In this document: positions 1-64,000 of the stretch, in pieces
Position numbering within the stretch: the stretch's first letter is position 1
How the letters are laid out: each line of letters starts with the position of its first letter
Source of the DNA: Tricholoma matsutake
Taxonomy: Eukaryota > Basidiomycota > Agaricomycetes > Agaricales > Tricholomataceae
NCBI GenBank assembly: GCA_026075535.2
Contig: AP026548.1
Location: 7,688,001-7,752,000, forward strand
Reading direction: 5' to 3'
DNA length: 64,000 nucleotides
The notes under the pieces: generated by a model
Databases searched by the model: none
Told to the model about the DNA's origin: nothing
What the model saw: the letters and a program-made list of their open reading frames with translations, nothing else
Translations under genes and position numbers: made by a program

Positions 1-1278
1 CTGCGAACTTGTCCTCTCTTGAGACACCCACCCTCCCTTACTTGAGTCATCAGAACTTGATTTTGAAATTGGTAGACAAACTTGACTGTCTTGACTCTGC
101 TGGAGACCAGGATATTAAGGACCAATGCTGTGCACTGGTGTTAGAAGTACAAGTGCATGAAGATTTTCTTGATACCAACATATGTGATGCATGGATGAAG
201 AAGAAAATGGTGGATGGGCCCAAAGATCCTAATGTGCCCGAGTTCATCAATGTTTGTGAGCTTATCTTGTTTCCTATCTATTGTCTGAACCTTTTTGTGA
301 TAGCTCTAATTTAAGCAAAACTCATGCAATAAAGGGAGATGCCTGGACCCCTCATTGCATGCTTGATTACAGTTATCATTCTACATCTGCTACCTGGTCT
401 ATCCAGGTCTGGGTCCAATTTTCTGCTGGTAGCTATGCAGACCATTGTGTCATCATCTTGTATCATGTATGTGGCGGCTTGTGGCATTAGAGGCAAGTTT
501 CCCAACCTGTTGAATGCACTTGGTGGAAAGTGGCTTTGGCTGGTGGATGTTCGTACTGCAATGGACACATTTGATCTTACACCAGACCTAGTGGTCTATG
601 CATGCTGTCCAAGCTGCTATAGTCTATACCGCCCCAAGACAAAATCCAATCCACGATATCCAGAATTCTGTAAGTACCAGGAATTCAGCAGTGAAAGAAG
701 ATGCGGTCATTGGCTCATTCACAAGAAGGAACCAGGAAAACCTACTGTGGCACTCCATCCCTATGCATATCAACCATTCGAATCATGGTTGGCAAGGTTT
801 CTCTCCTGACAGGGCATTATTCAATCCATGCATACCACTGAGCGTCTATGGAAAAATCCCACTCGTGTTTGGGGCGACATTTTCGGTGGTAAAGTGTTAC
901 AGGAGTTTCTTGGTCTGGATAAGAAAACTCGATTTCTGGATATGCCGAAGAATGCAAATGAACTGTGGCTGGTGTTCAACTTGAACATCAACTGGTTTAA
1001 CCCATTTGGCAGAAAGATATTGGGTAGACATTGTACAGTCGGGGGCTTTAGTATGGTTTGCATGAACCTTCCAATCCATCTTCGGTATTGAGTTGAAAAT
1101 GTATATCTTGTGGGCATCATCCCAGGGCCTAACTAACCTTCACTTCATCAACTTAATCGCCTTCTTCAACCTCTTGTGGACGACCTCCTTTGCTTTTGGC
1201 ATCCTGGGGTTCTTTTCTTGCAGACTGCAGTGCATACTGCGGGTTGCTTAGTGCAGTGCATGCTGCTTGCGGTGATGT

Positions 1279-2067
1279 GTGACTCGAAGGGTGGCTGGCT
1301 TTGCATCAATTAGTGCAGACAATTTCTGCTCTTTCTGCAGACTCCCGAAGACAGAGAGGACAAACTTTGATACTATGAGTTGGAAGCGATGGACTTATCA
1401 AGAACATATGTCAGCTGCCGTTAAGTGGAGAGATGCTTTGTCATGCAAGAGCAGGGATGCGGAATTTGAGAAAAATCAAGTCCATTGGACAGAGCTTTTG
1501 CATCTGCCATACTGGGATCCCATCAAGTTCAGTGTGCTGGATGCGATGCACAACATCTTCTTGAATGACATACCGCATCACTGTTGCACATTATGGGGCA
1601 TGGATAGTTCTGTCACTCCACAGAAGACAATGGAACCCCACACCCCAGCCAAGCAGAAGGAAGAATTGCAGAAGGTCTCAGATGCAGTAGTTGGGAAACA
1701 CTGCAACAAGTTGAAGGAGCCTCACTATACCTACCTCATTGCGTTCATGAGAGAAAACTCAGTCCATATCCCCACATTGCTAAAGGCCAAAGAACCTCCT
1801 GTCATTCTTGATGGGCCCACCCTGGAAGAAGTTTGGAATGACATGGCTAATACAATTCAACCATCCTGGATTGCATGTGGTCCCAAAGGCCTAGGGTCTA
1901 AAGGTTCTGGGAAGCTTTCAGCAGATCAGTGGCCAACCTTATTCCTGGTAAATCTGGTTATTACTTTGATCCAACTCTGGGGAAATACTGAAGCAACATC
2001 TCGCCAACCCGCCCTTCTTGGTGTTGGTAACAGCAGTTTGCTGGGCCACCAAATGCTCAACATCTGA
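1279..2067 (+). CDS. Tnp2 transposase core fragment
   Basis: This is the longest open block of the decayed transposase, 262 codons. Near its start it has CSFCRLPKTERTNFD, a Cys-X2-Cys pattern that may be part of a zinc-binding site. It also carries the family hallmark FSVLDAMHNIFLND and a later CGPKGLGSKGSGKL segment. The block ends in a frameshift near 2015, because the expected continuation (VTAVCWATKCSTSEEH, then LHLAECICNFGPVHGWW) reads on in the next frame from 2018. It is therefore a fragment and probably yields no functional protein. Confidence 0.75.
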   Translation: MTRRVAGFASISADNFCSFCRLPKTERTNFDTMSWKRWTYQEHMSAAVKWRDALSCKSRDAEFEKNQVHWTELLHLPYWDPIKFSVLDAMHNIFLNDIPHHCCTLWGMDSSVTPQKTMEPHTPAKQKEELQKVSDAVVGKHCNKLKEPHYTYLIAFMRENSVHIPTLLKAKEPPVILDGPTLEEVWNDMANTIQPSWIACGPKGLGSKGSGKLSADQWPTLFLVNLVITLIQLWGNTEATSRQPALLGVGNSSLLGHQMLNI

Positions 2068-2586
2068 GGAGCATATCAAAATTCTCAATGATCAGTTACA
2101 GAAATACTTACACTCACTAGTGCAACTTTTTGGGAAGAGTGCAATATGGGCCAATCAACACCTTTCCCTTCATCTTGCTGAGTGCATATGCAACTTTGGA
2201 CCAGTTCATGGTTGGTGGGCTTTTCCTTTCGAACGATACAGTGGCATCATCCAGCAACATAATACAAACAATAAGTTTGGTATGGAATATCTATTGTCAA
2301 GTCAATTGTTGTCTCACATTTCCGCACCGTAGGGGAGCTTGAACTAACATTTATGAGAACCTTCTGTTGAGGTGGACAACTGAAAACCTTGATGTTGCAC
2401 AAAGGCATCCCTGAGGTTTTGAACAATATCAAGCCCGCATTTGAAAAATCATTTGGCACCGAGTTCCAAGGAGCCCTTCTGAATGACCTCTTAGTTCTAG
2501 GTGCACAGGGAGAGCTGCAACAACCATCGGTTTGGGACGCCAAAGAAAAGGCAACTGATCTCCTGAACTCAACCTATGATTGACTG

Positions 2587-3105
2587 GTGGAATGTATCAA
2601 CTGTTGCTCACCGCCACTGAAGTTCCACTCCTTTAGATCACCAGAGTTATCATCATCCATTCCTTTGGAGCCAGGGGTCCAATATCATCATCGTGCACAG
2701 GCCAATGGTGTGGAATTTGCAACATTTCAGAAGTCCAAAGGCAACACCCAAATTCTCTATTGTTGTGGACAAGATGGTGGTCCCATCTTTGCAGGACAAA
2801 TTCAGGATATATTTGTTCATGAAAGATCAGGGCCCAATGGTAATGCAATAAGCGAGTACTTCTTGGCTGTCAAGAAGTACGAGAAGCTGTCACATGATGA
2901 GGCTAGGTTCAATCCCTGCCAAAAATACCCACTGCTGGATGTATGCCTTTGCCATGATAATCTTTCCTCAGTAGTAGATGTCATTCCTCTGGATGACATC
3001 GTTAGCCATTTTGCGAGCTGTCCATTCGAGATGGATGCCATTGAGGGAGGCTGGAGGATTGTGCTTTCCCTGGATCATGTGAGTGGTGTTGTCTACATAC
3101 CATAA
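2587..3105 (+). CDS. C-terminal part of Tnp2-family transposase, fragment
   Basis: An open block of about 172 codons sits immediately after the stop at 2581-2583 and reads on in the same direction. It contains YHHRAQANGVEFATF, IFAGQIQDIFVHERSG and a Leu/Asp-rich segment ending in DHVSGVVYIP. This resembles the C-terminal region that follows the DUF4218-like segment in fungal Tnp2 proteins. It closes with a stop at 3103-3105. The assignment rests mainly on position and general resemblance. Confidence 0.55.
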   Translation: MECINCCSPPLKFHSFRSPELSSSIPLEPGVQYHHRAQANGVEFATFQKSKGNTQILYCCGQDGGPIFAGQIQDIFVHERSGPNGNAISEYFLAVKKYEKLSHDEARFNPCQKYPLLDVCLCHDNLSSVVDVIPLDDIVSHFASCPFEMDAIEGGWRIVLSLDHVSGVVYIP

Positions 3106-3560
3106 TCTTGCTATCTAACACCATGACAGAGTTAATATTTTTGGCCAATATTCATCTATTTAGATTCTCCATAAAACTTTGAATCAACATCAAAATAACC
3201 TCAGAAACTCCAGTCACAGGTTGCATAGTCAACCAAATTAAGTTCTAAATAACACTTCATCTAGAAAGAGAAAAAATCCCATATATGAATTCAGAATTCC
3301 CCCATTGCTTGTAACCTGTGATCATGATCATAATGAGAAGTTGAAGCACAATGATCTGGATCCAGTGACAGACTTCCTCTTTGTCTCCCAAGTTCTTTGT
3401 CACCTCAAGGGATGGGAATGAAACTATGGCAAAATGTTCTTTCTTTGATAACCCAAACACGTGGGGTCTAAGGCTGTTGTCCATTGAAGAATTGAGTATG
3501 AATGGGACTGGCGAGTCTTCTTTATCTCTTGCTTAAAGTCAAGATATAAATGTCAATCTC
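3106..3560. other. Non-coding stretch, nothing recognised
   Basis: A/T-rich sequence between the transposase remnant and the next open block. The only open frame of any size (minus strand, 3257-3484) has no recognisable motif. It may be the 3' untranslated or internal part of the CACTA element. Confidence 0.4.
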
Positions 3561-3562
3561 CG

Positions 3563-3910
3563 TTGTTTCATCACCTTTGTCAGGCTTTCAAGATACAGGA
3601 GGTTATAAAGCCATCTGAACTCTCGAGTTCTTCATTTATTGCTCTGCATTTCGTCCTCTACATCTTGTCCTATATCATGAAGGCACCCCGGTTCCCAGCA
3701 ACCCAGCTTATCTTATGCAAGGGTGGATCCATTCTGTATCATGCAAAATGCAAGGTTGAGAATGATGTAAGTCATCGTGGGGTATCTTCATATCTGTTGA
3801 TGCTCACAGGCGGTCGGTCCAGGTTGTTCCAATTCACAAGCAAAATTTTCCTCTCAGACACCCACTGCAAGCGGGCGCCCATCTGGTTATTGAACCTGAA
3901 CCAGATTTGA
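3563..3910 (+). CDS. Hypothetical fragment, 115 codons
   Basis: Open frame with a hydrophobic stretch near residues 25-40 and no motif I recognise. It lies downstream of, and in the same direction as, the decayed Tnp2 transposase, so it could be an accessory exon of that element or of a host hypothetical gene. There is no clear start context. I give it low weight. Confidence 0.2.
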   Translation: MFHHLCQAFKIQEVIKPSELSSSSFIALHFVLYILSYIMKAPRFPATQLILCKGGSILYHAKCKVENDVSHRGVSSYLLMLTGGRSRLFQFTSKIFLSDTHCKRAPIWLLNLNQI

Positions 3911-4065
3911 TTGATGTACAATTTCGGCCTTTCCATGATATGTTCACCTCATTGACAAGACTGGCTTTCAATAGTCAATTCCCTTACATCGACAATGCTT
4001 TCCCATAGTGCCACCAGCTGCATTGTTGCCTGAACAGGAGAAATCTGAGCAGCCAGACAGAGATA

Positions 4066-4609
4066 GTGAAGATGAAACCAAGGATACCAGTTCAATATTC
4101 CTTTTGCCATTACTGTGATGCCTCATATGTGGTTGTTACAGATCTGAGTGGGAGGCCTCCTGTTCCTGCAGGTCTTTTGAATGGCTCAGGTCAGATGGTG
4201 GTTTACACATGGACCGGGACTGGTAGTGCATCTGGAAATAGACCGGTGCCGCCTGCTGCACTAGCTGAATGTATGTCACCAATCAGTTGATGTTGACTTT
4301 GCTGACATGTTTAAAGATGTTCCCCTTCCTATGCTGCCTTGCATTCGGAATGATAGGAAAGTCCGTCAGCTTGAGGAGTACACGGGGTGGTTTGAATCAT
4401 TGGGTTGCATGCCCCTCGAGAAGCCTTATCAGTGCCAAGGTGCCTTGAATGGGGATGTCTTCATTCACAAACACAGTGGGAACATGTGGCAGATGTGGAT
4501 GAGGAATGATGTTGGGGGTTGGGAGGTGATCAACCAAGGCCACCAACATCCTTACCTACTGGGATATTGTCTGGCAATGACAAATGACAAGCCTGGCTGG
4601 GTGACTTGA
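4066..4609 (+). pseudogene. Hypothetical protein, two adjacent open blocks
   Basis: Two plus-strand open blocks (4066-4290 and 4307-4609) are separated by a stop and a frame change. The first contains FCHYCDASYVVVTDLSGRPP, a C-X2-C pair. The second contains WFESLGCMPLEKP and an aromatic-rich stretch HSGNMWQMWMRNDVGGWEV. The composition looks like real protein, but I do not recognise the family. A single gene with a short intron or a frameshift between the blocks is possible. Confidence 0.35.
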
Positions 4610-5428
4610 AAAACTATTTCAACCTACAATTACAGAACTAATGCTGGTCTCATGTAACTATCCTATATATATATTTCTGTGTAGACATTCAATTCCAACA
4701 GAGACTTGATGTAACTATGAGGTAATCTGGGACCTCATGCTGTTTGTGTGAGGAATTGTCTAGACAGAAGTGCCTGGAAGTCTGATTGCCATAATCCAAA
4801 AAAACAAAAATACTGTAGACTGCAAAGCAGGGTACATGCACTGTACCAAGCAGATCCCCTAATCCTAAGACATAAGAATCTAGTCTTTGCTTGTAAAACT
4901 GGATGAGGTTTGACCAACATTGGCGCTAGCATTGGCATGAAGATTGTGACTATGTAGCTTGCACATTGCAGTAGCATGCCCGATGAACTGTCACAGTACA
5001 TAATCAATCCCTGAGCTGGTGATGCAGGTGAATATTCTGAACAACAATTGCCAAATGTGAAATGGTCTTAAAACAGATGGCATGGGCTGTAGGAATCAGG
5101 AACTAATTCAGCACAATCTGACTTCTGTGACCACAGGTAGGAGGATGAGTTCACCCTCTGCACCAAAAATAGGATCATCTGAAGTGAAGAGGACAGGATG
5201 CTGCCTTTGTTGAGATACTATGCAATTTGTTATAATTGTGTGGGACAAATGCATCGCAAATGGACAAAGCGAACCAAGTCAAGGAAAGCACTACAGCACA
5301 ATGAGGGTGCAGAAAGACATGAATGGGAAGGTATAAGGAATGGCATGGGTTAGCCATCAAGTTGTTTTGGCTGTGCATCATGCAAGGTCAGGGAAAACTG
5401 GAGATCAGCAGAGAACATAAGCTCACCA
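4610..5428. other. Non-coding stretch, nothing recognised
   Basis: Mixed-composition sequence without a convincing coding block. It ends at the 8-bp duplication TGACTAGG (5429-5436) that marks the insertion point of element E1. The other copy of that octamer is at 7634-7641. Confidence 0.4.
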
Positions 5429-5436
5429 TGACTAGG
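5429..5436. repeat. Target-site duplication of E1, left copy
   Basis: TGACTAGG, identical to 7634-7641 on the other side of the element. Confidence 0.85.
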
Positions 5437-5463
5437 GAGGTCTTTACACTCCCCCCCCCCCCC

Positions 5464-5640
5464 AATCCGAGCAGACTCCGCTCAGACACTCGGACAGTCC
5501 TAGGACTTTGCTCAGACTTCTCTGGCTGAAAGTCCTGCCAAAGTCCAGTCCGAGCTGAGTCTGAGCTGAGTCCTTGGACTGTCCTAGGACAGTCTGAGCA
5601 TCCAAGCGGAGTCCGAGTGGACCAGCACTTGTACAGTCCT
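5464..5640. repeat. Subterminal TCCGAG repeats, left end of E1
   Basis: Many degenerate copies of a 10-15 bp motif around CTCGGACAGTCC and GAGTCCGAG in both orientations, directly inside a 14-nt poly-C run. The mirrored counterpart is at 7528-7615. Similar motif clusters sit inside the ends of E2 and E3. Subterminal repeats of this kind are usual transposase-binding sites in hAT and CACTA elements, so that role is inferred here. Confidence 0.7.
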
Positions 5641-5684
5641 ACTGTCCAAGTTGCTTGTATAATTGACTGAAAAATCAGTGGCTA

Positions 5685-5760
5685 CCACAGGGATTGAACC
5701 CTTGTAGTCACATGATAAAGTACAATTAAGGCAGCGATATAACCGTTAGACTAAAGCATC
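5685..5760 (-). ncRNA. tRNA-like module, left side of E1
   Basis: Read on the minus strand, there is an A-box-like TAGTCTAACGGTTA (5741-5754) and about 40 nt later a B-box-like GGGTTCAATCCC (5690-5701), with flanking bases that can form a T-arm. No full cloverleaf closes, so I call it tRNA-derived rather than a tRNA gene. It would be transcribed outward, towards the left terminus. Confidence 0.55.
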
Positions 5761-5933
5761 ATTACAGGTAAGTAGTGGTGAGGGGTCTGCATGCTACAAC
5801 AGTTTTATCTCTCTATGTACTGCCCCGGCTGTGATGACAAATCAACACAGCTGTGTCATCAACAATGCTGGCACATCACCTTCAATGGTGCCGCCTCCTC
5901 CTTACCTCCTACCCCAATAACCAACAACGGGAA

Positions 5934-5967
5934 TGAGCCCAAATGACGGTATTGTCATTTGGGCTCA
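5934..5967. repeat. Palindrome module 1 of E1
   Basis: Inverted repeat with 14-bp arms TGAGCCCAAATGAC and GTCATTTGGGCTCA around a 6-bp centre. The same GGCCCAAA palindrome precedes intron-like sequences elsewhere in E1, in E2 (11574-11607) and in E3 (three copies). Confidence 0.75.
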
Positions 5968-5970
5968 CTT

Positions 5971-6034
5971 GTAAGTGTTTTTTTACATGATTTTTGTTGT
6001 TTTGTTTAACTAACTGAATTTTCCTTAATGATAG
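5971..6034 (+). other. Intron-like segment 1 of E1
   Basis: GTAAGTG donor, a T-rich tract, a TTTAACTAAC branch-like site and ...GATAG acceptor, 64 bp. It lies immediately after palindrome module 1. Size and signals match the introns of the host MYB gene in this window. Confidence 0.55.
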
Positions 6035-6298
6035 GTTTTATCTATGTTATAACAATGCCGCAGCCTCAAAACCATGACAACGGCTGACACATCCACCACC
6101 CTAGGACCCAGAACCAGCAGCGCAAGCAACTGCTCGTGGGGTGGGAACGGGTACAACTGCAAAATGGCAGGACATCGGCAACACTGACTTGTCCAAATGG
6201 AACGACAACACAATGAGGTGACTGGAGATGACTGGGAGATGGAATGACGAGGGGATGAGCAGGAAACAATGAAAGGAAGGCAAAGTGTATGAAGAAAA

Positions 6299-6332
6299 GG
6301 CCCAAGAAACATCAAACGACGTCTCTTGGGCC
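6299..6332. repeat. Palindrome module 2 of E1
   Basis: GGCCCAAGA ... TCTTGGGCC inverted repeat. It is the same palindrome type as at 5934, with a diverged centre. Confidence 0.65.
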
Positions 6333-6372
6333 ATTGCAAAGGTGTCCCCCTCTGTGCTGCCCTAGGGCGTTG

Positions 6373-6417
6373 GTAAGTTTGTTTTTCTTGTTTTTGTTAC
6401 TAATGAGCTTTTTTTAG
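6373..6417 (+). other. Intron-like segment 2 of E1
   Basis: GTAAGTTTG donor, T-rich body with TACTAAT branch-like site, TTTTTTTAG acceptor, 45 bp. It follows palindrome module 2. Confidence 0.5.
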
Positions 6418-6741
6418 GTATTATCTAGTACTGCTGACGATGACCACTCAGAACCACTGCCGCGAGCAGCTGCTCGTGGGGTGGGAATGGGTGCAACTTC
6501 AAAACGACAAGAATGGCTACCCCGACAGAACAACAAGACAATGAGACACAGCCCCCACCCCCAGCCCTCATGCCCACCACGCAGGACACACCACCTGCCT
6601 CCAGCCTCACGAGCAACTGCTCGTGGGGTGGATGGTGGGTGGAATGACAACAATGGCAGGGAATGACAACAGCACCCACCCCAGCCCTACAAGCCACTGC
6701 TCATAGGGTGGACGATGGGTGGAACAATGATGATTAGGGGA

Positions 6742-6772
6742 GACCCAAGAGATGTCAACATCTCTTGGGTCC
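6742..6772. repeat. Palindrome module 3 of E1
   Basis: GACCCAAGAGATG ... CATCTCTTGGGTC inverted repeat with a 4-5 bp centre. Confidence 0.65.
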
Positions 6773-6775
6773 TAG

Positions 6776-6821
6776 GTAAGTTTTCTCATTTCATTTTTTG
6801 ATGCTAACTAACTTTTTATAG
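6776..6821 (+). other. Intron-like segment 3 of E1
   Basis: GTAAGTTTTC donor, TGCTAACTAAC branch-like site, TTTTTATAG acceptor, 46 bp. It follows palindrome module 3. Confidence 0.5.
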
Positions 6822-7165
6822 GTACAAACTACTACTGGTGATGACGACGACGGGGGGACACCACCACCACCACTGCGGCGAGCCCCTGCTCACAGTGTGG
6901 AAGGTGATGGGGAAGAAATGAGGGGGAAGGGAGACAAGAGGGAAGGGAGATGAGAGGGAAGGGCAACGAGGGGGAAGGGAGACAACGACAAGAGTGGGGA
7001 CACCCACGATGACACCCACCCCACACCTACGACCATCTGCTCATGGGGTGGTTCGGGGGGGAGAAGAATGGGGACAGGAGAGGAAGATGGCCAGGGGATG
7101 ACCCAGGGAGAGACAAACACCACCACAAGCAACTGCTCATGGTGGCTGTTTTTAATTTATTTTTA

Positions 7166-7262
7166 TAATTGATAGTTACGGCCCTTTCCCCTTGAGTTTG
7201 CAAGGGGAGGGCCTAGTATTATACATATTAATTACCTCTCGCACAGATGCGAGGGGGTCAAT
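7166..7262 (+). terminator. Tandem hairpins near the end of the E1 internal unit
   Basis: Two hairpin-forming inverted repeats. CCCTTTCCCCTT with AAGGGGAGGG lies near 7178-7215, and CTCGCA with TGCGAG near 7236-7252. Equivalent hairpins occur in E2 and E3 next to AATAAA signals, so a 3'-end role for an element transcript is a reasonable inference. Confidence 0.4.
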
Positions 7263-7332
7263 TTAATAATCTATTCATGATATATAAAAAATTAGATTTC
7301 AGTAATAAATAGATATAATATATGTAACTTTA

Positions 7333-7430
7333 AATGACTACTTGGCTTAAGTGGTAGATTGTGCATGGTTGGTCGTCATGTGATTGCTAGTCCAGAATTC
7401 TGTTGGTTCAATTCCTGCTGTGCACACATC
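7333..7430 (+). ncRNA. tRNA-like module, right side of E1
   Basis: A-box-like TGGCTTAAGTGGTAGA (7343-7358) and B-box-like GGTTCAATTCC (7405-7415), about 50 nt apart. Transcription would run outward to the right terminus. No complete cloverleaf was found. Confidence 0.5.
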
Positions 7431-7633
7431 ATTTTGTGAGACTTATAAGAATTTCTCTAAGTCTGGAACTTGGACTTTACTTGGACAGTACTTTAAAGGT
7501 GTAAATAAATGCACAATTGATGTTGTCCGAGCAGTGTCCGAGCAGAGTCCGAGTGAAGTCTGAGGACAGTCTGAGTGTCCGAGTGTGTCTGAGTGGAGTC
7601 CGCTCGGACTGCAGGGGGGAGTGTAAAGTACTG

Positions 7634-7641
7634 TGACTAGG
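7634..7641. repeat. Target-site duplication of E1, right copy
   Basis: TGACTAGG, identical to 5429-5436. Confidence 0.85.
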
Positions 7642-7757
7642 CCTCATTACAGAGGCGAAGAAACCAATTCAGGGCGATTCTATCCATGATGTTAATCTTT
7701 CATAATATAGTTGCATTCACTCAGCATACCTTGTGCACATTGCACAGAAACTTGGGG

Positions 7758-8577
7758 TTAGTGGCATTGGTGGGTACCTTTACTGTCAGAGGAAAAGCTC
7801 CAAGGCATCAGCATTGGCCTAACAAAATAGAACAACAAGTGAGGATTGATAATAGGTGAAATTTTATTGAGGAACCAACATTTCCCCTCGAGAGGAACAG
7901 CGAACAAGGTTGTCTCCACATCTACCTGAGAGAATGGGAGGAGAAGTGAAGATGTCACTCATAAGACCAAAAGCATAAAGCGGTGGTCAGGATCTTGAAA
8001 AACTTTGCAGTAGTAGTTGGAATATCTGGCGGGTGGAGGTATTGCAGCCCTAGTAAAGTGTGAAAAAAGACAAAGAGCTCGAAAGACAAGCTCATGTCAT
8101 AACACGTTTCCATGTTTGATGCTGACAGTTGAGTGCCAAGGCCTGCTAAGAAGAAAATCTTGGCCTCCTGTACCTGCCAGAGAAACATCCAGAGTAGCTG
8201 ACATCGGAAAAAAGCACGATGGGGTGTGTTGAGTAATGGATGAGAAGGTGTGATTGAGAAAGCTCCCAACATTGTCGAATATATGCCACAGAATGTTGAG
8301 AGCGCGGCGATTGGTCAAGACACAAAGAAAAACAAGTTAAAGTGATGGAAGAGAGTGATGGGGAAAATGTGCATATGATTGTGATTTCCATAATGTCTCC
8401 CTCAAAAACTAAATGGATTGACCAAAGTAGAGAAACAATGACATCGGCCACATCCTGAAAGAACAATGACCACAAGTGGGTGGGCAGGCGAAGAAGCACA
8501 AGCAGTGAATATATCTTGATCCAAATACTCTGCGCAACAAAACGACCAGGCTGCAAAGTTAGATGGGCGACAAGCAT
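7758..8577 (-). pseudogene. Unrecognised minus-strand coding remnant
   Basis: Several overlapping minus-strand frames are open here. Fragments look protein-like (PSCFFPMSATLDVSLAGTGG at about 8160-8220; QVDVETTLFAVPLEGKCW at about 7880-7940). No single frame is continuous and I recognise no domain. It could belong with the minus-strand frame at 9137-9628. It is reported because the composition differs from random frames, without a function. Confidence 0.25.
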
Positions 8578-8589
8578 ATATACCCAAAC

Positions 8590-9110
8590 AGAGGCTCAGC
8601 TCATTCATCTGCCATGGGAAGAGAAGTTGAGCCTTGCAAAGGCTTGCGCAAGGCCAGCGAAAGGGAGTTTGGCAGCATCCTGAGATGCGCAAGTGAAATT
8701 GAGCCTCATTTGTTCAGCATGAAACACCATGCGAGGCATATAGAGGGTATCACTAGACAACTGTGTGTTCAGAAGACAAGGCTCATTCATCTGACATGGG
8801 AAGAGAAGTTGAACCTTGCAAAGGCTTGCACAAGACTAGCAAAAGGGGATTTGGCAGCATCCTGAGATGTGTAAGTGAAATCAAGCCTTGTTCACTTAGC
8901 ATGAAACACCATATGGATGGCATCACTAGACAACCATGTGTTCAGAAGGAAAGACTCGCTCATCCAACATGAGAAGGGGAGCTGAGATTTGTGAGAGCTT
9001 ATGCAAGACTAACAAAAGGGAGTTTGGCAACATCCTGAGATGCGCAATTGAAATCAAGCCTTGTTCACTTAGCATGAAACACCCTGCAAGGTATAAGCCT
9101 TGCAAGAGCT
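8590..9110. repeat. Tandem repeat, three units of about 170-190 bp
   Basis: Three diverged head-to-tail units start near 8592, 8781 and 8952. Each has CTCATTCATCTG or CTCGCTCATCCAAC, then a Gly/Lys-codon-rich purine stretch, TTTGGCAGCATCCTGAGATG and CATGAAACACCATG. The units are close enough to align by eye. The third is shortened. They separate two unrecognised minus-strand open frames. Confidence 0.75.
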
Positions 9111-9136
9111 TGTGGAAGACTAGTGAGAGCCTGTAC

Positions 9137-9628
9137 TCACCATGAGACTGCCCATAGCATGCCCATTCTTTTGTGCCCCACGCTCAAATTAACATAGCTG
9201 TGATTCACCCCCAGCCTGCAAACCACCATATCTCCAGACCAGATGACATCCCAATTAATTACTCTGAGACCTTCATTCCTTAAGAATAGTCTGTGGAAGC
9301 GATATGCCAGTAAGACAGAGAAAGAGTCCCCAAAGTACTCTAGTGTGATGATGGTTTTCTTGACAAGGTCGTCGGTTATTTCTTTGATGGAGGCAACAGA
9401 GCTCATAGCTATACAGGTAATGGATCTCAAATGCAAGTGGGAAATGTCACTTTGTGATGGTTTGAGTTTGGAGGGAGGTATGAAAGGATGGTTTAAATAC
9501 TGACAGTCTTTGTTTGGCACGCGGTTAAGGACTTCAAGTTCAAAATCCAGCCGATAAAGACAAAGGGTGAAAAATTGCTCGTCCACGTTTGGAGAAATCC
9601 GAGCTGTTTTTTGTGACTTCATAGTCAT
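9137..9628 (-). CDS. Hypothetical protein, 163 codons
   Basis: A complete minus-strand frame from ATG at 9626-9628 to a stop at 9137. The protein has a mixed, protein-like composition with segments EFELEV-like near residue 30 and TIITLEYFGDSFSVLLAYRF near the middle. I recognise no domain, signal peptide or membrane segment of note. The downstream side runs straight into the tandem repeat at 8590-9110. It may be a short multicopy hypothetical or a chance frame. Confidence 0.3.
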   Translation of the reverse strand: MTMKSQKTARISPNVDEQFFTLCLYRLDFELEVLNRVPNKDCQYLNHPFIPPSKLKPSQSDISHLHLRSITCIAMSSVASIKEITDDLVKKTIITLEYFGDSFSVLLAYRFHRLFLRNEGLRVINWDVIWSGDMVVCRLGVNHSYVNLSVGHKRMGMLWAVSW

Positions 9629-9639
9629 GGTTGTATCAG

Positions 9640-10433
9640 CGACCCTTGGTAAAATGGCATCTATGCATGAATTGCGATCATGACCGTGAGCAAGATCTAG
9701 ACCCCTCTAATGTCATGTGCCTAATGAAATGGTTAGTGTTGATTGTTTTTGATTAAGTTAACGACAACGTTCCTGGCATAACAAGATACTGTGCTTCCCT
9801 CCTCGATCAATTAGTCTCAGTATGATGATCCTGCATACACATGGAGTCATGTGATCTCATCCCTTTCATCATGTAGTTTCCTTTGTTTTTGGTCTGTTGT
9901 GAAGTGTTATAAAATCCATCTGATGTGTGCATCCCCAGCTCCATCCTCCTATTATGCATCCACATACCCAGCATAATTGCACACAAAGGTGTTGGAATTC
10001 AAATCGGCATTTTGGACAGGGTGGAGCTGCATTACCACTCCATCCTACACCTGACATTCACAAGTGTGCTTGATCATACTCCCCTGTGCAGTCAAACAAA
10101 TGCCCATGACAGTTAATTCAAGTTGCTGAATATCAGTCCCCCCATGTAGGATTACTGCATGATAGTATCATGGATGATACTGCCAGTGAAGATGAGTATA
10201 CTGAGAGCAATAACACCCTGGTTTGTTGCCCCTTTTTTTCTTTAACTTTGGTAGTAACACTTGAGTTAGGATGGTTGTGGCCTATCCAATGATTCTTGTT
10301 CTGATGTAGCAATGTTGTTCAGTACAGCGCAGGCAATTGCACATGGATCTGACTTCTCTATCTCTGTCACTGGCTGCACAGAAAGATACTTCTAAGAAGG
10401 TATGATGTCAGTATTCTGGAAGTACTTCTAATA
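9640..10433. other. Non-coding stretch, nothing recognised
   Basis: No convincing coding block. Its right end contains AATACTG-type short repeats (10411-10436) that recur at 12340-12404 and 19641-19680. It ends at the octamer CTGCCACC that flanks E2. Confidence 0.4.
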
Positions 10434-10441
10434 CTGCCACC
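10434..10441. repeat. Target-site duplication of E2, left copy
   Basis: CTGCCACC, identical to 12263-12270. Confidence 0.85.
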
Positions 10442-10589
10442 CAGTAATTTACAGTGCCCCACATGTCCTAGCGGACTCTGTACAGACTGTGGGGAGTCCA
10501 AGCTAGTCTGTATGGGTCAATTTGATATCTTACAAGTTCCAAGCTTTTCATACTTTATGAAAGTCATGACGTGCCTACAAAATATAGGT

Positions 10590-10675
10590 GTGCAGAGCAA
10601 GGATTGAACCCAAGACCTCCAAGTCATCACACAACAAACCAAACACATGTGATCAACCAGTTGAGCCACAGGAGA
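10590..10675 (-). ncRNA. tRNA-like module, left side of E2
   Basis: On the minus strand there is TGGCTCAACTGGTTGA (A-box-like, 10653-10668) and GGGTTCAATCC (B-box-like, 10601-10611). It faces outward, as in E1. Body and anticodon arm do not fold cleanly. Confidence 0.55.
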
Positions 10676-10765
10676 ATTATTTGTTAGTAATACATAGTTT
10701 ATTTATGACACTCAAACTCAAACTCAAGTATTTATCTTTCAAAAATTGAACAAATAAATTTTATT

Positions 10766-10900
10766 AACTGCATCCCTCGCATCTAACACGAGGTAGTATA
10801 CAATACAATCAAAGAAATACAAAAAAAACTAATAATAACTACATTACAAACTATAGATTTAAAAAAAAAACTCCCCCAGAAATGTGGGGGAGGGCTAAAA
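10766..10900 (-). terminator. 3'-end-like block of E2: hairpins and AATAAA
   Basis: Read on the minus strand: a hairpin CCTCCCCCACATTTCTGGGGGAG (stem CTCCCC/GGGGAG, 10870-10896), a second CCTCGTGTTAGATGCGAGG (10772-10794), then AATAAAATT just beyond (10755-10764). The order resembles the 3' end of a transcription unit running on the minus strand through the element. Confidence 0.45.
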
Positions 10901-10924
10901 GAAAAAGAAGAAAAAAAAACCCAC

Positions 10925-11220
10925 CCCACGACCCCATGAGCAGTTGCTCGTGAGGCTGGGGGTGGGTGGTGCGCTGTCATCTCCTATCCCTGCACCTAGG
11001 TGTCGTTCCACCCACTATCCACCCCATGAGCAGTTGCTTGTGAGGCTGGGGGTGGGTAGCTTGTTGTTGTTGTTGTTCCACCTGCGATTGACCCCACAAG
11101 CAGTTGCTCATGAGGCTGGGGGTGGGTGGTGCATTGTCATTGTCTCCTTTCCCTGCATCTGGGCATTGTTCCACCCATGTTCCACCCCACAAGCAGTTGC
11201 TCGTGAAGCTGGGGGTGGGT
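10925..11220. repeat. GAGCAGTTGCTC box repeats of E2
   Basis: Four regularly spaced copies (about 10937, 11028, 11099 and 11190) of GAGCAGTTGCTCGTGAGGCT or close variants, each followed by GGGGGTGGGT. Spacing is about 70-90 bp. Translations in several frames look repetitive, which reflects the DNA repeat. Confidence 0.7.
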
Positions 11221-11508
11221 GGCTTGTCGTTGTTCATTGCCATTGTCCCCCATTTGGGTTTCTGTATTTTCTTTTTTTTTTGGGGGGGGGGTTTGGGTGC
11301 GTCAGTGTGAAGTGGCACAATTACGGAGGTTGGTGGGTGCTTACTAGGCAGGTATCCCCCTTCTGGGGTCTCCTGGCATCCCTGGGCACCCTCCTAGCCC
11401 ATGTCGACAGCCTCACATCCCGTTTGAATGGGGAGGAGGGGATCAGGTGGGCGTGGGCATGGGTTGCGTGTTTTTGGTCGTGGCAGGTCATGCCCAGTAG
11501 CATACAAC

Positions 11509-11570
11509 CTAAAAAGCAATAAAATACAATTAGCTGATTGATAAAACAAAAAGCAAAAAAAAACACTTAC
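11509..11570 (-). other. Intron-like segment of E2
   Basis: On the minus strand: GTAAGTG donor (11564-11570), T-rich body, CTTTTTAG acceptor (11509-11516), 62 bp. It lies directly after the palindrome, the same order as in E1 and E3. Confidence 0.5.
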
Positions 11571-11573
11571 TAG

Positions 11574-11607
11574 GGGCCCAAACAACGATTATCATTGTTT
11601 GGGCCTG
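11574..11607. repeat. Palindrome module of E2
   Basis: GGGCCCAAACAACG with CATTGTTTGGGCC arms. It is a near relative of the E1 and E3 palindromes. Confidence 0.7.
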
Positions 11608-11862
11608 TTGTGTGGGCTTGGCTCATTGGGTCCTGTTGCATCGGCTCAGCTAGTTTGCTGTTTGTTGCTGATGGTGCAAGAGGCATCGGAGGTGGGGGCT
11701 GACTGGGCGGTGGTGGTGGTAGAGGGAGGTGGGAGGCAGTGGCGTCGAGAGTGATGGTGGTGATCAACATCAACAATGATTGTTGACACATCTTGAACTT
11801 GCACATGAGTCACGTGATATAAATACAGTTAGATAATGCAATTGTTTGCACTTACTGATAAC

Positions 11863-11935
11863 AGCTCTGTGGTGTAGTGGTTAACTGCACTATTTATGCT
11901 TGGCGACAAGGCTTGGGGTTCGATTCCACTTTAAT
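11863..11935 (+). ncRNA. tRNA-like module, right side of E2
   Basis: GGTGTAGTGGTTAACTGC (A-box-like, 11871-11888) and GGGGTTCGATTCC (B-box-like, 11915-11927), 44 nt apart as in a tRNA gene. This is the best tRNA resemblance in the family. The acceptor stem does not close, so a functional tRNA is unlikely. Confidence 0.6.
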
Positions 11936-12262
11936 ACATAATTTTTCTGTAGTCAGCTAAGCCTCTGTTGTGCATCCACAGACTCAACTCAGACTCGACT
12001 TGGACATGTATCTGTCCGAGTCCGAGTAAATTGATGTTGCTCGGACAAAGTCCATGCGCACTCCGAGTAAAAGTCCAAAAATAGCTGGACTCCACAAAAG
12101 TCCATGTGGACTCTCTAGGAGTCCAAGCAATATACAGGACATTTGAGCCAAATGAGTGGGTCCAGTCCGAGCTAGTCTGTGTGGAGTCCAAGCTAGTCCA
12201 TGCAGAGTCCACCAAATTCCACGTGGACTGGCTCAGAATACATGGGGCACAGTAAAGACCTC

Positions 12263-12270
12263 CTGCCACC
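12263..12270. repeat. Target-site duplication of E2, right copy
   Basis: CTGCCACC, identical to 10434-10441. Confidence 0.85.
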
Positions 12271-12399
12271 ATACTCACCAAGGGATATTTTGCCAGTATG
12301 CATACCAATCTAGAATACTACTTCAGTACCTTCAGTACTATCAAAATGTAATACAATACTGTCAAAATACTTCTGGTGAAGTATGTTGACAATATTAGG

Positions 12400-12404
12400 A
12401 ATAC
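12400..12404. repeat. Target-site duplication of the Gypsy element, left
   Basis: AATAC, matching 19641-19645. Confidence 0.8.
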
Positions 12405-13110
12405 TGTTAAGACTATAGGTCTTTAACTCAGCCTTGGCTTTGTATGTCACAGTTGGAGGCTTTCCAACTGTATCGGTATCGCACTAGGAGGCTTTCCTAG
12501 TGTATCGGGCTTCTGGCCTTCACTTGGGTACTTCCTCAAGTCATCATGGCTATCCGTACTCAGAGGCTTTCTGAGCAGACCGTCAGTTCATGTATCACAG
12601 TTGGAGGCTTTCCAACTGTCGAGTTCGAGTTATCACAGCTAGGGGCTTCCTAAGCTGTCAAGTGTTCTGGTTGAGTCTAAGACCATTGTTTGAATTAGGT
12701 CAAGCTAAGGAATACAGGCAGTATTACTGTAGCTTATATATGGTTCAGAGAATGTCTATCGTCCAATCGGAATACGAGATCCTTGTCAAGTAAATATAGA
12801 AGGGACAATAGAACAGCAAGCCTCATGCCTAGCATGAGGCATCCGATGTCACAGATCCGATGTCAAGGATCCGATGTCAAGGACATGCTGCAGCACAGCA
12901 TGTCGATCGTGAGTGTCCGATGTCACGGACCTCATGTCAAAGGGCTGTCGTATCACAGCATGTGTGGGAGTGGTTTTGGGTGCATGGAGTCACCATGCAT
13001 CAAAGCATCTCCCGTCGGAAGTGAGTCGAGTCGAATGAGAAAATTAAAGTACCCGGTCTTGCCAGCATACGTCTGGTCGTCGTGGGTTATGATAACAGGA
13101 AATTGTAACA
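12405..13110 (-). repeat. 3' LTR of the Gypsy element (left in the window)
   Basis: 706 bp, TGTTAAG...TTGTAACA. It contains several short inverted repeats (CACAGTTGGAGGCTTTCCAACTG, CTAGGAGGCTTTCCTAG, CTCAGAGGCTTTCTGAG; all of the type stem-GGCTTT-stem). It also has a 14-bp CCGATGTCA repeat in three tandem copies at 12840-12880 that the other LTR lacks. Confidence 0.93.
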
Positions 13111-13129
13111 TCACCCTCTCTCTATCTTT
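13111..13129 (-). promoter_or_regulatory. Polypurine tract of the Gypsy element
   Basis: On the minus strand AAGATAGAGAGAGGGTGA directly precedes the 3' LTR start TGTTACAA. This is the expected position for plus-strand DNA priming. Confidence 0.7.
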
Positions 13130-13238
13130 GAAGTCACTGACTTCAATCAAAATCTCTTTCTCCTCTCTAGCGGGGTCGTGGGGTGCGATGGAGGAATAAA
13201 TCATGTCCAAATTCAGACCATGATTGGATTCTTCTTGT

Positions 13239-13454
13239 TCATGCTGCCTCGGGCAGGGGTGTCAACGAGTCGGTGGTGTCGTTAGAATGGGGGTTCTCAG
13301 TAGGGCGTTGTAGAATGGAGAATTTGATGTCTGTAATCAGGGGTTCGGGTCTTGGTCGAAAGATTGCATAAAGGCAGAATGCGAAGGTAAGGGCTGTTGC
13401 AATACCCAGGATCATGCCAACAACAGTGGCGAGAATCTCTATTCCAGTGAGCAT
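13239..13454 (-). CDS. Small single-pass membrane ORF in the Gypsy element, 71 codons
   Basis: A complete frame from ATG at 13452-13454 to a stop at 13239, placed between the pol stop (13555) and the polypurine tract. Residues about 7-31 form one strong hydrophobic helix (ILATVVGMILGIATALTFAF and following). A basic FRPRPEP stretch and a polar Ser/Thr/Pro tail come next. That is the layout of a small type I or tail-anchored membrane peptide. It is much too short to be an envelope protein. It could be a chance frame, but it is undamaged in an element that otherwise carries many stops. Confidence 0.4.
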   Translation of the reverse strand: MLTGIEILATVVGMILGIATALTFAFCLYAIFRPRPEPLITDIKFSILQRPTENPHSNDTTDSLTPLPEAA

Positions 13455-13554
13455 GGTTCATCTAGTCATGGGTTCATCTTTTTCTTTTCTGGAGGTGGTT
13501 TCGCTGTAATTGGTTTGGTGGGTGTTTTTGGTCCTGGGGGTTCTACAGTTGTCA

Positions 13555-14016
13555 TCACTGTTTATATGCCCCTAGGATTGTCTTGGCATGTTTCAGGTTT
13601 CCCTCGGGCTCCCATGAGTTCTCCGAGGTCAAGTATCCGACCCACTTCACTAAGAAGTGCATGGTCCTTCCTTTCTTCTTATGTCTGATGATCGCTTCCA
13701 CTTCATATTCCGATTCGCCTTCTATCAGATTGGGCGGCAGTTCTGGGAAGTTCAGTCCATGTGTCTCAGTTTCTTTATATGGGGAAAGGAGCGCTGCGTG
13801 GAACACTGGGTGTATCTTCCACTGTTCTGGCAGCTTCAGTCGGTAGGAGAGTGGGCTCAGGACCTTCTCAATAGAGAACGGTCCTTCTCTTTTTGGTGCG
13901 AGCTTCTTTGTTTGGTGCGTCGTTCTGAGGTTCTTCGCTTCTAGCCACACTTTGTCTCCTTCTTTGAATGGGGTGAAGTGCCTTGTCGTTCTTTCCACCA
14001 TCATTTGTCTGGCCAA
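13555..14016 (-). CDS. Integrase C-terminus with chromodomain (fragment)
   Basis: 153 codons. It carries FKEGDKVWLEAKNLRT and LSYRLKLPEQWKIHPVFHA, the GPY/F-type module of Gypsy integrases. A chromodomain core follows near residues 105-150 (YEVEAIIRHKKKGRTMHFLV, KWVGY, NSWEPEGNL). Chromodomains of this class direct integration to heterochromatin. The frame joins the upstream integrase block after a frameshift in an A-run near 14065. It ends with a normal stop. Confidence 0.9.
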   Translation of the reverse strand: MARQMMVERTTRHFTPFKEGDKVWLEAKNLRTTHQTKKLAPKREGPFSIEKVLSPLSYRLKLPEQWKIHPVFHAALLSPYKETETHGLNFPELPPNLIEGESEYEVEAIIRHKKKGRTMHFLVKWVGYLTSENSWEPEGNLKHAKTILGAYKQ

Positions 14017-14035
14017 CTCATGAGTTGCCTTCGCT

Positions 14036-14419
14036 TCATCTCCGGCCCGTTGCAGTGCAACTATTTGTTTTTTCTATGGCTGGTATGTTCATTTTCAGGT
14101 AGGGGAGTGGGATCACCTTGGGCTCATAGCCCATCATGAGGTAGAATGGGGAGTTCTTCTGTATGGAGTGCGTTCTCTGGTTGTGCGTGAACTCCGCAGT
14201 TGGGAGGAGGTGCTTCCAATTCTCCTGGTTGTTTGAGCAGAAGATCCGTAAGTATACTTCCACTTCCTGGTTCACCTGTTCTGTCTCCCCGTCAGTCTGG
14301 GGGTGGTATGCTGTGCTCATTGCCAGCTTGATTCCAAGCAGTCTTCCTAGCTCCTGGAACAGCTGCAAGGCAAATCTGGGATCTCTGTCAGAGATGAAGG
14401 CCGAATCATTTGTAGACAT
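14036..14419 (-). CDS. Integrase catalytic core, fragment
   Basis: Contains AFISDRDPRFALQLFQEL (second catalytic Asp) and AYHPQTDGETEQVNQEVE (catalytic Glu), the last two residues of the DDE triad. A small deletion near 14412 separates it from the upstream frame that holds the first Asp (TDFITDLP). A slip in AGAAAAAAC near 14065 shifts the downstream part. Confidence 0.85.
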   Translation of the reverse strand: MSTNDSAFISDRDPRFALQLFQELGRLLGIKLAMSTAYHPQTDGETEQVNQEVEVYLRIFCSNNQENWKHLLPTAEFTHNQRTHSIQKNSPFYLMMGYEPKVIPLPYLKMNIPAIEKTNSCTATGRR

Positions 14420-16901
14420 TGTCTAGATAGAGGGTGGCCGCTCCCAATGCATCCACAGTTTTCCTGCAAGGGATAAAAATTACCCCCTTCATAAGCCCAT
14501 GGTCTACCACGACCATGAGTGCATCATAACCGTCGGACTCTGGTAAGTCAGTTATAAAATCTGTCATCACCATCGCAAATGGTCTCGTTGCTTTGGATTT
14601 GATCGGTTGCAGTGGGGGTGTTGTCGGGTGGGTGTTGACCTTCATTTGCTGGCATGTGGTGCATCCAGCAACATAGTTCTTGATGTATGTCATCATTCCT
14701 GGCCACCAGTAGTCCCTTCTGATCATTTCGGTAGTCTGCCATTGTCCCGGGTGTCCACTGGTTATTCCTTCATGGTACTTTTGCACCAGCCTCTTCTGCA
14801 GTTCTCCATTGTTGGGGACATAGCACCTGTCTCGGAAGAATAGAAGGCCGTCTGCTATCTTCCAGTCTTCCAATGCCGACTTTATCGGCGGTGTTCCTTT
14901 GGTCTTCAGCGCCTCGATTGCACTTTTCACCAGGTTGTCTTTCATGATACTCCCTGCGAGTAAGTCATGCATTTCGGTGTCAATGAATTTCATGAATACT
15001 GTTTCCGGCAGCATTGTGATGTCTTCATTGTCGTTGTCTTCTTCTGGTACGTGATCCGCTCTCCGTGATAATGCATCGCTCTGCACCATCTGTGATCCAG
15101 GCACATGGACGATTTGCAAGTCGAATTCTGATAGGAATAAGCTCCATCTTGCCTGTCGTCTGTTCAGTTTCTGCAACATTCGGAAGTACGTCAAGTTTTT
15201 GTGATCCGACAGGATTACCACTGGGTGCTCTGAACCCATCAGGTAGTGTCTCCAGGTTTCTAGCGATCGTATTATTGCTAGTAGCTCCCTGTCATAAATC
15301 TCGTAGTTCCGTTCCGTTGGTGTTAGTGCATGCAATATGTATCTGCATGGGTGCCAGTCTCCATTCGTGTCCCTTTGTCTCAGCACTCCTCCTGTCGCAT
15401 GTTTTGAGGCGTCTGATTCAATCGTGAATGGCTTTGTCGGGTCTGGCATCAGCAGTACCAGGGCTTCTGCGAATTTCCTTTTCAGCATTTGAAAAGCCTG
15501 TTCGCATTCCGTTGTCCAGTTGAACATTTTGTTCTTCTTTGTCAGTTCATTAAGCAGTCTGCTTGTCTCCGCAAAATGTCCAATGAATTTCCTGTAGAAA
15601 TTCCCAAATCCCAGGAAGGATCTGACTGCCTTTATGTTTGTTGGGGTAGGCCAATCCTGTATACCTGCCAGTTTTGTGTTGTCCATGGCAATTTCATTGG
15701 GTCGGATGATTAGACCCAAGAATTCCACTTCGTGGACATCAAACTTGCATTTCTCCGGCTTCAGGTATAAGTTGTTTTCTGCCAGTCTTTGCAGTACCCT
15801 CTTTGTCCTTTCCTGGTGTTTGTTCTGATCCTTGGAGAATATCAGGATGTTGTCCATGTAAATCACGAGCCATCCCTCTCCGATCATGTCATGGAATATC
15901 TCGTTCATCATTGCCTGGAAGGTCGCCGGTGAGTTGCATAATCCGAAGAACATCACCGTTGGTTCAAACAGCCCCCGATTTGTCTTGAAGGCTGCCTTCC
16001 ATTGATCTCTGTCCTTGATTCTGACATTGTGATATCCCCATCAGATGTCTAATTTTGTAAACCATTTTGCCCCTCTCAGTTTGTCCAACAGGTCTCCTAC
16101 CAGCGGCAGCGGGTAGGTATTCTTGATCGTTCCATTGTTCAAATACCTGTAATCTTGGCAGGGTCATAGCGCATCCGAGTCCTTCTTCGCAACGAAGAAG
16201 AATGGCGATGCCATGGGCGATTTCAATGGTCAAATGTATCCCTTCTGTAGGCTTTCATCAAGAAACTCGTTGAGTTTCTTTTGTTCTGCCAGTGACAATG
16301 GGTAAACCCTGCAATCCTTTGCCATAAAGTCCATTTTCAGTTCGATCGCATGATCCCAGGGTCTTGATTCTGGGAATCTCTCTGATGCTTCCTTTTCGAA
16401 TATCCGTCGGTACTCCCTGTACTGTTTGGGGAGTAGTTCATCGAGGGTCTTTTGTTCGGGGTCTCCTTCCTTCTTGTGTGTCAGGTGTTGTGAGACCGAT
16501 GTTTTTGCCCTGATCCAGATATTTTGTTCATAAGCATATCGCGGTGATCCTTTTGCCTTTACGATCCGAGAGATTGTCCTCATCGTCTGAGAATATCCAT
16601 ATCTTGGCTCATCATACTCCTCTGTCAGCGGTGTCTTAGCTGGTTTGAATATTCCAATGACGGGTTCTCCTCAGATGTAGGTGACCAGTAGCTCGTCGTC
16701 TTTGATCTTTAGTTTGGGTGTCTCTTTCAGTAGTTCCGTTGCCTGTTCCGTTGCCTGTTCGTGGTTTGCCTGTGCTGGGTTTTCCTTCCCAGTGTCTTCT
16801 TTGTCTTGCAGCCCAATGGGTTCCGCATTCTGAAGAGTTGTGATCGCAATCTCTTCATCGTCAATTTCTTCGATCGTCGCTTTTCTTCTCTTGATGGGCA
16901 T
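14406..16901 (-). pseudogene. Gypsy pol: reverse transcriptase, RNase H and integrase N-terminus
   Basis: One reading frame runs from about 17780 to 14406 with TGA interruptions. Within this part they are at 16671-16673, 16230-16232, 16164-16166 and 16041-16043. Recognisable in order are the RT segment MVYK..GYHN.. and FGLCNSPATFQAMMNEIF, then VIYMDNILIFS (YxDD box altered to YMDN). RNase H follows with FTIESDASKHATGGVLRQ and ILSDHKNLTYF, then the integrase HHCC zinc finger (SGHPGQWQTTEMIRRDYWWP, CTTCQQMK) and TDFITDLPESDGYDALMVVV. The long open part is 14406-15956. Expression of a full polyprotein is excluded by the stops. Confidence 0.92.
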
Positions 16902-17207
16902 CTTGCTCCTTTTTGGTTCTTCATGGAGGACTCCTCCTATCAGTTTCGCCTTGGCAACAACTCTTTGGCATTGCTCTTGGCATTCTTCTTTTGCCAGTTC
17001 TTCTTTCTTGTTTTTCAGGGCTATCTTTTCCCTTGCTTTCGCAACTATTCGGGCCAGTGCTAGTCATCCTTCTTCTTTTCTAGCGGCCAATTTCTCCAGC
17101 TCTCTGGTGGCCAGCTTTTTCCACTGTGCTCGTTCTTCCTCGGCGGCTTTCCTCTTGAGGGTGAGCTTCTCTTGATCTCTAGCAATGATGCCTCAGCACC
17201 ATGCCTG

Positions 17208-17780
17208 TCATTCTTCTTTCATCATGTCTAGGGGGTTCTTCTTCTTTTTGGTTCCCCTCTGGCGCCATGACAAGTGTTCATCATCGGTTTTCTTGGTCTG
17301 TACCCTACCGATAAGGGTTCTTCCTCTTCCATATGAGAATTCAGGATGGGTCTTGTCATTTGTCCTGAATTGGAAGGTTCCAATTCTCCAGTCGATTACT
17401 GGATTGACTCTCCTGAGCCACGGCAAGCCCAAGATGACTGATTCCTTTCCCAGTCCTGCAATGAGGAAGGTCGTTGGGAAGGTTCTTCTGTTGATCGTCA
17501 GGAGCTCCCTGGCATAGTGGGAAATCTCCCCCTTCTTGTTTGGGGTTCCATCCACGTTCTTGACCTTGATCACCTTCTCCAGGGGGTGCAGCTCAAATCT
17601 GCTGCTCTCCACAAATTCATGACTCATGAATATCCCTCCCGCTCCAGAGTCAAGTAGGGCTTCGGTTTCGATGACTTTCCCTCTGCCTGCTCCTAGCACT
17701 TTGACATCTAAATGCATAGATTGATTCTTCAAAGTGGCTAGTAGTACAGAGCAGACAGAGAGTTCAGTGGTACCTGGCAT
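17208..17780 (-). CDS. Retroviral-type aspartic protease domain of the Gypsy element
   Basis: 190 codons. ALLDSGAGGIFMSHEF carries the D-S/T-G catalytic motif and SVILGLPWLRRVNPVIDW the conserved ILG..WL segment. It begins in the -1 frame relative to gag, right after the gag stop, and ends at a TGA (17208-17210). Further TGAs at 17193-17195 and 17064-17066 follow before the RT. A Lys/Glu-rich linker lies between 16901 and 17208. Confidence 0.88.
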   Translation of the reverse strand: MPGTTELSVCSVLLATLKNQSMHLDVKVLGAGRGKVIETEALLDSGAGGIFMSHEFVESSRFELHPLEKVIKVKNVDGTPNKKGEISHYARELLTINRRTFPTTFLIAGLGKESVILGLPWLRRVNPVIDWRIGTFQFRTNDKTHPEFSYGRGRTLIGRVQTKKTDDEHLSWRQRGTKKKKNPLDMMKEE

Positions 17781-17797
17781 TGAGGCAGGCCACCTCT

Positions 17798-17807
17798 TTA
17801 AAAACCC
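17798..17807 (-). promoter_or_regulatory. Candidate -1 frameshift site gag/pro
   Basis: On the minus strand GGGTTTTTAA: the heptamer GGG TTT T is in the X-XXY-YYZ register of gag and is followed at once by the gag TAA. Slipping back one base opens the frame into the protease without a stop. Confidence 0.5.
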
Positions 17808-18916
17808 TCGTCCTCAATTGCGGTGAGAGCTCCTTTCTTTTCTTCTTCATCAAGTTCTTTCATGATCGCTCGGATCTTCAAGTAGGCTTCTTTGCCTTTG
17901 TTCTTTGGAAAAGGCTGGTCCTCGGTCCTTGTTTCCCCTTTCTTGTGTTCAGTTGCTCTGTGTCTGGGCTGGTGGCATACATAGCACAACCCTTTCTTCA
18001 TGTGTTCGATCCTCTCCTGGTAGGAGAGGCAGTTGATCTCGAGTGGGGTTTCCTTTACCTTAGAGGCCAGGAGCTTCTTCATGAAAGTCTCCTGCAGCCT
18101 CCCTGCTATGGCCTTTGCTCTTCTCCACTGTCCATCATACTTGGAGGCAGCATTGATCATTCCTTCCAAGGTCGTAGGGATTGTTTCCATGTTGAAAACT
18201 CTTTCGAGGAGCTTGGGGTTCAACCCATCCATAAAGAGTTCAATGAGGGTGGTGTCATCGTTGATTCCTGCCTTCTCTCACAGGATTCAGAACTGCGCAA
18301 TGTAGTCCTCCAGGTCCTGTCTCTGCTTCAATGTCTTCATCTCAGTTCTGGCCCTGCCAGCTTTGTCAATCAGTGTGAATGCTGTCTTGAGCGCTGATTC
18401 AAAGGTTGACCATGTCCCTAGGTCTTCCTTTTCTGCCCATGTCTGTGCCCAGGGCATGGTGGTTCCTCCGTTCATAAATGACAATGCGAAGATGATTTTC
18501 TTTTCATCGGTGTCATAGATTCCGTGGTTCACTCTCAAATAGAGTTTTACTTCTTGTAAGAACTTTGCAGTTCTCGTTCGGTCCCCTGTGAAGTCAGAGG
18601 GGGTTCGGATTCTAATCTCCTTGGTCGATGCAGTGGGTTTGGTAGACATGTTGGCGTTGTTGTTGGATAGGGAGAATGGGTCTCGTTCTGGAGTTTCTTC
18701 TGTATCGAGGGATCTAAAGTCCTCTTCGTCGAGGTATCGGGGTTCTTTGTCACTGGTTCTCTTTGAGAACCACTTTTGTGCTGGTTCCGAGTATCGTACT
18801 AGTTGACCCTGGTATCTATACCATGGGGTTCTTCCTGATGATGATGCTCTGGTTGGAGGTCTGTCTGGGCTTTGTCTGAAAGATGTTGTGTCTGCACCTA
18901 GGTAGGTGGACTTCAT
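17798..18916 (-). pseudogene. Gag of the Gypsy element
   Basis: One frame from ATG at 18914-18916 to a TAA at 17798-17800, interrupted by two TGA codons (18287-18289 and 18278-18280). It has a Gag-like capsid segment (IRTPSDFTGDRTRTAKFLQE, LYLRVNHGIYDTDEKKIIFA). A zinc knuckle of CX2CX4HX4H form follows (CYVCHQPRHRATEH), in which the last Cys of the usual CCHC is His, or is supplied differently. The gag stop overlaps a GGGTTTT heptamer (17801-17807). Confidence 0.9.
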
Positions 18917-18917
18917 A

Positions 18918-18933
18918 GATCAGCTTGACCTTT
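18918..18933 (-). promoter_or_regulatory. Primer-binding site of the Gypsy element (self-priming type)
   Basis: Directly after the LTR the minus strand reads AAAGGTCAAGCTGATC. Its AGGTCAAGCT (18922-18931) is perfectly complementary to AGCTTGACCT in the LTR just downstream of the TATA box. It shows no TGG start typical of a tRNA 3'-end site. This is the arrangement of Tf1/sushi elements, whose mRNA 5' end folds back as primer. Confidence 0.6.
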
Positions 18934-19640
18934 TGTTAAGACTATAGGTCTTTAACTCAGCCTTGGCTTTGTATGTCACAGTTGGAGGCTTTCCAACTGT
19001 ATCGGCATCACACTAGGAGGCTTTCCTAGTGTATTGGGCTTCTGGCCTTCACTTGGGTACTTCCTCAAGTTGTTATGGCTATCCGTACTCAGAGGCTTTC
19101 TGAGTAGACCGTCGGTTCATGTATCACAGTTGGAGGCTTTCCAACTGTCGAGTTCGAGTTATCACAGCTAGGGGCTTCCTAAGCTGTCGAGTGTTCTGGT
19201 TGAGTCTAAGACCGTTGTTTGAATTAGGTCAAGCTAAGGAATACAGGCAGTATTACTGTAGCTTATATACGGTTCAGAGAATGTCTATCGTCCAATCGGA
19301 ATACAAGATCCTTGTCAAGTAAATATAGAAGGGACAATAGAACAGCAAGCCTCATGCCTAGCATGAGGCGTCCAATGTCATGGAGTGCTGTGGCGCAGCA
19401 TGTCAAAGAACAATAGCAGATAAGCCTCATGCCTAGCATGAGGTGTCCGATGTCACGGACCTCATGTCAAAGGGCTGTCATATCACAGCATGTGTGGGAG
19501 TGGTTTTGGGTGCATGGAGTCACCATGCGTCAAAGTGTCTCCCATCAGAAGTGAGTCGAGTCGAATGAGAAAATTAAAGTACCCGGTCTTGCCAGCGTAC
19601 GTCTGGTCGTCGTGGGTTACAATAACAGGAAATTGTAACA
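18934..19640 (-). repeat. 5' LTR of the Gypsy element (right in the window)
   Basis: 707 bp, nearly identical to the left LTR outside a CATGAGG/CCGATGTCA repeat block near 19350-19470. On the minus strand it has a TATATAA box (19263-19269). About 30 nt downstream the sequence AGCTTGACCT begins (19226-19235), which matches the complement of the primer-binding site. Confidence 0.93.
19263..19269 (-). promoter_or_regulatory. TATA box of the 5' LTR
   Basis: TATATAA on the minus strand, placed so that transcription would start roughly at 19235-19240, just before AGCTTGACCT. The same box is present in the left LTR near 12738. Confidence 0.6.
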
Positions 19641-19645
19641 AATAC
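19641..19645. repeat. Target-site duplication of the Gypsy element, right
   Basis: AATAC, matching 12400-12404. Confidence 0.8.
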
Positions 19646-19769
19646 TGTCAGGATACTTTCACAGTACTTCTCAAGCAGTATTGTGCCTTGCACCCAGTGT
19701 GTGTAAGTTTATTCATTGTTCAGGATATCATTAGAATATAATGTCCTTGAGTAGAATGATGCAGGTACC

Positions 19770-20000
19770 AAATGCCCGGGTTGCCAGGTTCTCAAAAAAG
19801 ACAGGGATAGACTTATTGCCCACCAGATGGCGCTAGAGGTTGAGAGGGATGATTATCAACATGCGAGAGACAAAACTGTGGTCCAGCAAAGCGAGCTTCA
19901 GAGGGAGATGACTCTCCTCAAGAGCAAAAGAGATGCGCTGAAAATGAGGAACCAGGAACTCATTGCATTGGGTCGAAAGGTATTTCTTTCATTCTCAATC
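19770..20000 (+). pseudogene. Coiled-coil fragment with CPGC pair
   Basis: Open frame from about 19764 through the ATG at 19827. It starts KCPGCQVLKKDRDRLIAHQM and continues with heptad-like residues up to NQELIALGRK near 19980. It then runs into an intron-like GTATTTCTT... sequence. The charged, Leu-spaced composition predicts a coiled coil. It is probably an N-terminal exon of the multicopy hypothetical gene that continues at 20832-24498. Confidence 0.35.
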
Positions 20001-20099
20001 TGCTTATTTGCATTCCTTTATGTTGGAATTAGATGCAAAACACTGTCAGAGACGCTGTCAGGAAACTGCAGATGGCACTTGGTGACCATTTTTAAATGA

Positions 20100-20830
20100 C
20101 TGAACCCAGTGGCTTGTATGTTACAACATATGCTGGATCATTGATTCACAATATGATTAGATCTGTTTTTCTTTCCTTTCATGTCTGATTTCTCTGTCTT
20201 TCTTCATACTGTACCTCACAATTGGACTTGCATGCTAGTTTCCCCCCCACTATTCCTTTCATGTCCTGATTTCCCTCTCATGCTACATACTATACCTCAT
20301 GATCAGACTCGTACACTAGTTTCCTTCCTGATTACCACTGTCTGAACCACTCGCTTTTGAATTACACTATACTTGTATGATCCACTATCACAAGCTCTCA
20401 CTCCCTGTCGCTCCATTATAGTATGCTATCATTTGAGCTCATTTGACATGATTTGATGTCAACATTGTTCAAGTTGGATGACAACTCCAAGTCCAAGTCC
20501 GACAACAGCAGTTGAGTTTATGCTTTTAAGATAGAATTGTCACCCAAGTGATCACCCCAATCCGAGTCATCAGTGTAACAAATGCCTGCAGTAAGAAAGG
20601 AATCATACCTTAGAATACAACTGCAACATAAATGACCCTGACATCATGTAGGATTATAGACTTCATTACATAAGCATTTGTCAAATAATCACCGAATAGT
20701 AGCTGAATAATCTGTATTGTTTATTATCATTTGGCTAACAAGTTCAGGTTCAAGTTGAATGTAGAGAAATCCTGACTTTCTCCATCATCCAAGACAACCA
20801 TTCAAATGACAAAAAACTCCTTTCGACAGT
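20100..20830. other. Non-coding stretch, nothing recognised
   Basis: Pyrimidine-rich sequence with short imperfect repeats (for example TTTCATGTC...TGATTTCCC near 20180 and 20265). No coding block is supported. Confidence 0.35.
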
Positions 20831-21474
20831 TGTGCAGGTGTGGTTACAAGTTATCGCACATTATGATGCATTAACTTTCACATTCTGGGTCACAGGACTA
20901 CAGTACGTGCAGATCTTTTTCTGCTGCCACATTTGCTCTGTTCATCAGCCAGGCCAAACCAAGCCCTCAGAAGGAGGGCCCAGAATGCGCCGCCAGCATT
21001 TGCATGGCTACGATGCATTTTCAGCAATGGAAACTGAACCTCCACAAGCTACCATAAGGACTAATGATATGTGATTTTTCCACATTCACCATTGGCACAG
21101 TCTACATGGATACAATGCCTTCCCTCATGTTGTTGATGGATTAGAAGAAAACTTACCATCCTTCCTTTCTTATACTGGCTGGTTGGTTCAGGTTGGGGCT
21201 TGTGTCTGGGAGTTGTGGTCCCTGAATTCCACCTGTCTGCCATTCTACCCTGGGAGACAAGACCCAGAGTACAGTCTCACAATGAAGCCTACATCTCATG
21301 ACTGGCAATGCAATGGGCATCTTGGTCAGTTCGACTATACCATTTCACCACAAATTTCTGGATTTGTCTGGTGGTCCTTTGTGATGAGAATATTCAACAG
21401 TCAAGCAATACCCCAAGTTTGAAACTGTACATTCTGTTTGGATATCCGACCCTCCTCCTGCATTATATACCAGA

Positions 21475-22251
21475 ATGCTACCTCCAAACTATGTAAAAGC
21501 CCTGTCCATGCAAAACAATTTCCTAGACACCACCATGGGGAGCTGTCAGGGTATGCAGAATGTCACACCGCATTTGTGGGAAGTCTGCCCGACGTTTCCG
21601 ATGGAACCGCATCTAAGATCCCTCCTCTGCCAGTTGAAATATGCTGACGCTGTTGACGCTGTCACTGAAATCCAGAGAGCGATTAAGGATAAAGCGGTCT
21701 GGGTTGAATTCGCTAAGCGATGGTTAGCGGACGTGAACTGGTCGTGGAAAGTGTATCAGGGCTCCTATCAGGCACTAACCCCTGCAGATGACTTGTATAT
21801 GGGGATGTGGATCAACGGTGTTCCAAAGCACCATGTATTTTGGCTGATCAAGCAGAGGGTCCCGTGCTTCATGATCCATGAACTTGACACACACTTTGCA
21901 GTGTGGTACCCTGAAGTTCCCAAGTGCAGGGGATTCTTCAAGAAGTTGGAAGCCAGGTTTCTTGGACCACGTACTGACAGTTATGAGCACATCGCCCGCA
22001 GACACGATTGCATTAGGTCTGACTACTCTGGAGAAGAAGGGATCTTCAAAGGCTTGCCTTCACCCATTTCTCGAGAAGAGTGTGAAAGAGCATTTTCACC
22101 AAGTCAGCGATGGGGAGGGTTGCCTGGAGTCTGTGAGGTTGTCCTCAAACGCCACAATCCATCCCTGCTCCAGAACCCCTCCCCCCATCTAAATATGATG
22201 CTGCCCCACCAGAAACTGAGGTTGTGGAGGTGGGAAGGGTGCCATGGATAG
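21475..22251 (+). CDS. Hypothetical protein block, 258 codons
   Basis: The most intact part of the split hypothetical gene. Features are VWVEFAKRWLADVNWSWKVY, DDLYMGMWINGVPKHHVFWL, IKQRVPCFMIHE, and LPSPISREECERAF near the end. The Trp-rich pattern and the GMW.NG...VFWLI..RVPCF.IHE line look conserved, but I cannot name a function. The reading frame changes near 22190, where the same gene continues as VVEVGRVPWIVPPLVQEAEL. Confidence 0.45.
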   Translation: MLPPNYVKALSMQNNFLDTTMGSCQGMQNVTPHLWEVCPTFPMEPHLRSLLCQLKYADAVDAVTEIQRAIKDKAVWVEFAKRWLADVNWSWKVYQGSYQALTPADDLYMGMWINGVPKHHVFWLIKQRVPCFMIHELDTHFAVWYPEVPKCRGFFKKLEARFLGPRTDSYEHIARRHDCIRSDYSGEEGIFKGLPSPISREECERAFSPSQRWGGLPGVCEVVLKRHNPSLLQNPSPHLNMMLPHQKLRLWRWEGCHG

Positions 22252-22556
22252 TCCCACCCCTGGTACAGGAAGCAGAGCTAAGTGGATGGATGAAGTGGAA
22301 AGAGGGCTTGACAGAGCGAGGAGATGATTGCATGCAGATGGCTAGCAAAAGGGCTGAAATGTGCAAGAAACTCTACTACGATAGGGAGTCTAAACAAATT
22401 TTAGAATTCTCGAGCAATTTGCCATTCCCCAAGGGCTTGGTCAGTGATCAGAAGGTTTTCAGACTTCCAGCACCAAACATGCCCTTTGAAATACAAGTCA
22501 ACCATCGATAGAAGGAGGTACAGCAGAGTTGTTGGCTATACTTTGACCAAAAACCA

Positions 22557-23276
22557 GTGAAATCGCATGTTGGCCTTGTTGCCCCTCGACTGAGCTCAGC
22601 AGCGCTTCCATGGCTTCCCAGGAAAGAATGCATTCCAAGCCCGATTCAGGTGGACCTATACGCAGATAATGATGAACACTCAAGGCCCACGATGCCTCTC
22701 ACCCAAACCAGTCATCATGTGAATGAACCTCGGGACAATACCGTTTCTACCGATGGATGGTTGCCACACAATTCAAAAACACCATGGGACTCCAGCCCAG
22801 GGAGATTCATCCAAGAAGTAGTTGATAATGCTCTGGGTAAGCCGCAGGCAACATTGGGTAATTGGATGATCCACCCACAAATCACTCATCCCATTCTGGA
22901 TGAGGCTCTGGTCAGAAATGAACCAGGAAACATCTCATCTAGCTTGGAGAGTTTTGTAGACATCAGGAAGAAGTTGGTAGACTGTGTTGCCATGTCCTTG
23001 GGTGCAGCAAACTCTCCATGCCCATGTTCATCAGAGCTTCCAGTCACCCCTTTTGCACCCCTTTTAGAAGAAATCTGGAAAGAGTTTGAAGATGATGGTA
23101 ACAGACCATTGAGAAGTGTAGCCACCTCTCCTTGCAGGCATCAGAGTGGTATGATCAATTTCCCCAATCAGTGTCTGTCCATGCCTCAGGTTACCTCTTT
23201 GGTAGGCATCCAGGAATCAGAAGATGACAACAACATGGTGTCATTGGGAAGTCCAGTCACCTCTCCCTGTTGTTAG
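22557..23276 (+). CDS. Ser/Pro-rich continuation of the hypothetical gene
   Basis: 239 codons, low-complexity polar protein with recurring ATSPC and VTSPCC motifs, probably disordered. The last codons run into the solo LTR: the sequence before it is ...CTCTCCCTGT and after it CCTGTGAGTTAACACC. The real protein therefore continued into the block at 23688. Confidence 0.4.
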   Translation: MKSHVGLVAPRLSSAALPWLPRKECIPSPIQVDLYADNDEHSRPTMPLTQTSHHVNEPRDNTVSTDGWLPHNSKTPWDSSPGRFIQEVVDNALGKPQATLGNWMIHPQITHPILDEALVRNEPGNISSSLESFVDIRKKLVDCVAMSLGAANSPCPCSSELPVTPFAPLLEEIWKEFEDDGNRPLRSVATSPCRHQSGMINFPNQCLSMPQVTSLVGIQESEDDNNMVSLGSPVTSPCC

Positions 23277-23682
23277 GGCGACACCCACTATCTGCTAGCT
23301 AAGACCATGCGGGTTCTCTCCACAAGAAGGGGGCAGGATCTGTGCATGTGATGGGGGATCTGATGGTTTTGATGTGAGGGGTTATTAATAGGTGAGTTTG
23401 TTGAGATAGGCCATTCACACCACAAGTGTAGGTGGAATACCTAAGAGAACACAACTGGGGTCCCCTAGGCATATATTTAGGGTTTATATACTATGTTACA
23501 TATATTGTACATTGTTGTTACCAATGCACTTGTACATGCATGTACATATTGATGCATGCAAAATAAAATTCTCATGCTATGAAAGTGTAGCGTCATTTAG
23601 CATAATTTGATGTAATGTAGCATAATTCACCATAATAAAATAAAAATGAAATTTTATTAGGTAATGGGGTGGTTTCCTAACA
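23271..23682. mobile_element. Solo LTR, 412 bp, TSD CCTGT
   Basis: TGTTAGGGCGACACCC ... GGTTTCCTAACA with the 5-bp duplication CCTGT at 23266-23270 and 23683-23687. It contains AATAAAA signals near 23562 and 23635. A related copy begins at 61280. Orientation is not certain. It splits the hypothetical reading frame, and removing it with one TSD leaves coding sequence of the same character on both sides. Confidence 0.88.
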
Positions 23683-23687
23683 CCTGT

Positions 23688-24498
23688 GAGTTAACACCAG
23701 AGGTTCAGGTTAATCTGATCCCCAGAAGTTTGCCAACCCTCCCATGGCAGCTTCAGGGAAGCTCCACCAAGGAGTCAGAAGGTGATGGTGGTGCCATATC
23801 ATTAGAACACATCACCATCCCTTCCTGTGAACTATCACCTGAGCTAGACATTGATTTGATCCCCTCTGGATCAAGAATTGAAGATGACAAGTCAGTAATC
23901 CAAAAGTCAATGGCTGCGATGACCTTGAAGGACGGTGACTTTCATGCAGACGTTGCTGTCGAAACCCTGAGGCCACAGAACAGCCCAATTCCAGATCATG
24001 TTGATTGCCTAGCTGCCTCGATTGACCCAGATTTTGCATGCAGTGCACATCCTGGGAGCGTGCAGATGACCATTGCATCAATGGAAGCCACACATTCCAA
24101 GCCTGTACCATGTACAGAGGATAGCTTTGCAGGTGATTTTTGTTCATCAACACAGGCCCATCTCATCTCTTGCCCTAGTGAGCTTTCCTCCCCAATCAAT
24201 CCTCACCCTTCCCGATCACAATTGAGGGATCAGCATCACCAGTTTACGTTTCCTAGTGATAGAGAGCATCACAATAGGTCTAATGAGGACAGGCAACAAT
24301 GTAGAGACCAGCATTGCTTCAACCCCTTTCCATGCCCTGAGGCCAGACAGCCTGCCAATCTTCCTGACACACATCACATCAAGCCTAAGGGTAACCAGCC
24401 AGCAACTCAACCCCCTCCTGCCATCTTGTCCATGTCTTCTTTCTTGCCTGGGCATGCCTTGCTATCTAGGGTGGATGTTTCCCTTGACAAGCATGTGG
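23688..24498 (+). CDS. C-terminal block of the split hypothetical gene
   Basis: Continues from the solo LTR to the LINE insertion: CELTPEVQVNLIPRSLPTLP, a repeat of it as CELSPELDIDLIPSGS, then a polar tail rich in His, Ser and Pro. It is cut off by the LINE poly(T) run at 24499-24520, so the natural C-terminus is missing. Confidence 0.35.
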
Positions 24499-24826
24499 TT
24501 TTTTTTTTTTTTTTTTTTTTGAAACCTCGTTTATTGTCCTTTGTGGCAAGCCATATGGTAGACAAAAACACAACTGTAACTGCTTGTCTATCTAATTGCC
24601 CATGAAAAGATTGGATGCCTTGCAACTGCTATGGGTATCGCATGGCGATGCCCATAGCGGGGATCCCGCATGAAGTAGTAGACATAAAGTCGCTGTAATG
24701 TAGGGTATTAGTGTGATGGAATATATCTTCATTCTGCTGGCTGTTCTGGGATATCTCCAAAGACAGATTGGAATCTTCCAGTGTGGCCAATGAATCGAAA
24801 GAGGTGCGGAAATAGTTTTGGCTCTG

Positions 24827-25858
24827 TCAATAACTTGGATAGGTTCTTGCGTCCCTCCCTGCTGCTTGTATCATTTGTTGTCGTGCATTCCCATGGGCTG
24901 GACAGTGCAAAATGTAGTGTGCTACCATTTCATCGTGGTGGTGGCAACATGGGCAGGTTGGCGACTCTGCCTTCTGGATCTGATGTAGATGCTTGTTCAA
25001 TGGGATGTGACCTGTTCTCAGCTGGAAGAGTAGACTTGTGTGTTTCCTCATCATTTTCGACGTCTGTTTTGCGAAGTTGGCAGAGGGGAGTGTGGGATCG
25101 ATCTGTTTCATATGCTCATACCGTGGTGAATTCAGCCACACCTTTGCTGCAGCGCGTTTGAGCCTCTTGTGGTATGCCTGTCAGACTGCTGACTTGCTTC
25201 GAGGTAGTGTTTTCCGTAACGGCGCTGGTAGGTTCTGGTTTGGGCTGGATCCATATTGTGCTGCAGCCTTTGCTTCCTTGTCTGCTTCCTTGTTACCCTC
25301 AATATCAATGTGTCCTGGTGTCCATCTGACCAGCAGATCCATATCCTTGTGTTTGTTGGTCACCATTTGCAGACATCGATGAAAGAAATCCCATAGGTAA
25401 TGCCCTGGTCCTGGTTTGATTGAATGTGTTGCGATGATGGCTGACATGTTGTTGACTCCCACTGGTACCATTCCCTGCACTCGATGTTCCTCCCTGATCA
25501 GCTCCAACCCCAGAATCATCCCTACTCCCTCTCCTTCATATACCATGTGGTGCTTTATCGACCCCAACCTCATTCTCCTCCTACTCTTCACCATTCCATC
25601 CCGATATAGCACCACCGCAGCTCCCACCTGCCCCTCAAACCCTGACCCATCTGTATACACTTTCACCTGCACCTTATCCTCCCTGTCCTCTTCCTTCGCC
25701 TCTTCCTTGTTATCTGCAATTTGTAGTGCTAGGTTTGGTTCCCACTTTGGATCTTGGCGAACTGCCGCTATCTTCTCCATCAGTTCTGGCTTCAACTTGA
25801 ATGTGTGCATCATCTCGTGTAAAGGTGTATGGTGTCTGCGCACAAATTGTTTTGCCAC
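24827..25858 (-). pseudogene. LINE RNase H domain and Cys/His C-terminus
   Basis: The frame at 25181-25858 carries RNase H: VKVYTDGSGFEGQVGAAVVL (catalytic Asp), VYEGEGVGMILGLEL (Glu), VGVNNMSAI (Asn where the third acidic residue is usual) and RWTPGHIDIEGNKEAD. The adjoining frame at 24827-25141 holds LLFQLRTGHIPLNKHLHQI and CPCCHHHDEMVAHYILHCP, the C-terminal Cys/His motif of Tad1-like LINEs. The two blocks are separated by a stop at 25179-25183. Confidence 0.85.
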
Positions 25859-26137
25859 TTGCTTTACTGGGTTGTGGAGCGGATGTGTGGTGGGGAGTGT
25901 TGCTAGTTGTAGTGCAGCTTGGAATCATACTTTGTCGACTAGTAGGTGAAATGGCAAGAGGTTGGCATGAATGTCTAGAGAATCCATCAGCAAGGTGCGC
26001 ATCCCCCCCACTATCATTACAGCGGCCCTCCATTGTACTGCAGCTAGCTTGTTGAGTGCTGCTCGTCCCCCTTTGCTGGCTTTAATAGATGTGCTTCGCA
26101 ACACTGGTCCCAAAAACATGTCAGTGCCATAGAGCAT

Positions 26138-27064
26138 TCAGGGCTTCACAACAGAGATGTAAAGCCTACGCATGTGTCGCCCTGACACTCCTCCTGATGG
26201 TCTCGCAATCCTGCTACATTGCCCTAACCAGTCCTGCCCTTTTCCCAATGCTGCTGCGAGCTGTTCCTTCCACCTCAACTCTCTATTGATGTGCATTCCT
26301 AGAAATTTAATGGATGTGGCTGACTCTATTCTCTGCCCGTTTAGCATCAGAGCCGGTCTTGATATTGGTATCCTCTTGCGTGGCCAAAATTGATCTCGCA
26401 TTTTCCGTCGCGATAGATCCACAAGTTGGAATTTCTCAACCCTGAAAGAGCAGTTGTGCGTCATGGCCCACTCCAATATTCCTCCCTCCCTGTTCATGAT
26501 GTCCCTCAGCTTCTCATGTGTGATGTGGAAGTTTGCCCCTGTCACCAGTGCTGCTGCATCGTCCATGTACAGAAGACCTGTCTCCTTTGCAGCCTTCCAG
26601 AAGATCCGTAGAAGTAGCAGGTTGTAGATTAGCCACGCTATGAGCGAATGTGCATCTCCTTGATCTAGACCGTCCTCGACATCGATGGGCTCGGATCTGA
26701 AGTCATCAAAAATGAGTGTAGTTCTTCTGCCCTCCAACTGCTGTCCCACCCATTCCACATGTTCTTCTGGAACTCCATGTAGTTGCATCTCATGCTTCAT
26801 CACATCAACCACTGTACTTGGGAATGCTCCCTTCACATCCAAGCACAGCAGCGAGGTCACCTCCCCCTTCCTCCACGCATCCTTCACTGTTTTCACCATC
26901 AAGTGTACTGAGTCCGTGGTTGCTCTACCTGGTCTCACTCCGAAGTGGTTGGGCGGAAGAATTCCTGTCGTTTCACACATCAGTACTAGGTCTTCTGTTT
27001 TGCATCCGTTCAGTAGCCTTGCATAACCATTGGATAAAACTATTGGCCGCCACACATTTGGCAC
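26138..27064 (-). CDS. LINE reverse transcriptase, C-terminal two thirds
   Basis: 308 codons with NVWRPIVLSNGYARLLNGC, ILPPNHFGVRPGRATTDSVH, SLLCLDVKGAFPSTVVDVMK, LDQGDAHSLIAWLIYN and the active-site box LLYMDDAAALVTGANF. The YMDD catalytic pair is intact. The start of the domain (VTETPVLKK, at 27799-27830) lies on the other side of a solo LTR. The frame changes into the connection region near 26033. Confidence 0.9.
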   Translation of the reverse strand: MPNVWRPIVLSNGYARLLNGCKTEDLVLMCETTGILPPNHFGVRPGRATTDSVHLMVKTVKDAWRKGEVTSLLCLDVKGAFPSTVVDVMKHEMQLHGVPEEHVEWVGQQLEGRRTTLIFDDFRSEPIDVEDGLDQGDAHSLIAWLIYNLLLLRIFWKAAKETGLLYMDDAAALVTGANFHITHEKLRDIMNREGGILEWAMTHNCSFRVEKFQLVDLSRRKMRDQFWPRKRIPISRPALMLNGQRIESATSIKFLGMHINRELRWKEQLAAALGKGQDWLGQCSRIARPSGGVSGRHMRRLYISVVKP

Positions 27065-27089
27065 TGTGTAGTCTGGTTTTCCTGGCTTC

Positions 27090-27798
27090 TGTTAAGAACT
27101 GATCCTAGAGGGTTCGTCGGAATCTGATCGGACACTGCAGGTGTTATTTACAGAAGGTTGTTGGGTCGTTGCAGATTTGGTGGGGAGGGGAAATGGAAAG
27201 GACTTGGCTTCAGCTTGTAAGAAGCTGCGCCCTTCACCTTGTCCGGTGTCCTAATTTTAAGTTGGAGGTTTGGAGGTAGGGACGGGAAAGTGCAGGTAAA
27301 TGTGGAAAGGAGTACAGAGGGACTTAGGTTAAGTTCAGATGAGGTTAGAACTTCAGAGGGAGACTGGAGGTCGAGTTGAACAGAGTTCAGACTCTTAGAG
27401 AACTGGGGTTTGGAGTAGAAGGAGGTTTTTGATTGGCAGATTAAAGTCGAGTCTATGTCGATATACGAACTGAGGAATACAAGGCGAAACTAGCTAAGCT
27501 TAAATACTGTAGTCTGGAATAATGTGGAACAGGAACAAAGACTGTGGCAGTGTCTCAACTGCGTAGATAAATTATCTAGCGGGAGCCGCACAGGAATCTG
27601 TAGTCAAATTTGCAATAGAGACGGCAGCCTTGGGAAGGCAACCGTGGATGCTGTACAAGGCGGCCTGGTGCACAGCAGTGTGGGCAGTGCAAGGCAGCCA
27701 GGAACGAAATTGGGAGGTGTAGGCCAAAGTCATGTTCAACGTGCGGGAAAGAGTCGGATGGATGCGGGTTCCGATCGGGCGAGGAACGGTTCTTGACA
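27090..27798. mobile_element. Solo LTR, 709 bp, inside the LINE, TSD GCTTC
   Basis: TGTTAAGAACTGATCC ... GGTTCTTGACA with GCTTC at 27085-27089 and 27799-27803. It sits between codons of the LINE reverse transcriptase (PVLKK ... PGKPDYTVPN), so the LINE is older. A diverged relative, sharing ACTTGGCTTCA-CTTATAAGAA and CTTCACCTTGTC, occurs at 45544-45870. Confidence 0.88.
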
Positions 27799-27803
27799 GC
27801 TTC

Positions 27804-28900
27804 TTGAGAACTGGTGTCTCAGTCACCTTCCAATCACTGGGGTAAACTTTGAGTGAGTCAGCAGCGTGGAAAATCAGGCCAAGGTGGGGGACTAGAAGTT
27901 CCCGTGCGTGTATGAATACCGAGTTGGGTACTGTGCCTGTCCCCATGGCTTTCCAAGGTTTCATCTTCCATATGGTGCGATGTATCTGCTCATCAGTAAC
28001 TGGTTGATATTCCCATCGTGGCAGGGGATATGGTTCACTTGGTGCTGGTGCTGGTGCTGCTGTTCGTGGGGGGAAGAATGTTTGGTAGAAGAGCTTCCCT
28101 TTCTCCTCGTTGGTGCATGCTTCCTGTGTAACTACCTTCATGATCGGGTCTTTTACTTGCAGGGTTGGCACTCGACTTCTTCCTCTGTCTGATGCTGGCC
28201 CTGTCACCAGCCAATTTGCCATCCATACCCCTGCATCATCCAACGACTCTAGCCACTCTGCCCAATGATTTGCCTTTGCATCGTGTATGGCTAATGAGTA
28301 ATCATTTCTTGCTTGACAAAACGTTTCATGTATTGGGTCCCCATCCGCCGCCTGCCTCTGATATGATTTCCTTGCTAGTTTCTCCTTCTTCTTCTTCAGT
28401 TCTGCCAACTCCTTCGACCACCACCTCTTTGAGTATGGACTGTGTTTGGACATTGGGACATGCTTTTTGATGACTGCTTTGATTACCAGATCTAGTTGTT
28501 CAATTGTGGTGTGGAACTGTGCCACTGTGGTGAGTTCCTCTGGTTCCGGTAATGTTCCAAGGCTAGCCTCCAATGTTTCACAGAACTCTTCCCAGTTTGT
28601 CAATTTGAAATTGTACTTGGCTTCGAAATCCATCCGGGGTGGTACAACCTCAAGATGGCTCAGGATTGGCATATGATCTGTCTTCTGTGGTCGCTGCTGT
28701 GGGTTGGTGTTGCAAGTGATAAAAGCGTCCAACAGTGTTGCAGAGCAGAATACATTGTCGACTTGAGTATAGTTCTTTGTTGAGCTGGCTTCTAGTGTTG
28801 GTATGTCTTTTGGTAGTGCCATCTTCATATCATACTTTGCAACCATGTTCAGTAGTGGCTGTGTTGCCTTGAGCGTAGAGATGAGCATTCCGCTCCTCAT
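27804..28900 (-). CDS. LINE endonuclease-RT linker and RT N-terminus
   Basis: The block includes the end of the endonuclease, FCSATLLDAFITC, YKKRWWSKE-type (here YSKRWWSKELAELKKKKEKL), RNDYSLAIHDAKANHWAEWL, and WKMKPWKAMGTGTVPNSVF, which is the start of the reverse-transcriptase domain. It is then cut by the solo LTR after VTETPVLKK. The open frame runs on into the LTR to 27572, but that tail is not LINE. Confidence 0.85.
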
Positions 28901-28904
28901 CCCA

Positions 28905-29390
28905 CAATGGATGGTGCTGATTGAAGTCCCCTAGCCAAATGTATCACACCCTTTCGCCCACCGCATGCCTCCTCACTGCTCCTCTCATGTACTCCTTCAC
29001 CACCTCCAGGCTCCCATTATGTTCGCAATCATTGTATACATTTATTATGCAGATTGTTCCGAAGTCCCCATCTAGGCATACCCTGGTCACATCCTGTGAG
29101 GGGAATGGGATTTCTGTCCAGTTGTTCGATGCCATCTTGCAGTTTACTAGAATTACAGAGCGCGTATCACTTGGGGTTTTTAAGTGTAGTTGGGGGTATA
29201 TGACTGTCCAGTGTAGGTTGGATCTCATCCAACCTAAATGGTCAATATGTGGTTCCTGCAGCATTGCGAAGTCATAGTCATCAGCTCTAAGGGATTGTAG
29301 AAGGTCGAGTTGCCCCTCCAGGGAGCAATTCAGGTTTTGCTGCCAGATTTGTAGCTGCTGTGGTTCGCATGGTTCTGGTGTATCAGGCAT
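28905..29390 (-). pseudogene. LINE apurinic-type endonuclease, N-terminal part
   Basis: From ATG at 29388-29390: LQIWQQNLNCSLEGQLDLLQ, DYDFAMLQEPHIDHLG (catalytic Asn and Glu region), VILVNCKMASNNWTEIPF and VCLDGDFGTICIINVYNDCE. A one-base shift near 28935 moves the frame. The next motif, GDFNQHHPLWDEERNAHL, is read in the frame that continues into 28900. The 5' boundary at 29390-29399 touches E3. Confidence 0.8.
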
Positions 29391-29639
29391 GGACTACCTC
29401 AGTAATTTACACTGCCCCATATGTTCCGCGCAGATCCATGCAGACTGTGCGGACTCCATGTGGAGTCCAACCATCTGGTGACCAAAATGAAAAATTACAC
29501 CCCTTTCACCGTGGACTCTGCCCCAGTCCACATAAGTCCACATAAGTCCATACAGATTCCAACCATGTGGTGACCCAAATGAAGAATTGAGGCATGGGTT
29601 GATGGCAAAAAAAAACAAGGATGCCCCATGATGGGGGAC

Positions 29640-29760
29640 ATTTTATTGGTAGTATTAAATACAAAAAAGTTGCCCCCCTGCCAAAGAGGGGGGCAGTAGA
29701 CTATAGAATAAAATAAATAACCCACCGTCTCGCTAGCATGCGAGACAGCAGGGGCAGGTG
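29640..29760 (-). terminator. 3'-end-like block of E3: hairpins and AATAAA
   Basis: Minus-strand order: GTCTCGCATGCTAGCGAGAC (stem 7 bp, 29725-29744), then CTGCCCCCCTCTTTGGCAGG (29672-29695), AATAAAATG (29640-29650) and CCCCCATCATGGGG near 29620. Same parts as in E1 and E2, with the two hairpins in swapped order. Confidence 0.45.
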
Positions 29761-30250
29761 CATTCATTGTCGGCCTTCCCTTGTGGCCCCCTCTTGTCCC
29801 CCCTCACTGTTCCCTGTTGGTCTGTATGCACCCCCCTTCCTCGTCGTTGTTCCACCTGTGATCCACCCCATGAGCAGTTGCTCATGAGGCTGGGGGCGGG
29901 TGGTGTGCTGTCATCTCCTGTCCCATCTCCCTTGTCATCTCCCTCCCCCTCCCCCTTTGTCTCCCTTTCCTCTCGTCTCCCATCCCCCTCATCATCATTC
30001 CACCCACCATCCACCCCACAAGCAGTGGCTCGCGAGGCTGGAGGTGGGTGGTGTGTCCTTGTGGGGTGGATGGTGGGTGGTGTGTCGTTCTGTGGTTGGC
30101 GTCGGTTTTGTCGGTGTCATGGGGCTGGGGGCGGGTGGTGTGTCATCCCTCACCATGGGTGGTCGTGGTGGGGCCCTGGTGCTCATTTTCGTCTGTTTTG
30201 GGGGGGTTTGCGTCGTCCTGCATTGTCCGTCATTACCTGTAGATTAGAAC

Positions 30251-30317
30251 CTAAAAAACAAAGAAAACAATTAGTTAGTTGAGAAAAAGAAGAAATGAAT
30301 AAAAAAATATTACCTAC
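30251..30317 (-). other. Intron-like segment of E3, unit 1
   Basis: Minus strand: GTAGGTAATATT donor, TCAACTAACTAATTG branch-like region, TTTGTTTTTTAG acceptor, 67 bp. The adjoining palindrome is at 30318-30350. Confidence 0.5.
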
Positions 30318-30417
30318 AGCCCAAACGATGCAATTGTGTCATTTGGGCCCACATTGCTTCTGGTCGGCTTGTTTGCAGCTCTTCGTGGCCATGGAGTTGT
30401 TACCTGTAGATTAGAAC

Positions 30418-30484
30418 CTAAAAAACAAAGAAAACAATTAGTTAATTGATAAAAAGAAGAAATGAATAAATAAAAATTACCTAC
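30418..30484 (-). other. Intron-like segment of E3, unit 2
   Basis: Near-identical to unit 1, with the palindrome at 30485-30516 on its upstream (minus-strand) side. Confidence 0.5.
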
Positions 30485-30551
30485 GGCCCAAACGACGCAA
30501 TTGCGTCCTTTGGGCCCACGTTGTCATCCGTCGTTACCTGTAGATTAGAAC

Positions 30552-30617
30552 CTAAAAAACAAAGACAACAATTAGTTAGTTGATAAAAAGAAGAAACAAA
30601 TAAAAAAAATTACCTAC
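30552..30617 (-). other. Intron-like segment of E3, unit 3
   Basis: Near-identical to units 1 and 2, with the palindrome at 30618-30650 on its upstream side. Confidence 0.5.
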
Positions 30618-30904
30618 GCCCAAATGACGCAATTGCGTTGTTTGGGCCCACATTGCTTCTGGTCAGCTTGTTGGCAGCTCTTCGTGGCCATGGAATGGGG
30701 CTGGGAGTGGGTGGAGGTGATGTGTGTAGAGTGGAGATGGTGGTGGTAGAGAGGGAAGGAGGGAGGGAGTGAGGTGGCAGCGTGGTCGTCGTCGATGGTG
30801 GTGGTGGTGAGTGATGAGCTGGCAATGTTGATGACGCGGCTGTGTGCTTTGTCATACGAAGCCAAACAGTCGTATGTAGTTGCATCAATGGCTACAAACA
30901 ATAA

Positions 30905-30985
30905 TAGCTGTGTAGTGTAATGGTAATGTGCATCTGTACTTGTTAGTTAGCCATGAGGCTCCGAGTTCAAACACCATTCATGACA
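30905..30985 (+). ncRNA. tRNA-like module, right side of E3
   Basis: TGTGTAGTGTAATGGTAATG (A-box-like, from about 30909) and CCGAGTTCAAACACC (B-box-like, 30961-30975). Faces outward, as the counterpart in E1 and E2. No matching left module was found in E3. Confidence 0.55.
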
Positions 30986-32409
30986 TTATTTTGCTAAGCT
31001 CAAATGGTCTGCTCGGATGGATGCGGACTGTCCTTGCTGGTCCTTGCTCGTACTTGCTGTCTGATCTCAGATGCAGACAGCCGAAATCCATGGAATCCAA
31101 GTAAAAAGTGTGGAATCCAAGCTAGTCTGTGCGGATCCATGCGGACTGTCTGCCCCTGTTGCATAACTAAAACTGTTCATTAGATGGGATGTAAATCTAT
31201 ATGGAGTCCATGCAGATCCATGCAGAGTCCATGCAATTCCACACGGATCTGCGCAGAACATATGGGGCAGTGTAAAGACCTCGGAATGGGGATGGGGATC
31301 AGAGCCGGAGCCAGAACAGGAGCTGGAATGGGAGCCGGAACAGGAATGGGAGCTGGAATGGGAGCAGGAGCTCGAGGGGAGAGCAGGTGAAAGAAACCAC
31401 AGGTGCCAGCAGAGCCATCAGGATCCAGGTCATGCCAGCCAGAACATCGACACCCAGATGCGTGCCCATTGGCACCACCCACCCCAACCACTCCAGCAAG
31501 ACCAAGTGAGAGTGGCAGGACCAGGTGACTTCAGAGCAGCAGTGGGAGCTCTGGTGAGGATTTAGAAAATGATGGGGAATCAGAGGGGATGGAAAGCAAT
31601 GGAGCTGGATTGTTGGAGTGAAAGGACTGAAGGGAACAATGGCAACAACTGGTGCATGGGGCAGTAAGGCCCACTCCCTGCATATGATGCTTCCGGCTTT
31701 GGCGACAATGTCACAAACAGGTCAATGGGAAGGGCACATGTTTCGAATGTGGGAAGGGCAAAGCCAAGTGCGAAAAAATGAAAGATGGTCATGGAGGGGA
31801 CAAGCCAGAGAAAGGAAAGGGTGCAGCCAGAAGAAAGGTGAAGAAGGCTGGATCCTCACGGAGGTTCACAAGGGAAGAAAAAGGAAAATCGAAGGGTAAG
31901 TACTACATATCACCATACAAATAACCACTGAACATTGACCACAGCAACATATTCCTCTGACGTCAAGATGGTTGACATCACACACGAACACCTGCCCTCA
32001 CCCTCTCCCTCACCCTCTCCCACTCCCATTACTGCTGGGGAGCTCCGTGACTTCAACAACTGTATACAAGAACTGGAGCATAATCTGTACAATCAGGGTG
32101 ATTGGCTCCATCAGAACTTCCCCAGAGCAATGGCCAACATACGGGAGAATATGGCCAGCTTGAGCAGGAGGATGGGTGAGATGGAAAGTACATGGGGTTC
32201 TGCCCACAACCCCTTGTGTTGTACAATGGTGCAGGTGAGCTGCACTATCTTGGAGAGGGTCCAAGCTATAAGCAAAGGTATGGTATGGAGGTCGACGAAG
32301 ATGAGCAGGATGCTGGGGCCACTGTTTGGGAGGATCACTGGCACAGGGCCACTGATTCTGGTAGTGAGGAAGATAGACATGAGGTGGCTTGGCCTGAGGA
32401 AGATGGAGG

Positions 32410-32650
32410 CGAGGTTGCTCCCACCCCCATTCCCACACTTCCACCTGCTGCCCCACCTGCCACTCCTGCCCCCATTCCTGCACTTGCACCCCCACCTGCT
32501 GCTCCCGCTCCTGCACTTCCACCTGCTGCCCCACCTGCTGCTCCCACTCTCATTCCCACACTTGCACCCCCACCTGCCGCTCCCGCTCCCACACTTCCAC
32601 CTGCCACCCCACATGCCACTCCCACTCCCACCCCCACTCCCACTGGGCTT
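32410..32650 (+). repeat. Pro/Ala-coding minisatellite
   Basis: Degenerate 12-36 bp repeats around CCACCTGCTGCYCCC and ACTTCCACCTGC with inserted CCCCCATTCC. They encode a Pro/Ala-rich segment in one frame, and related low-complexity peptides in others. Confidence 0.65.
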
Positions 32651-32725
32651 GAGGAAGAAGGACATGGTCCTCAAATCAAGGTCGTCCCCACCATGCTGCA
32701 AGATTCTCAGGAATCAGTTCAATGT

Positions 32726-34064
32726 TGATGATACTCAACCCAGAAACCCAAACAAAACCAACAAAAAGGCTTCAGATGGTATAACACAGGTCAGAGGAAG
32801 GATGCGAGGCCCTCTAGATGTCACCTGTCAGATCGACCATCAAATAGCCTTAAAAGGACTGCTTGTCAAAGCAGTTCAAAGCTAAAAGAATGTGTTTCGA
32901 GGAGTTGCAATGATTTTCGAGACGTTGTGATGATTTTCGAGATGTCACGATATTTTTCAAAGAAGTTTCGAGGAATTTCGAGTGCACAAATATGTTCGGA
33001 CGCAGGATCGGAGGACTAGATGAGTAGTAAAAGCAAAGCAAAGGTGAATCAAGGGAATCAAGAGTGAGAATAGCATAATGCAAGGAATTTCGAGGAGTTT
33101 CGAGGAGTTTCGAGGAGTTTCGAGGAAATTTAGCATAAAACACCAAACTTCAGACTGAATAAGACTAAACTGAACTCTCAAATCACTGTGATTTGGGAGG
33201 AAGACGACGACTTTCTTGTTTTTCTTTGTATCTAGTACATCTTTTTATATAAAATAAAGAAAGTACCTAAAAAGGCTAGAGAACATGAGGCAAACATGTG
33301 GAAAACTCAAGGCAAAAGACAATATAAGTATATCAGAACAATAAATCGAGCCTAGAAGGGGTGAATATAACACATGATGAAGAAATAATAAGAAAGAATA
33401 GCTAAAACCAGACTGTCCTTGTTATAAATTGAATAAAAGATCAGAAACTGCTTTGAGCAGATTGTATGCATGCACATGCGGTCGAAATGTGTTCAATATA
33501 CTCGATATAGTGTCCCATGTGTCCAGCATGCATCCGAAGATTGTTCAAACAGGAAATACTGTGTCCAACGATGTTTTTCGAGGTTCGATGTTTTTCAAAG
33601 ATTTTCAAAGATTCTTCGGACTTTGTTTGTGGCCTGATATCGGTGCAATATTGTTCGACAACGGTAGTGGATACGTCTGGCATGTGTGCGATGATTATTC
33701 GGATAGCAATGTAGTGTCCGATGTCGATTTTCAATGTTTGATGATTTTCAAAGTTGGTCGAGGAAATATCGGACTTGTTCGAAGGCTGATATCGTTGCGA
33801 TATTGCTAGAAACTGGTTTGGAACCCATCGACGATGTTCCAAGTGTATATCCTGAGCTGTACGAAGGTCAGGGGAATTGTATTATGGCGGCCAAAGGCAT
33901 ACAAAGAATTTTGAAGTGTTGCAAAGGATTTCGAAGCATTCCTGTGACTTTGTAGAGGTTTATAAAGCTTTGTAGAGCTTTGGAGGGGTTCGTATGGGTT
34001 CATAGAGCTTCGACGACAATCATAGATGTGTTTTCCGAGCTTGAATGACAAGGTGGACCTATCA
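32726..34064 (-). mobile_element. Solo LTR, 1339 bp, TSD ATGT
   Basis: Begins TGATGATACTCAACC, ends GGACCTATCA. ATGT is duplicated at 32722-32725 and 34065-34068. It is the same LTR family as 34796-35914, but in the opposite orientation. Deleting it with one ATGT restores an uninterrupted frame between ...QESVQC and MTSVDAPL... It is full of degenerate TTCGAGGAGT/TTCAAAG motifs, most striking at 33084-33126. Confidence 0.88.
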
Positions 34065-34401
34065 ATGTATGACCTCTGTGGATGCACCCCTTCCTCCCCT
34101 CCTTCAAACCCCCTCAATCCCCAATGCTGACCCTGTGGAACTGGTAATGGTATCCACCAGTAATGTGTTCATACCACCCGCCCCTCCTTCACTGCTGGCA
34201 TCACATTCCCCTCCTCCTCCACAATTATGCTGGTCCCCTCACCATTTGTCACCTGCCCAGCCTTCGAGAAGTACCACCCCTCAGCCAAACCCAAAGAAGA
34301 GAGCGGGAACATCTGAGGACAGAGAGGAGGTCAAACAAGGCAGGAAAAAGTAATGGTTGGACCATTTTATTTTACATTCATACAGAAATATTGTAGTATA
34401 A

Positions 34402-34795
34402 TTAGTCTGAAAATTTCACATTTTTCCTCTTCTCTCTTTTACCAAGGGTTGTGATTAAAATGGCCTCCTGTTGCGCAAGGTCATCAGCTGTCTTTTGGCG
34501 TCGACCCTCTGATTGGTTGATTGTTAGGTTTTGTTGGGATGGGGGTGGGGTCACTGGTTGATAGCTAACCATTGACGATCCTACGTCGGCCAAGCTGGCT
34601 GCTGCCGTGCTGGCCGCTGCCGATGTAATTGCCTGATTGTCAGGTTTTGTTGGGATGGGGGTGGGGTCATTGGTTGATAGCTAACCACTGACAATCCTAT
34701 GTTGGGCATGCTGGCTGCTCCCATGTTCTGACCACTCCCATATCCTGGCTACTGCCGTGTCCTGGCCACCAAAAAGGGAGCAAGGTTTAGGACAT
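34402..34795 (-). pseudogene. Hypothetical C-terminal fragment with a tandem duplication
   Basis: A minus-strand frame (34402-34593) encodes VSYQPVTPPPSQQNLTINQ and a basic C-terminus ending LGKREKRKNVKFSD. A 117-bp segment (GATTGTYAGGTTTTGTTGGG and following) is present twice, at about 34519-34580 and 34636-34700. It is probably the tail of another multicopy hypothetical gene. The left edge of the LTR at 34796 truncates it. Confidence 0.35.
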
Positions 34796-35914
34796 TGATA
34801 GGTCCACTGTGCACTCTAAGCTCTGGGAACATCTCCAGAGGCATCAACACATCAAAATGCATGCTCCCAACCCCTACAAACCCCACAACACTGCTCCGAA
34901 ACTACTTTGATTGACTTTGATTGACTTTGAACAACTTTGAATGATATTGCAGCACTTCGAATGCCTTCGGCTGCCATACACCTATCACACCGCCCTTTTG
35001 ATACACACAGCATACCTTGTAAGAGTTAGTGCATCACATATTGAGCACCACCGGACACGAGGAGACACAACGATGGGATTTTTGGACATGATTGTGGCGC
35101 TTTGACATCTTGATGATATATTGGATCAATGGGGACAGGTACCAGTGATAAATCATGCCTCTAGACGTTTCCCTTCTTATCTTCTTTCATTTATTCTATG
35201 ATTTGCAAAGATTCTCTATTGTTTTATATCTTGCCTCATGTATTCCTCATGTTTGATTTCCTTTTTAGTATCACTTCTCCCAAACATATATAGCCTTGTA
35301 CTACCTACTTAGAAGAACAGAATACATCATCCTCTCACACCAATCGTCTGATTTAAGAGCCATTCTCTTGAGTCCAAGTGTCTCGACTTAGTCTCGAAAT
35401 TCAGTGTTTTATGCCGAATTTCCTTGAACTCTTTGTACTAGCTTCTCAAAACCATCGCATATCATCTATCCTCTCTCGACACCTTTCTACATCCTTATAG
35501 TCTATCCTCGGGCACCGTCGAAAGTGTCTTCATCTTCTATAAAGACCTTTGAACTTCTTCAAACATCATCGCACCTCTTCAAACTTCTTCGGACATCATC
35601 GCACCTCTTCACACACTCTTCAAACATCGTTACACCCTTTGCACACTCCCGAACTTCACTAAAATTCCCTCGAACGCTGTCACAGTGCTTTGTACACTCT
35701 CAATCATTATCAAATTTCTCTCGAACATCATCGCAATGCTTCGAATACTTTCGAACCTCATCGGACTTCATCACACACCCTCTAGAGTCATTTTCATACC
35801 CTTGGTTTACAGCAGTGATATTTAGTACCACCTTGCAACCTTCCTCTAAATAGTGTTATACCATTCAAGCCCTTATTGTGGGTTTTGTTTGGGTTTCCTG
35901 GTTGAGTATCATCA
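34796..35914 (+). repeat. 5' LTR of the second Gypsy element, 1119 bp
   Basis: TGATAGGTCCAC ... GGTTGAGTATCATCA. Rich in degenerate ACTTCGAA/CTTCGGACATCATCG motifs (35540-35790). A TATATAG box occurs near 35287. Relatives: 32726-34064, 53115-53945 and the partial copy starting at 63746. Confidence 0.88.
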
Positions 35915-35936
35915 TTTTGGAGCCCACCGCGAGGGG
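35915..35936 (+). promoter_or_regulatory. Putative primer-binding site of the second Gypsy element
   Basis: TTTTGGAGCCCACCGCGAGG directly follows the LTR. A TGG start is typical of sites complementary to a tRNA 3' end, but I cannot name the tRNA. Confidence 0.45.
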
Positions 35937-36108
35937 TTTCTAAATCATTTCATTGCCTAATCCATCTTGAATCTCCCGGTTTAGGCCAACACAAGCTAGA
36001 AACCTACAAATCGACACTTGCCACTGGAGTGGTCAGGGATGCCCACTCCAGGGTGGTCACGTGATCTAGTAGATATACCTGTAGCTAGTCACATGTTAGT
36101 AGCTAAGC

Positions 36109-37865
36109 TTGCTATACCATCGCATTCCACGCCTTCAGCAAGGGAGACGCTTGGCACGTCTCCACCATGCCTTCGAATCTCTTGAACAATTGGGAGATAT
36201 TCTTATACCTGTGTCCGAAGCAGAATCAACTCATCATCGACTATTCCCTTCACCAATCTCATTGCCCTCAACATCATCCTCTACTTCTTCATCTTCATCG
36301 TCTACATCTTCATTCATCCTTCCGACAACTTTGACTCCCCTACCATCATTCACACAAGTTTTAACCCCTACCCCTAGAAACATTGCATTCATGACTATGC
36401 AAGCAATGATGCCAGCTCGTGGTCATTCCACGGCTCTGAAATTCGACCCTACCCAGCCACAAGAACTTCACAGATACTTTAATGAGCTCAAATTACTTTT
36501 CTCAGCGTGCAATGTCACGAACTCGGAAGATATGAAGAAGCATGCTTGTCGCTACCTCAATATCAACACTTCTGAACTCTGGGAATCGATTCCAGAATAC
36601 GACGCTGGCATTTCATTCCAGAACTTTTGCATTGCCATTCACCAACTGTACCCTGGTTCCGAAGATGATTGGAAATGGTCAATTTCGGACATGGACAAAC
36701 TCATCGGCGAACAACTTCCCATAGGTATTTACAACGTGAGCGATTTGGGATTATACTATCGGTCATTCTATAACATTACAAAGTTTCTATCTACTAAAGC
36801 AGGATTTCCGACGTGGAACAAAGCAGAGCCTTCGTCCGGGGTTTCCAACCAGGCTTATGGGCTAGAATTGCTCAACGACTCGAACTAAAATTCCCCAATC
36901 ACTACCCCGATGACCCCTACCCACTTGACAATATTCATGCAGTGGCAAAATACATTTTAGCAGGATCTATTGGCTCGGATTCCACATTGCTACTTAGTTC
37001 GCATTCTTCAGCACCTTCGGCAATCCCAACAACATTGACATCTTTGCCCCAAATTAAATCGGAAGACCTTATGGCAATCCTCGAGAAATTTGCAGCCACT
37101 CTTGTAACAGCTTTAGCAGGTTTGAAGACCATGAACACTACTCAACCTAACAGTGGATTTTGTTTGGACCAGCTCAAAACCTTAGTTTGCATCTTTTGTG
37201 GGCTAACAGGACATTTTATTAATGACTGCTTGGTTTGCCAGTCTTATATCAATGAAGGAAAGTGTAAGAAGAACACAGAAGGAAAAATTGTTCTCCCAAA
37301 TGGTCAATTCACTCCTCGAAGCATCCCCGGTCATTTTATCAAGGACAGGATTGATGAATGGACTCGACAAAACCCTCCATCTAATGTTACCCCTTTGCTA
37401 ATGTATAATATCGCACCTTCTACAGTTTCTTCGATGCCATCCAGGGGTGTCTACCAAATTACTGACTTATCCACAACGGCTGAACATTGTATCGTGCAAC
37501 TCGAACAAGAGATATATGCTTTGCAAAGTGGTAGACCTTTTATGCGAACTGATCTGAATGTGCCAACAGCTCCTACCTCATGGCCCTCAATCCCTGCAAC
37601 GGTCGAACAATTCGTCCCACAACTACCGGCACCATCGATATCATCCACAGTGACCAACCCACCTACTTCAAATACGGCACCATCTTTGACCTCTGAGAAA
37701 ACATCACAACTGGTAATACATCCCTACAATGGCGCTAAAGAAAACTCGTACCTACCTCCTCATGAACACAACTTCACATCGACAGGCAAAGCGAAAGACG
37801 CCCCATCCTATCATACCCAAGCTCCCATTCAAAAGGACAAAATCACCGAAGATGTTTTCACTTGA
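36109..37865 (+). pseudogene. Gag of the second Gypsy element
   Basis: Two overlapping frames (36109-36888 and 36813-37865) joined by a frameshift near 36800-36850. The first has a Ser-rich leader and the capsid-like ALKFDPTQPQELHRYFNELK, WKWSISDMDKLIGEQ. The second begins GFQPGLWARIAQRLELKFPN and carries the zinc knuckle CIFCGLTGHFINDC (CX2CX4HX4C, 37189-37230). It ends at a TGA (37863-37865), beyond which the same frame continues into the protease. That stop is therefore probably a mutated CGA. Confidence 0.85.
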
Positions 37866-37868
37866 TCA

Positions 37869-38507
37869 ATGAAAACACCGATTATCACTCTAACCCCCAA
37901 AGAATTACTTTTGCTATCACCCGAAGTTCATATGAAATGGAAGGAACAGGTCACTGTGCATCGTACCCAACAACCCGAAGGAAATAACACTACGAATCTC
38001 CTTCACAATGACATATTCGTAATTGACGACCCTTACAAAACCTATATTAGCAGTCTTCACCCTGGAGAAATACTCGAACCTTTTATCACAGCAAAGGAAT
38101 CGCATTCTATTAGATCGGTTATTATGAATGTCAATGGCAGAAATCCAGTCGAAAGCGTAGTTGATCCGGGTTCATCGATCATTGCAATGTTGGAAGAAGT
38201 CTGTCACAAACTCGGTCTCACATACAATCCTTCGATACACATCCCTCTGCAATCGGCTAACGGTGGTATTGACCAGAGTCTAGGTTTAGCATGGAACATA
38301 CCTTGCAAAGTCAGTAGCATCACTCTCTATATGCAGATACACATCATCCACGATCCAGCATATGACATTCTGCTCGGACGATCATTCGACAGTCTCACAG
38401 AGAGTACAGTCAAGAATTATCGAAACAAAGCACAGACGATAACTATATTTGATCCGAACTCGACACGATCCTGCACTATTCCAACTATTCCCCAATCTAA
38501 TCGATGA
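37869..38507 (+). CDS. Aspartic protease region of the second Gypsy element
   Basis: 212 codons in the same frame as the second gag block. VESVVDPGSSIIAMLEEVCH has a D-P-G-S form of the catalytic D-S/T-G motif. AYDILLGRSFDSLTESTVKN is the conserved ILLGR segment of this Gypsy lineage. It stops at 38505-38507. Confidence 0.8.
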   Translation: MKTPIITLTPKELLLLSPEVHMKWKEQVTVHRTQQPEGNNTTNLLHNDIFVIDDPYKTYISSLHPGEILEPFITAKESHSIRSVIMNVNGRNPVESVVDPGSSIIAMLEEVCHKLGLTYNPSIHIPLQSANGGIDQSLGLAWNIPCKVSSITLYMQIHIIHDPAYDILLGRSFDSLTESTVKNYRNKAQTITIFDPNSTRSCTIPTIPQSNR

Positions 38508-38929
38508 AGAAGAGTAGTTCGCAGGGATTTTTGCAACTAGAGGATAAAATCTCGGAGAATAACCAGTGTGCCCCCATTATTTCTTTCAACCATTCTAATT
38601 CCTCTATAACTATTGAGTACACTGCGATTATTCCTGATATTGACTCCTCGAACTCTTTGAACCCTTTTTCCTTTTCTTCGATCCTTGCGAACTTATATTT
38701 AATGGCTAGTCGCCAGTATGCAACATCTTTATCGGCCTCGATGGCCACTTCTATGCATTACTTTGCTATCATTTCCCCTCCCCACGTCTCGTCAACTGAC
38801 TCTATATACCCAACCTTCGCAGCATCAAAGAAGAAATACAAACCAGTCACACAGAAAGTTCAACTGGTTATTACTGAACTACCCGATCGATTTCACATCA
38901 TTTGAACAATCACTGGCGACCCCCTCAAG

Positions 38930-40557
38930 CAAATGCCAAAACTCAATCCTCACCCCCCATCGTTCATCCCTTCCCCCCGATATACACTCGAACGCAAAGC
39001 TATTATCGACAAAAACCATCCTGGCAATTTTCTATGGCCAGAAGAATGAAAGCTTATGCACGATTTTATTCAAAATCATGAAACGGGTTTCACATGGACC
39101 GAACAAGAACCAGGAAGCTTTTTCCCCAACTTCTTTCCTCCTATTGAATTCCCTGTTATTCCTCACACTCCATGGGTCGAACATAATATCCCTATACCTC
39201 CTGGTCTGTATGAACAGATCTGCGAGATGCTGAAAAAGAAGATAGAAGCAGGAGTATACGAGTCGTCGAACTTGTCGTATCAGTTGCAATGGTTTTGCAT
39301 TGCAAAGAAAGATGCAAAATCACTTTGAATTGTTCACAGTCTCGAGCCTCTTAATCAAGTAATGATACATCACTCTGGCATCGTCCTGATCCCTGAGCAT
39401 CTAGCCAAACAATTTGGTGGACGTGCTTGCTGTTACAATTTTCCTTGTAACTCATGGAACCTGATGCACCTGACGATCCCCTCCAGACAGGAGGCACCCC
39501 TTGACTCATGCCTGTGGCATGCCCTTGACACCAGACGAACCTACAATGCATGCTGACAGCAGGCATTTGATCCCTTTCCCGTGGAAGGCACCCTTGACGC
39601 ATGGTGACTCCATGCACCCAAACCCATTCCCACACATGCTGTGATACGACAGCCCCTTGACATGAGGTCTGTGACGTCGGACTTTCACGATTGACATGCT
39701 GCGCCGCAGCACTCCGTGACATCGGATGCCTCATGCAAGGCATGAGGTCTATTGTTTCTATTCGTACTTGATATGCATCTACCTTTCCGATTGGACAATA
39801 AGGACCTCCCTTGTAGTATAAGTACTGCAACTCATAGTAGGGATGTCCTTAGTTTAGATCTAGGCATTCTACAGCCTTAACTTGCAACTCACAAACTTAC
39901 TCGAAACCACTAAGGAAGCCCCTTAGTGTGTGAACCTGAATGACTCTACACAGAAGCCCTGCTAGAGTGCACTACCTATCTTACATTGGATGCTCTGAGT
40001 AAGACTAGTGCTGAACAACTTGTCGAGGAAGCACCTCATCGAACGACATCAACTAGATCGAGTGGTTGAGGCTTCGCCCTTAACACTTGCAGTGGGATGT
40101 TGGACTTATATGTCGCATTTGACGAAAGGAAAGTTGCAGAATCATCTTGAGATCTAACAACATTTCAGACACCTTTCAGAGCGCTTTGAATCATCACCCT
40201 ACCGATGGGTTGGATGAACTCAGTCCCAATCTTACACGACGACGTAACATTTATCCTACAACCCGAAATCCCTCATATCACCATCCCTTACATCGATGAC
40301 ACACCAGTTAAGGGTCCAAAATCAGAATATTGAACTATCGGAGGATCTTATGAGACGATCGCCGATAATCCAGGCATTCGGTGCTTTGTTTGGGAGCATT
40401 TCGGGAATCTAAATTGTATAGTCCAACACATGAAGTATTGCGGAGGAACATTTTCTGGTCCAAAACTTTACCTTTGCATCTCCGAAATAATCATTCTAGG
40501 TCATCAATGCAATATCGAAGGTCATATGGCCGATCCCACTCGCATCGCAGCAGTTAA
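38930..40557 (+). pseudogene. Reverse transcriptase of the second Gypsy element, split by a solo LTR
   Basis: The N-terminal part is at 39056-39430: TPWVEHNIPIPPGLYEQICE, LQWFCIAKKDAKSL, a TGA at 39326-39328, then IVHSLEPLNQV. After the solo LTR the frame resumes at 40086: GMLDLYVAFDERKVAESS, TGA (40148-40150), DLTTFQTPFRAL, LPMGWMNSVPILHDDVTFIL and the active-site IPYIDDTPVKG. Then it reads FVWEHFGN and ISEIIILGHQCNIEGHMADP up to the MITE. The YIDD catalytic pair is intact. Confidence 0.88.
39431..40085 (+). mobile_element. Solo LTR, 655 bp, inside reverse transcriptase, TSD CTTGC
   Basis: TGTTACAATTTTCCTTG ... CGCCCTTAACA with CTTGC at 39426-39430 and 40086-40090. Its ends and internal blocks (GACATGCTGCGCCGCAGCAC, GCCTCATGCAAGGCATGAGG) match the LTR of the element at 12405-19640, in the opposite orientation. 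It is therefore a solo LTR of the same or a sister family. One TSD copy restores GGRAC-SGMLDLYV in frame. Confidence 0.9.
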
Positions 40558-40999
40558 GATAGTCCTCACTCATAGACAATGACATCATGTGCATTCATTG
40601 ATTTCAGTCAAAAGTGGGCACTGACATTGTCACACTGTGTTTTTAAAAAAAAGGCAACCAAGGAAAGTTTTATTAAGTGTTTTTAAAAAGAACTGTGCAA
40701 ACCAAATTTGAACTAAGGAATGAGTGACAGAGGAGTATTGCTTGCAAAGTCGGCAGTCCATCAAAAATCACTTGCAAAAGAGTCACAATCAAAATATTGA
40801 CTTCCATAACAAAATCCTATACTCCTCCCGCAAAACTCGCACAGTGCCCACCAGGTTTTGGTAGAACCTTCCTGATATGAAGATAAACCTTTCCTTGGAG
40901 CCATATTCTGTAAAAGGGCCTCCAAACATTGTTCACAGGTGAGATGGGTGTGAAATTGTTGATTCACATGATGTCGTTGTGTATGAGTGAGGACTATCT
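40557..40999. mobile_element. Mariner-like MITE, 443 bp, TA target site
   Basis: Terminal inverted repeats of about 33 bp: AGATAGTCCTCACTCATAGA with AATGACATCATGTG on the left, and the same with two changes on the right. TA flanks both sides (40555-40556, 41000-41001). Removing it with one TA restores IAAVSKWGPCQSLTEV in frame in the Gypsy pol. No transposase is encoded. Internal A/T runs only. Confidence 0.88.
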
Positions 41000-41850
41000 T
41001 AGCAAATGGGGGCCTTGTCAAAGCCTTACCGAAGTCAAGGCATTTCTAGGAACCATTGGAGTTTGTTGTATCTTTATTCGAGACTTCACTCAACATGCTA
41101 CAGCTCTAATACACCTTACACAAAAAGATGTCCCTTTCGATTTTGGACTGAAACAAATTGCAGCACAGGAAGACCTGAAGCAAGCATTGATCAATTCCCC
41201 AGCAATTCGCGCTATCGACTACTCATCCGACACCCCAGTTATCCTATCAGTCGATACTTCGTACATCGCTATTGGCTTCTTTCTTATGCAATGCGATCCC
41301 GACAACCTTTGAAAACAATATTATAGTCGATTTGGCTCAATCATGCTTAATGACTGTGAATCCCGGTTTTCACAAGCAAAACTCGAACTCTATGGTCTAT
41401 ATCGCGCTCTCGGAGCACTTTGATTGTACCTGATAGGGGTCCGAAACCTCATCGTCAAAGTCGACGCAAGGTATATCAAAGGCATGCTCTTGAACCCTGA
41501 TATTGCACCTAGCGCTAGCTTCAATCGATGGATTGTCTCAATCCTCACTTTTCACTTCACATTAGTTCATGTCGCAGGTACACATCATGGTCCAGATGGA
41601 CTTTCAAGACATCCTCCACAAGATGAAGATGACCAGTTCAATAACGAAAATGATTTTGGAGACTGGATCGACCGTCTTCATGGTTTTGTACACCAAATCA
41701 ATCCCGTTACGACTCAACCTTTCACTTCCTATCGAGTTTTGACACTCTCCCTCTCTTCAGATCTCAGTAAGGGGGAGGATCCGACCTACAATGATGTCCC
41801 ACAAACAAACAATGCGAAAAAGGAAGACAAAAGATTAATTTGTGTTTGAA
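41000..41850 (+). pseudogene. RT thumb and RNase H of the second Gypsy element
   Basis: In order: WGPCQSLTEVKAFLGTIGVC, FTQHATALIHLTQKDVPFDF, AIDYSSDTPVILSVDTSYIA (RNase H first Asp), a stop near 41312, then YLIGVRNLIVKVDARYIKGM, FTLVHVAGTHHGPDGLSRHP (last RNase H motif). It ends at a stop at 41847-41849. A shifted remnant (YTTFVRYCTEFFLDCGKL) follows to 41948. Confidence 0.85.
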
Positions 41851-41948
41851 AATGGTTATAGGATTTGGTATGACCTCCAGATTTATCAGATTCTGAATAC
41901 ACTACCTTCGTTCGATATTGCACCGAATTCTTCTTAGATTGTGGCAAA

Positions 41949-42046
41949 CTTTCACCACCTAGAAATATTAAATTTCAAATTTGTGAAAGGCAGTGCCCAC
42001 TAGTGCCCACCCATGAAATTTAATATTTCAAGGTGGTGAAATCTCT
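41949..42046. repeat. 98-bp hairpin at the Gypsy/KDZ boundary
   Basis: Arms TTTCACCACCTAGAAATATT with AAATTTCA, and TGAAATTT with AATATTTCAAGGTGGTGAAA, around a centre with a second inverted repeat GTGCCCACTAGTGCCCAC. It marks the exact point where Gypsy coding sequence ends. It could be a terminal repeat of the KDZ element or a tiny fold-back insertion. Confidence 0.6.
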
Positions 42047-42524
42047 ATTAGAATGTTTGCCTTTTGCAATCTTGAAAACCTGATGTGAAATTATTACTTT
42101 CACTATACCAATCACAAGGTTGAAAGCTAGCCTTTCTGAAACTATTTCTGTAGATTGAAAGCCAGCCTTTCTGCTCCCAGAATGTTAAACTGAACAGCTG
42201 CTGAAAGGCTTGTTGAAAGTCTTTGTGAAAGTCACACTTTCACACAGACTTTGACCAACCAGAAAGAAATTCTTTTATGGATCAGAAAGCATGACCAGAA
42301 AATAAAACTTTCTGATCTAATTTCTGAAAGCCTTTCAGGCAATTGATAAGTTAAACATCCTTTACAGAAATACTTCCAGTATCTACACTGAAATGTCATG
42401 AGAAATTTAACCAGAAATATTGATTTTCAAAGTATATTTCTAATGGGTAATTTTTTGAATGTCTGTTTGTAGAAATCTAGTCTCAAATATAATATTTCAC
42501 AAAAAATTTCTAACTATATTTCAG
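42047..42524. repeat. GAAAG/CTTTC motif cluster upstream of the KDZ block
   Basis: About two dozen copies of CTTTC, GAAAG, CTTTCTGA and related words in both orientations over 480 bp, such as GAAAGCTAGCCTTTC and GAAAGGCTTGTTGAAAGTC. Subterminal repeats of a DNA transposon are the likely explanation, given the KDZ gene that follows. Confidence 0.5.
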
Positions 42525-43810
42525 GAAGGAGAAATTATGAGGCTGGTGTTGTTCCTCTACCACAAGCTTTGGCGCATGTCCCGCTTATGGTGTTGGATGA
42601 AAAGATTGAAGTGGGCTGGGTATGGTCACAATCAAAAAGATCCATTGAAACCTGAACCAGGACCACTTGACAACTTCTGTCCAGCTTGTCCTCAAGTAGG
42701 CATAAATATACCGGAAAATTGGAAGGACGATGAGAACCGGTGGGTGATTAAACACCTGCTTTGTGCAGTGGTCTCTGAAATGATATTACACCTTAGATTT
42801 GTTTTTAAACGCGTATTTGTGGCTGATGGCAATTTCAAAGCTGACCATGTTCAGCAGAAAAACTCTGATACTGATATATGGCTATGGGATAGAGCTGGGA
42901 TGGCCCCAAATCAGGCTGAATACAAGCAGTTTCTCCAAGATGCCATAGAACAATTAACAGTAAGCACACTTCCCTTGCCATTGCCGCTGCCATTCCTGGG
43001 GCTGTGGCTGTTCCTACCCCCACTCCCATGCCCGCTCCCATGCCTGCTCCTGATCTGATCTGATCTGATCCGTGCCCCTTTTGCAGAAGGCACCTTGCAA
43101 AAATAAATTCCTAACCATTGTGAATGCTTTTCTGGCATTGAAGGCATGTGATAGGACTGGAGTAGCTGCCATTGCATGTGCACAACATGGATGTTACGCA
43201 CCCAATGCCTTGGTAGACTTGTTCCAGGGAGAACAGCAAAAGAATGTTGACTTTGCTTCTCTACCTTCTGGAGCACATTGGTCCACATCTTCCAGCTGAC
43301 CTGACCATTGACCAGGCCATTGGGCTTATGCATGTACATGGTCACAAGGACAAATGCTTTTTTCGCTATGCTCCATCTTTCATTCCAGGCTCTGGCATTG
43401 TAGCAGGAGAAATACTAGAGTCCCTGTGGTCATCACTGAATTCCATCTCCCCAACAGTCAGGACAGCAACCTTGCCACATCGGGCAGAAATGGTCGATGA
43501 TCATGCTACAGACTCAAATCACAAGAAAATGCTTGGCATGACCACTATGCTGTGTGCAAAATCCCAAGAAGCCCTTGAGATCTCCATGCAGCTTGGAAAG
43601 CACCATGCTGACCTTACAGCAGCATTTGGTCAACAGGTGGTCCAAAGATGGGAGGATGAAGTGACTGCAGCAGAATCACTCAGGCTGACAGATGTTAAGG
43701 CCATGGATATCTACGCCACTCAGAGATTACGAGTCCTTAACAATGTTAAGTATTACAGACTCGTTCTTCATACCAGGAATCGAGGAAAAATTCAGTGGCA
43801 CAGTCAGTAA
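42525..43810 (+). pseudogene. KDZ-type transposase, central and C-terminal half, damaged
   Basis: The exon opens after ...TATTTCAG at 42524: YHKLWRMSRLWCWMKRLKWA, FCPACPQVGINIPENW and RFVFKRVFVADGNFKADHV (first catalytic Asp region). A CTGCC/CCATGCC microsatellite with GATCT repeats (42965-43075) follows. Next come NKFLTIVNAFLALKA, AAIACAQHGCYAPNALVDLF, then a jump to IDQAIGLMHVHGHKDKCFFR, YAPSFIPGSGIVAGEILESL and MVDDHATDSNHKKM. The block usually between VD(F/Y) and the GL(M/F)HVHGH motif, which holds the next catalytic Asp, is largely missing. N-terminal Cys cluster absent. Confidence 0.85.
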
Positions 43811-44029
43811 GTCATTACAAAAATTACTGACTTTACTAACCATGGGACTGAAAAATTAGCCGAGACGTGGATTTCGAGTATAAAAGGAAAATTTTCATCC
43901 GGCTATCTAAATTACTGGTAACCTGCAGTAAATCCATTACAAGCTATTATTGATCAGTTACAAACTTTGTATTGAAATTTTGAAATTGATGATACTTCGG
44001 GGGTGCACGTGACCGCTTTAGGGTATGCT

Positions 44030-46290
44030 TTTTTTTAGCACATCTACAAGATGAAAACTGAAGGAGATACTATATTTACAACAATACCAAGCAATGCCAA
44101 GTACTCTCCCGATGACTGGCCAATGATGTACTTTCCCATTGTAGTTAAATGAACCTAATCGGACAAGAAATGAGTGAGATACAAGACTTCCAATTTGCAT
44201 GATTTAACTTGCAAATGAAAAGTATGCTGTTGGTCATTGGGAAATATTTACAAGTATTTGGGATTGTTTGTTTATAGATCAAAAAGATCAACATAACTAT
44301 ATCAGAGCCAGTTTTTACTCAATTGAGTTTATTTAACTTGTGGAAGGGTATGTAACTTGGACACTTTGCCCTGTGCTGACAAAACTTGTTTATATTTGTT
44401 TGTTAGATTATCAAAATACTGTATCTTGCTCAATTCTTGGCTGATTTCTTTTATTTAACTTGGAATGAGAAGATACATTATTGGCCAATCATTGGGAGGG
44501 TATTTGGCATTGTTTGGCATTGTTGTCATCTAAATATAGTATCTCCTTCAGTTTTCATCCATTTTGGATGATTTAACTGTTGGTCTATTATTAAAAGATA
44601 CCTACAAATATTTGGCATTATTTGTTCATATATCAAAAAATCAAAAAGATGATGTCAGAGCTGGTTTTAACTCAATTCAGTTTATTTAACTTGTAGAAGG
44701 GTGTAGCTTGGGCACTTTACACTGATAAAGGTTGTTTATCTTTAATTGTTAAATCATCAAAATACTGTATCTTGCCCATTTCTTGGCTGATTTGTTTTAT
44801 TTAACTTGGAATAAGAAGATACACTATTGGCCCATCATTGGCCAATCATCAGAAGAGTATTTGGTATTGTTTGACATTGTTGTCATGCCTAAATATAGTA
44901 TCTCTCCATTTTGGATGATTTAACTTGAAAATAAAAAGATACTGTTGGTCTATCCTTAAAGGATATTTACAGATGTTTGCTATTATTTGTTAATATATCA
45001 AGCAGATCAAAAAGACTATATCAGAGCCAGTTCTAATTCAATTGAGTTTAACTTGTAGAAGGATGTAGCTTGGGCATTTTATACTATGTTGACAAAATTG
45101 TTTATCTTTATTTGTTAAATTATCAACATGCTGTATCTTGGTCAATTCTTGGCCAATTTGTTTTATTTAACTTGGAATAAGAAGATACATCATTGGCCCA
45201 TTCATTGAGATCATGTTTGGTATTGTTTGGCATTGTTTGTAGTATCTCAGTTAGTTCTTCTTTAATCCAACTGATTTAACCAGCAAATAAAATATATACT
45301 GTTTGTACTATCTGATTTATGTGTGCTAACAAAGGTTGCTTATATTTGTTATTAAATCATCAAAAATGCTGTATCTCACTCAATTCTTGTCCCATTTGTT
45401 TTATTTAACTTGAAATAAAAAGATATATTGTTGGCCCATTACTGAAATTTCATTTGGAATTATTTGGCCTTGTTTGTATAGTTTCAATTTATTATTTCAG
45501 TCAGTTCTTATATAAACAATGTTGTATACTATTAGACCATTATTGTTAAGTGCTGAACTTGAGGGTGGAAATCTGTCAGACTCATATTGGATGGTGTATC
45601 AGAGAGGACTTGGCTTCAACTTATAAGAAATTGTGCCCTTCACCTTGTCAGTGTCTAATTTCAAGACAAAGGTAAATGTAAGAATATCAGAGTTTGAGAG
45701 GAAGTCTGAGACAGGAGAGGAGACTAGAGATTGAGATGGGTAAACTTGGTTGATTTATGAACTGAAGAATACAAACAGAAGTAAATAGATTAAATACTAA
45801 AGAGCAGAGTTAGGTCAGAGACTGGTGGAGAACAGAGTAGTGGAGGTATCATAGGAATGGAAACTATATCTAAGATACTAATGCTATGCCAATCATTACT
45901 AGGTGACCTTGGTGGAAAATGGTTGGAAGTCCGACAAAAATCCACATTGCTGGAACAGAATCAAGAGATATTATTATATATTTGTTATTATTTGTTATTA
46001 ATGAAAATAAGCTATATCTTCCTTATTTTTGTGCTATGTTTAACTTGTAATAGAATAGAATATCATTGATGCATCATTAACATAATAGTTTCCACTATTT
46101 GGTATTATTTATTAGGGCTAAATCTAAAGTTTATATCTGTATTTTATGTGTTATATATCATTTTGATTAGTTTCTTGAGCTGATTTTCTATTTTTTATTT
46201 CTTTGCATACTATTGGGTTTTTTATTACCAAATATTGTCAGGTATTTAGCATTATTTGATTATAGATCATAAGATATAAGGACTTGTACC
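44030..46290. repeat. A/T-rich satellite, about 355-365 bp unit
   Basis: Head-to-tail units with TCAGAGCYRGTTTTWACTCAA start at 44302, 44655 and 45021. Each has TTTATTTAACTTG, a line AAATACTGTATCTTGCTCAA and TTGGCATTGTTTGGCATTG. The first stretch (44038-44150) is an inverted partial unit. Decayed partial units follow to about 46290. The array sits between two parts of the KDZ gene. Confidence 0.8.
45544..45870. mobile_element. LTR fragment related to 27090-27798
   Basis: Starts TGTTAAGTGCTGAACTTGAG and shares GGACTTGGCTTCA, CTTATAAGAA, GTGCCCTTCACCTTGTC and TTATGAACTGAAGAATACAA with the solo LTR in the LINE. The other end and a TSD were not found. It interrupts the satellite. Confidence 0.6.
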
Positions 46291-47207
46291 TGCCAGAATT
46301 GGCCCTCACCCCCAAGTCAGGAGTGGGAGTGGGAACAGCATCGGCATCGGAAACAGGAGTGGCACCAGCACCAGTTCAATCTGCGGTTGAGGAGTGGATT
46401 GATTTCGCAATCATCATTCAACAAATGCAGTAAGTACTGCCTAACATACTCATATATCACAACCCATTGTTGGCACACACTAGGATTGAATTATGAGACA
46501 AAGTCCACTGACTTGGTACATCACCAAATGTTTCTGACATGCAATCTGTTGAAAGGGAAAGGGAAGCTCTTGCATCCCACATGGAAACCTTAACAGATTT
46601 ACAAAATGCTGCCAATGATGCCAACCATGACATTGCTCCATCACAAATCAGCCATTACAATGTTGATGACTTAGACCCTTCAGATGAAGACACACCTACA
46701 GCATTGGGGCCTTCACATCTTCCAGCTGACAGAAATGCTATTCCAGTTGAGGAGCAATGAGTATACCTCCCATTTAATGGCCCTCTGGCAGAGGTGGAGA
46801 TTCAGCTCAGGAAGAATCAGGCAAGCCAACTGCTGCATCGGCTACAGGTTCCCTGACTGGCTTTGATGCTGCTCCCTTTTATCTTTCTGATTCTACCTCC
46901 TTGTCTCCAGCCGCCAATCCAACTTCAACAGATGCAGCTGCTTTCCCCACTGCATCTGATGCTGCAGATGCTTTTCTGTCATCCTCAGAGACTGGATCTA
47001 ATGGTGAATCCGATGCTGATGCTGATTCTGATGTAGAAGATTCCATTACCACATCACAGATAGAGAACCCACTCCTTCTCGTATCACTTTGCCGACCTAC
47101 CCTCCTGTGGACTTCACTCTGCCGATCTACACTGCTGCAGACTTCAGTTATGTTGATGAGACTTGGTTGTCTAGCCCTGATGAGATGATGGACACTGACA
47201 TTGAATG
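46290..47207 (+). pseudogene. KDZ-type transposase, C-terminal exons
   Basis: VEEWIDFAIIIQQMQ (46388-46430) is followed by an intron (GTAAGTACTGCC ... CACACTAG, about 46429-46482), after which IEL-stop-DKVH continues. The stop is TGA (46490s) where Arg is expected. Further acidic, Ser/Asp-rich segments (46539-46760, 46901-47080) lead to a clean C-terminus, FSYVDETWLSSPDEMMDTDI, stop at 47205-47207. This is the usual tail of KDZ proteins in Agaricomycetes, by recalled pattern. Confidence 0.65.
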
Positions 47208-47219
47208 ATGCATCATGTA

Positions 47220-48005
47220 TATATAGTGTTGTGGGTAGTAGTACATTGTAAATAGTAATATCATTGTTTTTGTGGTCCTGTCAAGCCCCCATGTCAGTGC
47301 TGCTTCCTGGTCCCAGTCCCTGCCTCTGCCCCTGCCCCTGCCCTCTTCCCCTGCAATTGCATTTCAAACATTACTAATGTCTGTACTATGTTCTTAATGC
47401 ATGTCTATCTGTACAGTACAGCAAGTAAAGTAGTAATGTAGTCATTGGTTAATTAATAGAGTATGTACAAATATATAGTGAGTTCAATGGCGTCCATCAA
47501 AACAGATAATACAATGTATACAGTCAATAGTCCCCATCCCTGCTCCCATCCCTGCTCCCATCCCCATCCCCATCCCCTTCCCTGCAATTGCATTTCAAAC
47601 ATTACTAATGTCTGTACTATGTTCTTAATGCACATCTATCTGTACAGTACAGCAAGTAAAGTTGTAATGTAGTCATTGGTTAATTAATAGAGTATGTACA
47701 AATATATAGTGAGTTTGATGGCATCCATCGAAACAGATAACACAATGTACAGTCAATAGTATTCATAGGTTAATATTGCCCATTCCCATGTCCATGCCCA
47801 ATGGCGATGCCATGGCTGTCCTTGTGTCTGTGGCTGTGTCTGTGCCCATTGCATTTCAAATGTTACTAATGTCTGTATTACATTCCTAATGCATGTCTAT
47901 TGTAAGGTATAATAATCAGTGTACAATGTAGTCGTTGGTTAATATAGTATAGTGACTTTATATAGTGAGTTTGACAGCATCCATTGAACCCGTATCATTC
48001 AATAC
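47220..48005. repeat. Tandem repeat, three units of about 230-260 bp
   Basis: Units share TGCATTTCAAACATTACTAATGT (from about 47360, 47588 and 47848), TGTAGTCATTGGTTAATTAA, ATATATAGTGAGTT and CATCCATCRAAACAGATAA. Each is preceded by its own variable C-rich microsatellite: CCCCTGCC, CCATCCCTGCT, or CTGTGTCTGTGG. The microsatellite looks like the variable part of an otherwise conserved unit. Confidence 0.75.
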
Positions 48006-48009
48006 AATG

Positions 48010-50130
48010 TATGCATTCGATAGGTTGTATCATTCAATACAAAATAGCTTACCTATGTGCTAGTATGCTGTGCTTACCAGTGGGAGCTATCTAAGAATGC
48101 GTCATCCGTGATGTCCATGTTTTTGGATTGACTCTGAGTCGTCCACTGGCATGCACCAATTTAAGTTGATACCAACACATTGATGGGGCCCTCCCAAAGT
48201 AACAATGTAAGGGGAGTGAGGCAAAGAGAAAAAAGGAAGAACCCAAAAAATAATATTTTATTTCCATGAAAATATGTATCACATACCGGAACATACAATG
48301 GAAGACAGTATGGAACTGTCAATGAAGAACAGAAGACTGCTAGTGATTGATCATCACAACACAGCTATATATATTGCCAGTTTTCCCATCTACCTATTTT
48401 AAGAATTATAATGGAGGAAGAAGAACCACGGATATAAGAGGGCATATTATGATGGCAGTGTGGAGAGGGCGCAACAATAGGCTGGTGCACACAACGAGCA
48501 AGAAACTGCCTGGCCACCCACCATTATCTGAACATCACATGCATTCATTATATATCAGGTAGACCTGTAGTTACAGTCCTGCATGTACCACACTATGATC
48601 TGTCATTAGAGTATGTTTATATATGAAAAGGACGTTATTGCCTGGCCATGTCACAGCCAACAACAATGGCAACCCCTGCTACTACCACCTCTGGAATGAC
48701 CACCAGAGACACCGCTGGCACACAGACAGCTAGCACCACCTCGGATACAACTACCTATGCACCTGGCAATCCACAATGACCATCTACAGCCCAATAAATG
48801 GAGTTATGGGACTATGAGGAGATGTGTTTGCTGAAACATGTCATCTGTTCAATGAACTAACTCTGCTGGCCCCATCATCCACAGCAACAGTCCACAGCAC
48901 CTCTCACACTGTCCAGCTCACCCCTGCTCGTGCCCCAGACCCCTGTTTCACACCTCAAACCACCCCACACATCTGCCACATCACATATGATGTTCCACTC
49001 TCCCACTATGTCTGACACACCCCAGTATGGCCGTAGTTGGGTTGTCTCATGTTCTACAGATGATACATTTGTAACTACCATATCATGGCCCTGTCTCCTG
49101 TCCCACTGCCATACCCCTGGTATTTCCCCCCACCCCCCACAATAATTTTTTTTATCCAGGCCCATCATCATATGTTTGCCCACCTTCTTTCCAACCATTT
49201 ATTATGCACCGTCATTCCTTAGGTATAAGACCAGTTCCAAAGCTAGAGACTGCACATCTCCACCAGTTCAAACCGACCTTTGTCGGTCTTTAATACATAT
49301 GTAATCTGGGCAACTGCAACCAGTTCACTAAGAAATCTGAGGCAACTGCAACTGCAAAAGCAACCAGACCATGGTTCAGTCTGGTCCAGTTCCAGTTTTT
49401 TTCTGGTTCAACAAACTGGACCTTCAAACACTATGTGTAGTTTGTTTGCTAGACTGCAGGCAATGTGTGTGAGCTGTTTGCAGCCTGGGTATTGATCTCC
49501 AATGTGACAGATCTGTCTGAGTGTTAGATGTGGTCCAAATCCTCATTTTCAAGGCAGTTGCAGCAGGTGTTGCTGACATTGTTGGCAGTGACATGGTGGT
49601 GGCACAGGGAGGCCAGGTGTGACACAAGGGTTTGGCAATTCTGCTGGAGTGCTTGGAAGTGAATGTTGTCATTTGTGAGGTGATGGTGGCCTTTTTGAAG
49701 CAGGGGATGAAATGGTGGGGCTGTTATTGACAGTGTTGGCAGCATTGATAGGGGCCTGTGCAGCCGTTGTCAGTGATGATGTGGCAGGTGATTGTGGTGT
49801 TGATGAATAGGTGTGGGTGCTTTGGGTGCTGTCAATGGTGTCGATAGCTCTGATGTGGCAGGTGGAGGTTGGGCGGGTGTACTACTCAGTGTCAACATGG
49901 TGGGTCATGGTCATAGTCATAGTTTGGTAACAATGTAGCTGGGAGTTTGTTCAAATGTGCATAGCAAAGTAATAAAACATGAGGGAAGTGAAGAATATGC
50001 ATATGGAAACATGCTACAATGTCAGAATAAGTACAGTATGCATAATACAAGTTACAGTAAGTGAACAGTGCAAATTAGAGTAAGTGGACAGCGTATGGGA
50101 TTGAAATACATAAAACATATATCATGTACC
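48010..50130. other. Mostly non-coding; Thr-rich and Cys-poor coding relics only
   Basis: A Thr/Ala-rich plus-strand relic (TTTSGMTTRDTAGTQTAST, 48650-48780) with in-frame stops, and low-complexity frames near 48820-49150, look like remains of another multicopy hypothetical gene. On the minus strand 49424-49745 gives a polar block (HVTANNVSNTCCNCLENEDL). An inverted repeat CCGACCTTTGTCGG lies at 49268-49282. None of this supports a functional gene. Confidence 0.3.
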
Positions 50131-50554
50131 AATACATAATACTTGTGTTTTGTGCCACAAAGTCTGGGATGTTGACGCTACAAACTGATTTACAGCAGTT
50201 GTTTCAAGGTTTGTCACGCTTTGTGATGAGACATCACGTGTCACACTGCCGCGACCATCACGGCCCACGGGGATTAATCGATTACCCCCAATCGAAATGA
50301 CAATCATCAGCCCCGGGCGCTGGTAGCCGCCGATAAGATAACCATGACATGCAGGACTTTTTTTGAGCAGGCTGCCAGCTTAAACTTAAGTATCAATGTA
50401 CAGCTGATTTTATGTACATGATTATTGAAATGTTCTACTTGAGTGACGCACTGTATCGTAGTCCTACTTTGTGTTGCTGCAGAGGCATGCCATACGCTGC
50501 CGAAGGACAACAGAATAAGTATTTACGAATGGGATTACAATTATTTTACATCGG
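50131..50554. other. Region 3' of the MYB gene
   Basis: Mixed sequence with a GC-rich segment (CATCAGCCCCGGGCGCTGG, 50306-50325). No coding block is supported. It probably includes the 3' untranslated region of the MYB gene. Confidence 0.35.
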
Positions 50555-51827
50555 TTACAATCGGCTAACCGGAACAGTGGCTTCCCAGTATAATCCCGCT
50601 TGAGAATACGTCTGGGATGGAATATCAAACGACACCAGCTGATTTGTAACGGCATCATTGGTACCGCTAGACCATCCTGGGCGCGTCGGACAGAAGTCAG
50701 TCAATGTGATGTCAATATATATATCCGGATCGTATCCCCACTGTGAACCAGGGAGCTCTTTGTCAGCATGTGAAGCAGAGTAGACTGCATCGTCGGGGAA
50801 AACGGATAGAACTTGATCTGTGATGACAACGAAAGGCTGACAGGTATTTAGGTTAGTAGGCGGCACTAAATCTTCCCGTGCAACGCCCTGAGTTTTTGTA
50901 TCCAGCATATGATGTAAGCGAAATGCGATAAGGTCCTTCGATTCAGGCTGGGAGGATGGTGGTCGACCAGCAACCCTCTCAAGGGATGGCGGGGAAGAGG
51001 AACCCTCGGACTTGCAGTGAGCCAGATAGGGCGGATGATCACGTCCCCTCGCTACACCTGGTCGACCTCTATAATATAACCGCATGAGGCTGTTGTAGCT
51101 ATTTCAGTCCGTGAGTGGGGGTGATAGCACATGTAGAATCAGCTTGACCTACCGGTTTTTGGCGGAGAGGCCAGTCCGTCCAGGAAAGTAGATTTTCACA
51201 ATCTTCGACCACATTCTGCCGTGTTTACCGACTGCTTCCAAAAGAAGTTCATCCTGCACATAGTATTAGCATGTAAGCATTACAAGGACGCACAATTTCT
51301 TACGGCTTCTGTACTCCACATCGCCCGGTTGATGGCTGGATTGAGAGTGTCCGTCCACCGCTTAGCGCATTCTGAGGACGTGATATAAATTAACATTCGT
51401 GTCAGATTACGTGGAACGTACGGTCGCTGTTCCTGGTCTGCACCACTGAAGCTATCAGTGACCATCTAGAAACATCGTGAAAATCGGAGCATGTACACGA
51501 AATCTGCTGAATTCCATCTCACCTGGTTCCGTACTGAGCTATACCGTCAAGGAGTCGTTGGTCTTCGTCAGGAGCCCAGCTACCTTTGACAACGTATTGG
51601 GCCATTTTGACAAACCATCGCTTGCGGCAATCCTTATTCGTCGTGCCGGGAACGTGCTCCGCAATGGCGCTCCACCTCGAGGGATTTAGCTGGGCTTGAT
51701 CCTCTACAAATTACACACTAGTTATGGCTGCGTGCTGGGTTTTGTGAGCGGATATACCTTGCTTCACAGCGTCACGAAGAAGTTGATCTTCTTTCGCGGT
51801 CCATGGTCGTCGTTCTCTGCAAAGCAT
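50555..51827 (-). CDS. Three-repeat MYB DNA-binding protein (host gene, 6 exons)
   Basis: Exons on the minus strand: 51827-51758, 51703-51523, 51465-51422, 51371-51304, 51253-51153, 51098-50555, giving 335 codons. All five introns (50-57 bp) are GT-AG, and codon phases join exactly. Start ATG at 51825-51827 (MLCRERRPW) is the first in frame. Three MYB repeats carry their Trp residues at about 9/34/53 (PWTAKEDQLL, RWSAIAEHV, CRKRW), 66/85/104 (SWAPDEDQRLLDGIAQYG, RWSLIASV, CAKRW) and 117/136 with Tyr156 (MWSTEADELLLEAVGKHG, MWSKIV, SAKNRYNSLM). MYB repeats bind DNA, and the protein is likely nuclear. The C-terminal 170 residues are Ser/Pro-rich and then unrecognised. This is the only gene in the window without damage. 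An upstream non-coding exon is possible. Confidence 0.9.
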
Positions 51828-52870
51828 ATTTCCGAAGAATGAATAGGGAAGGCAGATGATCTCAAGCTAAGTGTCGATCTATAAGGAGTATCCGTTTGCT
51901 TAAAACGATGCAACCATCCATCTTGAAATGGGGGAACATAGGTTTGCAGATCTAGATAGATGAAATCGTTTAAATGACCGACCTGATGGGATCCACTCGA
52001 CATAATAAGTGAGTATTCGATGACAGCAGCGAACGGCTACGTCGGTGTTGCTGTTCTCAGATCGCAATTCTCCGCGAAGGACAAACAATGGAATTCACGT
52101 GTTAGGCAACGTTGCAATCAGTGGAAGCGAACGCTCGCCCTTTTCGGGGGAGTGTGTGCAGATGTCCTTTGAACGAACGAGACCCGCTGGCCTGCCTCAA
52201 TCAGTGAGATGCTGTGCTATTGGCAGTGTGCAAGGGTTGTTGCTCCTCGCACCGCACCACAAAATAACACCGTGTATACGGTTTGTAGCAGACTGAGAAT
52301 TATCTAAAAAATGATGAAGAGATACAATGGTCCGATATGTATGAACTGCATTAGTTAGTTGTTTAACATGTGCGGAACAGGCGGAGGTCCACATACAACC
52401 GCCACAGCAATGCCTTCGAATACCTGTTGCTTTAATCCTTGCACTTCAACAAGATGAACTGAGCTGGGTGTTCAGCCATATGGGTTAGCAGCATGCTGAT
52501 GGAGGCTTCGTTGACGAAAATGAATGAGTTAGACGCAGACAGCAACGTGAATGACCATCTGATACCGGATCATTTCCTCCTAGGCTTTGAATTGAGTTAA
52601 AGGTTTTGGTCAGAATTACAGAGGCCGAGTGATTTGAAGACGAGACTGGGTTACAGTAACGCGATAGCAGCCAAAAGCGTGCGGATAAAGCCTGCATGAC
52701 CTATAGAAACCTCCAGATGGACGAGATAACATTCGTCTTCATGAGACGCACTGAGCCAAACAGGGAAGGAAGGGTTTGACCTGCAGATTCTCCTGGTCAC
52801 GTGATTATATGAATTTCCACAATATCATGTGATTGCATTTGACCTCAGCTGCTGACTCAAAAAATGCCAA
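51828..52870. other. Region 5' of the MYB gene
   Basis: Unique-looking, moderately GC-rich sequence without repeats or recognisable coding frames. It is the likely promoter and upstream intergenic region of the MYB gene. No TATA box could be assigned with confidence. Confidence 0.4.
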
Positions 52871-52874
52871 GTAA

Positions 52875-53045
52875 GGGGGCACGATGGTGTAGTGGCAACC
52901 ATCGTACTCGGCCTAGGCCCTGTGACCAACTGACAATAGGCAGGAGGTCTCGAGTTCAAATCCCGCCCCTGTTCAGCCACTGGGGGGTTTTAGTGGGTAT
53001 TATCCAATGTGATGAGTCCCACACTACTGTAATCATACAGTGTGC
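52875..53045 (+). mobile_element. SINE-like copy with tRNA-derived head
   Basis: GGGGGCACGATGGTGTAGTG starts a tRNA-like region. The A-box lies at about 52885-52902 and the B-box GAGTTCAAATCCC at about 52952-52964, 67 nt apart. A tRNA-unrelated body with TTAGTGGGTATTATCC and a short A-containing end follow. The T-stem has two mismatches and the acceptor stem does not close, so this is not a working tRNA. A related fragment is at 59602-59670. Confidence 0.55.
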
Positions 53046-53114
53046 ATAAAATGCATTTCCTCCCTAGTAACCCTACTCTGAGGTTCAAATTCCTTGGAAT
53101 CCCTAAGCAGGCAG

Positions 53115-53945
53115 TGATGATACTCAACTTGGAAACCCAAACAAATCACCTACCTATTTGGTATAACACAAGTCAGAGGAAGGTTGTGATTCGTTCTAAA
53201 CTTTCACCGATCTCCAATAATAACAAACTAGATGATCTGAACAAAGTTTGGGATGTGCGAAGTAGTTGCGAGATTTGTGAAGTAGTTTTGAGACCGAAGA
53301 ATTTTCAGACTAAAACTTGTGACTCAAACAATGAGAAGAGAGTTTTTAGCTCTCTACTACTAATACTATACTTGGGGGATGCTTCCCCTGTTATTCATTG
53401 TAGGTTAAAAAGAGATAGTACCAAAAAGGCAATAGTGGGCATGTGGAGAACATGAGGCAAAAGAAAACATATGGACTTCAAGGATGAAGTGATAACCGAT
53501 ATGGAACAATAACCACGAGTCTAGGGAGTGTGGGAGACAATAAATCAAAATATAGACTGTCCTTTTGTTCTAGAATTGGCTAAATATTGCAAAAATCGCA
53601 AAAATATTGCAAAACATCATGATGTGCCTCGAGGTGATGTGTGCTGCATGAATATAGCCGAAATGTGGTTTGTCAAAGTCGATTATGTAAAGGGGAAGTG
53701 ATGGGAAGCATGCGAAGTGTTGGGGTCCATGCTGAAGTGTGCAAAGTAGAACCTAAAAATGCAAAATCTTCGAAATGTCCGAAATTTGATCGGAAGCTTG
53801 CAAAATAGTCGAAAAAGGTTCGAAAGATGCCGAAAATAGATGCGAAATGATTGAGGGGTGATCATGAATGTTTGTGGCTGTGCATTGACTATCTGCGAAT
53901 CTGCAAAATTGATTTCAGAGCTTGTACTGGCTGGTGGACCTATCA
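53115..53945 (-). mobile_element. Solo LTR (831 bp) of the second Gypsy family
   Basis: TGATGATACTCAACTTGG ... GGTGGACCTATCA, homologous to 32726-34064 and, inverted, to 34796-35914. Contains many GCAAAAT/TCGAAA/GTCCGAAA motifs. Flanking 4- and 5-mers do not match (GCAG against GTGG), so a TSD is not shown. Confidence 0.75.
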
Positions 53946-54356
53946 GTGGCGAGAGCAGTAATGTTGTCATCCCCATATTAAACAGGATGGTCTTCCAGAG
54001 ATGGAATTCTAGTGTCTCAAAGCGTCCCACAAAATTGTGGGAAAATGCTTCCACCAAAATTTTTTTTTTTTTTAAATTCAAAGTAAAAATGCCAAGTAGC
54101 AGAAACTGAGGCCACTGAACTCCACTGAAGTGGTGCCATCATTTGACAGGCAAGGAGCAGAGAGGCTAAACTAAGAAACAAGTAATATACTTTTAAACTA
54201 CATATGAAAAGAGGGAGTGGTGGGTGGGGCGGCAAAGCCACACAGAGGTGATGAGAGGAAGAAGTAAAAATGCTGAGTGAGACTGTCTCGCATACCAATC
54301 CTTCTTCAACACAGCATCAGCTACAAACAGTAGCACCATGCTGAAGACAGTACATG
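53946..54356. other. Non-coding stretch before the Copia element
   Basis: A 13-nt T-run at 54060-54072 and purine-rich sequence with no coding block. It ends at ACATG (54352-54356), the left duplication of the Copia element. Confidence 0.4.
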
Positions 54357-55221
54357 TGTTGAATAAGCAATTGTACATTAGGCAACACCGACACCGACAC
54401 CAAATATAGTAGTAATGATGCACCCACAGATTATTAATAGCGGGACATTCTAATTACCGATTATGATTACCAATCAATGCATCAAACACTTGTATAAATG
54501 GTCATTGTAGATAAACACAATAACAAGTCCATTTTATAACATTACCAAGTCCTCAGAGTCTCACACTACTGGGGTTCCCACAGAAACACAGCCTTAGAAA
54601 CTTGTTTTAAGACTTCTGATGTGTATATCCTTTGGATATTCTTAATATGTATGTAAAAGAAATGTCAGGGAAATATTTTACATGTATCCAAGCTGTATCT
54701 GCAAGGAACATAAAAGGTGTATTCTACAATGTTTCTTTCAGATCCCTTGTGGAAACATTTTTCATGTTCCCTTTGTGTAAGTTAAAGAAACACTTTTTAT
54801 GTAATTCTGCCTGTATCTGCTGAAAACATTTAACATGTAACTTTATTATGTGTTTCCTAGGGATACATGTGTAACCATGGTGACCCCTTTGTTCTTTGCA
54901 TGTATCCATAGGAAACATATAATAAAATTACATGTCAAATGTTTTCGGCAGATACAGGCAGAATTACATAAAAAGTGTTTCTTTAACTGACACAAAGGGA
55001 ACATGAAAAATGTTTCCAGAAGGGATCTGAAAGAAACATTGTAGAATACACCTTTTATGTTCCTTGCAGATACAGCTTGGATACATGTAAAATATTTCCC
55101 TGACATTTCTTTTACATACATATTAAGAATATCCAAAGGATATACACATCAGAAGTCTTAAAACAAGTTTCTAAGGCTGTGTTTCTGTGGGAAACACAGG
55201 TCAGCCCCAGTAGTGTCAACA
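54357..55221 (+). repeat. 5' LTR of the Copia element, interrupted
   Basis: 54357-54563 plus 55219-55221 make up the 210-bp LTR. The inserted CACTA MITE lies three bases before the LTR end. Confidence 0.9.
54564..55215. mobile_element. Palindromic CACTA MITE, 652 bp, TSD TCA
   Basis: Starts CACTACTGGGG, ends CCCCAGTAGTG, and is flanked by TCA at 54561-54563 and 55216-55218. The two halves are almost perfect inverted copies of each other (54580-54885 against 55195-54890). The left arm lacks about ten bases present on the right (CTGACCTGTG). CACTA ends and a 3-bp TSD are diagnostic of the CACTA superfamily. The same 60-residue open frame (MDILNMYVKEMSGKYFTCIQ and on) appears on both strands because of the palindrome; it is not evidence of a gene. 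Confidence 0.9.
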
Positions 55222-55237
55222 GGTTATGGGCCCTGAG
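55222..55237 (+). promoter_or_regulatory. Primer-binding site of the Copia element
   Basis: GGTTATGGGCCCTGAG directly after the LTR. GGTTATGGGCCC is the complement of the anticodon-arm sequence GGGCCCATAACC of eukaryotic initiator tRNA-Met. This fits the half-tRNA primer described for Drosophila copia. Confidence 0.65.
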
Positions 55238-55291
55238 CTTAACTGAATTTTCATGTACACTCACTCTTAACACACTGAGCCACTTTCCAAA

Positions 55292-55830
55292 ATGACAGAT
55301 GCATCAAACATGCACACAAACATTTACTGGATCGAACCCTTGACAGGAGCTGAGAATTATGCTGTATGGAAGATCAAAATGATGGACATCTTGATGGGAC
55401 AAGATTTGTGGGAATATGTCGACAGATCGACTATTCGGCCCTCAGATGAGGCAGCAAAAGTGGCATGAGTAAAGAAGGATAGGATGACGCTATCTACGAT
55501 CTGATTAAGGGTTGCCGACAAAATGTTGGTATACATTGCAAGTTTGACAATGTCAAAGGAAGCATGGGACACACTAAAGTCATTATTGGAAATGAAAGGG
55601 GTGCTTGGTATAGTGTTGGCACAACGAAAGCTATTTCGGACTCAATGTGAAGAATCGACACCCATCGAGGAACACATTAGGACATTGGTTGGCTACCAGG
55701 AGGAGCTGCACAACTTGGGACAGAAAATTGATGGGGAAGAATTTCTATTATTCTGCTAAGCTCACTTCCCAAAGCCTGGAACAATTATATTGCCTCTATT
55801 GACACAACAGCCTTAATGGACACCCCGAAA
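55292..55830 (+). pseudogene. Copia gag (UBN2-like) region
   Basis: From ATG at 55292-55294: IYWIEPLTGAENYAVWKIKM, DILMGQDLWEYVDRS, then a stop near 55467. Further on come LTMSKEAWDTLKSLLEMKG and EEHIRTLVGYQEELHNLGQK. This is the capsid-like part of Copia polyproteins. Several stops interrupt it (TGA near 55467, TAG near 55506, a stop at 55759). Confidence 0.8.
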
Positions 55831-57027
55831 CTAATAGCACGCATCCTTGAACATGATCAATGGATTAACATATGTAACACCAATGATACAGCCTTAATAG
55901 GCAAGCATGGGGAAAAGAAGTACAATCCCAATATCACATGCTTCGAATGCAGGGAAAAGGGGCATATAGGCTGGCAATGTGAGAAGAAGTCCAAATTGGG
56001 AAAGTGGAAATTGGGAGGGAAGCAGAAGGGCACAACGGAAGCAAATGCAGTGGCTGATGACAAATTCGCATTCTATGGGGATGATGGGAAGGATGTGGCA
56101 CTGGCTGTCTCGCCAGACTCTTGGTTAGCTGATTTGGCATGCACATCTCACATTGCTCAAAACCGAGAAATTGTTATTGACTACACCCCTACCCCTGGAC
56201 ACCAGATTTCTGGATTCAGAAAGGCACCTGTGCTTGGACAAGGTTCAATACAGCTGGAATGCACTGTGGGAGGAAAAATATCCAAAATCACTCTCAAGGA
56301 TGTGGCACACACCCCTGATGCACCATTCAACCTCATTTCAATTTCATGTGCACTCGAGGCTGGGGCAGCTGTTTTATTCACAGCGCCAGGAGTCAGATTC
56401 CAATCACCCAATGGATCAATCATCATGGAAGGTTGGGTCATGAACTGGTTATTTGATATGAACATCAAAGGTAATGCCAAACATGACCAAGCATATGCTG
56501 CCAAACATGGGAGAACATGGGACAAATGGCACAGAATTTTTGGGCATCTGAACATGGGTTCAGTAAAAATGCTCAAGGAAAAGGAAAAGGTTTTGGGAAT
56601 GGAGGTGGATAGGATGTTGGAACCAGCTTTGCAATGCCCAGTGTGCATCACTGCAAAGCAACAAGTCTGGCCATTTCTCAAAGAAAGCAAATCGGAGATC
56701 AAAGAGATTGGAGATCTGATGGTTAGCGATCTGTGGGGACCAGCATGCACTCAGGCTCCAGGGGGAGACCGGTATTTCATAACATTCACTGATGGCAAGG
56801 CACAATGCACAATGACCTATTTCTTGAAACAGAAATCTGAAGCACTAACAAAGTTCAAACAGTACAAGAGTTTCATTGAAACTCAAACTGGGTGCAAACT
56901 CAAGAAACTTCATGTGGATGGAGGGGGGAAATTTCATAGCAAGGAGTTCAAGAAATTTCTGCTGGACAATGGAATCCAACTAGATGTTTACCACCCCTCA
57001 CTCACCTTCCCAGGATGGAATTGCTGA
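55816..57027 (+). CDS. Copia zinc knuckle, protease and integrase core
   Basis: 403 codons, the longest open Copia block. Residues about 45-60 are CFECREKGHIGWQC (CX2CX4HX4C). The protease segment is SWLADLACTSHIAQNREIVI, in which Leu-Ala replaces the usual Ser after the catalytic Asp. Integrase has GHLNMGSVKML and CPVCITAKQQ (HHCC finger), LMVSDLWGPACTQAPGGDRYF (first Asp), and KLHVDGGGKFHSKEFKKFLL in which the usual SDNGGEF is altered. It ends at a stop near 57025. Confidence 0.88.
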   Translation: MDTPKLIARILEHDQWINICNTNDTALIGKHGEKKYNPNITCFECREKGHIGWQCEKKSKLGKWKLGGKQKGTTEANAVADDKFAFYGDDGKDVALAVSPDSWLADLACTSHIAQNREIVIDYTPTPGHQISGFRKAPVLGQGSIQLECTVGGKISKITLKDVAHTPDAPFNLISISCALEAGAAVLFTAPGVRFQSPNGSIIMEGWVMNWLFDMNIKGNAKHDQAYAAKHGRTWDKWHRIFGHLNMGSVKMLKEKEKVLGMEVDRMLEPALQCPVCITAKQQVWPFLKESKSEIKEIGDLMVSDLWGPACTQAPGGDRYFITFTDGKAQCTMTYFLKQKSEALTKFKQYKSFIETQTGCKLKKLHVDGGGKFHSKEFKKFLLDNGIQLDVYHPSLTFPGWNC

Positions 57028-57680
57028 ATGATTAAACCGAATGCTGGCAGAACACACGTGTGCAATGCTGCATCAGCATGTGCTCCCACACTCTCTTTGG
57101 AAAGAAGCGATCACTTATGCAACCCTTCTCAAAAATAGATCTCCCATGTGATCAATCAAGGATCATAAGGTATCTGATGAAGCCTTCTGGGGAAAGAAAC
57201 CAGATGTATTGCACTTGGAAGAATTTGGCAGAATGTGCTGGGTTCTGCAGCAGGATGGAAAAAGATCCAAACTGGATCTGAAATCATGCCAATTTATTTT
57301 TGTGGGAATAGCTGATGGTACAAAAGGATACAGGTACTATAATTCCCAAACCCATCAAACCTTCACCTCTTGAAATGTGGTATTCTCAGTGGTGGAGGAG
57401 AAATATGATGAAGTGGAGGTAACTCACCCTATGCAGCTTGAGGGGGAGAGTGGAGAAAATGACAAGCAGACTTCGGGTGAGCAAGTGCCAGGAGGGGAAG
57501 CACCACATCATGCCATCAAATCTCACATCACCATCATGAATTTCAGTACCCTGGGAAAGGTCAGCATGCATCCTCGCACAACCACTCATAAATTACAGGA
57601 TGCTTAACAACCCAAACTCACGCAGACCAAAAGAATGGCAACACCAAGTACCAGTAGTGGAGGAAGCTGGCTAGATAACA
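57028..57680 (+). pseudogene. Copia integrase C-terminus and linker, decayed
   Basis: Frames at 57060-57281 and 57377-57607 with a SLWKEA-type remnant (HSLWKEAITYATLLKNRSP is readable around 57090-57140 in mixed frames). An acidic and Gln-rich linker follows (MQLEGESGENDKQTSGEQ). Frameshifts are frequent. Confidence 0.6.
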
Positions 57681-58910
57681 ATGGACTATGCAATGATCAG
57701 GGCGACACTGGAGGATGACCCACTTATGGTAAAAGAAGCCAAAGATCGATCAGATTGGCCAAAGTGGAAGATGGCTATGGATGCCAAAATGACACAATTA
57801 ACCAAAAGAGGTACATTCAAATTAGTTGACCTACCCTCAGACCACCAAGCTATTGCAAGCAGATAGGTCTATCACATCAAATGCAATCATGTTGGAGAAA
57901 TCACCAAACACAAAGCCAGACTCATGGTGAAGGGGTTTTCTCAAATCCCTGGGATAGATTTCATGGAAACATTCGCACCAGTCATGCGGCTGGAAACATT
58001 CCACCTATTGATAGTGCTTGCAACCAAACTGGATCTTGGGATCCACGTGGTTGATGTGGTAGGCATGTACCTGAATGGGAAATTAGAGGAGGTGATTTTC
58101 ATGATGCAACCCCCTGAATATGATGGTGGCACAGGATGAGTTCTACAATTATTACAGCCTCTCTATGGGTTAAAACAGGCTGGCCAAGCTTGGAATGAGG
58201 AACTTAACCAGACATTCCTGCAGATAAATTTCACGTGGCTCTTCTCTGATCAGTGCATCTATATCAGGCATACCGATCAAGATCTGATCATCACCTTGGT
58301 ACACATTGATGACATGACCATCCTCGGATCAGACATTGATGCCATCACAGGAATGAAAGCCGAGCTATCAAAATTCTTCATGATCACAGACCTGGGGGAG
58401 GCAAAGCAGACTGTAGGATTGGAGTTGGAAAGGGACATGGAGGCTAATACCCTCAAAATCATGCAGCATCAGTATATTAAGAAGGTCCTGGAGAAATTCA
58501 GAATCACAGATTTGCACCTTGTAAGCACACCATTGGACCCTAATATCAAACTGATCAAAATGCCCGAGCACGAGCACCACAATATCCCCGAGTATCGCAG
58601 CATGATCGGATCACTCATGTATGTGGCAATCGGCACACAATCTGACATTTCATTTGCAGTACAAACACTCAGCCAGTTCATGAGCAATCCCAGACCTACT
58701 CATTGGACTGCCATCAAACGCATATTTCGATATCTTAATGGTACTCGCAATCTCAGTATCATCTACCAAAAAAGGGGAGAAGTCAAACCCACTGCTTATT
58801 CAGATGCTGATTGGGGATTGAACATCAATGATCGAAAATCTATTCTGGATACTACTTCCAGATGGCAGGTGGCCCAATCTTGCGGCAATCAAAGAAGCAG
58901 CCGACAGTAG
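57681..58910 (+). pseudogene. Copia reverse transcriptase
   Basis: WPKWKMAMDAKMTQLTKRGT, a stop at 57864, then KARLMVKGFSQIPGIDFMET, FAPVMRLETFHLLIVLATKL and MYLNGKLEEVIFMMQPPEY. A stop follows at 58137 and then the active-site VHIDDMTILGSDIDAITGMK (HIDD for the usual YVDD). YRSMIGSLMYVAIGTQSDIS and YSDADWGLNINDRKS (start of RNase H) come last. Domain order and motifs are unambiguous. Three or more stops and one frame change inactivate it. Confidence 0.9.
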
Positions 58911-59248
58911 CATTATCATCAATGGAAGCTGAATACATGGCAGAAAGCCTAGCAATGCACCAGGTTCTATGGCTGCGAATGCTCACTTCCAAACTCAGCA
59001 TTCCATACTCTGGACCCACCAAACTCAATGTAGATAACCAAGGCGCAATTGACTACTCCAATAATGCCATTAACCACAGCCACACAAAACATATTGACAT
59101 CCAGCATCATTTCATATGCAAGAAACTAATCTCTCACAAGATCAACATTCAGTACTGCGCAATGGACGATAACCTAGTGGACATATTTACCAAGGCGCTG
59201 CCAAGACCAAAGCACGAGGATCTTGTCAAGCACATAGGTATGGTGTAG
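58862..59248 (+). CDS. Copia RNase H C-terminal part
   Basis: SKKQPTVALSSMEAEYMAES (catalytic Glu region), LNVDNQGAIDYSNNAINHSH (Asp), TKHIDIQHHFICKKLISHKI and NLVDIFTKALPRPKHEDLVK. The polyprotein ends at 59246-59248, just before the purine tract. It is offset by one frame from the preceding RT block. Confidence 0.88.
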   Translation: MAGGPILRQSKKQPTVALSSMEAEYMAESLAMHQVLWLRMLTSKLSIPYSGPTKLNVDNQGAIDYSNNAINHSHTKHIDIQHHFICKKLISHKINIQYCAMDDNLVDIFTKALPRPKHEDLVKHIGMV

Positions 59249-59262
59249 ATGTCGAGGGGGAG
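59249..59262 (+). promoter_or_regulatory. Polypurine tract of the Copia element
   Basis: GATGTCGAGGGGGAG immediately before the 3' LTR start TGTTGAAT. Confidence 0.75.
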
Positions 59263-59472
59263 TGTTGAATAAGTGATTGTACATTAGGCAACACCGACAC
59301 TGACGCCGAATATAGTAGTAATGATGTGCCCACAGATTATTAATAGCGGGACATTCTAATTACTGATTGTGATTACCGATCAACGCATCAAATGCTTGTA
59401 GAAATAGTCATTATAGATAAACACAATAACAAGTCCATTTTATAACATTACCAAGTCCTCAGAGTCTCAACA
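59263..59472 (+). repeat. 3' LTR of the Copia element
   Basis: 210 bp, TGTTGAATAAGTGATTG ... CTCAGAGTCTCAACA. It differs from the left LTR at scattered positions, mostly C/T and G/A (for example GCACCC against GTGCCC). Confidence 0.92.
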
Positions 59473-59601
59473 ACATGAGCAGCACACTAAGTGGAAGGTG
59501 AGGCTTTAATGCAGGAACACTTTTGATAGGTGCAGAGGCCTCTGAAAATACTCCTTACCCCTGGAACCCACATTTACAACAACAATACTGGCTGCCACTG
59601 T

Positions 59602-59670
59602 GGGGCACAATGGTGTAGTGACAATCATTATACCCAGACTAGGTTTGGTGACCAACTGACAAAACTCAGG
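59602..59670 (+). repeat. SINE-like fragment
   Basis: GGGGCACAATGGTGTAGTGA with GACCAACTGACAAAACTCAGG, matching the head of the copy at 52875 (GGGGGCACGATGGTGTAGTG, GACCAACTGACAATAGGCAGG). The B-box part is missing. Confidence 0.5.
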
Positions 59671-59779
59671 CCTTTTTGATAATATATTTTCAACAGATTT
59701 GGAGTTGTCCACAAACACTGCTATTGAGCCTAAGAGCAAAACTTGTCCAATTGGGCCAGGGCTAAAGCCTGGCATGAAC

Positions 59780-61030
59780 AAGTCCTCCATTTTATTATAA
59801 ATATACTAATAATACTATACAAACTGTCCAATTGCCAGTGGGCCACATTAGTTATTACACAATGAATATGTTGAATTAACCCTCTAGTGGTTGCATGAGG
59901 GGGGGCAGGGAAGGACATAACTAATACAGAATTGACCCTTCCCATGGTGTGCAGGAGGGGCTGTAAAAGTAACAGAAAAAATAAATGAAGGAAAGAACAC
60001 CCAGCAAGGCATGCGAGGGGTGTGTCATGGTGGTGGTATCCCCCTTCCTCCATGTCATTGTTGCCCCCCTCTCATTGTTGTTGTTGTTGTTGTCCCATTT
60101 GGCCATTAGTACCCCCTGCAAGCAGTGGCTCACAGTGTGGGGGTGGGTGCTGGGTTGTGGGTTCATCATTGTCATCTTCTGCCCTGCCATCTTGTTTGTG
60201 TTCAGTTGTCCCCATTGTCTCCATTGCATGTCCATGGGTGCATCACTGTTGTGCCCTGTGGTTGTTGTTCTGCAGTTGCATCAGCAGTGTCATTGGCAGT
60301 GTTGGTGTTCAGTGCTGACTGTCATTCCCACCCTTGTTCCCCCCATCTGGTGTCATCCACCCTCTGGATTTGTCCCCCCCTGGCCATCTGTGGGTGTGGC
60401 CATGTTGTTCCTGTGCTCTTGGTGTTGTCCTGGTGTCCCTGCAGGTGTCCTCATTGTCGTTGGGTTTTGCTGGGTCATCCATCATTGTTGTAGGGCACTG
60501 GGACCATTCCTTGTCATACTGGGGCCCTGGCAGTCATTTTCTTTGTTGTAGGTGCTTGCCATTGTCCACCCATCCTACCCACCTTGTGAGCAGCAGTGGG
60601 AACAGGTGGTGGGTTGACATTGGAGGTGGCATGTTTATGGGTAGTTGGGTGCTTCTTACCTAGCAGGTACCCCTTTCCATGGGTTCCTGGCACCCCTCTG
60701 CCATCTCCTTGCCATTATTGAGGTCCTCACATCTGGATGGGGAGGAGGTGGTTGGGAATGGGTTGTATCATGTTGGCACCCATTGTTAGTACTATGTTAC
60801 TACATTGAGATCCTAAAAAAAGAAGAGTTAGTTGATAAAATTATGAAATGAACAAAAATAAATTACCTATGGCCATCACTTGGGCCCACATTGCATCCAA
60901 AATGGCTCGTTTGCACCAGTGCCAGTCCTTGCTGTTGTAGCAGTAGCATGTGAGTGGTGGCAGGTGTAAGTGGAGTGGTAGAGATGTGAGGGAGGGGTCA
61001 ACAGTAGTTGTGTGAGGAGGTCAAATTGAA
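59780..61030 (-). mobile_element. Truncated relative of elements E1-E3 (E4)
   Basis: Shares the internal layout of E3 in the same orientation. AATAAAATGG on the minus strand lies near 59790. A CCCTCTAGTGGTTGCATGAGGG hairpin lies near 59880-59905, a CAAGCAGTGGCTCACAGTG box near 60118 and a CCTAAAAAAAGAAGAGTTAG acceptor-like block near 60812. TTACCTATGGCC...TTGGGCCCAC follows near 60864-60893. Neither terminus (GAGGTCTTTACA or CAGTAMTTTACA) is present, so both ends are lost or diverged. Repetitive Cys/Val/His-rich plus-strand frames at 59985-60663 are side products. Confidence 0.6.
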
Positions 61031-61279
61031 CCATGAGACTCACTTTCCATTTTGGTCTGAAATCTGCATGTTGGAAAAACCTGTTGACTTTGAAACTTTA
61101 GCAAGACTGACTTTGAAAATGTAAGTGTACCTGGTTTGAGGTTTCAAACACTGACATCAGCCAAGCACCCACACACTTGAGTGTTACATTTTGATGGCAA
61201 ATCCTCGGGTTATAAAGACAAGTCCACATACCTCAGACTCGTAACAAGAGAAGGCACACTGGAGAGAGTTGTATTCTTT
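61031..61279. other. Short non-coding stretch, nothing recognised
   Basis: Contains CTTTGAAACTTTAGCAAGAC...CTTTGAAAATG short repeats and a TTATAAAG. No gene is supported. Confidence 0.35.
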
Positions 61280-63010
61280 TGTTAGGGCAAACACCCACTA
61301 AATGTCTAGCTAAGTCATGCAAGTTCTCTCTACTTACAAGAATGGGGCCTGGCAGTGCCTGCAAAAAAAGTGTAGCAAAGAAAGTGGTCACTTCCTTTTT
61401 AGAAATGTGGAATTTCATCCTCCTTCTTGAAGCTCATTTTTTAGCTTCCACAACACTAATTTCATACAAATGAGCTGTAGTGACAATGTGCAGGACCCCT
61501 CTCATTATTTGCTGGATCATGGATGCCAATTACATACTCAGCCCCTTTATTATGAATTCTGTAAAGCAATTTGACTGCAGTCTGTTGGTGCCAACTTTAA
61601 CATCTCCCATAAACTAACTGTACACCAATGTTTTGGGCTCAGTAGTGAAATGCCTAAATTTGAACCATTTCGCATGACTTGTCTTCCAATGCAACAACAA
61701 GCTTTGAGCTTGCAATAAAATTTGTTCAATCTGGCTGCTTCTGTCAGTGGTTTTGAAAATTGGTACTTCCACTAAGCCTATAGGGTGCAGATGGAACACC
61801 ATCCTTTACTAAGCTGTGCTGTGAAAGAAATTGAGCCAAAGAACAAATCACCAGTCCAGGGAGTAAATACATACTGAGCTTGGTGCCATCACTTTCCTCA
61901 TCACCCTCTCATTTAAATGTTCATCTATACTTGTGAATTCACAGCCAATGCTCAGAAATGCCCTAGAATGCATTTCCAAGTCATGTGCATTTATTAAATT
62001 CTTTTTTAGGATGTGAAGTGCAGGCATGCATTTTTGACTTCTACACCATAGATTTCATTGAAATGAACATCAAGAGAATAACAGACAATTACTTATACAA
62101 GTTTTTGTGAATGTGATCACCTCAAAGGGTCTCCATCATATTGTTTCTGGTTTCTGATTTCTTTGCCTTGCCTTGTGGGACAAAGAAATGTCATTGACTT
62201 TACATCAATGTTGCTGGGCTTCCACACCTCTGTTTTGCCACAAACAAAGTATGGGATCATCATTTTAAAGACTTTTCATCAATTTCTTGGAAGTTGGGAG
62301 CAGAATTTTTAATTAAGTCCCCATTCTTGAGATCCTTTGTCTCCACAGGGGTAAATTGGATGAACTAAGCAATTTAAAAAAAATTCCACTCCCAAGACCT
62401 TTTTATTTGTATCGATGCAGACATTCTCCCCCTATATAAAGTATACTTGAATTGTTGTGGGGAGGGAGATCTACACCTGTACCATTTTTCAGTCCAGGTG
62501 TCAGAGCTTAAATTGGCAGAGAGTTGCTAGGCCCCAACAAGAAGATGCAAGGTAGTGTGCATGTGATGCAAAGGTTTGATGTGGCAGGTTAAAAATAGAA
62601 TAGTTGGTTGAGGAAGGTGGTTCACACTCCAATGATGGGTGGAATACACAACTAGAGTTCCCCCATGTGTGTATTTGGTTTATATACTATGTTACATATG
62701 TTTTTATGGATGTGCACATATATGTGCATACTGTAGTGATCCCCACCAACCCCTGGGGGATCAAGTTTGTATCTGTGTATTATATTTCAAGGCAGCTGAT
62801 TTCTATAAAAACCAGCTTTTTCCTAATTTGTACCTTAGTTTAACCTGATCACTCACCCCACATAATTATTTATGTTATTGTGTCATGTGATCTAACTTAA
62901 GCTACCCCCAACTCACTATACATACATACTGTATGATTGAAAGTTCATGTGCATGTGATGCATGAAAAATAAAATTCCCATGTCTCACACCAATGTACTA
63001 ATCACTTGCT
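61280..63010. mobile_element. LTR-like copy related to 23271-23682, interrupted
   Basis: TGTTAGGGCAAACACCCACTA starts it (61280-61342). After the insertion, GTGTGCATGTGATGCAAAGG, GTTTATATACTATGTTACAT and GCATGAAAAATAAAATTCCC follow the order of the LTR at 23271. The terminal CCTAACA was not found, so the 3' end is uncertain. Confidence 0.6.
61343..62536. mobile_element. TIR element, 1194 bp, in the LTR-like copy
   Basis: Ends TGGGGCCTGGCAGTGCC and, inverted, TGGGGCCTAGCAACTC. Flanked by ACAAGAA at 61336-61342 and 62537-62543 (an eighth base differs). The other LTR copy has CACAAGAAGGGGG at the same place, which shows the empty site. Minus-strand frame 61614-61802 (LVEVPIFKTTDRSSQIEQIL) looks protein-like but is unassigned. 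The class is probably hAT-like from TSD length. Confidence 0.65.
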
Positions 63011-63745
63011 TGGGAACAAGATGAACAGAAATGTAGCTGAAAATGGGGCATCCCTGAAATCAGCAATGCTCCCATTCCATGTGAACTACTGGTTACAAAG
63101 TAAGATAGAGTAAGGAAAGTTGCATCACAACCTCTGCACTTTCTAAGAACCTAGAGGGAAAAGAGGAATATGCATGAGGAAAGCCACCTCAAGAGACAGA
63201 AATCTGATATTGAGGTGTGTGGGATGGTGGGTAAGTGTGATCAAAAGTATGAGAACTTCAAAGCATGAGAGCAGTGAGAAAGAGAGCAAACTAATTATAT
63301 AAACAAGAAAAGGAACCTTACGGTCCTTACCTATGGAAAGAGAACAACAGGGTTCTTGTGCATTAGGTAGTTTCCTATGAGACATGTCATTATAGTGAGT
63401 GTGGCCTGTAGAAAATCAATCCTAGCAAATACAAGAACAATCTAAATATAGGTACAGTAAGTAATGACATGCATAATAAGCAAATATCTACTCACCTCAG
63501 TATTATAATAGACTGAAGTATCTATCCAGCTTCTTGGTATATATATACATGTGTCTATGATAAAAGAGAGCATCACAACTTTGTAATACATCTGGGAAGT
63601 TTTGAACCAGTCACTGAAGAGAGGGTCTTTGAATGCATAAGCTATATGCACTACATAACCTTGCTCTCCAGGTTATCTTTGTTTGCAAGGTATCCACATG
63701 CAAAGTGTTCAAATCTGTGAAGGAGTTCCACTGTCATCATACCGG
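63011..63745. other. Non-coding stretch, nothing recognised
   Basis: A/T-rich sequence. A minus-strand frame at 63143-63385 has a hydrophobic stretch (YIISLLSFSLLSCFEVLILL) but no recognisable family, and no start context stands out. Confidence 0.35.
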
Positions 63746-64000
63746 TGATAGGTCCACCTCGGGTGCTGAGCTCTGGAAATACTCCAACACACTCCAACAT
63801 CTCCCCACCAATGCCTTGAAAATGTATGAATGCCTACAAACTCACAAAACAACTTCGAAACCCTTTGAATTGCTTTGTACCACTTCGAACCACTTTGTAA
63901 CACTTTGAACATATTTGGCCACTGTTACCTTAACCTACTGACCCTTGGACAAGTGTACCACAGCCTCCACATCTCTAGCCAATGCAGACAAGGCATTCAA
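63746..64000 (+). repeat. Start of an LTR of the second Gypsy family, runs off the window
   Basis: TGATAGGTCCACCTCGGGTG aligns with the start of the LTR at 34796, followed by the typical CACTTCGAACCACTTTG motifs. Whether it is solo or part of a full element cannot be seen. Confidence 0.7.

Follow-up and report, generated by a model that had tools for sequence, protein, structure and literature searches.

The ends of hAT transposons follow the consensus YARNG, and Ac/Ds-type members duplicate 8 bp of target DNA, as does the family of Tricholoma matsutake elements analysed here. The matsutake ends, however, lie off this consensus and are unlike each other within their first 6 bp, the interior is ordered and noncoding, and no hAT partner was found in the loci examined. 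What the family has in common with non-autonomous Ac/Ds-type elements, as the cited passages describe them, is terminal inverted repeats (TIRs), subterminal repeats and heterogeneous interiors without a transposase (PMC3260210). Basidiomycete KDZ (Kyakuja-Dileera-Zisupton) transposons, abundant in the matsutake genome, resemble the family in their 8-bp duplications, given for Zisupton, a Dileera element and KDZ1 in the passages cited; they differ in carrying transposases and, for KDZ1-3, TIRs of 139-241 bp (PMC12810828, PMC12730594). The KDZ matches that neighbour two family ends (L069 and L070, see below) do not lie in one element with them.

Fungal tRNA-derived SINEs possess a Pol III-type internal promoter, and each is a single promoter unit that moves through reverse transcription. 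The matsutake family has instead two outward-reading modules inside a TIR element, and it shares with AfuSINE2-like SINEs, in the text cited, a relation to tRNA (PMC5063351). In the same genus, the dimeric Alu-like element megB1 is found in the rDNA spacer of many Agaricomycetes, with one copy outside the rDNA spacer in section Caligata; it is described as a retroelement in the cited passages (PMC10627285). Introners, from what the cited texts report, are likewise repeated spliceosomal intron cassettes (PMC9860276, PMC4457414), whereas the cassettes of E3-type matsutake elements mostly lie inside an element: among 100 listed, 80 stand in sense orientation in an element whose exact left end precedes them, and another 3 are found at about 1 kb from a right end.

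Ends, target duplications and copy number

Our analysis of the window, by which we mean the whole 64-kb stretch of DNA studied, showed that the elements E1, E2 and E3 (Table 1) belong to a large family of non-autonomous inverted-repeat transposons. Five or more sequence subfamilies can be distinguished in it, two of them known from left parts only. The coordinates and termini proposed for the three elements in an earlier note were borne out, as were the exact 8-bp duplications around E1 (TGACTAGG) and E2 (CTGCCACC); the flanks of E3 contain no target duplication. Full-length copies measure about 1.8-2.2 kb, and their two asymmetric ends (GAGGTC and CAGTAM) share an inverted core.

Table 1. Positions of the elements and their features in the window
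Feature	Position	Strand	Remark
Element E1	5437..7633	+	GAGG end left, CAGTA end right
E1 target duplication TGACTAGG, left flank	5429..5436
E1 target duplication TGACTAGG, right flank	7634..7641
E1 left subterminal repeat region	5457..5656		AGTCC/GGACT, TCCGAG
E1 left Pol III-type module (predicted)	5671..5753	-	A box, B box, T4; reads outward
E1 hairpin 1	5935..5966	+	4 nt before 5' splice site
E1 predicted intron 1	5971..6034	+
E1 GAGCANNTGCTC boxes	6124, 6464, 6611, 6880, 7031, 7127 (span 6124..7138)	+
E1 hairpin 2	6299..6332	+	imperfect; ~40 bp before its intron
E1 predicted intron 2	6373..6417	+
E1 hairpin 3	6742..6771	+	4 nt before 5' splice site
E1 predicted intron 3	6776..6821	+
E1 3' hairpin	7180..7213	+	upstream of AATAAA (7304)
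E1 right Pol III-type module (predicted)	7343..7435	+	reads outward
E1 right subterminal repeat region	7516..7611
Element E2	10442..12262	-	GAGG end at 12262
E2 target duplication CTGCCACC	10434..10441
E2 target duplication CTGCCACC	12263..12270
E2 Pol III-type module, CAGTA end (predicted)	10579..10668	-	reads outward
E2 AATAAA	10760..10765	-
E2 GAGCANNTGCTC boxes	10938, 11028, 11098, 11191 (span 10938..11202)	-
E2 predicted intron	11509..11570	-
E2 hairpin	11575..11605	-	4 nt before 5' splice site
E2 Pol III-type module, GAGG end (predicted)	11870..11945	+	reads outward
Element E3	29400..31282	-	GAGG end at 31282
E3 AATAAA	29642..29647	-
E3 GAGCANNTGCTC box	29872..29883	-
E3 predicted intron 3	30251..30313	-
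E3 hairpin 3	30318..30350	-
E3 predicted intron 2	30418..30480	-
E3 hairpin 2	30485..30517	-
E3 predicted intron 1	30552..30613	-
E3 hairpin 1	30618..30649	-
E3 decayed left module	30898..30997	+	A box kept, B box mismatched

The proposal of a family with asymmetric ends, 8-bp duplications and a shared ordered interior was supported. The left-end 14-mer has 1,178 exact occurrences (1 for the reversed control) and the right-end 14-mer 737 (1 for the control). Besides the 100% self match of E1 (L001), seven other copies (L002-L008) were examined, and alignment borders are sharp in 8 E1-type copies; for E3 (self match L009) the E3-type relatives examined are L010-L038. When 27 distinct copies were delimited by strict ends, target duplications flanked 21 of them, against 2 of 702 swapped-flank controls: 18 are 8-bp duplications with at most one mismatch (11 exact, 7 one-mismatch) and 3 are exact 9-bp duplications, while the remaining 6 copies, E3 included, lack a recognisable one. 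Facing end pairs 0.8-4.1 kb apart on chromosome 1 combine a GAGG with a CAGTA end in 16 of 18 cases and like with like in 2; three further pairs stand back to back. No named family with these features was found in the literature searched, in keeping with the earlier note, which did not recognise the combination as a described family. Unclassified repeats make up 25.4% of the matsutake genome in Table 2 of the assembly paper (PMC10211490), and the family could be part of this fraction.

The motif common to the subterminal regions of E1-E3 is AGTCC/GGACT, with 14, 14 and 10 occurrences in the outer 300+300 bp of E1, E2 and E3, respectively, and none inside; TCCGAG, previously thought to be the shared repeat, reaches a high density in E1 alone (TCCGAG/CTCGGA 9 times, against 5 in E2 and 2 in E3). 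The absence of a transposase from all three elements was confirmed: the longest stop-to-stop frames span 123 aa (E1), 207 aa (E2) and 181 aa (E3), and the latter two, which were the frames scanned, gave no Pfam match. A protein-coding interior was rejected, since the longest ORFs, spliced or unspliced, differ between copies and none is common to them.

Modules, hairpins and predicted introns of the interior

The two tRNA-like modules of the earlier note are present in E1 and E2, each with A box, B box and T4, and Pol III activity is predicted for them from these motifs; in E3 the first module is decayed, with a mismatched B box, and the second is missing. The composite Pol III motif, which like the intron pattern below was composed after inspection of these same elements, occurs four times in 64 kb, always within E1 or E2 and reading outward, and never in 60 shuffles. 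Left modules align between subfamilies (z 3.4-9.5, six pairs; E3 with E2, z 9.3), as do the right modules of E1 and E2 (z 14.1). All 20 E3-type copies are without a right module by pattern, with no clear alignment either, and without the consensus left module; the strict left module is present in 2 of 6 E1-type copies. The modules did not stand up as tRNAs: ARAGORN recognised no tRNA gene or cloverleaf in the window, and Rfam gave no match at E<=1 over E1-E2. Over E3 it gave 13 weak matches, none to tRNA (11 microRNA families, suhB and CrcZ) and all under gathering scores, so that a microRNA reading was dropped as well.

The rest of the described order was found in every element: hairpin-intron units (three in E1, one in E2, three in E3), for which splicing is predicted, GAGCANNTGCTC boxes at 0-1 mismatch (six, four and one, respectively) and AATAAA. 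A hairpin lies about 4 nt upstream of the predicted intron in 75 of 81 units, and the counterpart of the more distant E1 hairpin 2 does so in L002 and L005. The strict intron pattern, also devised on these elements, matches 73 times in sense and never in antisense in 27 copies (shuffles, mean 0.3); a looser scan of the window gave matches outside the elements too, and one antisense match in E2.

The search for an autonomous partner

Given the 8-bp duplications, the subterminal repeats known from Ac/Ds (PMC3260210, in the passages cited) and the frequency of hAT in this genome (at least 151 matches, with 150 of 449 first-look candidates scored), the family might be a Ds-like internal-deletion derivative of a classic hAT element, mobilised by a hAT transposase. 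We consider this rather unlikely, and the hAT partner anticipated earlier was not found in the 30 hAT loci examined: none contains an autonomous partner with the same ends, and those with readable 3' borders end otherwise, for example in GGTTGGAGCCTTA. On chromosome 1, no listed end has any of the 15 listed hAT places in the 6 kb on its inner side (mean at random 0.99). Both ends of the family, GAGGT and CAGTA, are also without the G at position 5 of YARNG. The same motif is given for P elements in the cited passage (PMC2820524). An apparent shared right end in five of the 30 loci (L039, L050, L051, L055 and L057), a one-mismatch match about 150 bp behind the transposase domain, proved internal, because it runs on into the same flank, TATCC[AG]TATA, in all five; GGTTGGAGCCTTA lies at or near the border of the last four, and the aligned stretch of L039 stops earlier. 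Other one-mismatch matches occur elsewhere in L047, L048, L050, L061, L062 and L065, that in L061 resembling a nested insertion.

Descent from a KDZ element, which we regard as unlikely, would agree with the 8-bp duplications of Cryptococcus KDZ1 in the cited text (PMC12810828), with the abundance of KDZ (at least 165 matches, 150 of 831 first-look candidates scored) and with the 3 of 29 listed chromosome 1 places that lie in the 6 kb on the inner side of a listed end, a count close to the 1.92 averaged at random. However, L069 and L070, the two loci examined, in which a KDZ match lies just inside a left end, did not prove to be partners: element homology stops before the KDZ part (breaks at query 286-291 and 642), and the break in L070 is also where other copies of its KDZ part, on C3 and C13, start. 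A 97% copy of L069 (C1:5245344-5247390) spans its break and is read as a segmental duplication; a third KDZ place just inside a listed left end is at C1:14551135. MULEs, considered because of the 9-bp duplications, gave 60 matches (97 of 97 candidates scored), none of 10 chromosome 1 places falling under the same 6-kb limit (mean at random 0.62), and DUF659 had no match in the genome or in the controls, a result that carries no information. Four long chromosome 1 end pairs (L071-L074) were read as candidate autonomous copies, the last two in samples, and none was recognised as such. In L071 a minisatellite has expanded within an element, and L072 resembles one copy nested in another; neither holds a transposase by eye, and one L071 frame had no Pfam match. 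L073 and L074, 1.8-kb samples of 8.2-kb and 7.7-kb pairs, contain LTR-retrotransposon domains (across the two, RVT_1 and RNase H; integrase core, Pol_BBD and GAG-pre-integrase). Further long pairs measure 7.3, 8.7, 10.3, 13.4 and 14.1 kb, the first three enclosing shorter pairs.

Selection, decay and origin of the interior

The earlier note took the retained order as a sign of selection, and this can be upheld in part: between subfamilies the order, the left modules and covarying hairpin arms persist, whereas within subfamilies neither non-CpG rates nor arm swaps gave a clear signal. Change within subfamilies falls mainly on CpG, accounting for 80% of the differences in 20 E3-type copies and 54% in 7 E1-type copies, both computed on the elements alone. 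Non-CpG change in the latter was similar in hairpins (0.030), the left module (0.031) and exons (0.036) and lower in introns (0.022), the right module (0.023) and the 3' region (0.015), by margins too slight to be relied on. A non-CpG divergence of 8.5% for E1-type copies and the first pairwise figures include flanking DNA. Across all 75 units, a hairpin's own arms form Watson-Crick pairs at 5.17 of the 7 inner positions; the figure drops to 3.42 when arms are swapped between the five unit classes, whose stems differ in sequence yet stay complementary. A swap within a class leaves pairing just as good (5.32 of 7), and resident copies thus show no upkeep of pairing. This test replaced one on seven hand-picked units (of 9 positions, own arms paired at 7.7 by Watson-Crick rules and at 8.6 counting G-U, swapped arms at 5.0 and 6.8), which was biased in that three had been chosen for intact palindromes.

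The best explanation, which we hold to be probable, is a cut-and-paste transposon family with a noncoding transcription unit as its interior. A transposase encoded elsewhere would bind the AGTCC/GGACT arrays and cut at the two ends; the retention of at least one predicted intron in 30 of 31 cut copies points to movement as DNA rather than by way of spliced RNA. The interior would be a Pol II-type unit that starts from the GAGG end and heads for the CAGTA end, with one to four small introns, mostly after a hairpin whose end lies some 4 nt upstream of the 5' splice site, hairpin boxes, and then 3' hairpins and AATAAA, and would be bracketed in E1 and E2 by the two outward Pol III-type modules. 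SINE-like movement by reverse transcription, with the pair of Pol III genes as the active part, could account for the tRNA-like spacing of A box, B box and T4, but is very improbable in view of the defined inverted-core ends, the near-constant 8-9-bp duplications, the position of the modules (some 130-400 bp inside the ends, stopping at T4 within the element), the retained introns and a subfamily without the right module. A SINE copy is transcript-shaped, beginning at the Pol III start and carrying a 3' tail, whereas the copies here are bounded on either side by fixed inverted repeats that the modules do not reach. A more serious contender, though we incline against it, is that the interior is neutral filler: a few masters were amplified, the modules persist by descent only, quasi-palindrome correction (template switching) keeps the palindromes, and the T-rich intron-like tracts are unused. 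The dominance of CpG columns, the decay of hairpins along with the rest of the element, own arms pairing no better than those of sister copies and the module lost by the E3 subfamily all agree with it; intron signals in sense only (73:0), the fixed spacing from hairpin to 5' splice site and unit classes with different yet complementary stems do not. The arm-pairing and CpG results made us slightly more inclined to this alternative and slightly less certain of a transposon with a noncoding transcription unit, which remains our preferred reading.

As to the source of such a unit, we suggest only tentatively that an autonomous element, since lost, left its leader and trailer behind, and that tandem duplication of the hairpin-intron cassette later enlarged what remained. 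That the element transports a noncoding RNA gene under selection, producing a spliced, highly structured Pol II RNA in which a hairpin next to the 5' splice site gates each intron, with two outward Pol III units on either side serving as promoters or chromatin boundaries that keep the element open for its transposase, we consider quite improbable. The family combines the lack of a recognisable protein gene with ordered signals resembling those for RNA production and splicing, and may carry noncoding RNA genes. If its cassettes are truly spliced, it would provide more than 100 natural copies for testing the effect of structure beside a 5' splice site, and an example of a DNA transposon with RNA genes in place of proteins as its cargo.

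Ends, target duplications and copy number

Our analysis bore out, to the base, the positions that an earlier note on this DNA had assigned to the three non-autonomous inverted-repeat elements E1, E2 and E3 (see table). In the genome (161,040,721 bases in 13 contigs), the word taken from the left (GAGG) end, GAGGTCTTTACACT, occurs 1,178 times versus once for the reversed word, and that from the right (CAGTA) end, CAGTAMTTTACACT, 737 times versus once for its reversed control. A report on a telomere-to-telomere matsutake assembly gives 4.9% DNA transposons and 25.4% unclassified repeats (PMC10211490). On chromosome 1, the ends listed (the first 100 of the left type, reaching 10.7 Mb, and the 46 of the right type within that stretch) form 16 facing GAGG/CAGTA pairs 0.8-4.1 kb apart (one right end being paired with two left ends), two facing like/like pairs and three back-to-back pairs. 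Throughout the family, then, asymmetric ends appear to be the rule.

The exact 8-bp target duplications reported earlier hold for E1 and E2, while E3 has none. Among 40 loci (L001-L038, L071 and L072), both ends follow the strict pattern in 27, including E1 (L001) and E3 (L009), with E2 outside this count; 11 of the 27 have an exact 8-bp duplication, 7 have one with a single mismatch, 3 have an exact 9-bp duplication and 6 have none. The 13 loci left out are L003, L004, L022, L023, L024, L028, L030, L032, L033, L035, L038, L071 and L072, of which L022 fails the strict left end despite an exact duplication. Swapping flanks between copies gave 2 matches in 702, as expected because the E3-type copies L010 and L016 have the same target, GTTCAAAC; their flanks are also similar, pointing either to a target that is itself repeated or to segmental duplication. 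E3 may lie within a LINE, a setting that could have to do with its lack of a target duplication.

Coordinates of the elements and of neighbouring or related features (window, contig 11, 7,688,001-7,752,000)
Feature	Position	Strand	Remarks
E1	window 5437-7633
E2	window 10442-12262
E3	window 29400-31282
LTR retrotransposon polymerase remains	window 14409-16040	-	RVT_1, RNase H and integrase zinc-binding domain
Reverse transcriptase remains	window 26141-29393	-	RVT_1, E 1.8e-14; LINE-like by our reading
Frame beside the RVT_1 remains	window 28947-29393		no Pfam match; 5' end 6 bases from E3
Further copies of the 88-base stretch, fourth subfamily (example)	C10:10,326,570-10,327,091
Two pieces of the fourth-subfamily left part	C3:4039476-4039831	-	immediately upstream of a KDZ-stretch copy
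Repeat array grown within the long element L071	L071 2320-3150		element enlarged to 3.5 kb; contains frames, about 250-276 aa long, made up of short repeats
Left end of the E1-E3 family at L061	L061 ~2075 (reverse-complement coordinates)		directly behind hAT-related sequence

Predicted introns, hairpins and Pol III-type modules

The interior appears to be noncoding: the longest open reading frames, spliced or unspliced, are not conserved between copies, Pfam gives no match to the largest frame of E2 or of E3, and no frame of E1 exceeds 123 aa. A pattern for small fungal introns composed after inspection of the elements (GTA[AG][GT]T, a branch site and YAG) matches 73 times in sense and never in antisense in 27 copies (6 E1-type, E2 and 20 E3-type); shuffled copies average 0.3 matches. 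The cut copies did not include L003 and L004, and L023, L033, L034 and L037 were excluded for their uncertain ends. A looser pattern also matches elsewhere in the window and once in antisense in E2. Immediately upstream of the predicted intron lies a CCCAA...TTGGG hairpin in 75 of 81 units from 31 cut copies, its stem ending about 4 nt before the predicted 5' splice site, a spacing that allows for GTAG|GTAATT in E3-type units and for outer stem bases. Folding z-scores are -7.2 and -4.4 for the hairpins of units 1 and 3 of E1 and -5.2 for that of E2, and in E1 unit 1 the computed fold pairs further bases, as far as the splice site.

In the 75 anchored units, 5.17 of the 7 inner positions are Watson-Crick pairs when a unit's own arms are matched (6.24 counting G-U), compared to 3.42 (4.87) when arms are exchanged between the five unit classes; the stems of the classes therefore differ in sequence yet fit their own partners. 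One reading of this matching is selection acting on the source lineages, another quasi-palindrome correction. Exchange inside one class gives 5.32 of 7 (6.25 with G-U), close to the value for own arms, so that pairing has not been kept up as resident copies of the same class decayed.

Near the element ends, a composite of A box, B box and T4, composed after the fact, matches four times in the 64 kb, twice each in E1 and E2 and always outward, and not at all in 60 shuffles. Neither ARAGORN nor Rfam calls these modules as tRNAs. The left modules of E1, E2, E3 and the subfamily of L070 (a left end adjoining KDZ sequence) align with one another (z 3.8, 4.9, 9.3, 8.2, 9.5 and 3.4), as do the right modules of E1 and E2 (z 14.1), left-to-right alignments being weaker (z -0.2 to 5.1). 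The strict left module is retained in 2 of 6 E1-type copies and the right module in 5 of 6. E3-type copies have a left module with a mismatched B box and lack a right module, and we have accordingly abandoned the label of a second tRNA-like module in every element. A study of T. bakamatsutake lists 275 tRNA-Ile(TAT) predictions (PMC10627285).

Subterminal repeats, relationships and possible partners

TCCGAG/CTCGGA, which the earlier note took for the common subterminal repeat, is dense in E1 only (9 occurrences, versus 5 in E2 and 2 in E3); the motif in common is AGTCC/GGACT, present 14, 14 and 10 times in the outer 300 + 300 bases of E1, E2 and E3 and absent from their interiors. Subterminal arrays of this kind are binding sites for transposases of several superfamilies. 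Candidate superfamilies for the elements are hAT, KDZ and others that make 8-9-bp duplications, and the former hAT label is to be dropped. No autonomous partner was found among the hAT, KDZ and MULE places checked. The hAT loci L039-L068 comprise several families with other borders, for example L042/43/48/53/56/64 and L044/45/46/54/58/61/66. At L061, the position of the left end directly behind hAT-related sequence makes the family member appear to be an insertion in a hAT element; the hAT relatives of this locus (L044-L046, L054, L058 and L066) may supply empty sites. No DNA transposon with such an interior came up in the literature searched, a result that makes no claim regarding Repbase or Dfam, and nothing was found on hAT, non-autonomous elements, Basidiomycota, tRNA and target site duplication in combination. 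By term counts, the words hAT, TIR, MITE, DNA transposon, tRNA and SINE are absent from a paper on matsutake transposons (PMC6980582).

Cassette distribution, decay and standing of the family

In the genome there are 141 copies of the E3-type 3' splice-site word; among the first 100 places, 80 are in sense and follow an exact 19-base left end at a distance of 0.2-2.1 kb. Four of the other 20 are on chromosome 1, three of them with a listed right end about 1 kb away and the fourth past the stretch spanned by the right-end list. In most of these first 100 places, E3-type cassettes (hairpin plus predicted intron) stay inside elements. Cassette number seems to vary through tandem duplication. In a fourth subfamily (left part of L070), an intron-like stretch of 88 bases is repeated, with as many as four additional copies spaced at about 150 bases, the 5' splice site in L070 itself being non-consensus; a fifth (left part of L069, also adjoining KDZ sequence) has only the first ~290 bases in common.

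Differences from the majority sequence amount to 24.6% in CpG columns and 1.2% in other columns for 20 E3-type copies (80% of differences falling in CpG columns), and to 28.0% and 3.1% for 7 E1-type copies (54%), a set that omits L004 as a near-duplicate of L003; in both sets, elements were compared without flanks and a CpG column was one with CpG in at least one copy. This excess in CpG columns suggests that both types bear traces of methylated-C decay; of the two, the E3 type is probably the younger. The transcription unit and modules that make up the RNA side of the family are predictions from sequence. Its nature as a mobile element is well supported, and we regard the finding of this repeat family, whose noncoding interior is both odd and ordered, as a sound discovery.
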